64,000 nt of DNA, from NCBI GenBank assembly GCA_030280995.1, contig JASXTE010000017.1, forward strand, positions 22,892,498 through 22,956,497, written 5' to 3'. The notes beneath the pieces are model-generated. The model worked only from the letters and a program-made list of their open reading frames with translations, did not search any database and was not told the DNA's origin. Source of the stretch: Hemileia vastatrix (taxonomy: Eukaryota > Basidiomycota > Pucciniomycetes > Pucciniales > Zaghouaniaceae). This document shows positions 1-64,000 of the stretch, in pieces. Positions within the stretch are counted from its first letter, which is position 1; every line of letters starts with the position of its first letter. Both the position numbers and the translations under genes were made by a program.

Positions 1-132
1 ATGTTGCCTTTCCCTAAGGTTGAGTGGTTCCAAAGAGTGAGTGCTGGAAAGTGACCTTGTGGCTGTTGGCCTGCCTCTAGCGGGAGCTCTAGTAGTAGCG
101 CCCATAGGAGGAGTGCGTTGAACAGGTGCCAT
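1..132 (-). CDS. Ty3/gypsy gag, N-terminal fragment (element B)
   Basis: A 44-codon open frame runs off the left edge, starting at the ATG whose complement is at 130-132. The predicted start MAPVQRTPPMGATTRAP is rich in Pro, Ala, Thr and Arg, a composition I associate with the disordered N-terminus of fungal Ty3/gypsy Gag. The main support is context: it lies 72 bp inside the inner end of an LTR (205-978) on the same strand, where gag should begin. Gag would form the particle shell of the retrotransposon. Only the first residues are visible, so the assignment rests on position more than on homology. Confidence 0.6.
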   Translation of the reverse strand, partial: MAPVQRTPPMGATTRAPARGRPTATRSLSSTHSLEPLNLRERQH

Positions 133-204
133 TTAAAATTTTTAGAAACACCTAAAAGGACGTAGTAGTGCAAAGAAGGAAAACTACGGAGAATTAAATT
201 ATAC

Positions 205-978
205 TGTCACGGGACGACCTACGCACAAGGTCGAGGATGTTCCTGGAAGTGAGATGAGGGATTTAGAAACTTCTTCGAAGCACAGAGGAATGATTCGAGG
301 AAATGATTCGAAGGTCACTCGAAGTAAGAGCTACAGGTTCGAGGTTCATTCGAGAAGAATTTTAGACTAGTTTCAAAGGTAATAGTAATTCTTAAAATCT
401 CACGAAGGGTTGGAAAACTCAATAATCAATGATTAAGGATTTTAGAAATAAATATTGAGAAAATAAAAGAAAGATACAATAACAATGATTCTAACTTTAA
501 AGGTTTACCACTATTAATGTAAATACGATTTTATAATTTAATTCTAAGGAATATCGAACCAAATACCCAACCCCTTTTATATCCTTTGTTCCTACTCGCA
601 TTGACCTCCCTTCCATTGCACCATTCCCATTCCATTGACCATTACTAACATACATTTAGACCCTCTTCGCTAAATATCCGTCCATGCTCAATTTACCCCT
701 TTTTAATTAATTAACAAAACTTTAATGAAAACTACTACTGTACTATTTCGTTGAACCTAGCGCTGTGCGTCGCTTATTGAAAAGGACTAAGGCACCCTAT
801 TGGGAGATTGACTAATTTAGATTTAGAGTTTAGGCTAGCGCAGTTAAATAGTAAGTACACAAAGGAAAATCGCAGTTGCTATGGAGAATTACTTTCTGCA
901 CTTCGAGTATAGATTTAGGACTCGATATTATTGATTTAATGAGCTGCTTTTGCCTCGAGTGTCACGTGGCACGTGACA
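205..978 (-). repeat. 5' LTR of Ty3/gypsy element B
   Basis: The 774-bp block is bounded by TGTCACG at 205-211 and CGTGACA at 972-978, a perfect 7-bp inverted repeat with the canonical TG...CA ends. The outer end also forms a 19-bp palindrome at 960-978 (TGTCACGTG, one base, CACGTGACA). It sits exactly where the reverse transcriptase frame of element A stops, and a gag start follows about 70 bp beyond its inner end, so it reads as the 5' LTR of an element extending off the left edge. The 133-204 leader would hold the primer binding site; I could not match it to a tRNA. Confidence 0.7.
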
Positions 979-2254
979 CACCCATAATATCTCCCAAACC
1001 ATAACACACTCTCCCTGAAAATGCTTCGACAAACTCCTCAGCACTAGGTGGTATTCCAGCATCCTTTATTGTAACCCTATTTAATTCCCTAAGATCATGA
1101 ACAACTCTAAGCTTGCCATTCGGTTTCTTGATACAAAATACCGGACTAGAATAACTTGACGTTGATTGGTAATACAGTCCAGTGTGTATCCGTTCTCTGA
1201 CAACTTCAATATAGGCTTCTTTTAATGCAGCCGGAATAGGAATTGGTTTCTGCTGCCACGGTTCATGACATACCACAGGAATCTTGTAAGGCTCCCCATA
1301 GGAATGCTTCAACACACCCCTCTCCTCTTCTACAAAAGCAATGGCCTTCTCTCTCTTGACCATCACATCCAACAACAACTTCTTCTCTTCTCCAGACAAC
1401 CAACCATCAGGTCCAAAATTAACAACACCCAGTCTCTCAAAAGTGATTCTTGACGTCTCAGGAAATTCAGGCGGATTCTTTTCCAAGGGACTTTCATAAG
1501 GATCTCTTGATAACCTTGGTATTCTCAAGGGTGGATTTAATTCGGCAGGTAGCGGTTCATTTATAGGTCTAACTTTATTTGCTACTTTTTTATACTTGGC
1601 TGCGTCCACATCTAAATAAACTTGAGGTAAATCATTTACTTTTGTATCGCCATTAAAAATTTCATCAAATGAAACTTCTTCATCGTCAGAATCGGAATAA
1701 GAAAAAGTAGAAAAATATTTTATTTCATTTTTTAATTTTACCCTTTTCTCCTTTCCCTCGTCTAATTTATAAACAGATTTTCCAACACCTTTGCTTCCCT
1801 TATCCAACAGTAAATCACCCGTAAAGAAAGTTGGCAGTTTAACCTCTTGCCAGAGGAGCGGAATTGAATTTTCACAAAAATTATTTTTTTGTGTTTTAAT
1901 TATACTGAGATTTTCAATCGGATTTAGATAAGATTTTCGCAGTTTACCCTCTTTCTGGAGGTCCATAATAGAAGGAGATACTTGCAGTTTAACCTCTTGC
2001 TGGAGGTCCGGAATAACATTTTCACATAAGTTATTTTTTTGTGTTTTACTTATACTGAGATTTTTAATCGGGTTTTGATGTGATTTTTTCAGTTTACCCT
2101 CTTGATGGATGTCCATAATAGAAGGAGATACTTGCAGTTTTAACTCTTTCTGGAGGTCATAAAACATACCCTTCCATTTTTTATCCAACCTAATTTGGCC
2201 CATTTTGCCTTTTTCACCATTTTTAAATTTAATAGAAAAACAGGGTAAATCCAA
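979..2254 (-). pseudogene. Reverse transcriptase N-terminal part, gypsy element A
   Basis: The last 150 residues match the N-terminal fingers and palm of a gypsy RT: YQSTSSYSSPVFCIKKPNGK followed by LRVVHDLRELNRVTIKD is the conserved block ahead of the catalytic YxDD region. The frame then reaches GRVCYGLGDIMG and is interrupted at 978/979 by the LTR of element B, so the YxDD motif, RNase H and integrase lie elsewhere. The first 280 residues are a charged linker with an internal duplication. Upstream, an in-frame stop near 2266 and a frameshift near 2420 separate it from the protease. It would have copied element RNA into DNA. Confidence 0.85.
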
Positions 2255-2412
2255 TAAACATATAGAAAATTACAAAACATATTTGCACTCCAAAGTAATA
2301 TTAACAGAAAATAATTGAGAATCCACTTGAATTATCTCCAAGTGAGCTGACCTATTGCAATCCGGGATCTCATCCTGAGGAGAGATTACAACATTAGAGT
2401 GATCAGCCCCTG

Positions 2413-3657
2413 CTACCCCAAAAAATGAGGGCATCTATCCCTTTCCAACAAACATAATTCACCAGAAGCCGTCCGTTTTATATGCCTCTTCTTGGTGCAA
2501 ACACAACACTGGCACAGAGTAGTAATCCCTGGCCGTGTTTCCCAACCTTCATCTCTAGGAGGCGCTAACCGCATATGTAACCTCCGCATATCTTCACCAG
2601 TGATATCCAAACTAATCCCCATGCCAGCTTGATACCCTATCCTGGCTTCAAAATCCATCAAAAAAGGACCCCCAAGAACAGTTTTGACTGCTCCTCTGGC
2701 CACATAAAAGTGAACCTTACCAACAGGTCCACCAATGCCTAACCTGACATGCTCAGCTGTACCCATCAGCTCTGTTGCATGCCCTCCAATACCTCTGAGG
2801 TTTCCCCCAGTTCCACTTTTAATTGGAAAGCCTATACTCGTCGCTTGCTCCAATGAAATTAAATTAATTTGAGACCCTGAATCGACCAAGGCCTTAACTT
2901 CTTTACCATTAAGAGTTACCACCAGGTAACCCAGGGGAGCGGAAAAATGTGTATCTACATCTTCCCCAAACTTTTCAGCATTTTCACAAATATATTCCAC
3001 CTCTCCAGTGGAAACCCGACACCTCGTCAAATGCTTCTTTTGCTTTTCAGCAAGCGCCGGACTAATATTAAATAACTCCCCCAAAGATAAGGGAATCTGC
3101 AGTTTATTCACCCTATTCAAAACTGCGTCCATCGCATTAGCTTGACCAGAAACTACTGGCCGCTCATACTGGACCTTTGATTTTACAACCTTGGCCCTGG
3201 GTACCTCTTGAGGTCCAACCGAGCCATCTTCACCTCCCATTATAACATCTTCACTTTCTATAACCCTAACTCCGTCACCAGCTTCTTGCACTAATCCTGA
3301 TCCATCGCTAGTCCTTCTTACACCCTCCATTGGGATGGGACCACTAAAACTTGGTCTGGGTAGAGACGCCAACGGTACGTCCTCCTCAGAATCCGAATCA
3401 TCCTCTGGCATAGGCTCACCATTTAAATCAAACTTTCCATAACTAGGGGGCCCCATATCAGCAATCCCCTTCTGCATTTTATATAATTCGTCCTTAGAGT
3501 AAGGGTTCAATTTGTTGGCGGCAGTTTGAGCACTAGAATTCTTGTCCTTAGAGTAAGGGTTCACTTTGTTATTGGCCTTGCCCGGATCAGCCCTTAATTG
3601 GCTCTGGATGCTACTCTTTGCTTTAGTAGCAGCTGCTCTTCTAGCAGCATTAACATC
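2413..3657 (-). pseudogene. Retroviral-type aspartic protease region, gypsy element A
   Basis: The frame contains GKEVKALVDSGSQINLIS, the aspartic protease active-site loop (D-S-G-S, where retroviral proteases have DTG or DSG), followed by a flap-like glycine-rich segment and VKTVLGGPFLMDFEARIG, typical of the second half of clan AA proteases in gypsy Pol. An acidic linker precedes it. The frame is continuous with the Gag piece except for one TAA at 3658-3660, so Gag and protease were probably one polyprotein. It ends in a stop at 2413; a one-base shift in the T-rich run just before restores a frame leading towards RT. Confidence 0.8.
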
Positions 3658-4257
3658 TTATTCGCCAGCCATACAGCTACCTTCCACCTGGGCAACCGCC
3701 GCCAGCTCTAAACCTCCAAAAGAAGTAGAAAATGTGGCTTTACTGACCTCTTTCTCCTTTCCCTTGTCAGCTTTACCACCATTACCATTACCATTTTTGC
3801 CACCTTTGGCATTAACATCTTCATCCGTCACCTCTTCAAATATGGCTCTCCTTTCAGCCGTTAAACTTCTTCTGACCAAATCAGAAGGAGACTGTCCATC
3901 ACTGGGCTTTATGAACGAACCATCAGGAAATTTATAAACTTTACCATCAAATAAAACTCTCCCAGCATCCATATCCTTATCTAGAGCAAAACAAACTGTT
4001 ACTCTGTGCCCCCTCCTATTACAATAGGAGCACACCTTTGGCTCATCGTAGCCACCTCTATATCCATTACTACCACCATTCCCACCATTTCTCCCATTTC
4101 CTGGGAAGCGATTACCGTTGTTATTGCCATTATAATTTCGACGTTCATAACCTCTGGATTGATAAGAAGTTGACGTCAACGAAGAAGCGATTGGGGCCTT
4201 GTTAGCCCTCTGAGTCTCTTGAACAAATATTTTTAATTGTTTCGTTAAATCGGCCAA
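3658..4257 (-). pseudogene. Gag C-terminal part with zinc knuckle, gypsy element A
   Basis: A CCHC zinc knuckle (CSYCNRRGHRVTVC, spacing C-x2-C-x4-H-x4-C) lies downstream of a Gly/Asn/Arg-rich stretch, as in nucleocapsid parts of fungal gypsy Gag proteins. The knuckle would bind element RNA during packaging. The apparent Met at 4257 is probably not the true start, because only about 5 bp upstream the sequence turns into the 610-bp repeat, meaning the Gag N-terminus was lost. The frame ends at TAA 3658-3660 and continues in the same frame as protease. Confidence 0.8.
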
Positions 4258-4261
4258 GTGA

Positions 4262-7200
4262 GTCTTATAAACATTTCAACTGGAATTCGATCTTTCTGTG
4301 TCATTTGAATTTACCATTTGATTAATTTTTTGTCATCATTATATTGTTAACGTTATTACTATAGTAATAACTTGTGTGAAAAATGCATACCAGGTGGTGT
4401 TCCACCTTTAATCATATATTATTAAATAAAGGTATAAGAGTATGAAAATTATTTATTTTAAAAATTAAAAATTGATATCCAAAGCAATATGAGCAATAAA
4501 AAAGTAAAATAAAAGGGATAAAATAAGAAAAAAAAATCTTAGGAAAATTCCCACTATCAATAACAAGTAGAGGTGTTAGATCAAATGTGCACCACCAGGG
4601 CTAAACTTGCACTATATTTTCTTTTTTGTTAAACCAAAGAAAGTGTCCTGATGATTTTTGAAAAATCATCAGGAGGAAATTTTGGCAATATCAAACTACT
4701 TATTGTGCAATGATTGAGCAAAATTTCTTTTTCATTTCCATAGAGTAAATTTATCCCATCTGACTGCATGCAACCAAAAGTGTCCAGCACAAGTTCGGCC
4801 GAACTTATGCTGGACACTTTTATGATGGTGAGTATCTAGGGTGCAGGTCTTCTTCAGTTCATCAGATATTCCTTATAAACAAATCCACTTGTATATGATC
4901 TTTCTGTGTCATTCATATTTATCATTTGATTCATTGTTTTTTACCATTATAATATTAATGTTATTAGTATTGAAAAAATTTGTAAGCCAAATGCATACTT
5001 GGAGATGCTACATCTTTCATAATCTTATTAAATAAAAGTAAAAAAAATATGAAAAGTATAAGTTTTACAATAAATAAATTGATATTTGAAAGCAAAAATA
5101 GGAATAAAAAAGTAAAGTAAAAGTGATTAAATATGAAATTAAACATTCAAATAAAATTTCTGCCATCAAAGATAATTTGAGTTTTCAGACCAAATTCGCA
5201 CCACCAGTTTTAGATTTGGAATATGTTTTCTTTTTTTTTTAAATTAATAAAAGTGTCCACCTGAGGTTTTCCAAAAAATCAGGAGGATAGTATAGCAGTA
5301 TAAAGCTACTTCTTGTGAAATGATTGATCAAAATATAATTTTAACTTCCATTGAGTAAATTTATCCCATCTGACTGCATGCAACCAAAAGTGTCCAGCAC
5401 AAGCTCAGCTGAAATTGTGCTGGACACTTTTATGATGGATAGAAGCTACGGTGCAAGTCTTCTTCAGTTAATCTTATATTCACTTTAAAAATGTCTATGG
5501 GTATTTGATCTTTCTGTGTAATCCATATTTATTATTTGATTATTTTTTAGTCACCATTATATAATTAATGTTTTTAGTATAGATAAAACATGTGTAATAA
5601 ATGTACACTGGATTATTTTACAACTTTAATAATATAATATAATAAATGTAAAAAAATGTGAAAGTTATCAGTTTTACCAAAATAAAATTGATATTTAAAA
5701 GCTAAAGGATAAATAAAAGGGTAAGATTAAAATTAAAGAGATCAAACATGAAATAAAGATATTAAGTATAACTTCTGCTATCATGAGCCAGTAGAGGCTT
5801 CAGAAAAAATGGTCACCATCATAGATTAACATGGATCAAATTTACTTTTTACCAAAGGAAAAAATTGTGTACCTTAGGTTTGGAAAAACTTCCAGGGGAC
5901 ACTTTGTCTATGCAAAACTACTTTCAGTGCAATGATGGAGTGATAATTCAGTCTCATTTCCATAAAAATAATTGATTGCGTCTGAAGGCATGCAACCAAA
6001 AGTGTCCATCACAAGTTTGGCAAAACTTGTGCTGTACACTTTTATCATGAAGTGTATCCAGGGTGCAAGTCATTTTTAATCATCTGAAATTTCTTATAAA
6101 CATCTCCACTGTTATTAAATCTTTGTGCCTCACTCATATTTATCAATTGATTAATTTTTTGTCACCATTATATTATTAATATTATCAGAATAGCAAAAAA
6201 TTGTGTGCCAAATGAATACTGGGTGATGTTACACCTTTTATAATATTATTAAATAAAGGTAAAAAAATATGAAAAAGATTTATTTTACAAAAAATAAACT
6301 TCTATTCAAAAGCAATATGAGAGGAATAATGTAAAATAAAAGAAATCAAAGATAAAAATTAAAATCCAAGTTAAATTCCTGCCATAAACAGAAAAAAGAG
6401 ATGTTGAATTAAATTAGCACAATCAGGGCTAAACTTGCACTAAATTTTCTTTTTTGTAAAAATAAAAAAAAAATCCACTTGAGCTTTACCAAAACTTCAG
6501 CATGAAAATTTTGCCATATCAAACTACTTGTAGTGTAATTTTATATCAAAAATTTATCTTCATTTCCATAGAGAGAATTGCTCCCATCTGACTGAAACTG
6601 ACCATAAGTGTCCAGCACAAGTTTGGCTGAACTTGTTCTGGACACTTTTTTAATGTAGAGTAGCTAGAATAGAATTTTTCTTCAGTTCACCTAGTATTTC
6701 TTACAAACATGTCTACTGGTATTTTATATTTGTTCCCCACTCATTAATATCATTTGATTAATTTTTGGTAGCCATTATATTATTAATTTTATAATTATAG
6801 AAAAAACTCATGTGCCAAATGCATACCAGGTGATTTTATGCCATTTATAATATTATTAAATAAATGTATAAAAATATGAAAATAATTTATTATAAAAATT
6901 ATTAATTGATATCCAAAAGCAATATTAGGAATAAAAAATTAAGTTAAAGGGATCAAATATGAAAAAAAAATCCAAGTAATATTCCTACTATCAAAGGCCA
7001 GTAGAGGTGTTGAAGCAAATGAGAGCCATCAGGGATAAATTGTACTAAATTGACTTTTTTTCAAAGATAAAAAATTGTGCCCCTGTGGTTTGGATGAAAT
7101 CTAGGTAGAAAATTTGGCTATGTAAAACTACTTCTAGTGAAGTTTTTTATGCAAAAATTTTTTTCATTGCCATAGCAAGAATTGATCTCATATGACTGCA

Positions 7201-8660
7201 ACTGACCAAAAGTGTCCAGCACATGTTCGGCAGAACTTGTTCTGGACACTTTTTTGATGGTGAGTATCTAGGGTGCAGCTCTTCTTCAGTGCAACTGGTA
7301 TTTTTTTAAAACATATCCACTGGTATTTGATCTTTCTGTTTTATTAATATTTTATCATTTGATCAATTTTTTGTTACCAGTATATTATTATTTTTATTAG
7401 TATAGCAAAAAAACATGTGCCAAATGCTTACAGGGTGATGTTAAACCTTTAATAATTCTATTAAATACAGGTAAAAAATTATGAAAATGATTTGTTTTAC
7501 ATAAAATTAATTGATATCTAAAAGAAAAAAAGGGATAAAAAGAAATAGGTTGAATAATAGGGATTCTATATGAAATTCAAAATTCAAGCTAAATGCCTAC
7601 TTTTAAGGCTCAGAAGAGGTGTTGGATAAAATGGGCATCATCAGGAATAAAATTTTACTTAATTTGATTTTTTGAAAAACTAAATGAAGTTTTCAACTGA
7701 TTTTTTTCCAATATTTAGTTGGACACTTTATCTATATCAAATTACTTCTAGTACCATGATTGACCAAATTAAATCCTCATTTCCATATGCAGAATTGATC
7801 CCATATGGCTGGACCAGGCCAAAGGTGTCAACCACAAGTTTGAGAATTCTTCTGGTGGACACTTTTATGATGGACAGTAGTAGGGTGCAAGTCTTCTTTA
7901 GTTAATCTAGTATTCCTCATAAACATTTCCAACTTATTTTTGGCCAAAAATCAGGTGGAAAGTTTTTCCATATAAAATTACTTCTAATGACATGATTGAC
8001 TGAAAATTGATTCTCATTGCCATATAGAGAGTTGATCCCATATGACTGGATCTGGAAAAAGTGTCACCACAATTTTTGATAAACTTAAGTTTGAAAATTT
8101 TATGATGGAAAGTAATTGCAAGTCTTCTTCATTTCATCAAGTAATCCTCATAAAAATTTCCACCTGTATTTTGGCCAAACTTCAGGTGGACACTTTGGCC
8201 ATATTAAATTAATTCTAGTTCCATGTTGATAAAAAACTGATACTTATTGCCATTTATAGATATTAAACCCATCAGACTGTGGCTTTCGAAAAGTGTCTAC
8301 CTGAATTATGGCTAAACCTCAGTTGGACACTTTTATGATGCAGAGTAGCTAGGGCAAAAGTATTCTTCAGTTAATTTGGTATTCATAATAAATTTATCCT
8401 CCTGAAGTTTATCCTAACTTGAGGTGGACAATTTTGGAAAGCACCAGTTAGTCACTATCCATCAAAAAAGTGTTCACCAAAATTTTGGCTAAACTTGTGG
8501 TGGACCCCTTTGATCAGCCACAGTCAGATGAGATCAACTCTTTAGATGGGAATGAGGATGATGTTTTGGTCAATCATGGAAATAGAAGTAGTGTGATGTG
8601 GCCAAATTACCCCCCTGAAGGTCAGACAAACCTCAGAAGGACACTTTTAAGCAGGGAGTA
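4262..8660. repeat. Tandem array of about 610-bp units with a central palindrome
   Basis: Units repeat at about 610 bp. Landmarks recur in order: a T-rich block with ATCTTTCTGTGT, a motif like TGTGCCAAATGCATAC, an A-rich block, and a palindrome built on AAAGTGTCCAGCACAAG with its complement. Palindromes lie near 4776-4821, 5386-5431, 5998-6043, 6604-6650, 7207-7253 and, degraded, near 7820, 8056, 8289 and 8466. Spacing is 610, 612, 606, 603 and 613, then about 236, 233 and 177, so the right end is eroded and shortened. Only short chance ORFs occur. The array probably belongs to a truncated CACTA-like element whose end is at 9243. Confidence 0.85.
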
Positions 8661-8979
8661 ACTGAGAAAAATCCATTTATCAGAAGGAAAATCTTTTATT
8701 GGATAGATGCCAAGGCTTCATACTTGTGTATTATGGTCAGTATTAATTTTGAAAGTGTCTGTCCAAGCAATTTCATTGCCCATCATGACTCATTTTGTTT
8801 TAAATGTTTCAAACTGCGTGATACAGTATTAAGGTGTCACATAGTATAATTAAGTTCTATTAAGTGCCCTCCTATGATGCCTAAATTTATAATTTAATAT
8901 CTTACATAATAATTTTTTTTATATAAATTCATCAATATTTTATTTTATTATCAAATTTAATAGAGCAAGTATCCTGAAT
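8661..8979. other. AT-rich stretch, no gene seen
   Basis: This lies between the eroded end of the 610-bp array and the subterminal part of the transposon end at 9243. I see no coding frame, hairpin or repeat worth naming. Confidence 0.5.
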
Positions 8980-9243
8980 TATTATATATGCATAAGCTTA
9001 GGTTAGATCAATTTGTGCTCAATTTGTGCTCATCAGAGGACCAAAATCAAGTTCTGGAGGATCAACTTGTGCATAATTTGGAATCAGTTGATATTCTGTC
9101 TATAATCAATCTGAGAATAAATGTAAATCTAACTCTAATTTACTTATGTTTATAAAGTATTCTTAAACCTGGCATATTTAAGGGACACTCTAAATTTCAA
9201 GAGAGGGGATTGCTAGCAATTCACCCCTAGATTTCCCATGGTG
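8980..9243 (-). repeat. Left-type terminal repeat of a truncated CACTA-like element (element 0)
   Basis: Read on the minus strand from 9243 this is near-identical for about 125 bp to the + strand sequence from 9901, and recognisably similar for about 260 bp. The end reads CACCATGG where the sister end reads CACCACAG. The core ATTGCTAGCAAT is present. Because CACCA points into the element, the body lies to the left, where the 610-bp palindrome array is found; the far part was lost at the gypsy junction. Confidence 0.7.
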
Positions 9244-9900
9244 AGATACTATAAATGAGTCCTTGGAGTTGAGACCTTTCTATTGATCCCCTATATGTTA
9301 ATGTTTAAGAGTTGTTGAGTAAAATATTTAAAGTGTAATGTAAAATTATTATTTTATAAGGGTATTATAAATAATTAATTATTTTGTTGTTATATGTTAA
9401 AAAATTTTCATAATAAAAAAAGACTCTCAATATCGAAACTAAAAGACAAAAAACATCTAGAAGACTAAGATTTTTTTTCTATCTGATTCTCCTACTCCAG
9501 ACCTTTCCAACAATACCCTACATGCATAGGATCTACAATAAACTATTGATCTAACAAGCATAATATATTCTAACCAAATTTTGCCACAATAGCCAAACTT
9601 TGCACTGGTGATCAGACTTTTCTACAGTGACCAAACTTTGCACTGGTGATCAGACTTTTCTACAGTGACCAAACTTTACCACAGTGCCCAGACTTTTCTG
9701 CAGTGACCAAACTTTGCATTGGTGATCAGACTTTCCCAATGTGAGAAAATTTTGCCACAATGAGCTCTTTTTGCCATAATGAGCTAATTTTTATATAATG
9801 AGTTAATTTTGCCATAATGAGCTAATTTGGCCAGAGTGAGCTAAGTTTGCCACAGTGAGTTAATCTTGTCACAATGACCAAACTTTGTCACAATGACAGA
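9244..9900. repeat. Spacer between two head-to-head transposon ends, with about 19-bp tandem repeats
   Basis: From about 9585 to 9900 imperfect copies of a 19-bp unit like CCAAACTTTGCCACAGTGA follow one another; two 38-bp dimers at 9596-9672 are almost identical. The spacer starts and ends with AGA, next to each transposon end, which could be target-duplication halves of the two neighbouring elements. No coding frame is evident. Confidence 0.7.
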
Positions 9901-10170
9901 CACCACAGGAAATCTAGGGGTGAATTGCTAGCAATCCCCTCTCCTGAAATTTAGAGTGTCCCTTAATTATGCCAGGTTTAAGAATACTTTATAAACATAA
10001 GTAAATTAGAGTTAGATTTACATTTTTTCTCAGATTTGTCCAAAAATGAACCTCAAATGATCTCAAGTTATGCATAAGTTGATCAACTATAACAATGATT
10101 TTATCCTTCATTGAGCACACATTGAGCACACATTGATCCAACATAAGCTTTTGAATATACAATATTTTTA
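9901..10170 (+). repeat. Left terminal inverted repeat of giant element 1
   Basis: It begins CACCACAGGAAATC, has the palindromic core ATTGCTAGCAAT inside a G-run/C-run frame, and continues with subterminal motifs (TTGATC, TTGAGCACA repeated twice) ending near AAGCTTTTG. The same succession is found at 25332-25600 at the left end of element 2, which identifies this as a left-type end. The partner right end lies beyond the window. Confidence 0.75.
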
Positions 10171-10833
10171 TCAATTTAGAGGAAGAAAATTATTCTTTAA
10201 CATACCTAATAATTACTTTGCATTCAAAAGATAAACCATAAAATTATGAAAGTAAATTTAATTTATAATAATAATATCTTTTACTACATAATTGTAACAA
10301 TAAATAAATTTAGAAAATTTTTTGATCACAAATATTAATAACTATAGGAATTGAAATAACTAATGCCATTCCTATTTTCAAAATTTAAAAAGATTATAGT
10401 CACTTCTCACTTCTAATCTGTTAAGGCTTTGCAAAACTAAATTTTGTATAATTTTTTAAATTTTACCAAAAATATAAGACCTACAGGCTATTGAAAATAA
10501 AATCTTCAGTTACTCAACTAAAAGAAATATTTATATTTAAATAAAAATAAAAATAGTGCTTAAAGTGTATAACATGAAAGGTTTTTATGGAAATTAATAT
10601 GCAAGTTTTCCTTTTTAAATATTAAATGCTTATATAAATCACTTTCCCAAGTTTTGGTATGAGTAAATGTGAAATAGTAACTGCATTTAAAAGTGGAAAC
10701 CAATATAATGACAAAAATATTTACAAAATTTATTTCAATTTTATATTTATCTGTATAAAATTTTGAAAGTAATATTTTATTCATCTTCTTAAGGATCTCT
10801 TCCTCCTCCTCTACCCATCTACTTTTTAATGGT
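10171..10833. other. AT-rich stretch inside element 1
   Basis: No coding frame, repeat or structured site that I can support. The short open frame at 10560-10784 has low-complexity composition and no relatives in the homologous part of element 2. Confidence 0.4.
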
Positions 10834-13099
10834 GGGTCTCAAACTTGAACAAATATGCCTGGTGGATTTCATTTGAAAACCACCACATAAACACACCATG
10901 AAACATGGCTGATTTGGTACATGAGATTATAAACATGGGGTCAAATATGTCCTACTGTAGTGAAAATTTTCCAACCACAGCACAGGAAACCAATCTAAAT
11001 ATCCTCCCAATTCACCACACATCACATCTTTCCCAACCCACTTTTTTGAAACAAATTTTTACACATGGTGCCCCAGTAAATTTTGAGCTTTTCATTACTT
11101 TCTTTATCAACAATTCCTGAACAAATTTATATCCTCAAAACTCAGTCATCATGCCAAGAACACTACAAAATTTTCAACACAATGGTTTTAAATCCTTTTT
11201 TCATGCTCTCAAAATGATCAAGTTGCATGTACTTTCCACTTGGTTTTGTTTTATTTTCGCATATTAACTTTTATTTTGAATTTTCACTGAAAGCATAATT
11301 TTTCCCTTCCTGATTCATTTTGGTTAATCATATCAACATGAAGTTGGATATTTCAGAAATTGCAACATTTTTCATTCTTTCTGTTTTTCAATGATCTTTT
11401 ATATCCTTTTATTCATCTTCTCTCACTTCCTTAACTCTTCTTCTATTTTTTTATCCATCACTTCCTGAACTTCTATCTGGTCCTTTTACATCTTTGAAGA
11501 CATCTCATCAGGTAAGTCATCCTCCCACCATATTTTTTTCAATTTTAACTGAAGTTCTTTTTCTGAATTTGTTTTTTTTTTTTTTCTATTTCTTTTTTTG
11601 TTTTCTCAAATCACATTTCCACTTTTAAGAAGGTTCTACAGAAGCCTAGCTCTCATATCCACCAAGAGACATCTGATTTGGCTCACTGGTTAATGAGATA
11701 TTTATTATTTACTTGTCTCAAACTTTCATCACTTTTATTTTAATCTTCTCAAGTAGGTCTTACTCTGGAACAAATATAATACTTATAAATAACATAGGTA
11801 GCTAAAATAGATCTTTTTAGACCATGGATAATACCTGACTTTAATTTTTATAACCCTTTTTTGATTTTCTTTAAAGTCAAAAATAAAAGGTCAGAAATAG
11901 GGTTAGGGTTTTTTAAATGACATATCCTTTTGTTGGAAGAATCTCATGAATCATTTATTTTATTTCCAGAAAATGGTGTTGAATTTGGTCTAGTGGTTGC
12001 TGAGATAACTTCTTCCAAAGTTGAATCTTGTTTCATAGACTAATTTACATTTTTTAAGTTCAATGTTGCATAATATGCATATAGGGCTTATGCAATCTAT
12101 TTCAAATAATACTTCAGGCTTTTGGCTCTGATTTGATCAGCTAAATATCAGTTTTGGATGAGTCCTTCCTATTTTGTTATTTTTAATGAGGATGAATATT
12201 AACATTTGATGAATTTTAGCTCATTCAAATCCCACATTATTTTGATTACAGGTTCTCTATAGGCATGAATTTCATTTCCATAAAGCATAATAAATTTTGG
12301 CTCAAAAATTTCTGAGATATCTACTTTTAAAGTTGAGTCTTTTTATGTAAACTAATTTAAATTTTTGAATTTTGATATTCTGTAATATGCATGTTTTTTC
12401 TGATACTTTTCATTGTACCACTCCCAAGGTATGTAAATTCCTCAACTGTTTTTTATCATTTGTTTCCTCAATTTTTCTTCTTTATAAATCATTTTTTTCC
12501 CTGATTTGTTGATGTTTTGGATTTTTTTCAGGAGATGGTATCATCAAATCTATTTGGAACTCTTCTCAGCATAATCATCAATCAAAAATCCAAGAGATAA
12601 TCATCAAACTACCAAGGAAACTCCTGGTTTGATATCTTGTAAAAAAATTTCTCATTTTTTAGGAATCTTGTGAAGCACTTACTCATTTTTGTTTTTCATT
12701 CCAGATCAACCAAAGTCTGATAAACCAGGTAAGTAAAGCAAGGAGGAAGGGCCCTACTTATAGTAAATCTTTAAGGAGGGGTTCCAAATAGGGTAACTAG
12801 AAGATTTTCCATTTTTTTATTTTTATTTCATAAATTTTTAAATTATCAATTATTAAATATAATCAATCAAATAAAACGTTTGTGCAATTGAGCCTCGCTG
12901 CTGTATAAATTAGTTCATTTAATTATTTATTTGTATTGAATGGATGAATTGTCAATACATTGCTTGTTATATGATTTATTTGGTTTTGGTCACATCTGAA
13001 ATCATTAGCAGGTGGAATTGTGAATCCCATTACTTTTACTTGGCTGATTATATTTTTTTATTGATTTATATAAGAATTTATGAAATTAAAATGAAAATT

Positions 13100-13340
13100 T
13101 GGTAATCTTTACCCCCTCCCACAGTAAGTTGCAGGGGGAGGTATTGTAAATTTTTTTTTTACATAAATATTTTTTTTGACATGAAAAAAAATGGCAATCT
13201 CCACCCCCTCCCACAGTAAAATTCAGGATGAGGTATTGCCATTTTTTTTTTCAGACATAAAAAAATTTTTTGACATGAAAAAAATGGCAATCACCACCCC
13301 CTAATATAGTGAAATTCAGGGGAGGGTATTGCCAAATTTC
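13100..13340. repeat. Three tandem hairpin units
   Basis: Three units of roughly 90 bp each begin with GGYAATC and a C-run (CCCCCTCCCACAGTA) and end with a G-run and GAGGTATTGCC or a variant. The first and last parts are complementary, so each unit can fold back. A-rich and T-rich tracts separate them. Confidence 0.7.
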
Positions 13341-14238
13341 TAGATTTAGAAAAATAAAATTTGTTAATTTATGTATCTTGTGCATAAGTGTTGATTAATG
13401 AAGCTGTTGAAAAACCATATTTAACCAAATTATTAATAGAAATCCAGAATGAATTTTAGTCAAGTAGATATGGAGAAAAAAATTACTTATAATTTAAATA
13501 CAAAACATTTAATTAACTGGAATCCTAAAAAATAGCAAGAGTAGAAGCATGCAATGTATATAAGAGAGATTCAAAGCATTTTTTTACAATCAAAATATTT
13601 ATTTCCATCTCTGATCTGGAAGAGGTTTTCAAGATGGGTAAATGTGCCACCATTTCAATTTGAACTAAATTGACAAAGTGCAACACAGATTTGAATAGGA
13701 GGATCTCTTTATGAACAACAAGAATCATTTCTGAAAATTGAGTGATATTTTATCAGTTCAAGTAACTGAGAAATCCAGGCAAGATTGTGCAAAATATCTG
13801 TTTAAAGCTAATTTAAGGAATGCTTTAAAGAACCTCAAGGTTAAATTGTGGTTGCTGTTGTATGGAAAGTGTTCTGGAATATAAGTAGTGACTCTTCAGC
13901 ATGTCACACATGTAAGCCAAGTCAATTTCAGCATTGAAGTTGGTATCTGAGTTAACCAATAGATCCAGGGCTAGAGTGGTAGCAGTTATTTCTAGTTTAC
14001 AATGGACTGAAAGAGGAATTTTAGTGAATGGTGATTAAGACTAAGGGTGAGTGTATGATGAAGTGGCTGCTTAAGTGGTGGGAAGTCATGTTTCTCACAT
14101 GTTGAATAATAAGCCCTTAAGAATTAGGCGGAAAAGAATCTATAAAGATGGCTTGTCTGTACCTATTGCTGACTAATCAAGATGAAGGAGAAAAGTGTTT
14201 TTTTGGCTTTTTTTACCAAAAGAAGGTTTGTTTGAGGC

Positions 14239-14301
14239 AAAACACACCATCAAAATACACCTGTCCATGGCAGGTGTATTTCATTTTCTGATGGTGTGTT
14301 T
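14239..14301. repeat. Nested palindrome
   Basis: AAACACACCATCA at the left pairs with TGATGGTGTGTTT at the right, and inside it AAATACACCTG pairs with CAGGTGTATTT around a short TCCATGG centre. It sits next to the right end of the candidate 3.5-kb element. Confidence 0.75.
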
Positions 14302-14599
14302 GGTACTTTTTTTGTGGTGTGTTTATGTGGTGTATTTGATCAAGTTTGAGATGCCCTAATGTACTCCATCCCATCTAATTTTCATAGATAATCTCTATTG
14401 TTCTAGAAATATCCTTATCAGCAATGGCCAATTTTATTTTTGAGCCATTAATCCCTTCATCAATCCTTTACCACTCATAATTCTTAATATATCAAAGAAT
14501 ATGCTTTTTTTATTTCATATAATGTTTTTTTCAAGCTTTCAAATGTCAGATAACACTACCAGAAAGATGAAGCCTAGCTTGTAGTAATTTAGAATTACA

Positions 14600-16420
14600 T
14601 AAAAAATAAAAGAACCCGAGCCACAGGAAGTGGCTCAGGATTGAAATATAAAAAAAAAATTTCTGCCAGGTTTAAGACGGCAGCGTTTAATAAAAAAAAA
14701 AAAATTGGCCAAAGCCACTAAAAGTGGCTTTGGCCAATTTTATAATACATCTTTCAGGCAGTTTAAAACTGCCTGCAAGATTGTGAGTTTAAAAGCAAGC
14801 GAAGTTACATGCAGCAACTTTTCTTGCTTTTTTTTTATATTATTGACTTGCAGCCAGTAATAAACTGGCTGCAAGTCTTTTTTTAAAGCAACCAAAGTCA
14901 CTACAAGCGACTTTGGTTGCAATAACTTTTTTCTCATCTCCCAGCCAGGCCCCCCCTGGCCGGGAGGTCTTAAGGTGAACGATCAGCAAATGTTGATTTA
15001 GAATTACATAAAAAATAAAAGAGCCCGAGCCACAGGAAGTGGCTCAGGATTGAAATATAAAAAAAAAATTGCTGCCAGCTTTAAGCCGGCAGCGTTTAAT
15101 AAAAAAAAAAAAATTGGCCAAAGCCACTTTTAGTGGCTTTGGCCAATTTTATAATACATCTTTCAGGCAGTTTAAAACTGCCTGCAAGATTGTGAGTTTA
15201 AAAGCGAGCGAAGTTGCATGCAGCAACTTCGCTCGCTTTTTTTTTATATTATTGACTTGCAGCCAGTAATAAACTGGCTGCAAGTCTTTTTTTAAAGCAA
15301 CCAAAGTCGCCACAAGCGACTTTGGTTGCAATAACTTTTTTTCATCTCCCAGCCAGGCTCCCCCTGGCTGGGAGGTCTTAAGGTGAACAATCAGCCAATG
15401 TTGCTTTAAGCAACATTGGCTGCTTAAAACATAAACTACCAGCCAGGGGGAGCCTGGCTGGTAGTAATATATATTTACATTAAAAAAAAAAGAACCCGAG
15501 CCACAGGCAGTGGCTCGGGTTTGAAATAAAAAAAAAATATTGCTGCCAGCTTTAAGCTGGCAGCGTTTAATAAAAAATAAAAAAAAATTGGCCAAAGCCA
15601 CTAAAAGTGGCTTCGGCCAATTTTATATTACATCTTGCAGGCAGTTTTAAACTGCCTGCAAGATTGTGAGTTTAAAAGCGAGCGAAGTTGCATGCAGCAA
15701 CTTCGCTCGCTTTTTTTTTATATTATTGACTTGCAGCCAGTAATAAACTGGCTGCAAGTCTTTTTTTAAAGCAACCAAAGTCGCTACAAGCGACTTTGGT
15801 TGCAAACTGATTTTTGCATCTCCCAGCCAGGGGGAGCCTAGCTGGGAGGTCATAAGGTGAACAATCAGCCAATGTTGCTTTAAGCAACATTGGCTGCTTA
15901 AAACATAAACTACCAGCCAGGGGGAGCCTGGCTGGTAGTAATTTATATTTACTTTAAAAAAAAAAGAACCCAAGCCACAGGAAGTGGCTTGGGATTGAAA
16001 TATAAAAAAAATATTGCTGCCAGCTTTAAGCTGGCAGCGTTTAATTAAAAATAAAAAAAAATTGTCCAAAGCCACTAAAAGTGGATTTGGCTAATTTTAT
16101 ATTACATCTTGCAGGCAGTTTAAAACTTCCTGCAAGATTGTGAGTTTAAAAGCGAGCGAAGTTGCATGCAGCAACTTCGCTCGCTTTTTTTTTTATATTA
16201 TTGACTTGCAGCCAGTAATAAACTGGCCACAAGTATTTTTTTAAAGCAACCAAAGTCGCTACAAGCGACTTTGGTTGCAAACTGATTTTTGCATCTCCCA
16301 GCCAGATAACACTGGCTGGGAGGTTTGATGGTGAGATTTGAGAAGCCAATGTTGCTTAAAGTAACATTGGCTACTATAAAAATAAACTACCAGTCAGGGC
16401 GAGCCTGGCTGGTTTGAATT
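14600..16420. repeat. Hairpin array of element 1: four tandem units of about ten different hairpins
   Basis: Units start at about 14610, 15019, 15491 and 15965 (spacing about 409, 472, 474). Each is a chain of short inverted repeats in fixed order: ACCCGAGCC/GGCTCGGGT; GCTGCCAGC/GCTGGCAGC; TTGGCCAAAGCCAC and complement; CTTGCAGGCAGT and complement; AAAGCGAGCGAAGTTGC and complement; GACTTGCAGCCAG and complement; GCAACCAAAGTCGC and complement; CTCCCAGCCAGG and complement; CAGCCAATGTTGC and complement; TACCAGCCAGG and complement. Arms are 9-17 bp with loops of 3-9 bases. Open frames here are by-products of the symmetry. Confidence 0.9.
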
Positions 16421-16979
16421 AATAATAAAAAATATTAAAGTTGATATACATTTAAATTTGCGCTACTCTTTTACATGCCATTTGCCATTAGTTTTTTGAC
16501 AGTGTGAAATGTTAATGTGCATAGTAAAAAATCAAAGCCAAAAAAAGAGGTATTGGATATTTTTAAATGCCAAAACTTATATGCCCAGTTTTAAAATGTT
16601 TGATATATAAGAATAAGGATTTTGTGTGTAGATTGTTTTTCAGAAAAGCATACTTACTTGTTAACTCTTTTGTAGCCAAATGTCAACTTAGTGGCAAAAA
16701 AAATAATAAGTGATTAAAAATTTGTCTATAACATCTGAAGGTTAGTTTTCCAACCTTATGTGAACAAATAATATGGATAAGTGGATTGATTTCATAAAAT
16801 AAGTGAATGTAAATATTAATTGCATCCGTGTGAAACTATCTGAGGCTTTGGTTCCTCGAATTATACTTTGTGAAACCCTATAAAAATAAGCTGTAAAAAC
16901 AATATGTAAGTTTTAATTAAAAGCATGTGAAAATGTTTAGTCATCATTTGTACAATATATTGCTGTGTAAAAACCTGTT

Positions 16980-17049
16980 GCATATACGCCTTATGCAAGT
17001 CACTGCATGCCATGCAACCGGCTTCAGTAACTTGCATGTTTCTATATGC
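16980..17049. other. Imperfect 70-nt hairpin
   Basis: Outer arms GCATATA and TATATGC, middle arms TGCAAGT and ACTTGCA, and inner arms ACTG and CAGT are nested in correct order, with small internal loops between. It could form one long stem in RNA or a cruciform in DNA. It does not match a tRNA. Confidence 0.55.
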
Positions 17050-17982
17050 ATAACTGTAAGCAAATTTTCATCCGAGTGGCAAATTTTCTACTTCTCTCCT
17101 TCAACTTAGAAGAGACAGGTTATTATAATAATTAGCTTTCCATCTGTTTCACTTAAGAGTTTTTTATTCTGGTTTGTCCCTTATACTTGTTTCTTAAGTA
17201 AAAATATTAATTTCACTTTAAATATAAGTACAACTTTTAGGGAATCCATTTTTCTCAATCATTAGGTTTGCCACCAAAGTAACTTGTTTACAGATTACTA
17301 AATTAGATTTTTAGTATTTTACTCTCCTTTTTAATCTCTTTAAAAAAACATTAGAACTGATGATTGTTTTTAACTCTTGGCAGCTTGATCTCGAACTTGT
17401 CATAGTATCATCAAAAAGCTAATTTTTGGTTAGCATCCAAATTTTATTTTGGTTTGTCTTTCTCTTTTTATTTTTTTCATTCAATAAAAATGATACTTAT
17501 TTTTCTACAATAATCTATTCCTAAAAATTATAATTAACAGATTAGTTGTCCATTTATCAATCAATCAACTCCTACCAAAGGATTTTTTTTAAATTTCAAG
17601 TAAGAATATCTTTTTTTCACTATTTCATTTTAAAACTTTTTATTATACTCAATCATTATATATTAAATAATTAAATAAAATAAAATATCATAGTATCCAC
17701 ATGTGTATGTGATCAATTTTTTTCTACATATCAATAATTTATTTTATTGGCCTCCTGTAATTCTATTAATGGTAGAGGTATAGTTGATTCTTGTTTAAGG
17801 AAACTATACCTTTCAACATTATAAATTATGGATATCTGGCGGTTTGATATATTATTGATATATGGAGAAAAATTAAATAAAGCATCAACAGATACTTATG
17901 TATTATTGCTGTATTTATCATAATAATTGGGCATTGGATTTAAGCTTCACATTTAATTGTTTATGTTTAGGGTATAGTTGAA

Positions 17983-18018
17983 TCTCGTGTGCCAAATGCA
18001 TACGGCAGAATACTATAC
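17983..18018 (+). promoter_or_regulatory. Small stem motif shared with element 2 and the 610-bp array
   Basis: TCTCGTGTGCCAAATGCATACGG holds a 6-bp stem, GTGTGC and GCATAC, around a CAAAT loop, and the flanks GTATAG and CTATAC can extend pairing. Related motifs (TCTCGTACTTGCTGAAAGC) occur three times in intron 1 of the element 2 dioxygenase. A function in expression is a guess based on position only. Confidence 0.35.
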
Positions 18019-18239
18019 TTGTAAGCAATAAAATGAAGCTTTAATTCGAAATACTTGATTAATATTTTAAATGCAGCTAATACTGATGTTTTCTACATGC
18101 ATGTTGGATATGATTTTTTATTTAATATTAAGAATATAATGATTATTTTTGGAGGCCTTATTTTTAACCATTGCATTATTTTGCACTTTTTTTTATTTAT
18201 TTTTGAATTAAATTAATTTCTTATTTACTACACTACAAG

Positions 18240-19417
18240 ATGCAGGCTTCACAAAGTTTGTTTATAAAGAAAAATCACCACCGAGGAAAAAAATCAAACA
18301 ACAAGCATGTGAAAAACATCAAGAATGCATTACTTATGGTTGAAAATTATGGTGTTGAGACAGATGGAAAGAGGGCAAAATATTTTTCTAGGAGTTTTGT
18401 AAAAAATTTAGTTAATCCAGAACGGTATTTGATTTCAAATTCTAGCTGTTATATTTTCCATCCGATCCGCTCCTCAATTCCAAGTGTTATAGTGAAAACA
18501 TTTTCTATTGAAGATCTCATTCGATTAAACATGCTTGAAGCAACAATTCAGTGCATCAAAGACTTTTCTTATTGTGAACATCTAGTTTTGCAAAATAAAG
18601 CTCATAAAAATGGTGGTGGATTTGGTAATATGTTTGTTGGTGGTCGGTGTTTAGATAGGAAAAAGTCTCTATTAATTCGTAAGTATTTTATAGTTTTATT
18701 TATGAATAGTTTTAATCTATTATTATTTCAATTACTTTTTTAGGTAAATATGCTTCTAAGCCCTTAGATTTGGCAGAGTATGTTTGTTGCATGAAGCGAA
18801 TAGAGTTATTCTTTAAATTTTTCTATCAAAATATATCTAATGTTAAGTATCAAGAAGCAGTAAAACTCTGTCAAAAGCTTGGGATTCCTGGGTTTGGAGA
18901 AAAGTTTAACAATGAAGAAATTGAACCATTTTCTGGCAATGTTACTTGGATAACAGGCTCAAATGGAAACGGGTTTTCGAATAGTTCTCACTGTGACTCA
19001 GACCGTAGCGAGTATACATTTGGACTTTTCATACCTAAAGACACTGAGAAAAATTCTCTTCATCAATCTTATGACTCAAATCAACCACGTCAAAAAGGCG
19101 GAGAGCTTCATTTTCCTGAAATAGCTTTCAAAGTAGACATGGAGGCCACTAATGGCATCACAGCAATTCTATGGCCAGCAAACCTTCTTAAACATTTCAC
19201 TTCACGATGTTATGAAATTGGTGGATTCACTCGCCTTGGCTCTTCTATTCAAGTTAGTACAAGACTTTTCAATACATTTAAAAAACTCCAAGAGTTTGAA
19301 ATAGATATTTCTGAGTACTTAAATATAAATGAAGAGTTAGAAAGATGTAATTTTCTTATGATGAAACTTTCTAAGTACAATGAAAAGACTGATTTAACAA
19401 AAAAGAAAGAAAGTTAG
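18240..19417 (+). CDS. TET/JBP-like 2-oxoglutarate/Fe(II) dioxygenase, element 1 copy (two exons, intact)
   Basis: Exons 18240-18678 and 18744-19417, joined by a 65-bp GT-AG intron, give 370 aa without a stop. The C-terminal half has the double-stranded beta-helix signature: SSHCDSDRSEYTFG (H-x-D iron ligands at 18989-18997), GGELHFPE, the distal histidine in LKHFTSRC, and FTRLGSSIQ with the arginine expected to hold 2-oxoglutarate. This matches the JBP1/TET oxygenase domain common in rust fungi, which oxidises methylated pyrimidines in DNA; family members in basidiomycetes are known to travel with transposons. All ligands are present, so it may be active. The basic N-terminus could bind DNA. 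Gene Z is convergent on the other strand. A further upstream exon is possible, so the start is tentative. Confidence 0.8.
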
Positions 19418-21832
19418 TGAATCACTATATATTTAATGCTACTAAAGATATTGAAAAATTAAATACAGAAAATTATTCTGATATACATGTTAATAAAAAA
19501 AGTAAAAGACCATTAAGTAGTGATAGGTAAAAATGTGATTTTATTGTACAGGTATAGTTTTAGTTTAGTGGTAGAATGATATATTTACACACATGTCTAT
19601 AAAAACTTTTTATGAAGCTGATGATTATGTATAATTTGGTGAAAAACCTAAAACAATAAAAGTATCAAAAAAAATGGATGTAAAAATTGAAAAACCATAT
19701 TACAATAAAAATTATCATTGCTACAAGTAAAATAAAATATAATAAAATATAATATAAGAAACAAAATATAGCTTTGTAACTTGCTTAATTATTGCAAATG
19801 GAAACTAAAAATAAACAATATCTTACAAATCCTTCCTAAAAGATCATATGCATCAACATAAATAGATCTGTACTATTAATATTATTTTTAAAAATATTAA
19901 AAATTTGCTAATTTTTGCAATAAGTTTTTACTTATTAATAAATAAAGTAAAACCATGTATTATTTTATTTTTATTTAAGTAAAAATAAAAATAAAAAATA
20001 AATTAAAGGAAAATTATTTATTAATTTTTTTCTTTGAGTCATTCATTATTTGCTTTCATATCTAACTTTAATTAATTTAGTGGCATTACTCAATCTTAAA
20101 TATACTGAAATTTGTACACTAGTGTGACTTGTGATTTTATTTTTTGATAAATTAAATATTTTTCATCATATAATTATATTTTATTGAAGCATATAACTGC
20201 AAAAGTAGAATTGAAATAATCAATAAAAGGAAATGAGATATATTGAGAATAATGAATCTATCAATCAATTTAGATCTCCAATAAAAATTAATTCTAACTT
20301 TAAAAATTGCCTTGTAGAAGAGGAATATTTAATTAATATGAATTTAAATTTCCTTGTAGATCTTGACTTAGCCTTTATCATCTATCTTTAATTAAGTTGC
20401 AGAGTTCAAAAAGCTGAATTATATGATGATATTTCAATATATCTAATTGAATTTTTTTTAAAAATTCATAAAACAAGGTATGTAAAATAGAAACTACTAC
20501 TTCATTTTTAAGTAAATTTTATTATATTATAATAAAATATTAATAATTATGAAAGGGCTTTTACTTTTGTGAGAGAGTGGACCTCAATATATTTAAAGAT
20601 AAATATAACACAATCAAATTGAAATTTATTTTGAAGTGTTTGAATATTTATTCATTGAATTAATTTTTAGAGTTTGGGATGAATATTTCTTTTTTCTTGG
20701 AGTTGAATGAATCTTAAAATCCTAGAAAAATATTTTAGATATGTTTTTGTTGACCTTGATCTATTCAAGTAGATGTAAGTAGAATTTGATTCATATGAAA
20801 TTCTACTTGAAAAATAATATTTCAATAACTTATGATTGACATTTAAGGATTAACAAGAAGGATGGAAATCTAAAAAGGGTTTGTTTTAATATTTATAGAA
20901 ATAATATTTTTAAGTTATTAATAAGGAGTACCCTAGTTGCTTTCTTTTATTTTTTTGCTTTCATAGAAAGAATTAAATATCTTTTTTACCAAATTATTGA
21001 ACAAAATTTGATATCTATACATGAATCTGTAAGTGTAAAAAATAATCAATATAAAATATGAATCAAAATACAGCAAGCTAAATTATAGATCATCAAAATG
21101 TAGAGTAAATATTGTTTTTCAAAATAATTGACACTGATAAAAAGATATTTTTTAAATTTAACTAGTTTTTCAAAGACACTTTAATATGATTCCATACCAA
21201 TATGATGGCTTCTCATTATTTAAATGTCTAGATATTATTTTATCATCGTACATATATATGTTACTATTATTAAATGAATTGAATATTATTTCCAGGAGTT
21301 TTTCATAGAGAATACTTAGTATAATTAAGATAATTATGCACCTAGAAATTATAGAAATTAGATTAAGAAAAGTCTACTTAACAAAAAGCTTTGATGAATT
21401 GTGAGCGAAAATTCATTACACTTAATATTTTTAACTTTTTAAAATGCTGAAAAGAATTGATAGAAACTGTTTCAATTTTGGTAATAATCATCTTAAAATT
21501 TGCGACAAATGCTAAGATGTATTGCCATCTTAAAGAAATATATAGAGTTTTGAGAAAAATGACTTATAATGTATTCTTAATTTTTCTTCAAATTTTTGAT
21601 CCATCATTATTTTGAGTTATGATTATTTCAATAATATTTACTGAATAGCAAAAAAGTGTAAGAAATTTGTACAATAATATTTATTGATAGTTTAAGCATC
21701 TTTATTAAGAATCGGTAATAAATCTCACATAAATAAATAATTTGAGTTACACAAAAAAATGTAGCAATAGGATAAAGTATATATTTACATGAAGTAGGAT
21801 TATGTATTAATTACGTCAACAATAGAGAAAAA
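19418..21832. other. AT-rich intergenic stretch between dioxygenase and gene Z, element 1
   Basis: 2.4 kb with no supportable gene, RNA or repeat. The same interval in element 2 is only 0.8 kb, so about 1.6 kb has been gained here or lost there. Confidence 0.5.
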
Positions 21833-24221
21833 TTAAGAATTCGGCTTAATAAGATTCCAATAAGCAAGAAAATCAGCTGCCATTGCTTTAGCAATATGGC
21901 TCATGGTGGGAGTATTAAAATTAAGTGGCATAGGCCCAGAATTATCTATTAAGGGTTTGATAATATTAAAGATATAAAAATTAAGGTTTTTCCAGATTTT
22001 TTCACCGCCCAGATTATTATTATCACAGTTTTTCTAAGGAGGCCGAGTTGTGTTATGAATTCTAAGCAGTCTGAAGCTGACACAAGCCGGTGGTCCTGTG
22101 AGGAAAGAAATAATCCACGAACACCATCAACCAAGTAAAAAGTAAATGATTGATATTTATGGTGTTCATATTCTTGATTCATCTTCTGAATAGAATCATT
22201 ATGAGACTCATCAAATTGCTGCATATCTGTTGTTTTTTTTTATTCCTCAAACGTTGTCGTTTCTTGCTTTCAGCTTGAGTTATATTTGCAGCAGCCTCTC
22301 TAGATTTTAAAATTATTATTGAAATTATGACATCGATTATTATATTTCTAAATTGGCATAGGGGAGTGATTGAAAAATTTGCAGCAATTAACTGTGATGT
22401 TGAGCTGTCGAATGTATTGGGAACTTTGCTTCTCAGATGTGTAAGGCGGGCTAGAATATGTAGGGCACGTTCAATAGGACAATCTGGATTGAAGTTGGAT
22501 TCTTCAGCAGGAAGGGTAAACTCTTGAGAAGCAAGATAAAGAGATGATGCGACGAGGGATGCCCAAAAAGAACGCTGGTGAGCAGTTGGGCTAACTAGTC
22601 TTGATAGCATGCGTATCATCGATGATTCAGGGTGATCAGTCTTCTTAAACGGAGAAAGATTATTTGAGTTTGGTTCTTCAGAGTTACAAAAATTTTCCAA
22701 ATTTTCAAAGTTCAAATTATTGACCACCCAGATCTGAAAAGTGTCAACATTAAGAAAATCCAAAGCTAAAAAAATAACAACAATTAGTTATCATAAAATA
22801 AATTATCCAACTTCAATTAAGTGATACATACATAGTTCATTAATTTTTGTAAGCATTTCGTCATGAGCAGATTTCATCCATAGAAAATTGAATTTGTGCG
22901 AAATTTCGTGTGGCTTTTCAAGAGAAGCAGACAAACGGATGTCAAATAACTGATCAATTTCTGGCCATGCCCTAAGTACCTTTTGACCATTGATTCTACC
23001 TTCAAAAAATCAATGAATTTCAGCTATTTGCTTCTGTAATTTTGAGTTTCCAATCATTGTTGGAGTATAAGGAAGGGAGTTATTAGAAATTTTTATTGAT
23101 GATGATAGAGACCGTAGGATTTGGGGAATTTCAATTTTAGATTTTGAAGATACGGCAACTATAAGCTGTTTCTTTGAACTTGAAGTATTTTTTTGTGGCT
23201 GGCTAGGTGGATCGATTTCTTCATTTGGTGTTTTCTCAACCTCATCAGCAGAAGTAGCTTCATCATCTTTTTGAGTTAGAGAAGCTTCATATTTTGAAAC
23301 TTCATCATCATCTTCTTCTTCTACTTCATCTTCATTAGAGCAAGATTCGCTATTAGTTGACGCTTTTAAGTGATTGTCGTTTTTAGAGCTGGATTAAAAG
23401 ATAAGAAAAAGACAAGAAATAATAAATAAGAAAGTAAACAATTTGGAGATAGCTTTAAACAATAATATAAAATTTATTGCTATATTACTCATGAAAGAAA
23501 TAACATACCCTTTAGACACATTTTGGCTAGTTTGTTTGGATTTTTGAGATGCTGAGTAAGAGGAATCCTTGGCAGGAGGAGTTTTAGTAGCACTGACAAA
23601 ACTAGAGCCCCTAGAGAGTCTCATTCTTTTTGAACGCCAAAGAATAGTCTTATCTCCCCCTCGAGATGTTGATGCATAGCCTTCAGCATCAGGTATTTTA
23701 TTATCATCATCATCTTTGATGATAATGACATCATCAGGAGGAATGATACCTTTTTCATAAGCTGAATTTGAATAAGTTTTAAAGAAAAAGTGTCCATAAT
23801 TTATTGTTCTGAGTTTAAAGAATTTAATATAAAATAATTACTTACATTTTTCTAGGTCATCAATGTATTCAAGCACATTGTTGTAGGCATTTGAAATATA
23901 AGATGGCAAAGGCTTCTTGCTAAGAGTTGACAGTAGTTCTTCAGTTTTGCCTTTAGCAAACTCAAGTATCTTGCCATATTGAGATCGGGTAATTTCAGTC
24001 CTTTCATTGGCAAGAGAAGGGGGGTTTGGAGACATGCCTAGAGGTGGTTGTTTCTTGAGTTTGAAGGATTCGAATCAAGGATGTTGATGAGATTTTGTCA
24101 AATAACTACTTGGTGCTAATATATCAAATATATTAATGGAAAAGAAAAGTTAGTCTAAGAAGATATAAGAGATAAAGCAATAGATCTTACATAAAGGAGG
24201 TGTCTGTTTATCACGAGGAAC
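21833..24221 (-). pseudogene. Gene Z, element 1 copy (unrecognised family, decayed)
   Basis: Exon-like frames match the element 2 copy throughout: an N-terminal helical part (NERTEITRSQYGKILEFAKG), an acidic Ser/Glu-rich middle, and a conserved C-terminal part with HPESSMIRMLSRLVSP, a hydrophobic helix IIIDVIISIIILKSREAAA, YQSFTFYLVDGVRGLFLSSQ and a last block ending in ADFLAYWNLIKPNS. Defects include a missing start ATG in the first exon, TGA where the sister has Arg (near 24073) and Asn (near 23013), a frameshift at a T-run near 22230 and another near 22020. I do not recognise the domain. It is convergent with the dioxygenase in both elements, suggesting a joint role. Confidence 0.65.
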
Positions 24222-25331
24222 TTTAATGACTTATTACTTGAAAAAAATAAAAAATTCTTATATCAAGATAATAAAGAGATGAAAAATATATATTGCTATT
24301 TGTATTTTCAAGCTGTACTAACACAGATAAATGTGATAACCAAAAGATAATAGTAGTAAAATTGAGTGAAATAAACGAATTGAGAAATGTGGTACTAAAC
24401 AAGAGGGTTTATATATTACCAGAAGCAGGTTTTTGATAGGGGTTCTTTTACAATGGCATCAAGCTAGCGAGCATATTGTAAAATAGTCTGATGATAATAA
24501 TGGGGTTAATAGTAAAAGGGAAGTAACTAGACATAAACATTGGGAACTTAAAAGGATGAAAAACAAAGAAAATGTCCAATTTACAATTTGATAATAGCAA
24601 AGGGTAAATAGTTGAGAATATAAGTTTAACTAATTTAAATATTTAAATTATATTTTAAATATCGACATCATGCAATATGACAAAGGGATCTATTATTGGA
24701 AATTTTGGCATCTTTAAGTGTTATAAAAAATAGGGGACAAAAACATAGGAAAAAGATAATTTAAAAAAAGGGGATAAAAAAAAGATAACACTAAATAGTT
24801 TTATATAAAATTATTAAAAAAAATTAATTTATTCTATGATAGGAGCTCGTTTGGGCTGCGCTGACACCCCGTGGCACAAACCTAGTCTAAACTTAGTTAA
24901 AGTTAAACTGATATAATAAATCAGAAATAGAAACACTTAAGAATCTTAGCATATGAATAAAGTATAAAATTATTTGAAATTATTGCCATATAAAATCCAA
25001 TAACCAACTACCAAAGTCACAATTTTTTTAAAGTAGTTTACAGATTTGTACAAGGTTACGTACTGTAAACATCATTCAATAGTAATTGATGAACACTTAC
25101 CACTGAGATAACTAAGTTGAAAAAGAAAATAGATAATGGATATATGTTTCTAACTTGAGCTATTATTGAATAGGAACAGTCAAAAAAATATAGCAGGATT
25201 AATCAGGGTATTTTTTACATTGATTTAAACCTTGGTTGATAAAATAGTAAAAACCTTTAAATCAGGACTAAAAAAAATAATCAAATCAAAGAGGAATATT
25301 AGAAATAGGTGTTATAAAAAATATAACCAAT
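24222..25331. other. AT-rich stretch of element 1 up to the insertion point
   Basis: No gene seen. The part near 24840-24900 is unusually GC-rich and loosely resembles 38690-38760, the equivalent place in element 2. The last three bases, AAT, form the left copy of the target duplication of element 2. Confidence 0.5.
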
Positions 25332-25371
25332 CACCACAGAAAAAATGGGGGGGTATTGCTAGCAATACCCC
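25332..25371 (+). repeat. Left terminal inverted repeat of element 2
   Basis: CACCACAG, an A-rich step, then a G-run leading into the palindrome GGGTATTGCTAGCAATACCC. It matches the reverse complement of 52202-52241 at 38 of 40 positions. The following 230 bp contain repeated TTTGATC and ATTGATC motifs, which may be transposase binding sites, and are homologous to the left end of element 1. Confidence 0.9.
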
Positions 25372-25599
25372 TTGCTTGAACTCCGTTGAGCCACAAATCT
25401 ATGCTTGAATTATGCACACATCATCACCATGTAGGAAATTTTTTGGCCTTACATTTAGTCAGATATTTGTCACAAATTGAGCTCAAGATGAACCTACATT
25501 GATCACCATTTGATCTTGTAAAATCCTAATTTGATCATCAGTTGAACTCCCTTTGATCTCACTTTGATCTAACATAAGCTTTTGCATATCCAATATGTC

Positions 25600-27276
25600 A
25601 ACTATTCACTTTCAAAAAGATTCGTAATGAATTTCACATGGAATATTAGAAACGAAACCAGTAATTTTGAGTAAATGGATCATCAAAATGATTAATCTAC
25701 AACAAAATACCATCAAAATTCAATCTGATTACTGAAAACTTTTGGTAAAATTACTAATAGATATTTAAATTGGAAAATAATATTCCATTTCTAAATTTCA
25801 AATTCAAAATATAAATCCTTGTTTGAAATGTGAATTTTGTAGATTCCTTGCCTTCCAATATTATGAGTAATATTTGAGGTATTTTACACCTTTGTAAATA
25901 TGGTGTTGTGCTGCTAGAAATTATCTCTGTTTCAATTCAACTTTATTGAAGCTTGATTCCAGAATGATACATATTTTATAACTATTTTGAGAAAAAAGTC
26001 ACTAGTAATGAATTTAGCCTTTTATCTGTCCTTTATTAAACCTCACTTAATCCTACTTAAATCCAAATTGACCCACAAAAACCTTATTTGGGATATTTTT
26101 TAGCCCAGGATGATTCAAGATTGGAGCAAAATATTATTTTAAATATCCAATATGCCTATTGATTAAATTTCTTCAAGCTTACTTTAAATTCACATTAACA
26201 TTAACTTTCACAGGAAATATTAAACACTAATCTTGAAAATATAGTATTTAAAATCATAATAAATATAATATAATATGCTTACAACAAAATTTTCTTTCTG
26301 GATTAATTGAAACAAAAAATTGTTCATTTGTGAAAATAGAAAAAATACTATCCATCCTGAATTTAGAATTCATTTTTAAAAATTTAATGCCCCCTCACTT
26401 TCAAGTTTATCATGTATTTCAAAAATTATATTTTTAATAATTTTGTGAATAGTACACCTGAGATATAAACTTGGGGATATCAAAAACTAAAACATCAGCA
26501 AATTGAAATATTTTTTATTGTTATGAATGGAAATAATGATTGAAAAACACCATTAGAGCAAGTTTGATTTTGAATAATAGGCATACTTTCTCATGTAAAT
26601 TTCAATAAAAATAATTTTTATTCTTACATAAGTTGCGGTGGATACATTTGAGCTCAAAAAGAATTAAAATTGACAAAATAAGACTTCTATAATTCGTATT
26701 CAAAAATGAAATCACCCTTCATTATCTACCTTTAAACTATTTTAAATTGAATAATTTCAAAGTCAGTATATACTGATGTTATTTTTTCTTCTAAAAAATT
26801 TATTATATAGATTAATAGTCATAAACAGTTGACATAGATGTTAAATTTATATAAGCAATCTTTAATTCATAAAATGATAAAACTATCTTTTATGTAAAAA
26901 GTGATGAAGGAAAAAAATATTATTAAATTTTTGATGCACTATCAATAAAATTGAAGATAGAGCATATCAAAAGTTTAAACTTAATTTCAATTTTGATATC
27001 ATCATTTTATTTTATTTTACTTGAGTAGAAAACAGATTTTAAATCTCAATATAATTTTAAATCCCATTAGTTTGTAGATTTCAACATTTGAAACTATGAA
27101 ATAAATATTTATGAAAGAATTTTACAATATTTGCCCTTCTAAAAACTCATAAATCCAACTTCAAATCTTCTAACCTTCACAAGTAACCACAATGAATTCT
27201 GAAAATACTCTATATTTAAATAATTAAAGGTAAATAAAATTATGTTTTTATTCTTTATTTCAATTTTTGATAAATA

Positions 27277-27307
<31 letters not shown>

Positions 27308-30300
27308 ATTTCTTAAAAAGTCTAAGAGGGAACTTAATAGTGGTTTTGGCATTAGATATATAGATTCAACTTTCAAAAAATTTGTTTGGAATAAATTACA
27401 AAGACAAAAAGGATATATTTTGATGAAATAATACTGATTTAGGTTCTCTTAAAATATTATTAAGCATTTTTATGGAATATTAATCCATGGTTATCATTCT
27501 TTATGATATTATCATCGAAGTTTTTCCTTTTTTAATATAATGATTTTCTATTGTGTGGTATGTAGGCTAAGATAAGTTTAAAAGATTTATTGAAGATATA
27601 TATACCAGAAACAGTATAATCTGTAGATTTATAACTATAACTTACTTTTCTGATGTTTCACATCATTGATAAGTAGCTCATGCATTACACAAGTAAATAA
27701 TTATAGTCTCTGGAAATAATTCCTTGTGAATTTCAAATTTTTTGTTATTCTTAAAATCATTACTCAAATAAACTAAAAAATTTTTCAAATATTGATTGAA
27801 AGAAGGAGTTACAAAATCTTATTTTGTAGTTATAAAAGTTTGAGTTATTTTTCATATTATCAAGTATAATGAACATTTGTAAATTTTAACTTGAAAACTA
27901 GTGATCATAGCAAAGTAATACTGGAAGAATCAGATAAAAAGGGTGGAATAAAGTCATAGCACAACAGGAAATGATACAAAATTGTTGATTTTTATCTCAT
28001 AAAATTCAACTTATTTTTAAAATATTTTACCACCTTTAGATAATGTTTAGTGGATTTTAACATTATTATAACAAGCAAACTTAACAATGTTTTGATTTTT
28101 TTAACAAAAATAAATATTGTTAGATCATTTTTTTAAAAAATATGACTTATTTTTATGCTTTATCTACAATAGTTAGTAGTTTTTTTTTGCAGAAATTACT
28201 TGTTTTGATATTCTATTTTTGAATTTTTTAAGAGACTTAATTGCATTAAAGTTTTGTAATAATTTTTCATTAAAGCATCATATTTTAAATCTAGAGAATT
28301 GGTTTTGAAATAATATATATTTTCATGTTAATTGACTCATTATTTTTGGATTGATAAATTATGTTAAAATTGGGATTGCTTATTTCTAGTGAGTGTACAT
28401 CATAATTTGTTTTCAAATCAAAGATTAATAAATGGTGAAATTTGGTAAAATTCTAAATATCTTTTAAACCTTTTTGATTTAAATAATGTTTAATGTTATG
28501 TAATCATTCTATAAGTAGAACACAGTTAAAATCTGATAATGGTACATTGCTTTCAATTTCTAATACTAAAATTCTATTCTACTTGAAACAATGTAAACTA
28601 AAGCTTGGTATCTCATAAGAAACTCACAATTTTCAAAAATCATATTTCCAACTTTTTAAACATGATACACATTAAAATATATTTTTAGAATAATTTCCTA
28701 ATTAGTTTCAAATACTAGAAAATAATGACCTCAATTTATTTTAATACTTAAACCATTCTGATGAGTGAATTTCACAATCCTCTAAGTAACATATGGTTAC
28801 CATTTATACACATATGCATGATTTCTCCTTTTGTTTAATTTTAGCTGAATCTAAAAAGTAAAATCACATGTTGAATATCATCTATAGATAAACTTCTTAT
28901 ATTAGAAGCTAATATTTCATATGAGAAATTTGTTATTGAGTTTGGGAAACATTAATAAGTGTTGGGTATTATAATTGAGCCATTTATTCAAGTAAATAAA
29001 AAAGGATGACCTTCTAAATATTTCATATATATATATATATATAATAAAAATTAATTATATAGTAGCATTTAACCATGTTTTTATACTAATGTCATATAAA
29101 AAAAGGGATTGAACTAAAACTTTCAGTAAAGAAAATAGAAATAAGATAAGTTAATATTCTTGTTTATATTCTCATATTTTTGAAATGGCTTACTTAAGGG
29201 AGAAAATTATTTGGCTTTAGAATACAAGAATTTCTAGATAAAAATCTTCACAATATAGTTTGACCCTCTCAAAAAGAAAATTCCTCAAATTTTACTATCA
29301 CATTTTATATATTTGTTAAGTAATAGAAAATGGAGTTGTGTCTTTGACAATGAAGCTTTAGAAAATGAAATAAATGATTTAAATTTATAATATAATTTTT
29401 GAAACAATAAATCATGTATTCAAAAAAAATTATATATCTTACAATCAAGATAACAGTATTAATTAAGCAACTCTAACAATTTTGGAAAGAAAACAAGAAA
29501 AAAATAATTAGTAAAATGCATAAGTTATTTTTAGAATTTAAGGAAACTTAATAACTCTACCTGTAAACTAGCCTTAAAGCAGGTTTGGATTTAACATGTG
29601 GAAATTCATACATAGTACCCTTCCATCATTAGAGCAGAATAAAATTTATGTAGTTTTATTTTTTTAATTTATAATAGTATTTTTATTTTTGGCTTTTTCA
29701 TTAGTATAACTATATATTTTTTAACTTTTTTGTTTTTCATAACATAAGTTCAAAGCTGCACATCACTACTTCAAGATGAAACTCCATATAATGTAATCAA
29801 TGAATGATATATTATAATGAATTTTACTAGAGACTTTTCAAAAATGGTGATTAAGAATACTTATTATAATTTTTTAAATTTTTATTATTATTCTATCTCT
29901 TGAAAGGAGATGGCCATATCTCAATTTAATTAGTTTTTCCTCAGAAAAATTTATTCTTGATCTAAATAAAATTGCATCACTATTAACTAGATGTTATTAT
30001 ACAATTTTAACAATTTTTTTATCTGAACATAGTTGAAAGTATGTATAAATTAAAGTGTTTCCACATAGTCTTACTATTATCCCACCATTATTTTCACATT
30101 TAGATTTCATTATAACTTTAAAATAAGTTTTTCAATAATTTTAATAATACCTTAATATTTAATAATTTAGTTACATAGTAGATTTTTTATCCTTTTTTTA
30201 TATGAGGCTTATTATATAAACACTACTTTTAGATTTTATCCATTTTGATGTCTGATAATTTAAATTTTCATTTAACTACCCAAATTATATCAAAAAAAAT

Positions 30301-31198
30301 TCAAAAGTATATTTTTTTAATGTACTCTTTTTGATAAACTTATCATTTCTTATAGGTTATTCTTCAACTATTTATTGTAATTAATTACCCACTCATTTAT
30401 GGTCTGTTATTGTTGTTCATTACATACAGACAAAATAAGGATACTCTCATATTATATTGGAGTTTTAAATTAAAAAGTAAATACTAGTGGCTGGTATTAA
30501 ACATGAAGTTGTTATAACTAAGTTGAACATTAATTAATTATTAAATGGCATTTTATATTACAAATTTTATTGAATGTATATAAAAATAACACTCAAGAAA
30601 TATATATAAGATATATATATAACCATTGTATATCAAAAATGAAGTACTTATCAACATGGTCTTTTTAAATGATTTTCAAATTTACTTAAAGAGACATTAA
30701 TATTACCAATTCAAATTTTATATCAAATACAACAATATTATTATTTCATTTTTAATTATTTTACAAAAAATTTGAGTTTCAAAGTAATTTAATTCAGTAT
30801 TTAATGAATGTTTTTGAAAAATATTTTTAAAAATAGAAATAACCCCTCACAAAAAAAAATATAATTTTTTTTACTTACAATTTGAACCATATTTCTACCC
30901 TTAAAATATTTGTATTATTCTAACAAAAATATTTTTTAAATAAATTTAAAAATTTTTTCATTATTCAATTACAAAATGTCAAATTTATAATTTATTTTAC
31001 CTTACTAAAAAATTTAGTTGAAAATTTAATTTTGTATTTCCAAAAAATAAACTTAAATGTCAAAAATTAAAAAACAAAATTATAAATATAATTATGAGAA
31101 AGAGGTAGATTAAATTTATAATATTCATATAAAAAAATTCATATATTTTATGGTGTTTGAATTTTAAATTTAATGTATTAAAAAATAATTATTAAATA
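25600..31198. other. Long AT-rich desert in element 2
   Basis: 5.6 kb with no reading frame of note. TA-repeat tracts occur at about 27274-27308 and 29026-29043. Element 1 has no clear counterpart of this length between its end and its hairpin array. Confidence 0.6.
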
Positions 31199-31905
31199 AC
31201 CAAGCCAAATGAAATTGGCTTGGATTTTTGGTATCACTAGCACTTATTTTTTTTCTTATACTCACATTTTAATTTTTAATTTTTTTTTTCTACATTTCTC
31301 ATTTTTTTTTATGATTTTTAATGTTTTTAAGACCAAAGTTGCTTTCAAACAACTTCGGTCTAACGTTTCTCTCACTTTCCCACCAGATTGCACCTGGTAG
31401 GGAAAGTCGCTTCCATTTTAGAGACCAAAGTCCCTTGCAGGGACTTTGGTTTCTCTGTGTGCATTTCACAGCCAGAAAAAAACTGGCTGTGCAATGCACT
31501 GCATGCAGCACATGCAACACGCATCGCTGCTGCAAGTAATGCGCATTGCATGCAACGCGCGTTTCTGCTGCATGCAGCGCGCATATCTCATGCAGCTGAC
31601 TTGATATCAGCTGCATGAAATATGGTAGCGATTGTGCAACGCGCGTTACTTGCAGCAGCAACGCCTGTTGCACACTGCTTTGGCCACCTCCCAGCCTAGT
31701 AAATTAGCTGGGAGGGTGGCAAACATTACAGCAAGCAATCGAAGTCGCTTTTAGCGACTTCAATTGCTTGAAAGAGACACTTCCAGCCAGGGGAAACCTG
31801 GCTGGAAGTACTAAGTTGCAATGTAAGGGACCCAAGCCAATTTCAAAGGCTTGGGTCATAAATTAAGGTTTCTAACAAGCAGCCAGTATAAATCTGGCTG
31901 CAATA
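31199..31905. repeat. Hairpin array of element 2
   Basis: About eleven consecutive inverted repeats: CCAAGCCAA/TTGGCTTGG; GACCAAAGTTG and near-complement; ACTTTCCCACCAG and complement; GAGACCAAAGTCCC and complement; CACAGCCAG/CTGGCTGTG; a complex CG-rich block with CATGCAGCTGA/TCAGCTGCATG; CCTCCCAGC/GCTGGGAGG; AAGCAATCGAAGTCGC and near-complement; ACTTCCAGCCAGG/CCTGGCTGGAAGT; GACCCAAGCC/GGCTTGGGTC; GCAGCCAG/CTGGCTGC. Several correspond to hairpins of the element 1 array and lie in the same relative position, about 1 kb upstream of the dioxygenase. The ORFs here are symmetry artefacts. Confidence 0.9.
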
Positions 31906-32945
31906 AAAAGTAAATTTTTTAAATAAAATACATAAAAAAATAAAAATTTGTTCAAATAAAATATACAACACTCTTCAGCCAGTAAGAAACAGCCTTCCAT
32001 TGTTACACATAGAAACAAAATCAAATGTTTCTTTCATCAACATTGGCCATGTTTCAATATTTTGAACCAAGTAAGATCAGGAAAAAGGTCACGGCAAAAA
32101 AATTGCATAATTAAAAGTCTCCCAATTTAATATGGTGCGGAGGTTCATATTTTAGAAATAGGTGGTGCACATTATAGTTTCCTTTAAAAAAATTCAAAAA
32201 TGAATTAATTTTGGCGCAATGTAAATTTAAATGTGATGAGTGTATGTTTTTTAGCTACGTGAAACATGGTAGCTAGAATTATGTGGCGTCAATTTTTTTT
32301 AGATTTGAAATTCAGTGTTCCACAAATGTGCATCTGTACAACATGCAGCCAAGTAAATTCTAGCTGGAATTAGTATATGCATAGGAAAAAATGATCATGC
32401 TGTGTACAGTGCCTTGGCAACATCATTCTTGGAATTTAAATGAAGTTTATCATATGAATTGGAGAGCTGCATTTTTTTGAAAATGTGATCAGTGAAAATT
32501 CATGATATATACATCTGTTTGCCACCCAATTTATTTTTCCTTTCTCTTTCTCACTTACCTTTTTCAAAAATTATCAATCATATTTTTGATTTATCATTTT
32601 GAATTATTGGTACTATTTTCTTGACCTTATCTGATTAACGGTAAGCAAATTTTTCTTGCTATTGCATTTCATATCATTTTGGTTTGTTACACTTTTTTAC
32701 ACTTTTGACAAGTTAATCTAATGATTCTAATTCTGAATTTATTTTTATGGTATCTTTTACTGTACCCTTTCGATTCATTATAAAATAATTCTTTTTCAGT
32801 TAACTTAAAGTTTTTTTATTTTTTTGTCAATTTACTTTTCTTTATTCCTTATCAAAAATGTTCAATTTATTTATCTAACCTTTTATTTTTTAAAGCAGTG
32901 ATTATAAAATAAACTTTATAATTAATTTTGATCAATCAGCTACAA
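31906..32945. other. AT-rich upstream region of the element 2 dioxygenase
   Basis: Likely holds the promoter. I see no gene and no clear core-promoter motif beyond general AT richness and pyrimidine tracts at 32520-32640. Confidence 0.4.
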
Positions 32946-34858
32946 ATGGAAGAAGATTTTATAGACATGTAAGTTCATGTTTTGCTTATCATTTTTCTAT
33001 ATTTCTTTAATACTTTCTCAACCATTATATTATTAATATGAAAAGTAAAACATCATCTCGTATTTGCTGAAAGCATACAGGATAATGTTTTGCTTTTCAT
33101 AATAATAATTAGATTGTTTGTACTTTACCTTTAATTTATTGATTTTTAAGTTGTTTCAAAGTCTCGTACTTGCTGAAAGCATACAGGACAATGCTACAAT
33201 TTAAAAATTAATAATTTATTGAAGTATAACTTTCTAAGTCAATATATTGATCAGAGCAAGATTTTTCATTTTATATATGTGGATATCATAATTCCGTAAA
33301 TTTTTTAATATTACTAGTGTATTGGAGTTATACTTTCATTATATTATTAATATTAAGTGTAGAGCCGAATCTCGTACTTGCTGAATGCATACAGGATAAA
33401 GCTATACTCTTTATATGTATAATTTAATAAAGTATACCTTTGAAACGCTTTCTTAATATTTGAAATAAAGAAAAAGTATATAAATTTACTAATATGTAGA
33501 TATGCTAACTTTTGTATTTCTAATATTGAAGATATGATAAAGTTAAAGGTATCATTGACTGATAATTGAAATTATGTTACTATTTTCTAATTTTTGATTT
33601 TTTTCTATTTTAAATCAAAATTGAGTTTTCTTAGGATTGAACCATCAATGAGTAACGATTTGAAAAAAAAAAAACGGCCAGGGAAGAACTCTAACAATAG
33701 GTGGGCGAAAGACATTGCTACTGGAATGAAACTTGTAAACGCTCTTGGAATGGATACAAATGGGAAGAAGCCACATTTCTATGCACAATCTTATGCAAAT
33801 AATATGACAGATTGCAATAATTATTAAAATTTTTTTCCTGGATGTAGTATTTATAAACCAAAAGGTGTCTTAATACCTAATGTTCTTGTGCAGACTTTTG
33901 AAATTCATGAGCTCAAAGAACTAGATATGTTAGAAGCTACGGTGCAATGCACTAAGGATCTTTCTTACTGCGAACATGAAATTAAAAATAATGGTTATCA
34001 TCAAAGAGCTGGTGGTTTTGGAAAAATGTTTGGTGGTGGCTTTATTTTAGATAGAAAGAAATCTTTACATATTCGTAAGTATCACTTTTTTTAATTTAAA
34101 TACTGAATTTTTGAATGCTTTTCCTTGCAGATGAATACACTGATGATATTGTAAAAACGGATGAATATAAAAAACGAATGAAGAGGATTGCAATTTACTT
34201 TGAATATTTTTTTAAAAAAATATCATATGTAAAGTACAATGAGGCAACTAATCTTTGCGCAAAACTTGGTATTCCTGGATTTTCAAAAGTTTCTAGTGAA
34301 GAAGAGGGTGTACCGTTTGCTAGTAATTTAACTTGGACATCTGGAGGGAATGGTAATGGGTTCTCTAATGAGGTTCATCTCAATAAGGATGCAAGTGAGT
34401 ATACTTTAGGAATATTTTTTCCTAAAGATACAGAAAAAAACACCATTCATATGAAGTATGATAAGACCCAACCACAACAAATAGGTGGAGAACTTATGTT
34501 TCCCGAAATTCGAAGTAAAATCAACTTTGAAGCAACTAATGGAATAACAGTGACATTATCGCCTGCCAATCAACTAAGGCATTTTACCTCAAGATGTCAT
34601 GAAATTCCTGGCTTCACTAGGATAGGTTCTTCTATTCAAATCAGCACTAGACTTTTTCATGCTATAGAAAAGCTTAATGTTTTTGATATTGATATTTCAG
34701 AATACTTAGAAATTAAAAAAGAAAAATTTAGGTTAGAATATTTGATTAGTGCTTTGAGAGTTTTTTTGAAAAGAGATGACTTAATAGAGGAAGAAATAGA
34801 ATCAGCAAAGTATTATTTATCTAATGTTAAGACAAATCTAAAAAATCTAGATATATAA
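32946..34858 (+). pseudogene. TET/JBP-like dioxygenase, element 2 copy (one stop, altered iron ligand)
   Basis: Three exons fit in phase: 32946-32968 (ATG, donor GTAAGT), 33635-34074 and 34131-34858, 1191 nt in total. One TAA at 33825-33827 interrupts exon 2. The catalytic half has EVHLNKDASEYTLG, GGELMFPE, LRHFTSRC and FTRIGSSIQ. The second iron ligand, Asp in the element 1 copy (HCD), is Asn here (HLN at 34376-34384), which in this fold should weaken or abolish iron binding. Intron 1 is unusually long (666 bp) and holds three copies of a small stem motif. Gene Z is convergent 800 bp downstream. Confidence 0.75.
33055..33407 (+). promoter_or_regulatory. Three repeated stem motifs within intron 1 of the dioxygenase
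   Basis: TCTCGTAYTTGCTGAAAGC followed by ATACAGGA recurs near 33055, 33162 and 33370 (the last with TGAATGC). GTA...GC can pair with GC.TAC around a TGAAA/TGAAT loop. The matching site upstream of the element 1 copy (17983) has a better stem. An intron-borne regulatory or RNA element is possible; nothing proves it. Confidence 0.35.
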
Positions 34859-35657
34859 ATATTAAAAATTTATATTATATATACACAACTTAATGCAAAT
34901 TTAAACATGATAAATACTGGGAGTAGCTGTAACATTTTCAGTTTTGATAATTATAGTATTATCTATTTTTTTTATTTGTGAAATAAAATAATTTTTTTTC
35001 ATAATATTATAAGAAAATTTGATTTACTTTTGAGGAAATATATAAGTTGTGAAATCTTTAAATTTCATTTTTATTAAATTGGTAGCAAAGGTTCTAAAAT
35101 AAAAAAAACTATAATAAAGAATTTGAAATATATTAGCCATAAAAATGTGCTTTTAATGCTACCAAATTAACTGTATAGTATTTTAGGTCAAACAGGCTTA
35201 TTAATAAAAAAGTTAATAATAAAGAGTTGAAGAAAGAATTTTGAATCAATAATAGATTAAATTGTGTTTTTTTAAGAATGTACTCATTTAATTATTTAAA
35301 TTGTTCTACTTCTGATTAAAAATGTTACAATCAACGAAAATATTTGTAATAATTAATAGATTATATAATATTAAAGGTAAAGTAACAAAACTAGAGCAGT
35401 TATCATATTTTTATATAAACAATAAAATATTTAAGAATTTAATACAAGTATTTGAAATCATATAAGTAGATTTTAAAATATTTGTTATTGCTGGACTTAC
35501 AATAATTTTTTTTAATAATTAATTTAGAAAATCATGTCAAAGGTTACTTAATAAATTTCAAAGATGGTCACATTTTTGACGTATTTGAAGGAAAATAACT
35601 TGAATTATACAAGATATATCATATAGACAGAACTTTATCTATTTACATGTTGGAATA
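34859..35657. other. Convergent intergenic region, element 2
   Basis: AT-rich 800 bp between the ends of the dioxygenase and gene Z. It must contain both 3' ends. No other feature seen. Confidence 0.5.
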
Positions 35658-38088
35658 TTAATTTATTGAAAGGCTATGTTTAACAAAAAAAGGTGATACT
35701 GGCTGAATGGAGCTCCAGTGATTAAGAAAATCTGCAGAAATAGCCCTAGCGATTCCCGGAGGACTTGGGGTATCAAATTTTAAAGGAAATGGATCACACT
35801 TGCCTATAAAAGGTTTTATTAATGTTAAAATATAGTTATTTACATTTTTCCAAATTATTTCTTCCATCAAATGATTTTTTTTTCATGTAAATTAAGAAAC
35901 TTAACTTCTAATATTACCTCCAAGAAATCAGCTGCTGAAGCCAATCTATGATCTTGAGAGCTCAGAAATAAACCACGGAAACCATCAATTATATAGAATG
36001 TGAAAGATTGATATCGGTGGTGGGAGTATTCAGAATTTATTTTGTTTAGTGCAGCCTTTTGTTTCTCTCTCATTATAGTCAGTTCAGTATTTTCGTTTTT
36101 CTCACTTGATTGTTGAGCTTCACTAGTCTTGCCACTTGATATTGTTGCAGCACAATATTTTAATTTAAGAATGATAATTGACATAATTATATCAATGATA
36201 ATATTGCTGATTTGAAGAAGAGTTGACATTGATATATCACGGGTTTGAAGTGCAGTGGGACCAACTTCTAAGCCATCAGAAATCAGACTCTTCAGATTTG
36301 AGAGGTGAGCTAGAAGCTGAAGACCACATTCAATTGGACAATCTGAGTTAATCTTTTGATGTGATGGAAGCTGGCTGAATTCATGTGCGGTCAGATAAAG
36401 TGAAGATGATATAAGAGATACCCATGAAGAACGGCAGTGGTCACTTGGGATCATTAATCTCATGAGCATTCGAATAAGATTGGATTCAGGGTGATCCGTT
36501 TTCTTTGTTGAGGAAAGAATTTCAGTATTTAAACCATCAGGATCACATAAATCATCCATTTTTTTGAAATCAATATTATCGAGTACCCATAGCTGTGAGC
36601 TATCAATCTCTAAAAAAATATTTGCTACAAAAGGAAAAAAAAAATAAGTAAAATAACAAAAGTCAAGACTAAAAATTATGGTAACTTACATAACTCAGTA
36701 AGTTTTGAAAGCCAATCTTCTCCACAAGATTTTTCCCAATGAAAAGTAAACATTGGAATATTTGACATGGGTTCTTGGGAAGAAGTAGAAGAGCGTAATT
36801 CGAGGAGAGTAACAATTTCCAACCACGACCTGAGGACCTTTGCCGTGCTGATTCTACCTTTATAAAAATTATGAATTTTACAGAATTCCTCCTGCAAATC
36901 AGATTCTTTTAGAACTGAGGGTGAATAAGTTAGATGTTTTTTCGATATCTTGATTGGAGTTGATTTCATTGGTAGAGAAGCTTTCAAAGAGGTCAAAGTA
37001 GGTAATTTAGGAGGTGATGGGTATTGCTTCTTAGAAATGAAGGAATTTGGTGATGAGCTGTTTGAATCATCATCTTTATCAAACATATCAACATGTCTTG
37101 AAGAAGATTTTAAACTTTGCTTTTTTTGATGAACAAGCATAGCTTCATATTCTGACAGTTGATCATCGCTATTTTCATTGCTCTTTTCATCATCTTCATC
37201 AGGGAGAGGGCGTTTATGGATGGAACAATCTACAGCAGGTGAGTTTCTGGTACAAAATATCAAAAGAAAGATAAAAAGTACAATATGTAAGCAATAAAAG
37301 AGATATATGATTGAATTTTAAAGATAAAAGAATAACAATAAAAAAAAAGGAAACAAGAATATACTCATTATCAAAACCTTTGCTTTTTTTTTGAGATTAA
37401 TTATTTGATACATCAGAAAATTTATTAGCAGAAGCCGGTTTAATACGTCGAACAAAAGAGGAGCCTTGGGATAATCTCTTTTTCTTGGAGCGGATAACAG
37501 GTGTTTCAAGATTTTCCTTAGAAGTTGAAGCATGAGTTGAAGCTGATGGTTCATCTGTCTCATCATCATCCCTAATGACAATGACTTCATCAGGAGGAAT
37601 CATACCCTCCTCATAAGCTACAAATATATATGAAGAAAAAAAAATATTAATAATCTTATCTACTAATTTAAAAGGAGACAAAAAAGGTGATGAACATACA
37701 TTTTTCAAGGCTTTTCACATATTGGAGTAAGTCATTACAAGGGTTAGATAAATATGAAGGAGAAGGATTATTGTTAAGGATCTTGACAAGCTCTTCTGTT
37801 TTATCTCTAGCCGATTCAAGTAAATTGCGATACTGAACTCTTGTTATTTCCTGCCTCTCATTGCTAAGTACAGGAGGGTTAGGTGCCATGCCATGTGGCA
37901 GACATGGTGCAAGCTCAAAAGCTTCAAAGCGAGTATCAATCAGAGAGTGGGATGAAACACATTTGGGTGCTGGAAAATCAAATTTTTGAAAAAAAAAAGA
38001 TATAGAACATAAGTGAAATATATAAATTAAGAGAGAGGAACATGATATACATACAAAGTGGAGGTGTAGGATTTTGTATACTAGACAT
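35658..38088 (-). pseudogene. Gene Z, element 2 copy (unrecognised family, nearly intact)
   Basis: The start is the ATG at 38086-38088; exons 38055-38088, 37700-37969, 37617-about 37389, 36690-37246 and 36624 downward join in phase at GT-AG introns. The protein of roughly 700 aa has a helical N-terminus (NERQEITRVQYRNLLESARD), a Ser/acidic middle likely disordered, and a conserved C-terminal half: HPESNLIRMLMRLMIPSDH, a hydrophobic segment around IIIDIIMSIIILK, YQSFTFYIIDGFRGLFLSSQ then DHRLASAADFLE, and a last block with WKNVNNYILTLIKPFIGK. Lesions: TAA at 37397-37399 and a frame break at a nine-A run near 35880. I know no family with these motifs; conservation with the element 1 copy argues for a real protein. 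Confidence 0.6.
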
Positions 38089-39200
38089 ATTGATTAATGA
38101 ATATTAAAAAAAAGTATTTGATATCAAAAAATTATGATGTAATATGATGAATAATTATAAGAAACTCTATTCTAGAAAATTGAAGTTGATAATTTAATAG
38201 GATAAAAAATTGAATAAGATTAAAATTAAAGTGAGGATGAAAGAAACAGAAAACATAAAGAGGGGGATTTTATATTATTTGAGCTTTTTTTAACATGTAT
38301 TATTCATAGTGGGGTAAACTGAGTAACATGCTAAATCACAATCTGTTTATATTGAAGCGAAATTTGATGTAGCTAACAGAAAATACTAGTAATTCTTTGG
38401 GGACTTTTAGTGTGAAAAACAAATAATAACTAATTTATATCCCATATGCGAATTGCCATGGGTAAATACAAAATTTTTTAATTTAGAATTTACTCCTAAA
38501 CAATGGAGATACACTTAATTAGTATATTATATGAAAAAAAGGATAATCCTTTATGAATATTTGTTAAATTTACTTTCAGATGACAATGCGAGATTCACAT
38601 ATATACTGATATGCCTCATCAAACAAGAAATGAATTATAAATATAAAATTGGTAACATTAGAATTTAAGATAAGAATTTGTTTTTTAAGTGACAGGAGGA
38701 GTGTCAGGCTAGGGTGTGGGCACCGTGACCAAACCTTTGATAAACTTGGATACAACTAAGGGAAAAAAAAATTGAATAGTTTTATTTTGCAATATATCTT
38801 AGTCTGCACAAGATATTGCATTGTTGTCCCTAACTATACCAATATTGTTACTTTTCAAAAGTTATAGGACAACTAAGTTGATAAAATATTATTATGAATC
38901 ACCCAATGAAATACCTTAAGCAACATTCAAAATTATTAAAATATTAATATTTAATTTGAGATTCGGATTAGCTAATTTTTCACAACTTACCACAGTTTTG
39001 ATTAATATAATAAAACTTGAAAAAAATTGTTGAGATAACCTAGAAATGGGTGCAAGAAAATGATGAAACATATGACTTGAAACTTAACTCATACAGTATT
39101 GATAAACTTCATGGATCCTGATTAATTTCTATCGAAATTAATTTTGAGACTAGCATATTGAATTTTAGCTATGACCAAGTACTGTAAGTGCCATGGTTTG
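38089..39200. other. AT-rich region upstream of gene Z, element 2
   Basis: Probably includes the gene Z promoter. No coding frame. A GC-richer patch near 38690-38760 loosely resembles 24840-24900 in element 1. Confidence 0.45.
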
Positions 39201-41060
39201 TATTCAATATATTGGTGTTTAAATTAATTTTGATAGGAACCACCAAGTATCATATGGCACCATGCATGAAACACTGACAGAAACCATCAAATTTATGAGG
39301 CAATGAACCTCATAATTTCGATTGAAATTAATATAGACCCCTGCATATTGAATACAAGCCATTTCACATGGACTAAACAGACATAGATAAAATTCAACAT
39401 GCATGGCTTAAAATTAATTTTGATTGAAATTAACCAAGGCATTAAAACATCAATTTTTATATGGTGTACTTGATCAAACCAGTTTATCTAACTGCTTAGC
39501 TTACCTATACTTATAGGAATTTTATGCATAGTCCATGTCCATATTAATTTCCATCGAAATTAATGCTGAATAATACATAATGAATACATGCTATGCCACT
39601 TACACTTGCCAGGCATAGCTACCATTAAATATGCCAGGATCAAAAATTAATTTCGATCGAAATTAATGAGCATGATAATCATGAATTTCTGGAGTCAACT
39701 GCTTATTTTTATGCATGGTGCCTTGCCAACATTAATTTTGATCGAAATTACTTTTGATACTGGCATATTGCATGTATATATGCCTGGAAAGTGTAAGTGG
39801 CATAGTGTGTATTCATTATGTATTTGTCAGCATTAATTTCAATCGAATTTAATGTTGACATTTGCATATTGAACCCAAGCCAGAAAACAACCCAGAAGAT
39901 TCTTCATAAAACTTCCCATTAATTTCGATCGAAATTAAGGCTGACCATATACATATTGAATGGTAGTTATATCTGGTCTGAGTAAGCAGAGATTACTTAT
40001 ATTCAATATGTATTGGTCAACATTAATTTTGATCAAAATTAATGAGCATTTTGATCATGAACTTTTTCAGTCAGTTAGTTGTTTCAATGCATAATGGCAT
40101 GCCAACATTAATTTTGATCAAAATTAATGTTGAAATGATATAATGCTTTTTTGCATGACATGTAAAGGACGGCAAGTATTTTTAAGTATTGAAATTTACT
40201 ATACATGTTGAGGGTAAATATAAAATTTACATATCCATATTAATTTCTATAAAAATTAATGTTGACCAATACATAATAAATAGTAGATATGCCTGGCTAG
40301 TGTAAGTGGCATAGCTTTTTTTCAATCTGCACTTGGCAACATTAATTTTGATCGAAATTAAGGTTCATGATTATCATCAATTTATTCAGTCAGTTGCTTA
40401 CTGTTATTCATGGTAACATGTCAACATTAATTTTAATTAAAATTGAATTTGACATGCCACCAAGCATTTTTATGTAAGATGAAAAGTAGGGCACTCTATT
40501 CTTAAGTAAACACATTACAATGCATATTGAGCATGTAAATATCATTTACACATTAATATTAATTTCAATCAAAATTAATGTTGACCAATAAACATTGAAC
40601 ACAAGCTTTACAACTTACACACACCAGATATAACTACCATTCAATATGTATATGGTGCTCACTAATTTCGATCGAAATTAATGAGCAGTTTTATGAAGAA
40701 TTTTTTGGGTCGTTTGCTGGTTTGGGTTCAATATGAAAATGTCAATATTAAATTCTATTGAAATTAATGTTGACCAATACGTAATGAATACACACTATGC
40801 CACTTACACTTTCCAGGAATAGACACCATGCAATATGCCAGTATCAAAAGTAATTTCGATCGAAATTAATGTTGGCAAGGCACCATGCATAAAAATAAGC
40901 AGTTGACTCCAGAAATTCATGATTATCATGCTCATTAATTTCGATCAAAATTAATTTTTGATACTGGCATATTTAATGGTAGCAATGCCTGTCAAGTATA
41001 AGTGGCATAGCGTGTATTCACTATGTATTGGTCAACATTAAATTCGATTGAAATTAATAT
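39200..41060. repeat. Palindrome-spacer array of element 2
   Basis: About 19 copies of TTAATTTCGATCGAAATTAA or decayed versions, near 39213, 39311, 39410, 39541, 39646, 39733, 39831, 39918, 40020, 40105, 40238, 40340, 40425, 40555, 40659, 40747, 40849, 40931 and 41036. Spacing is mostly 82-105 bp with some of about 131. Spacers recur in both orientations: the 39668-39730 spacer (GAGCATGATAATCATGAATT...) reappears inverted at 40867-40933, and the next one likewise at 40760-40845. It lies between gene Z and gene Y, as the other array does in element 1. Confidence 0.9.
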
Positions 41061-41273
41061 GGATACATAAATGTGACATAAAGAGGTATGGACCATCAAT
41101 TTGTTGAAAATACATTTTTATATCTCATACATTATTTGTTTTTCTTAAATAAAATGTTACTCTCTCTCAATATCACTTTATAACATTTACCAAGCTGCTT
41201 TGAAAAAAAATAGAATACATAAAATTCAATATAAGATAGCTATATTACACAGAAGATCACCGTTATACCTAAG

Positions 41274-42935
41274 TTATGATGATGTTGATGCTCTATTAAT
41301 TGATTCCCGAATCTTTACCAGATCAATATCAGCTCCAACCCCAAGTGACTCACGTTCATTCACAGATAATCCTTGCAAAAATGTTGCTGAATAGCAATTC
41401 TTGGGGAGGTATTTGGGAACATTGAATATACCATTTTGTGCAACTGTCCTTTCTGATGACCGTGAATATGTTTTTAATGCTTATTTTTTTTGAGCTGGTG
41501 TATGGGCTAAGTCCTTTGTCATCTTATCCATTTTTTTAAACAAATCATTGAGTTCAGGATTTCGCCATCCAGGAATAGCTCGGATAGGTGCATTTGGGGC
41601 TGGTGCTGGGCCTTCCTTGATATCAGAGATGCACCTAGTATCATGAAAAAGCACAACAAAACCTGGCACATCACTGCAGAGATCTCTTGCTAACTTGTAG
41701 CGTGCACTAGCAATCTGAATTCCAACTAAATCAGCTTCATAATAACAAAAAGCAAAGTAAAATAAAAAACTTACCTTGGTCCAATAACGTTTTACTTGTG
41801 CCCTTGCCCTCTTTTCAATCTTTTCTCTTGCTACCCTTTCCTCTTCTTGCCCAAACAACCTTATCATCTCCTTCCCCTTATTAACTACCCATTTCTCAAT
41901 AACACATTAAGTGAACTGAAGCTTTGACTGATCGATTGTATTCAAGGTGGTGAGCTATCTGGTACAGTGGTCGCATACTATGCTTCCCATGACTTGATTC
42001 CAAGTTGATTCTGAAAAATCATGGCAAGTCCAATCAAACGCGAATTTCCGAAAACCTTTTTCTTGCAATTCACGCTCTAAGTTTCTTTTGACAGAAAGTG
42101 GGATCGGTGCTCCTCCTTTTAGTCCTCGAGGCTCAGGTGCTGGAAAAAATTTGGGTAGTTGAATTTTGGATCGCAAGAAGGCTATAGAATTGGTTATCAG
42201 AAATTGTCGATCAGCTGCAGAATTGGCACGGTTAGAAGATTGGACTTGGGTTAGGACAGTTTGAATTGGCTCCAATCTTTCCAATTTTCAATCTCCAAAG
42301 GTGTTGGGCTCGCAGGATATTTTGATATTTGTGTTGGTTCCCCAAGACAATACTTCAGAAAGTGGTAAATATTTCTATTTAGACTGTCCGAGCTCCTGGG
42401 AACATCATTCCTTCTAACTAAGCCTCTTACAGCCCTTAACCCCCGTTCTCGCTCATGAGACTCTGCTGAATTGAGTCTGTGGTAATCACTGATACCCATA
42501 ATGATTGAGGGATTCACTAACAATTCAAATAAGTTAATTAAATTGGTTATTTTTCAATAAAAGAATACACTACAAATTTGACTTACCTGCTCCACTTGTG
42601 CTTGCTCCTTGGTTAGGCTGAGCAGATGATGATTGGTCTCCGAAAAATTCCCTCAATACTTCACTAGCCCAATCTTTTCCTAGCTGATCAGCTTGCTGAT
42701 TAGCACTTTCAGAAGCAGAAGGATGATTGGGATTAAAATTTCTCGGTTCTGTATGAGACTCTTGGCCTGGATTGGGATTAGGTGGTGGGTTAGGATTAGG
42801 TGGTACAGATTGAGATGCATCTGGAGGTGGATCAGCAGAGGGTGGTGGAGGAGTATTTCCAGTATTAGTATGTTGAGGCAGAAAACAATCAGAATAGGTT
42901 GGGTCAACAGACATCCCTTCAAAATTATCATCCAT
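41274..42935 (-). pseudogene. Gene Y, element 2 copy (paralogue of gene X)
   Basis: Exon 1 (42587-42935) encodes an acidic start MDDNFEGMSVDPTYSD and a Pro/Asn-rich disordered stretch; exon 2 begins at 42516. The conserved part has EPRGLKGGAPIPLSVKRNLE, FAFDWTCHDFSESTWNQVMG, a charged helical segment, PGWRNPELNDLFKKMDKMTK and a C-terminal LPKNCYSATFLQGLSVNERE. Gene X has the same two landmarks, so X and Y look like diverged relatives. Compared with element 1 Y, there is a frameshift near 42255, TAG for Trp near 41953, TAA near 41908 and TAA for Ser near 41490. Role unknown; an accessory transposition protein is plausible by context. Confidence 0.6.
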
Positions 42936-43352
42936 AATGAACTGTAATAAAATAAAATAAAATAAAAATAATCAGTTGTTAAAATTTATACCTATCAAAG
43001 CTAAAGTAAAAAAAGATACTATGTATATAGTCTTGTAAACGTGTATGTTCTCTTGTCGAAAAATAAAGTGAATAATATATAGCTATCAGCTAAAGTTGGA
43101 AGGTCAAACTATTTATAATAGATGAATGAGCAAGAAGATCATTCATTAAGTAAAAATTTTATCATATTTCTCATTATCATGATTTTATTTCTTTCATTCT
43201 TACATTTAAGATAAAAATGACTCATTGAAAGCATGGGTTCTCTCGCAATAAAAGCAACCAAAGTAATTGTTCACTGATTTATGATAAGGTAAGTTGGATG
43301 CATTGAATTTTTTAATCGAGCATTGAATTATTTCTTTCACCATTTACAAATA
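42936..43352. other. Intergenic region between Tnp2 transposase and gene Y, element 2
   Basis: AT-rich 417 bp, presumably holding the transposase 3' end and the gene Y promoter. Nothing else seen. Confidence 0.4.
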
Positions 43353-46300
43353 TCACCAATCCTACAAATTTCCCCAATCCCAAATTAACACAAAGATTTT
43401 AGTCAACAGAAAATAAATTTGATTAATTTTTTCACTCACTACTGTCTGCAGTCCAATGGCAGTGACAACCTCGTCTTTGATTCCAAACATTCCTTTTTTG
43501 TGCTCGACAGTAGCTGCATGTCCAATTATTGCATCTTTCTTAATCACAATTTGAGCTGCTTTGGCTATCTTAATAACCGACAATGCACTTGTGGGAAAAG
43601 CTCATAGGGATCCTTTGATGTTTCTTCTGGACGGAGCTCTTTGAAAGACTTACTATTAAATATATTTGATCAATCTCTTCCTTTGATCTGAAAAGATCAT
43701 CAATTTTCCCAAACTGGCTATCTTTTCCATAGTAGAGTTCAATTGTTGAATTAGCAATGTGTCGATGGTAACTAGTAAACCTCTTTCCATGTATCAATAT
43801 GCTTGCTACATTTTCAACTACCCGATCCCCACTTTTCTCCGATGGTGTCAAAGCCCGTCTTGAAGTTTCTTTTCCCATTTGTGCCCTTACCCATTTAGTA
43901 AATAATGCCATACTTAGATGGATCCATTTGTTTTGTTTATTGAGATCAATATGGATTTTTTTAGTCTCACATTGATCATTATCTTCAGCTTCACCAAGAT
44001 CTAATACCCTAGACTTCCGATACCAATGTTTGAGCATTGTTAGCGGTATCTCTCCTGTGGTAAATATTAATAAATTAGCACAGCTGAGTTTTTAAATCAT
44101 TGCTTACAAACATTACATATGTGGATGGTGATTGTTTGGAATTTCAGATAATATATGATTCACCCGCTCTCCAGACCAAGTAGCTGTACCTGATGGTGGA
44201 CCAAGACGCTTTATCATTTCAGGATAATGTTGAGTGATATGCAGATTTGGCTTTGCATTAATATTCTTCCAACCCTCTTCAAGGCACTCATGATACTCTA
44301 ACAGAAATTGATCTAGATCTTTAAGCTCATTAGTCTGTATATTTTTTAATTTCAAAAAATTGGAGATCGAGCATAATGTTACAAGTGACTTGAGAAGATA
44401 ATATTCTCTTGGTTTATCAGCTGAGGAAGCTGAAGATTCAGATTCTTTAAATTTTTCAAACCAAAGGGGTATAAGTGACAAAGGGAAGTAGAGAGTATAC
44501 AGCATGTGCCATTCTGCTGCCTTGAGGGATCCTGCCTTTTTAGATCCTACTGATTTTGGAACTCGTGTTAGCCAGGAAGGTCTTCTTACTTGATCAATCA
44601 TCTTCCATACAACCTGTAGCTCTGCTGCTGTGATTCGTGGATTACTACTACCTTCATTTTCTTTCTCCTTACCTTTCCTTTTATTTTCTTCATCTCTAGC
44701 TGTCTCATTTGATGAGTGAGATCCTTCACTCTGTGATATGCTAATGCTTCTTTGCCTTAAGTTATACAATGAATTCCTACTTTCACTGCTGTGAGACTTT
44801 ATTGAGGCCACATCGCTATATGGAGGAATAAATTTGGAGCTGGATGACCTACTCTGGCTTCTTGATCGATTTGTTCCCAATCCTTCATTATCTAGTCCAT
44901 GATGACTTGATGACTGTCTTGAACTCGTACGTCTTTGCCGCTTGTGCTGTCCCGTGTGTCCTGTATCATCATCATCATTATTCATGGTGCTTAAGCTACT
45001 TCTACGTTTTTTCGAATGTTTGTGCAGTGAAGTATCAGAAAAGAAATCATCATCTTCTTCTCTTACATGCCAATTTTTATCCTTTTCCAGCTTTCTTTCT
45101 AGATCTTTTGCTGCATTTTGGATTTGAAAATAGCTTAGACTGTGATCTTTTAGGTTGCCAAGCATATGTGAATGCATAACATCAATTGAGCAATATTCAG
45201 TTGGACGCCAATATTCAAGGTTATTCAGCTCACTCCATCGTACCCCATGATTTTGAACAATTGATACACGCTCCCAATGTGACTTAGAATTTTTCCACTT
45301 TGTTGCCCAGCACATATGATCCTCATGATTCCGTAATGAAAAATTTCCCACATTCTTTTCACTAATTTCATCTTTAGAGATATTACAGAAAGAGCAGAAC
45401 ATTTTTGCAGAGTGACTCGAAAAGCCAGCCAATTTTCGTATTGCAGGAATGTCACCTATCAAAGAGAACAATGCAACTCTTAATTTCCGGCCTCGTGGAT
45501 AAAGATGTGTCTTTTCAATCAATATACCATCCCATAGAGTTTGTAGATCATTAACCAGTGGTTTTAGAAGGTGATTAAGCTGCTCACTTGTGGGTTCTGT
45601 TGGTCCGGGTATAATAGAATACAAAAAAAGATTTTCCATTTTGTATCTATCTTCTTGAGGTAGGTTCATACACACCATCATAATATTGCCTACAGACTTC
45701 TGATGACCTCCAATCCTATTGCCACCAGGCCTAAACCAGTCGACATATAAAGTAAACATTAAGTTGCCTGAAGTTATCGTATATTCATCATCATTGCTAT
45801 CCAGAGCTGGAGTGGTTATGGGAAAGTTTTTCCAAATTGAACCATCACAAACATCCTTCATCAAATCACACTCTACACGTTCTTCCACAGGGGTTTTCTT
45901 CTCAATCAGAAGCTCAAATTTGAACAGTTTGATCTTTTCCTTAAGCCAGTTGATAAAAGAATGGTGATGAAATGTTTTAAGAGATAAGTATTTTACATGT
46001 TCTTGATGTTCCTCCATCAAATACAGCCTTTCATCTCATTTAACTGCAATTTGTCCTGCTCCAATCATTTTTAAATAGCTCTTTGATGATGAAAGAAACG
46101 GTTGATTGCAACATAGTATAGATGGTTGAGATTCAGAGTTATACTCATAAAGAGCAAAGCATTTAGGACAGCATGTTTTAGTGAAAAATGATTGATTGAG
46201 CTTTAATCGACTAAAAACTGTATCTATCGAGCGTGGGACCAGGCGGACAATGCTATCGGAATCCAGTATTCCACTATCACCTAGAAGTTTGAGCTTCTTA

Positions 46301-46738
46301 ATTTCTTCATCCAAAAATTGAGTACAACCTTCTTTGCTCAAATGATGAATCAGAGAAAGCTTTGCTGCCTGCCACATAATTATTTGGCTATACCGTTCCC
46401 CAAGATTTGAGTTTCTAGAGACTGTTGAAGATACTTCTGCCCCCAATAGCAACTGCCCCTATGTAATAAATCTTTGAAACATCATAAAGACTTTAATTCT
46501 AACATTGAACTATAGATATACAGCTTACTGTTTCTGTGGAGCGGGAACTTCCAATGTTAAGTGGATTGTTGGAAGAAATAACCATCTGGGCCTTCCTATT
46601 TCTTTCCTCTTGATGTTTTGCATAAGAATTAGAGCTTTTGAAAGCCATACCAACTTCAAAGGACCCAGAAGAAGTTTGATACTTTCTATTGACACATCCA
46701 AGATCTTGACATTGACATACATGAAAAAATGGAGGCAT
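43353..46738 (-). pseudogene. Tnp2-family (CACTA/EnSpm-like) transposase, element 2 copy
   Basis: Exons: 46529-46738, 46458-about 44121, 44054-43440 and a nine-base last exon 43361-43353 (Asp-Trp-stop, also in the sister copy). The protein of about 1050 aa starts with a Cys-rich patch (MPPFFHVCQCQDLGC), then a zinc-binding TCCPKCFALYEY region. The transposase core has LYVDWFRPGGN, LIGDIPAIRKLAGFSSHSAK, a CSFC pair, GVRWSELNNLEYWRPTEYCS and IDVMHSHMLGNLKDHS. This is the Tnp2 pattern of basidiomycete CACTA-like (Plavaka-type) transposons. Lesions: TGA for Cys at 46036-46038, donor GT changed to AT at 44120, and two one-base deletions near 43655 and 43575. It would cut and join the CACCA ends. 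Confidence 0.85.
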
Positions 46739-47812
46739 TGTAATTGTGATAATTGTAGGAATAAGTTAGCTATTCGAAGTTACCGATTGAAGGTATTCCT
46801 TTTTTTGAAAGGCACTAGCTAATATAAGCTACATTTTTTTATCAAAAGAATATGATGGAATATGTGTTGAAATTATTTAAGTTTAAATGTTTAATTTTTA
46901 ATCGGATAAATTATATATTAATTTAAAGTTATGCAGTCTACTTTATTTGTATTCTGTATACTCTCTGCATTTGTACAACAATGCATGCATGTTTATCAGA
47001 ATATTTTCTATCATAGAAAAAATTCTGTTGTACGCACAAGCATCTTAATTATTTTTCTATCAAATGCCTTCTGAGTTATATCTAACTACCCTATAATTAT
47101 TTGATTTTGATAAAAATTCTTAGTTATGGACTATAAGAAAAGTAATCCATATTTTTAACATAATTTTTAAAAAATTACCCCAAAAATCAAAGTTAAACCC
47201 AAAAATAAGTTTAATATTTTGTAAAAAACAATCACAAACATATTTCTTTCAATTTGAAAATCGGTCTGTACTAGGTAGAATTTTCTATAAAGAAAAAATC
47301 AAAAATACTCAAATAATAGATGCTACAAAAGTGTAAACCTTAAAGAATTACATAAAAGCTGAAACCTTGTATAACTTTTCATACATAAATGTGATGAAGT
47401 GACACTCTAGTCTATTTATTCAGGTTGAAAAAAATTACTCAATAGAATATGTATTACTATCATATTGGACCAAAAATAATTTTTTGGTAATCAAAAAATG
47501 AACATAGCCTCACATTTAACAAATTATTTTTGTGGAAGAATTTTTTGAAAAGAAAAAAAAATCCTTTTCTTAAATGAGTCTGCTTTTATCACATAATCAT
47601 TCTCTTTATTTTATACCATTCCTTTTGAGTTCAAGCTGCATATAAAAATATAATTTATGCATATTATAATTCCATAAAGTCGAAATATTTCTTATTCTTA
47701 ATTTTTGTGATATTTCTCCTTAAATCAACTTTGATCATAAAGTTTTGGAGCTCAACAATTTATCCTTCCTCTTTGTTTAATTTAATTGAACACTTTCTTA
47801 ATCTAATTATTT
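46739..47812. promoter_or_regulatory. Shared upstream region of transposase (-) and gene X (+), element 2
   Basis: A 1.07-kb AT-rich interval between divergent start codons. The element 1 interval is 1.08 kb, so the distance is conserved, suggesting a two-way promoter. I could not find a reliable core motif. Confidence 0.45.
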
Positions 47813-48934
47813 ATGAACCCTAGTAGCTCTTACTTTCCTCATGGAAACCTGCCCACAAACACAAGAACACTTAATAGAATTTTTAATGAGACTTTGCCTC
47901 CATTCAATTCTCACTTTTGTAGATCTATACACAATTTTTGTCGTTCACTTTTGGATATGTCACCAGAATCAAATGGATGGAAACAAAACCCTACTGAAGA
48001 GCAATTAGACAGATTTTCATCATTCGACATGAATTCTTGCAACATTGCCTTTGAACTACCTCATCCAGAATCAAATTCAGCAGTTTCAGAAAAGTTTCCA
48101 CCAATTTTCCGTGAATCTTTTATTGAGCACCTTCGCATGTGTGGTTTCCCAGTATCAACTTTTGCTTGGAACCTAGATTGGTTTGACAAATGGAACCAGG
48201 TCTTGGCAAATATTCTCATTAAACACTGGGACAATGCCTTAAAAACCAATAATTTGATTGCATATCCAATTGACTCAACTCAAATTAGCTTCTCAAATCA
48301 AATAGGAGTTCTTCACCGTTGGTTTTTAGGTCATGCTGATAGATTAAGACTTGGGAAGGATTCTCATAGCTCTCAAGAAATAATCAAAGTGAGAAAGCAT
48401 AAATATAGAATAAAAAAAAAAGTATGAAAATCCCTTTTTTTTCAACCGTTTTTATTTATGACCTTTATTTCAAATAACAAAGATTCTTAGAATTCAGTTA
48501 ACCGAACTAAACTTCTTAAACAACTTCCACATTGTGAAACTTATCACAACCTTTTCACAAACATCAAATGTTGTTCAGACACCGAAATTGATAATGATGG
48601 ATCGTTAAGACGTATCTTAATGCAATGGAGGTCTGAAGATTTTTCTAAAGTTGCACAATATCTTGACCAACAACACTTTGATATTCGAGATAATTCAACC
48701 TACTCTGGCAGTGTGCTAAAGGACTTGGCCTTGTACAAAAGAATCAGTTTGGTTTCAACATTATCCCCTAACCTTAATCCTTCTCATGTCCCCCGGGGTT
48801 TGCCGAATGACTGTTATTCTCCCTTATATCTTGCATCTCTAAATCCTCAACAACTCAGACTTTTAAATCCTCAAAATCCCATAAATTTACCTGCTCTCCT
48901 TGAAATTCTTTGTTCCTCTAATGTGAGTGATTGA
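47813..48934 (+). CDS. Gene X, element 2 copy (intact, 350 aa, unrecognised family)
   Basis: Exons 47813-48421 and 48491-48934 joined by a 69-bp GT-AG intron give 350 aa. The start at 47813 is supported by the element 1 copy, which aligns from the same Met. Landmarks: an N-terminal FCRSIHNFCRSLLDMSPESN, FAWNLDWFDKWNQVLANILI, HRWFLGHADRLRLGKDS, a Lys/Arg-rich stretch at the exon junction, KCCSDTEID and a C-terminal RGLPNDCYSPLYLASLNPQQ. The W-N-Q-V block and the LP-x-(N/D)-CYS block recur in gene Y, so these are probably related. Its last 17 bases overlap the 3' end of SNF2 on the other strand. Function unknown. Confidence 0.7.
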
Positions 48935-51346
48935 CAAACTCCCTTAATAATAGGTTTGCACACTCATACTCCTCATTTCCACTGTTTGGGACACTTAGCC
49001 TTGAAAACAAAAACATAATTTTAATGATTACTATTATCATTAAAATTTATAGAAATGAAATTTGGCTTACATTGTTAGCTCCATTTTTTTCCTTTGAATC
49101 TTATACATGCTGAATTCTATACTTCCTTGTACAAAATAATTCAAAACATTTACTTCATTTTGCTGCCCCATTCTATACAGCCGATCAACAGCCTGTTGCT
49201 CAACTGCTGGATTCCAATTTGGCTCCTATTTCAACATTGAACATATAAAAAATTTAATATTTTTGTTCTTAATATGAAATAAAAGACATTGAGCTCACCA
49301 TTATATATACATTTTGAGCACACCTGAGATCTATACCCACTCCTGCAGCCTGAATCGTTCCAACCAAAACTTGGCAATTTTTATTAAAATGGAATTCATG
49401 CATATTTTTGTCTCGCTTTGTCCGGCTGAGTTCACCCGTAAGCTGGGTATACCTAATATTGTGGTCATCTAAAGCCATTTTTATTCTATTTTGAAATATT
49501 AGAAAATTGTTTTTAATAAGCCAACACAATTTTGTAAAACAATTCATTATAGAATCACTTACATCTGCAAAAAGTCTGCAAAGTTGGAGAATATAACAGC
49601 TTTTGGAAAATTTATATCCCTTTCACCAGACAAAAAGTTTTTTAAGTGGCCTATAAGATGACAAATCTTTGCGGAATGCTGCCAGGTGAAATCAAAAGTT
49701 GGAGTTTCATCCAGATTTTCGTAGATTGGATGGTTGCAGAATTTTCTTAAAATCATCAGCTCTCTTAGAAACTCAGATGAGTCCCAAGGGAAGTCAGTGC
49801 TTCTGGAGGGTACATATCGCTCAGTGAATCCTTCTTGAAGCACATCAAGTTTAGACCTCCATGGATCTGCTAATTGAACCGATATCCCCCTTTGAATCTT
49901 TTTTGGAAGAGACAAAATTGCATCCTTTGTTCTACATAGGCTTATGACTTTCATTAAGTGATTGATTGATTTAATAGAATTAGCCTTTCCTTTTTGAAAA
50001 CCTGGAAAAAGGAAATTCTTCCATAACCAGTCTTCTTGCCACTTTTCGATTCTAAGAAAAAATATGAGACTTTGAAGGCCAGTGGGACTGTTCTGAAGTG
50101 GAGTTCCAGTCAAGCATAGTCGGTGTTGGGATTCCAAGTCAAATATTGTTTGAGCCCTCTGCGAGTAAGGATTTTTAATGTAACTAAAAGAATATTTATA
50201 AAAATTGATTATAAAAATTAAGTTTTAAGTTTTAGATATAGAAATGGGCACTAACTGAGCTTCATCTAAAACAACTCTATACCAAAAGAGCATTTGAGTC
50301 ACCGGTATCTTTTTTTGGCTTTGATTTTTTGACATCGTTGGGCTAGCTATTTCATAGGTCGTTAAAACAATAGCAGTGTCCTGTAGCTCATTGACATCAG
50401 TATTTTGACAATCCTTCCCATAAAGAACCTTGAAAGGAAGCGCATTATCTTCAAAGTGCACACTTATTTCATTGATCCAATTCGATAGTGTTGCCAGGGG
50501 GCATATAATCAGTGTGGCTGAACTCCAATTAATACCTTCTTGATTTTCTGATACCTGGAATTGTCTTGCTTCACCTTGAGTTGCACTTATAAGAGAAAGA
50601 GTTGAAAGTGTCTTTCCCAAACCCATATCATCAGCAAGTATTGACCCGTTTCCTTCAGGCGTTAATTGAATGTTAGGAAACTGATTTTTATAGTCATCGA
50701 ATCCAGTTCTAAGCCAATGGTTGTCCTGGTGCCTCCACATGATATACAACTTTTCCTTTAACATTCGTTCATTGTCAATCATAAAATTTATTGCTTGAAG
50801 TTGATGTGTTTTGAGAACTGTTTTGATTCCCCGGATAAGTTGATCAGCTTTCCAATCTTGAGTACTCTGAGATTTTTGGAAAGAGCCTTCAAAAATTACA
50901 TGCGGGATATTAAAAAAGATAGTGGAGTCGTAGTTCAGGATTGGACATAAATCGATTTGTGCAGAAGAAAATGCTTCTTTAGCAAGACTGATTAGTGTAC
51001 TTGAAGAAAAGAGGCATCCCCAAAGTTGATACTGATTACCAAAAACTGGAACCAAGTAAGCATGAAAATAGAAAGGCTTCATAGGATTCAAGGCACTTCT
51101 TTGGTTTAAATGGTGAGATCCAGAGCCAATGTCACCCAATAGTGGTCCAATGTGCTGACTCTGCACTTGAGAAAGATTACCGACAAGGGTTGGTTTTCTT
51201 TCTTCAAATAGTCCAAAAATATGAACATTCGAATGGCCTCGCTGTAAAATCGTGGGGGTCGGTGAGTTTTGAAATCTTGAAATTACATTCATATAAATTT
51301 GATTGATTGTTATTGAGAACTGTCCAACACATCTGAGACTTGACAT
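48918..51346 (-). CDS. SNF2-family helicase, element 2 copy (five exons, intact, 711 aa)
   Basis: Exons 51346-50256, 50183-49563, 49485-49299, 49225-49071 and 48999-48918 join in phase (2136 nt with stop) at GT-AG introns of 71-84 bp. Walker A ILADDMGLGKT is near residue 240, motif Ia LIICPLATLSNWI, DEAH restored across the first intron near residue 361 and followed by IKNP, motif III LTGTPLQN, and helicase C motifs GTIQAAGVGIDLRCAQ and EPNWNPAVEQQAVDRLYRMG. This is the Rad5/Rad16-like branch by overall look, without a visible RING finger. Such proteins use ATP to move along DNA and displace nucleosomes or bound proteins. Here it likely aids access of transposase to chromatin. Confidence 0.88.
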
Positions 51347-52201
51347 ATTAAGTAAGAATAGTATCTGAAGATAGTGGATGTTAAAAGATGAATTGAAGCA
51401 AAAAATGAAGAATCAGTTTTGAATAAAACGACAAAATAACTTTTTAGCATATGCTATGCTAAGCTCATAACTCTTTCACATGTATTATTATTATCTTTTT
51501 AATAAATATTGGAAGTAAATCAATGATAACTGAAATGAATAATATGGCTTAAAAATAAATCTTGAGCCTATAGAGTAAATTTTGGTTTGTGGAGGAAGAA
51601 AAATTTTCTCAATAAAAATGTGCTTTATTGTTACATTATAGTCACAAAATAGAATAATTTCACTCTTATTACACTTATTTATGTTTCTGTCTAATAGTAA
51701 AATGCTTTAGATGTCAGTTCAAAATCCAAATTGAAACTACTACCTAGAACGATGTCTTGATACTAACATACTTTTTGTAAGTCTTTGGACAGACACTTAT
51801 GGTGATCTCAATAATATTAAAATTGATTTGAATTGTATGTTTTATCAAATATCTATGTAGTCTAGTGTAATAATTGAGATACTACAGTTTAACCTTCTGT
51901 TACCAACTTAGCAAGAAAATATATGTAGATATTCTTAGAACGAATATCAAATTTTGCTTTCCACAAGATGAGAAAGTGAATATTATGGTATGTTAAGTGA
52001 TATGTTCAAGCTTTTCTCAATCTGTGCTCAGCTCAAAATCAAAGTAATCAACAAGCTCCAAGAAACCTGTGATTGAGTTTGGTTGAACCTAGGTCTAACT
52101 GATTACCAAATCTTTGTCCAATTAATTTAAATCTGGTTTCACAATGAACTCCCAACAGCCTTCCAACAGCTTTCCAACCACTTCCCAACATTTTTAAATG
52201 A
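51347..52201. other. Upstream region of SNF2 and right subterminal region, element 2
   Basis: AT-rich. From about 52145 to 52190 short direct repeats of CCAACAGC/CTTCC type precede the right end, and TGAGCT/TTGATT-like motifs occur from 52020. These may be transposase binding sites. Confidence 0.5.
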
Positions 52202-52241
52202 GGGGTATTGCTAGCAATACCCCCCCAAATTTTCTGTGGTG
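52202..52241 (-). repeat. Right terminal inverted repeat of element 2
   Basis: Read on the minus strand it begins CACCACAGAAAATTTG and leads into GGGTATTGCTAGCAATACCC. It is followed on the + strand by AAT, the right copy of the target duplication. Confidence 0.9.
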
Positions 52242-52434
52242 AATATCTTAGAAATATTGAGGGAAATAAATTACTGGTAATCGCAAAAAATATTGTACAC
52301 TTTTACCTTAAAATGGAAGTATCAACTACTCACAATATACTCAAAACAACTACCAATAGCTAAAGGTTTCCCTTTTTACCAAAAGAACATGGTAAGGAAT
52401 ATGTAGACAATTGAATCCATCAAACTGTTTTGAG

Positions 52435-54627
52435 TAAAGTGTCCAGCACAAGTTTGGCCGAACATGTGCTGGACACTTTTATAAGGAAAACCTCACTTCT
52501 CCTAAAAAAACATGCACCTTACCAACTTCAAATTGGAAAAGTGTCCAGCATAAGTTCGGCCGAACTTGTGCTGGACACTTTGGCCAAGACCAGTGACTAA
52601 AAATTGCAAGGAAAACCAAAAATCAATAGGCTATAAAAGGAAGTTAATTGATGGCATCAAATCGTTTTTTGATAAAAGTGTCCAGCACAAGTTCGGCCGA
52701 ACGTATGCTGGACACTTTTATGAGGAACACCTCACTTCTCTTAAAAAAAATGCACCTTACCAAATTCGAATTGGAAAAGTGTTCAGCACAAGTTCGGCCG
52801 AACTTGTGCTGGACACTTGGGCCAAGACCAGTGACTAAAAATTGAAAGGAAAACTAAAAATAAATAGGCTATAAAAGGAAGTTAATTGATGGCATCAAAT
52901 TGTTTTTTGGTAAAAGTGTCCAGCACAAGTTCGGCCGAACTTATGCTGGACACTTTTCCAATTTGAAGTTGGTGAGGTGTATGTTTTTTAAGAGAAGTGA
53001 GGTGTTCCTCATAAAAGTGTCCAGCACAAGTTCGGCCGAACTTGTGCTGGACACTTTTACCAAAAAACAATATGATGCCATCAATTAACTTCCTTTTATA
53101 GCCTATTGATTTTTGGTTTTCCTTGCAATTTTTATTCACTGGTCTTGGCCAAAGTGTCCAGCACAAGTTTGGCCGAACTTATGCTGGACACTTTTATAAT
53201 TTGAAGTTGGGGAGGTGTATGTTTTTTTTTTAGAAAAGTGAGGTGTTACTCATAAAAGTGTCCAGCACAAGTTCGGCCGAACTTGTGCTGGACACATTTA
53301 CCAAAAAAAAATTGATTCCATCAAATATCTTCATTTTCTAGCCTAATTGTTTTTAATTTCCTTGAAGTAATAATTTACTGTCCATGAACAAAGTGTCCAG
53401 CACAATTTTGGCTGAAATTGTGCTGGAAACTTTTAAAAGGAAAACCTCACTTCTCTTAAAAAAACATACACCTTACCAACTTCAAATTGGAAAAGTGTCC
53501 AGCATAAGTTCGGCCGAACTTGTGCTGGACACTTAGGCCAAGACCAGTGACTAAAAATTGCAAGGAAAACCAAAAATCAATAGGCTATAAAAGGAAGTTA
53601 ATTGATGGCATCTATTTTTTTTTTTGGTAAAAGTGTCCAGCACAAGTTCGGCCAAACGTATGCTGGACACTTTTATAATTTGAAGCTGGTAAGGTGCATG
53701 TTTTTTTTAGAGAAGTGAGGTTTTCCTTATAAAAGTGTGCAGCACAAGTTCGGCCGAACTTGTGCTGGACACTTTTACCAAAAAAAAATTTGATGCCATC
53801 AATTAACTTCCTTTTATAGCCTATTGATTTTTGGTTTTCCTTGCAATTTTTAGTCACTGGTCTTGGCCAAAGTGTCCAGCACAAGTTCGGCCGAACTTAT
53901 GTTGGACACTTTTCCAATTTGAAGTTGGTAAGGTGCATGTTTTTTTAGGAGAAGTGAGGATTTCCTTATAAATGTGTCCAGCATAAGTTTGGCTGAACTT
54001 GTGCTGGACACTTTGGTCATGGAAAGTAACTTATTACTTCAAGGAAATTAAAAAAAATTAGGCTATAACATGAACATATTTGATTGCATCTATTTTTTTT
54101 TTTGGTAAAAGTGTCCATCACAAGTTTGGCCGAACTTGTGCTGGACACTTTTATGAGGAACACCTCACTTCTCTTAAAAAAACATACACCTCACCAACTT
54201 CAAATTGGAAAAGTGTCCAGCATAAGTTCGGCCGAACTTGTGCTGGACACTTTGGTCATGGACAGTAACTTATTACTTCAAGTAAATAAAAAAAATTAGG
54301 CTATAACATGAACATATTTGATAGCATCTTTTTTTTTTTTGGTAAAAGTGTCCATCACAAGTTCGGCCGAACTTGTGCTGGAAACTTTTATGAGGAACAC
54401 CTCACTTCTCTTAAAAAAACATACACCTCACCAACTTCAAATTGGAAAAGTGTCCAGCATAAGTTCGGCCGAACTCGTGCTGGACACTTTTACCGAATAA
54501 CAATTTGATGCCATCAATTAACTTCCTTTTATAGCCTATTGATTTTTGGTTTTCCTTGCAATTTTTAGTCACTGGTCTTGGCCAAAGTGTCCAGCACGAT
54601 TTCGGCCGAACTTTTACTGGACACATA
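52435..54627. repeat. Palindrome-spacer array of element 1
   Basis: Nineteen copies of a roughly 44-bp palindrome with half-site GTGTCCAGCACAAGTTCGG, starting near 52435, 52537, 52674, 52774, 52913, 53014, 53151, 53254, 53390, 53492, 53628, 53732, 53869, 53969, 54107, 54209, 54346, 54447 and 54584. Two spacer types alternate: a short one (about 55 bp, with CACTTCTCTTAAAAAAACAT) and a long one (about 92 bp, with AATAGGCTATAAAAGGAAG). Spacer orientation along the array runs four forward, four reverse, two forward, three reverse, four forward, one reverse. Repeated short ORFs here are artefacts. Confidence 0.92.
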
Positions 54628-55363
54628 GCACAATACTTAAATTCTACTGAAGTATGTTTATCAATTACATTTTATTAAAGCCTCTTTTATTTTTTAAGGC
54701 ATGAAAACCAAATATAAATTGATGATTTTTTGGTTTTTAATTATTAATAATTTTCAATTATTGTTGCGAAAAGTGAAGTTTAAAAATAAAAATTTCTTAA
54801 GATCCTTGTGTAAACAAATTGCAATTGTTTGAATGCTTTAATTTTTTGTATATATTTAGTTTATTAACTATGGTAATGGATTTTTGAGTGCCTTTAATGA
54901 TCTTTCTTTTTTGGTGAGGGAAGGTGTTCACTTTCATTTTTTTTTTCACATGTGCATTTTTATACTTATCATTGGTGGCGTTTAGCCAATAAAAAAGCAA
55001 TTATAATTATTGAAAAACAAGTATTTTAAATTGAAATTTAGAGTCTAATTCTATTCTTGTTTTAGACTTTAATTTGATCTTGTTGTAAGTATCTGAGAAG
55101 AGATTCAATTTAATTTATTTTAAGTTTATTTATTGTGCATAAAAAATTTCACATTTATTTAATCAAAATGTTTATCATGTCTTAAAGTTTTACAAAAATA
55201 TATATATGTTTTTCTATGCTCAATAATTTTAAAATCTTTAATTCTTTTGCTCTCGTTTATCTTATACATCAATTGGAATTTTTTATAAGAAAGAATAATA
55301 AGGTTATATTTAAAAAATGATTACTATCACTCTATATACATGGTTACCAGTGGGGTAAAAAAT
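54628..55363. other. AT-rich stretch between palindrome array and gene Y, element 1
   Basis: 736 bp without a gene or repeat that I can support. A chance frame at 54797-55000 is Lys/Asn-rich low complexity. Confidence 0.45.
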
Positions 55364-57055
55364 TTAAGGTGCTGCTGCTCGATCTAGTGCTTCATTAACT
55401 TTGGCGAAATCTATATCTTCTCAAACATCAAGTAACTCCCTCTCATTAACCGACAAATTTGCTAAATATCCAGGTGAATAGCAGTTTTTTGGCAAAAATT
55501 TGGGCACATTCAAGATACCATCTGTTGAAGCTGTCTTTTTAGTTGAGCGATCATAAAGTTTCTTTATTGAAGCCTTTTCAACATTTGAATGGGTCGTCTT
55601 TTCAGTCAAGTTGTCCATTTTATCTAAAATTTCATTGAGTTTTGTATTTCTCCATCCAGGAACTACTCGCTTAGGACGATTCTCTTCTGGATTGGGTAGG
55701 GCTTCTTCTAAATCAGACATGAGACTTGTATCATGAAAAAGTGCTACAAAGCCTGGCTGATCAAAGCCCTTTTTTCTTGCAATGTCATAGCGGTTTTTTG
55801 AAATCTAAAATCAAATCAAATTAGTAATAGACTTTCTTTAATTATTATGCTTTGAATAAATACCTTTGTTTGATAAAGCTTTATCTGTGCTCTTGATCTC
55901 TTTTCCTTTCTACTTGCCTCAATCACCTCACAGTTTTGACCAGCCACCTTTCAAATCTCCTTTCCCTTGTTGACCACCCATTGCTCGACGATGATTGGTG
56001 TAAACCTGAGTTTTGCTGAATCAATATTTTTCAATGTTGAGAGCCACTTAGTACAATGGTCTGATACTACACTCCCCATTACTTGATTCCATAGTGACTC
56101 AGAAAAATTTTGACAGTTCCAATCAAAAGCGAGTTGACAAAATCCTTTCTCTTGAAGCTCTCGTTCCAAATGCTGTTTTACAGAGATCGGTACAGCAGCT
56201 CCTCCCTTTAGTCCACGGGGCTCAGGTGTTGAAATAAAAGTTGGTAGATGAATTTTGGAACGTAAGAATATAGCAGTATTTGTTAAAATAAATTGACAAT
56301 CAGCAGCTGAAGTGGCCTGTGGTTCATTTTGAACCTGTTTTAATGCTGTTTCAATCGTCAATAGCTTGTAATCATGCCAATTTTTTCAATCTGTAAGTTC
56401 TTCATTTGTTGGGCCTATAGGAAACTCAGATACATTAATGGGTCCACCAAGACAGAACTTCAAAAAGTGATAGATATTTTGGTTAATAGAATCTGAGCTC
56501 CTTGGTACATCACACCTCGTAACTATGCTTCTAACCATTCGCAAGTTTTGGTCATTTTGAAGTGACTCAGCATCAATTATTCTGCGCTGATCAGTAGCTT
56601 GAATTATAAGAGAGGGATTAACTGCATATTTTTGAAAATAAAAATTGGTTAACCTATTTTAAAACATAAAAGCATGTTGAAAAAGTTTACTCACCAGGTC
56701 CACTGGTACTGGTGGCTGGGTTAGTAGAAGTGGATCCCCCACCGCTTCCAAGAAACTGATTCAACAACATACTAGCCCAATCATTACCTACACTTTCTGC
56801 TTCCTGCTGAAAATTACCAGGTGCGGATCGACCATCTGTATTTGTGATATTAAAAGAGCAATCAGTTGATCAAATTTGGTGATCTGATGAAGACTGAGGA
56901 GGAGGTTAGGGTTTACCTGGATTTTCACTCGGTCTTTCAGGGGGAGCAGGACCCGATGGAGGCATTCTAGGATTTTGAGGGGGAGGATTATTTTGCACTC
57001 CAACATTACTTTCTAATGGAGGATCAACCTGCATGGCATCACCAGTATTAGACAT
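55364..57055 (-). pseudogene. Gene Y, element 1 copy (decayed)
   Basis: Starts at the ATG 57053-57055 (MSNTGDAMQVDPP) with a Pro-rich disordered part, then blocks matching element 2 Y: EPRGLKGGAAVPISVKQHLE, FDWNCQNFSESLWNQVMG, KWLSTLKNIDSAKLRFTP, PGWRNTKLNEILDKMDNL, LPKNCYSPGYLANLSVNERE, and a C-terminal end in LDRAAAP. Stops interrupt it near 56909, 56865, 56384 and 55421. It has Trp and Ser where the element 2 copy has stops, so the ancestral frame can be read by comparison. Function unknown; related to gene X. Confidence 0.6.
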
Positions 57056-57478
57056 TCTGTGCTTTATAAAAAAAATTATTAACTTTCAGAATATAGACAA
57101 GATAATATTAAAGAGAAATTAGTTATACATTTTAATTGTTAGTTTAATGAATAAAATATTCAAGCGAAAAAATTAGTTGAAAACTCAGTTTTATTGGCTT
57201 GAAAAATATGGTCCTTAGATTTTTCAACCCTGGTTCTGAACTATTTATAATATTTTTCAAGTATAGGTAGACTTTGTATAGTACATTGAAATCCTTTTAG
57301 TTGAAATTACATTTACAATAAAATGTCACTCATTAATAGCAGGGTTTCTAAACCGTAAACAATGCCCTTGTTATTGTTTTCTTAAACATTTAGGCAACAT
57401 CTCAAAAAGTTTTATTTATTAATCTTGCATCTAGCTGTTCCAAAGATCTATTACAAACTTTCCAAATCCTCCAAATTC
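57056..57478. other. Intergenic region between transposase and gene Y, element 1
   Basis: AT-rich 423 bp, similar in length to the 417-bp interval in element 2. No other feature seen. Confidence 0.4.
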
Positions 57479-60400
57479 TTACCAATCCTAAATAATTTCA
57501 ACCATATTAAAGAAAATAAAATGTCCATGTTGTTTAATTTTATACTTACTAGTGTCTGAAGTCCAACAGCAGTGATAACATTGTACTTTATTCCAAACAT
57601 TCCCCTTTGGTGCTGTAAAGTGGCGGCATGTCCAATAATTGAATCTTGATTTATCACAATTTGTGTTGCTTTTTCTACTCTTACTAAACAGCAATGCACT
57701 TGTGGAAACACCTCATAGGGATCCTTTTTTGTATCTTCTGGTATAAGCTCTTTAAATGGACTAACGATTAGATAGACTTTTTCATTATCGTCCTTTGAAC
57801 TAAAAAGCTGATCAATATGCCCAAACTGACTATTTTTTCCAAAGTAGAATTCAATGGTAGAATTCCCAGGATTCTGTTCATGAGTCCTATAACGCTTTCC
57901 ATGGACCAATATGCTTGCTATATTTTCAACTACCCTGTCTCCTACCTTCTCTGATGGTAACAAAGCCCGTTTAGATGTCTCTTTTCTTAAGCGTGCCCTT
58001 ACCCATTTTGTAAATAATGCCTCAGTTAAATGGAAATGTCTTTTTTTTGTATCGTACTCAATTTTTTTAATATTAGATACATACTGAGCATCATCTTCAG
58101 CTTCACCTAGTTCCAATACCCTAGACTTCCAATGCCAGTGCTTGAGCATGGTCCGTGGTATTTCTTCTATGTTCAATAAAAATAAATTAGCTCATTTGCA
58201 TTTTTAAGCGCCCAAATACAAAACTAAATACCTGGATGATGATTGTTTGGAATTTCTGATAATATACCATTCACTCTTTCAGCAGCCCAAGTAGCCATAC
58301 CTACGGGTGGACCAAAACATTTAATCATTTCTGTAAAATGTTGAGTGAAATGAAGATTTGGCTTAAAGCTGATATTTTTCCAACCTTCTTCCAAGCAGTT
58401 ACGATACTCCAATAGCAGTTGTTTTAATTCATCAACTTCATCGGCAGAAACATTTTTTAGAGTCAAAAAGTTGGTAATTGAACTTAAAGTGGTGAGTGAT
58501 TTGAGAAGATAATATTCTCTAGGTTTGTGGTCTGACGTCATGGATGTCTCGGCTTGATTTAATTTTTCTACCCAAAGGGGGATAAGTGACAAAGGAAAGT
58601 AAACAGTATAAAGTACATGCCACTCCTCAGCTTTGAGTGAACCTGACTTTTTAGATCCTACTTGTTTTGGAACTCGTGAAATCCAGGAAGGTTTTTTTGT
58701 TTGCTCTATCACATTCCACACTGCCTCTAGCTCAGTGGCTGACAATCGTGGATTACTAGTTCTTTCACTTTCTTTCTCTTTGCCCTTCTTTTTATCTTCC
58801 TTACTTCTAATAGTCTCAACGGATGGATTAGATCTTTAACTTTTGGATATAATGATACTTTTTTGCCTTAAGTTATAGGTTGGATTTCGACTTCCACTTT
58901 CAGAAGCATGTTCAGAGCCAAACTCTAAGGTTTGAAAGTGATGTTCAGAACTTGATGACTTTGTCCGGCTGTTTTATTCTTCCAATTCAGCTCCTCCACT
59001 ATCCATTCTAAGATATGTTTGTGACCGTCTCATTGTACTTGTATATTGTAGTCTTTTTTGCCGTCCCACTGGTTCAATATTATCGGCATCAGTGCTGATT
59101 AAGCTGCTTCTACGTTTTTTATATTGCTTATTTAGAAATATATCAGAACGTGCATCATCATCTTCTCTTCTTACATGCCAATTTTTTTCCTTTGTCAGCT
59201 ATTTTTCTAGGTCGATTGCGGCATTTTGTATTAGATAAAAAGTTAGACTGTGATCTTTAAGATTTCCAAGCATGTGTGAATGCATCAAGTCAATTGAGCA
59301 ATATTCCGTAGGTTGCCAATATACAAGGTTATTTAGCTTGCTCCATCGAACCCCTTGACTCCTAACAATAGATACCCGCTCCCAATGTGACTGGCACTTT
59401 TTCCACTTCTCTGCCCAGTGCATATGATCCTCATGAGTACGTAAGGAAAATTTTTCGACTTGATGCTCACCGATTTCATCTTTTGAAATATGACAGACAG
59501 AGCAGAACTTAGTGGCTGAGTGACTTGCAAAACCAGCAATCTTTCGCATTGCTGGAATGTCTCCTATTAAAGAGAATAATGCAGCCCTTATTTTTCGGCC
59601 CTGTGGATAGTGAGGTGTTTTTTCAATAAATATGCCATCCCATAGAGTCTTTAGTTCATCAACAAGAGGCTTCAGAAGATGATTTATTTGTTCACTCGTT
59701 GGCTCAGTTGGACCGGGAATAATAGCATACAAAAATAGATTTTCGGTTTTGTATTGATCTTCTGTAGGCAAGTTCATACACACCAACAAGATATTACCCA
59801 CAGATTTTGATGACCTCCAATACAATTTCCACCCGGCCTAAACCAGTCAAAATATAAACTAAACATTAAATTACCTCAGGTTTTTGTATATCCATCGACA
59901 CTTCTATTTTGAGTTGTAGAAATATCTGGAAAATTTTTCCATACAAAACCATCATATACATCTTTCATGACATCCCTTTCCATGTTTTCTAGAAAATCAT
60001 TTTTTTTCTCAATCAGCGTCTCGAATTTGATTAGTTTAGACTTTGCTGAAAGCCATTCAACCAAACTGTTGTGATGAAATGTTTTACAAGGATGGTAGAT
60101 TGCTTCTTCTTGTTTATACTTAGCCAAATACAAATTTTCATCACAATTGACAGTTTCTTCTCTCTGTCCTAAATCTTTCAAATAGCGCTTTGAGGATGAA
60201 TAAAAAGGTTGAGTACAAGATAAGATTGATGGTTGGTGTTTGGGGATATACTCGTAAAGAGCAAAGCACTTAGCACAGCATGTCTTGGTGACAAATAATG
60301 GATTGAGTTGCAATCGACTAAAAACTGTCTCTATAGAAAGGGGAATCAGGCTGATGATTCTGCTAGTATCTAGTTTGCCTATGTCACTAAGAAGTCTGAG

Positions 60401-60844
60401 TTTGTTGACTTCATCATGCAAAAATTCAGCACAACCTTCTTTTCTTAAATGATGGATAAGAGAAAGTTTCGCTGCTTGCCACATTATCTTTTGGCTATAA
60501 GGCTCTTCCAAATTCAAATTGTTTGACCGTGGTAGAGATTGAATTGTTTCCAAAACAGGCTGCCCCTAAGCAAAGAAAAAAAATAGAGATTAATTGAAAC
60601 ATAATTTCTCTTTATTTACCAAATATTGATGTCTTACAAGATCTGGGATGTTGGATCCTAAGTTAGGTGAAGCGCTGGATGTACCAACCATCTGTGCTTT
60701 GCGATTTCTTTCCTCTTCATGTTTGGAGTATGACTGAGATGTTTTAAAAGCTACACCAACTTCAAAGCTTCCCAATGAGGTCTGATGCTTTCTTGATGAA
60801 CATCCAAGCTCTTCACATTTACAAACGCGAAAAAATGGTGGCAT
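57479..60844 (-). pseudogene. Tnp2-family transposase, element 1 copy (decayed)
   Basis: Homologous to the element 2 transposase along its length. Start MPPFFRVCKCEELGC at 60844; TCCAKCFALYEYIPKHQP; LIGDIPAMRKIAGFASHSAT; GVRWSKLNNLVYWQPTEYCS; IDLMHSHMLGNLKDHS; MATWAAERVNGILSEIPNNH; a downstream exon from about 58167 (EIPRTMLKHWHWKSRVLELG) and the tiny Asp-Trp-stop exon at 57487-57479. Lesions: TGA at 59876-59878, a one-base deletion near 59823, and stops near 59198, 58976 and 58838. It keeps the Cys lost in the element 2 copy, and its exon 2 donor (G|GT) is sound. Confidence 0.85.
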
Positions 60845-61922
60845 TTTAAGACTTCTGGATATAAGAAATATGTTACTGGATGGTAGCAAATGAACAAACT
60901 ATTTATTTATTGTGAAGCACTTACTAAAATAAGCAAATTTTTACGTCTCAAGAAGTTTATCAACAAGTTGGTTACCATGGATTTCTTTGAATGTTTTTTT
61001 CATGCAGATCAACCATGCATTAAGTAGGTATCCATACTGTGCATCAGAAAAATGTTTCAGACTCGCTACATTTTACAATGTTGCATACATGTTTATCAAA
61101 CAGCTTATTTTGCACAAAGCATAATACTATAAGAGAATAAAAATTGATCGCATTTTTAAATATAGGAGAAACTATGATATAACTTGAATCAAAATAATAC
61201 CATTTAATTTATAATAATAAAGTTATTTAAGTGTTGCTGTTTTTTTTTTCTGAAATCACCTGAATTAATAAAATTCTGCCAAGTAACAGAAAGGTTTTCA
61301 CTAATAATCACTATAAGATATAAAAAAATTTATAATATTTATTTTTCAAAATATAGAATTACAGTCTGAAAAATAATTTTTTTTTCAACAAAATATATTA
61401 TTTTAAAATTTTCAAATCTAAGAGGTCATCAAAGTAAAGCTTCCAGAATCTATAAAACAGAATTTTTACATTAAGTTGCTAATTCCAAACTCTGAAAAAT
61501 TGGTATGGTTTCCGAGTAATCTTAGTAAATAAAATATATACATACTAATAAGGTGTTAATATTAATTTTTAAAATAAGTTTGTCAGCACAATCAACAAGC
61601 TCAAATAAGGTCATTATTTGCATTAAAATATTATCAAAATAAGTTGGAAAATCAAAATGATTCTACATTATATTTTTACCCGTTTATCATGCAATAATTT
61701 TCTATTACAGCTGAGTTATTTCCTTTTGAATTAATTATGAACATACATAGATATCCATATTTTATAGAGAAAGATATTCATGAGAAAGCTCATCTGTCCG
61801 TCCACTCAACTCTTCATCATTAACTATTTTCAAAATAAAAAATTTATTAAAGTAGTGTTTTTGTTGCCATATCCTTTCAAAATTTTATATTTTTGTTCAT
61901 TTTGCTTTTCATAACGTATATG
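60845..61922. promoter_or_regulatory. Shared upstream region of transposase and gene X, element 1
   Basis: 1.08 kb between divergent starts, AT-rich. The length equals that in element 2 within about 5 bp although little sequence identity is obvious by eye. Confidence 0.4.
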
Positions 61923-63040
61923 ATGAGCTCTAGTTGTTCATATTTTCTTCAGGGAAAAATACCTACTAATACCCATGTACTAAATAAAAGATTCAATGAG
62001 ATACTCCCTTGATCAACTTCTCATTTTTGCAGGTCTATTTACAATTTCTGTCGTGTGCTTTTGAATATTTCACCTCAGTCTAATGAATGGAAGCTGAACC
62101 CCACCAAAGAACAACTACATAGGTTTTCATTGTTCAATATAAGCTCTCTCAACATTGATATTAATTTGCCATATCCTGAACGAAATTACCGTGTTTCTGA
62201 ACAAATCCCTGCTATATTCCACAATGCTTTTATCCACTTTCTTCTTCAATGCAACTTTCCTGGAAAAACGTTTGCTTGGAATCTTGATTGGTTTCACGAG
62301 TGGAATCAAGTTTTGGCAAAAATTATCATTTAGCACTGGGATAAAGCTTTGGAAAATAATTATTTGGTTTCTTATTCAATGGAGTCTACTCATATTTCCT
62401 ACCTAAATCAAATGGGTGCTCTTCACCACTGGTTTATAGGTTATGCTGATAAATTAAGACTTGGAAAAGATTCTGATAGTTTCCGTGAAATAGTTAAAAT
62501 AAGAAAGTATAAATATAAAATAAAAAAGAAAGTAAGAACTAATATTTTTATCTTTTTTTTTACACAAGCTTATATAAATTTGACAATCTTTTTCAGAATT
62601 CTTTTAACCGAAATCACCTTCTTAAACAACTTCCAAGTGGTGAAACCTATGAGAATCTTTTCAAAAACGTCAAATGTTGCTCAGACACCGAAATTGATGA
62701 TGAAGGTTCTTTTAAGCGGATTTTATTGCCATGGAGATCTGAAGAATTCTCAAGACTTGCACGAAATCTTGACCAGAAACACATTCAAATCCGAGAATCT
62801 TCCTCTTATTCAGGAGAAATACTTAAGAACTTGGCATTATATGATTGATTAAATTCGGTATCCTCAATCGAGACTCACTTTAATTCTTTTCCAGTCCCCA
62901 GGGGTTTGCCAAGTGACTGCTATTCTTTATTATATCTCGCTTCTCTTAATCCTCAACAATTAAGACTTCTTAATTGTCAAGCCCCAATAAACATTTCCTA
63001 CATACTTGAACAAATTTCAAATTCTAATGTGAGTTATTGA
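61923..63040 (+). pseudogene. Gene X, element 1 copy (three stops)
   Basis: Aligns with element 2 gene X from the first Met (MSSSCSYFLQGKIPTNTHVL) to the end, with the same intron (62532-62596) and phase. Stops: TGA near 62010 where the sister has Pro, TAG near 62332 where it has Lys, and TGA near 62846 where it has Arg. Conserved blocks FAWNLDWFHEWNQVLAKIII, HHWFIGYADKLRLGKDS, KCCSDTEIDD and RGLPSDCYSLLYLASLNPQQ remain. Its 3' end overlaps SNF2 by 17 bases, as in element 2. Confidence 0.7.
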
Positions 63041-64000
63041 TGAATTCCCTAATCAATAATCTAGCAGACTCATATTCCTCGTTTCCAATATTTGGGACAC
63101 TTAACCTTAAAAAATTAGAACAGATAAATATTTTTAGCTATGATGCAACTTTATATAAAGAAAATTTCACATACATTGATAGCTCAATCTTTTTTCTTTG
63201 TATCTTATAAATGCTGAATTCAATACTTCTGCTTACAAAATACTTGAGTACATGAACTTCATTTTGTTGGCCCATTCTATACAGACGATCAACTGCTTGC
63301 TGTTCAACTTCTGGATTCCAATTTGGCTCCTGTTTCAATATTTTAAACAAATTCTCTTTTCAACCTTTTCTATTTCAATATAAGACTCTTTGACTTACCA
63401 TTATATATACATTTTGTGCACATCTCAAGTCTATTCCAACTCCTGCAGCCTTGATTTTACCAAGCAAAACTTGACATCTTTCATCATTTTTGAATTTGTC
63501 CACATTTTCATCCCTTTTTTTCATGCTCAACTTTCCTACAAGCTCTGTGTAGCTAATTCCATGGTCATCTAAAGCCTTTTTTATACTGTTTCAATGGATA
63601 GAATATTGAAATGTTGTTTAAGCTAAAAATAACTTATTGAGATAATTAATAGAATTCCTTACATTTCCAAAAAGTGCGCATATTCTGAAAATATAACAGC
63701 CTTGGGACAAATTATCCCCCGTTCTCCCCTTAAGAAAATTTCTAAATGACTGATTAGATGTATAATCTTTGCTGAATGTTTCCATGTGAAAGGAAATGTT
63801 GGAGGTTTATCTGGGTTTTCGTAGACAGGGTGGTTACAAAATTGCCGTAAAATTGACAGTTCTCGGAGAAACTCAGCTGAGTACCAAGGGAGGTTGGTGT
63901 TTTTAGAAGGCCCATAATAATCAGAAAAACGTTCTTGAAGCTTTGTAAGTTTTGAGTGCCAAGGTTCTGATAATTCTACAGATATTCCTTGCTCAATTTT
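63024..64000 (-). CDS. SNF2-family helicase, element 1 copy, C-terminal part
   Basis: Exons 63024-63105, 63175-63329, 63399-63585 and 63663 to beyond the edge mirror the element 2 gene exactly in length (82, 155 and 187 nt) and phase. The visible frame is open: ELSILRQFCNHPVYENPD, KAVIFSEYAHFLE, AAGVGIDLRCAQNVYIM, EPNWNPEVEQQAVDRLYRMG, and a last exon. In motif V the sister's GTIQAAG reads GKIKAAG here. The ATPase N-terminal half lies outside, so whether the gene is intact cannot be said. It is the least decayed gene seen in the right half of element 1. Confidence 0.8.

Follow-up and report, generated by a model that had tools for sequence, protein, structure and literature searches.

Among the closest described systems are the TET+ EnSpm (CACTA) transposons of rust fungi, whose transposase resembles that of Plavaka and, weakly, that of EnSpm, and which combine 5'-CAC..GTG-3' ends and 3-bp duplications with an internal Tet-like dioxygenase (Kojima 2025, PMC12730594). 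Tet-carrying transposons in fungi thereby raise the question of how such an enzyme would be aimed at the transposon rather than at the whole genome. A sequence-specific protein that induces methylation loss, VANC, is described alongside rapidly diverging motif arrays in the non-coding DNA of the VANDAL elements of Arabidopsis (PMC10398659), Vandal being a MuDR transposon (PMC12730594). From another direction, the kinetoplastid protein JBP2, a host protein that makes base J, fuses a TET/JBP-type dioxygenase with an SNF2 ATPase providing access to chromatin (PMC10057400). As regards size, the soybean CACTA element Tgmt* measures 20.5 kb (PMC2613891), the CACTA element TgmR* 13 kb (PMC4219821), and the Chondrus elements 16-20 kb (PMC6431247).

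Here, we analyzed a 64,000-nucleotide stretch of a Hemileia vastatrix contig (hereafter the window, to which all positions refer), and the analysis supports the view that one member of a transposon family is inserted in another and that this is a real mobile unit. The two elements and their ends are as follows:

9901..25331, unstranded: left part of element 1, whose left end lies at 9901 with AGA just before it
25329..25331, unstranded: left AAT target site duplication of element 2
25332..52241, unstranded: element 2 at full length (26,910 bp), sitting within element 1 (terminal inverted repeats and target site duplication)
25332..25371, plus strand: left terminal inverted repeat of element 2, containing the palindrome GGGGTATTGCTAGCAATACCCC
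52202..52241, minus strand: right terminal inverted repeat of element 2
52242..52244, unstranded: right AAT target site duplication of element 2
52245..64000, unstranded: right part of element 1 up to the window edge, its right end lying beyond the window (tblastx collinearity)

The terminal 40 bases of the two ends of element 2 are equal at 38 of 40 positions, and the 3-bp target duplication AAT is present on both flanks. These ends, CACCACAG..CTGTGGTG, do not fit the Plavaka-type TGT..ACA or CATCA..TGATG. The left end of element 1, flanked in the window by AGA on the left side only, matches the same type of terminal inverted repeat, so that 5'-CAC..GTG-3' repeats are found at both ends of element 2 and at the left of element 1. 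An inverted end at 9243, considered because a tandem copy of element 1 might terminate there on its right, was ruled out, this end being of the left type. Element 2 interrupts element 1 in the interval that separates gene Z from the central array, and once 25332-52241 is removed, tblastx collinearity recovers the same gene order and strands in both elements. The nesting of one element in another of the same family, and their common gene order, had been proposed in the original prediction, and both are borne out, the former by the terminal repeats and intact duplication of element 2 and by the matching left end on a diverged copy.

With regard to classification, the transposase genes are the following:

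43371..46765, minus strand: element 2 transposase (tnp2; RAG1/Transib-like model), with one stop
57481..60898, minus strand: element 1 transposase (Transposase_21/tnp2), frameshifted

Both pass the Pfam cut-off for Transposase_21 (tnp2), with E-values of 1.7e-15 (element 2) and 6.6e-16 (element 1), whereas for the Plavaka transposase, with a cut-off of 26.3 bits, element 1 scores 27.4 and element 2 scores 18. The predicted model of the element 2 transposase matches RAG1/Transib: its DDE acids, with a CxxC and an HxxxH lying between the second D and the E, go together with a RAG1/Transib-type predicted fold. At E <= 0.001, 43 of 6792 candidates were relatives of the transposase, and the three that carry an organism label come from basidiomycetes (Austropuccinia psidii, Agrocybe pediades, and Candolleomyces aberdarensis). 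No match to the transposase was found in plasmids, and none to the transposase, the dioxygenase, X, or the core of the terminal inverted repeat in viral contigs; no tRNA and no Rfam family at gathering score were found in the window. Starship giant transposons rely on a tyrosine recombinase captain (DUF3435). Here, 27 scanned pieces of the window, covering part of its reading frames, gave no Pfam match to DUF3435, a DDE transposase and terminal inverted repeats being found instead. In kind, the element fits the TET+ EnSpm/CACTA group described from rust fungi.

Besides the transposase, each element carries five further genes:

18207..19417, plus strand: element 1 Tet-like dioxygenase, both exons open, intron 18679-18743, metal motif HCD (Pfam PF20515, E 5.5e-21)
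33570..34858, plus strand: element 2 Tet-like dioxygenase, intron 34075-34130, exon 1 interrupted by a stop, metal motif reading HLN (Pfam PF20515, E 9.5e-19)
21827..24143, minus strand: element 1 gene Z
35685..38093, minus strand: element 2 gene Z
55373..56860, minus strand: element 1 gene Y, with stops
41286..42971, minus strand: element 2 gene Y, with a 16-bp frameshifting gap and stops
61923..63037, plus strand: element 1 gene X, with three stops
47813..48934, plus strand: element 2 gene X, open, intron 48422-48490
63150..64000, minus strand: element 1 SNF2, 3' part only (similarity to element 2)
49046..51412, minus strand: element 2 SNF2-family ATPase (Pfam PF00176, E 9.2e-28 and 5.2e-20 in two exon pieces)

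A Tet/JBP dioxygenase gene (PF20515) thus sits inside the ends of both elements, and the introns of the two copies have a common GTAAGT donor, by eye. The element 1 enzyme has the iron motif HxD, as HCD, together with KHFTS and GFTR (by eye), which we take to be the source of the distal H and R ligands; that of element 2 has HLN in the metal position and not HxD. The protein search with the element 1 dioxygenase returned none of 1502 candidates at E <= 0.001, sequence comparison with solved structures gave no credible match, and structure prediction from two sequences reached a pLDDT of 34, with no fold obtained. Compared by sequence with solved structures, the element 2 SNF2 has Rad5, DDM1, and INO80 among its matches, and Pfam scans of 3' SNF2 pieces from the two elements were negative. 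X and Y are paralogous, and no Pfam family above cut-off was found in the scanned pieces of X, Y, and Z from either element. On sequence, X is an orphan: a single one of 1337 candidates, a partial protein 99% identical over 55% of the query, was retrieved with the element 2 copy, and this protein (tag lgn), taken to be from Logan assemblies, may derive from the same reads.

The non-coding DNA of both elements is also structured:

14699..16372, unstranded: element 1 hairpin cluster, ~474-bp tandem units of short-loop hairpins (one unit folds with z -21.4)
31420..31809, unstranded: element 2 hairpin cluster, in the equivalent place relative to the dioxygenase (z -15.1)
52435..54628, unstranded: central array of element 1, in which 46-bp palindromes, 19 in all, stand at alternating spacings of ~102 and ~137
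39118..41061, unstranded: central array of element 2, in which 28-bp palindromes, again 19, stand at less regular spacings, mostly ~102 and ~85

The hairpin cluster 5' of the dioxygenase is a second conserved non-coding feature besides the palindrome array, one that the original prediction leaves out. The central arrays of the two elements have no overall sequence similarity and have in common their copy number of 19, a ~102-bp spacing, and a CpG-centred core: their sequence turned over while their architecture stayed. Core half-sites keep the CpG in 30 of 38 cases in element 1 and in 16 of 38 in element 2. This retention could reflect recent amplification instead of protection, and the identical copy number could be a coincidence.

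Overall, one order and strand pattern is common to both elements: hairpin cluster, Tet-like dioxygenase, Z, 19-palindrome array, Y, tnp2 transposase, X, and SNF2. DNA identity between the elements ranges from 55% to 83% by exon piece, and between the transposases 66% of amino acids agree across 815 codons, with synonymous sites close to saturation, from which we consider the copies to be anciently diverged. Hence, of the two "independent" six-gene copies initially proposed, the two copies stand, and their independence gives way to two anciently diverged members of one family. In all six genes, third codon positions differ most between the copies and dN/dS lies between 0.13 and 0.30; therefore, the cargo was under selection, and both lineages kept it in reading frame as well as in order and strand. 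Damaged genes are nonetheless found in both copies; for some functions the present copies seem to be defective, so that they would depend on help in trans. The few stop codons inspected showed no clear pattern of C-to-T hypermutation as the source of stops. Comparing such a nested pair of diverged members fixes the minimal conserved cargo.

We consider it probable that the locus consists of nested old members of one large TET-carrying family of EnSpm/CACTA type, whose cargo acts as an anti-silencing kit. This kit would be self-directed, as in the plant VANDAL/VANC elements, though bringing an eraser and a remodeller of its own. Element 2 jumped into element 1 at the place given above, and the transposase would cut and paste at the terminal inverted repeats; the SNF2 ATPase would open chromatin for the Tet-like dioxygenase, which would oxidise methylcytosine; and at least one of X, Y, and Z might bind the CpG-centred palindromes of the element itself, directing the activity there instead of to the genome at large. 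More tentatively, demethylation may be self-targeted in a stricter sense, with the X/Y paralogs or Z as putative readers of 19 element-specific CpG palindromes, in which case address and reader would drift together and each lineage would protect only itself. Against an anti-silencing role count the stop and the HLN of the element 2 dioxygenase, the lack of an assignable family for X, Y, and Z, the less regular spacing in element 2, and an uneven CpG depletion, the retrotransposon piece at 1-4262 having an observed/expected ratio of 0.58.

A rather unlikely alternative keeps the nested CACTA-type elements and denies their cargo any anti-silencing role, the dioxygenase and SNF2 serving transposition or being captured passengers and the arrays being transposase-binding or replication sequences. 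It gains from the fact that CACTA elements have subterminal motif repeats bound by their own protein (PMC2613891) and from the lack of a Pfam family for X, Y, and Z in the scanned pieces. However, the arrays are placed unlike subterminal repeats, since in element 2 the two ends are ~14 kb (left) and ~11 kb (right) away, and in element 1, leaving out the insert, the left end is ~15.6 kb away, and purifying selection on six genes in two anciently diverged lineages is unlikely for mere passengers.

Doing away with nesting altogether seems very improbable: the right halves of the copies are ~14.1 kb apart, as a tandem duplication or assembly artefact might leave them, but the exact termini and the clean 3-bp duplication at the joints speak against both, and a recent duplication or collapsed repeat does not fit because the gene sets are just 55-83% identical. 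The protein from another source matching element 2 X at 99% also weighs against an artefact, while it may share reads and is silent on the joints. Least credible of all, to the point of being nearly negligible, is a host gene cluster lying between repeats by chance: Pfam ties none of X, Y, and Z, half of the six genes, to a known transposon family, but transposase, terminal inverted repeats, target site duplication, and a second gene set are all present, and published TET+ EnSpm elements have like ends. The prediction of a real mobile unit rather than chance clustering is thus upheld by the complete ends and target duplication of element 2, a second gene set, and selection on six genes.

Returning to nested elements with an anti-silencing cargo, the pair lets two natural copies be compared for the ways in which such elements may withstand silencing, and it provides a testable candidate for how the enzyme would be aimed, with a conserved eraser, a remodeller, and orphan proteins beside arrays. 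The elements resemble TET+ EnSpm in transposase type, ends, an internal Tet-like dioxygenase, and, for element 2, a 3-bp duplication; a candidate difference is SNF2, a word absent from the main text of PMC12730594, whose EnSpm section names no further genes or arrays. No title among those listed in literature searches points to SNF2 in CACTA/EnSpm or Tet-carrying transposons. Large plant and algal CACTA elements, as described in the papers cited above, share the CACTA organisation, large size, and structured repeats, whereas element 2, at 26.9 kb, holds internal arrays and a conserved set of six genes. The pairing of a TET/JBP-type dioxygenase with SNF2 recalls JBP2 (PMC10057400), which is one fused host protein where the present elements have two separate transposon genes. 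Finally, VANDAL elements are of MuDR type and these carry a tnp2 transposase, and VANC is one sequence-specific protein where a dioxygenase and a remodeller are encoded here, with putative array binding; yet, going by the account in PMC10398659, the two systems would be alike in joining fast-diverging motif arrays in their own non-coding DNA to genes that undo silencing, as shown for VANC and as proposed here.

The analysis shows an element, bounded by terminal inverted repeats (TIRs) and equipped with a RAG1-like transposase and a conserved cargo, which was inserted into a relative. The original prediction of one giant element lying inside another of the same family is borne out by the TIRs, the AAT flanks and the matching gene order:

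25332-52241: element 2, the complete insert; ends CACCACAG and CTGTGGTG, AAT flanking each side.
9901 to beyond the window edge: element 1, the host; same left end CACCACAG as element 2, AGA immediately before; 27,187 bp visible, right end not included.

The two ends of element 2 are equal at 38 of their 40 outermost bases, within which lies the palindrome GGGGTATTGCTAGCAATACCCC, and the right end of element 1 should lie about 2.3 kb past the window edge. When the insert is omitted, a tblastx comparison (rows above 35 bits, array regions left out) recovers the six genes of element 2 (Tet-like dioxygenase, Z, Y, tnp2 transposase, X and SNF2, where Z, Y and X have no assignable family) in element 1 with identical order and strands, as had been predicted. 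The distances from left end to dioxygenase (8238 and 8273 bp) and from Z to the central palindrome array (1121 and 1378 bp) are similar in the two elements, with larger differences from dioxygenase to Z (830 vs 2413) and from array to Y (225 vs 745). The conservation of intron positions, also anticipated, holds for 9 of the 15 splice junctions tried, 4 being unconvincing and 2 without solution; the introns appear to be GT-AG. The three transposase relatives with an organism shown are all basidiomycetes; the host is probably a rust or another basidiomycete.

Around these elements, several other features were observed:

1-4275, minus strand: retrotransposon-like protease and polyprotein pieces, cut at the start of the 4263 array.
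4263-8700: decayed array of element 1-type palindromes, CpG observed/expected (O/E) 0.09, adjoining the inverted end; it may derive from a relative of element 1 that suffered a deletion.
8977-9243: third end of the family, left type, inverted; 109/113 terminal bases equal to the element 1 left end, to which it stands head-to-head, 657 bp between, AGA bordering both.
9575-9897: tandem repeats of a 19-bp unit containing CACTG/CAGTG-like words, located in the spacer that separates these two ends.
13100-13339: tandem repeat of 92-93 bp, element 1 left part.

A 26-bp motif at offset 239 is found in the third end and in both left ends (1-4 mismatches) and is absent from the element 2 right end.

From an evolutionary perspective, homologous coding blocks, rather than whole genes, were compared between the copies by the Nei-Gojobori method, stop codons excluded.

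dN/dS, element 1 versus element 2
Dioxygenase: 0.13
Z: 0.30
Y: 0.24
Transposase: 0.25
X: 0.22
SNF2, 3' part: 0.14

Since the synonymous estimates (0.9-2.8) are close to saturation, we take the codon-position counts as the main evidence: over 2526 codons, positions 1, 2 and 3 hold 747, 504 and 1187 differences, and the third position holds most in every one of the six genes. The genes also bear damage, although some apparent stops close to exon edges may fall in unrecognised introns:

Element 1 dioxygenase: open; iron motif HCD.
Element 1 Z: three possible stops.
Element 1 Y: two stops within the main exon and a third farther along.
Element 1 transposase: one frameshift; a second one-base gap in a stretch taken as intron.
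Element 1 X: three stops.
Element 2 dioxygenase: stop in the first exon; another further upstream, perhaps ahead of the start.
Element 2 Z: one possible stop.
Element 2 Y: 16-bp gap and stops.
Element 2 transposase: one stop; three more in a stretch taken as intron.
Element 2 X: open.
Element 2 SNF2: compared pieces open apart from one stop close to the 3' end, which is probably the natural stop codon of the gene.

Because of these stops, gaps and frameshifts, both copies look non-autonomous at present. At the iron-motif site, the element 2 dioxygenase reads HLN (34376-34384) where element 1 has HCD, much of the remainder being conserved; judging from its sequence, it may be dead, recently lost or altered in function.

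The central arrays, situated between Z and Y, hold 19 palindromes in each element, of 46 bp with spacing alternating between ~102 and ~137 in element 1, and of 28 bp with spacing mostly ~102 and ~85 in element 2; spacings of 100-105 account for 9/18 and 8/18, respectively. BLAST of one array against the other found no similarity above chance (best E 0.53). The half-site bases adjoining the palindrome centre agree at 6/8 positions, a level reached by shuffled half-sites in 546 of 100,000 trials, as calculated after the match was seen. The common core is TTCG-NN-CGAA, whose CpG half-sites are retained in 30/38 cases in element 1 and 16/38 in element 2. CpG O/E is 0.45-0.64 in arrays and hairpin clusters, 0.30-0.53 in gene regions, 0.04-0.16 in the elements' other non-coding stretches and 0.58 in the retrotransposon piece (1-4262).

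Short-loop hairpins also cluster in both elements some 1.8 kb upstream of the dioxygenase, at matching places and with extreme predicted folding stability:

14699-16372: hairpin cluster, element 1.
31420-31809: hairpin cluster, element 2.

Predicted folding gives z -21.4 for one cluster unit and z -15.1 for the element 2 cluster. The window yields 53 hairpins, 50 of which survive a composition filter. The two clusters account for 29 of these and the two central arrays for 16; 3 more fall in the decayed array and the other 2 lie outside all of these features. Three base-composition shuffles yielded none. Visual matching of two hairpins revealed paired changes from one element to the other, and the clusters have no Rfam match at gathering score.

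With regard to known systems, Kojima 2025 describes three TET+ EnSpm families in Puccinia striiformis, which have CAC..GTG ends and make 3-bp duplications, and also EnSpm families related to them from other rusts (PMC12730594); the basic kind of element is therefore already known. SNF2 as a word is not in the main text of that article, and among the matches listed in the open-access literature no title reports SNF2 with CACTA/EnSpm or Tet-carrying transposons, so we set the SNF2-bearing element as a variant of TET+ EnSpm. Such an element would move by cut-and-paste; its dioxygenase and SNF2 could counteract cytosine methylation, and X, Y or Z might direct them to the palindromes. This putative anti-silencing, self-addressing mechanism has parallels in VANDAL/VANC and JBP2. 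In VANDAL/VANC, anti-silencing proteins bind tandemly repeated, rapidly diverging motifs that lie in non-coding DNA of the element itself (PMC10398659), to which the palindromes, as candidate addresses, may correspond here; in JBP2, a dioxygenase acts together with an SNF2 domain (PMC10057400), a pairing that the separate dioxygenase and SNF2 genes would resemble.
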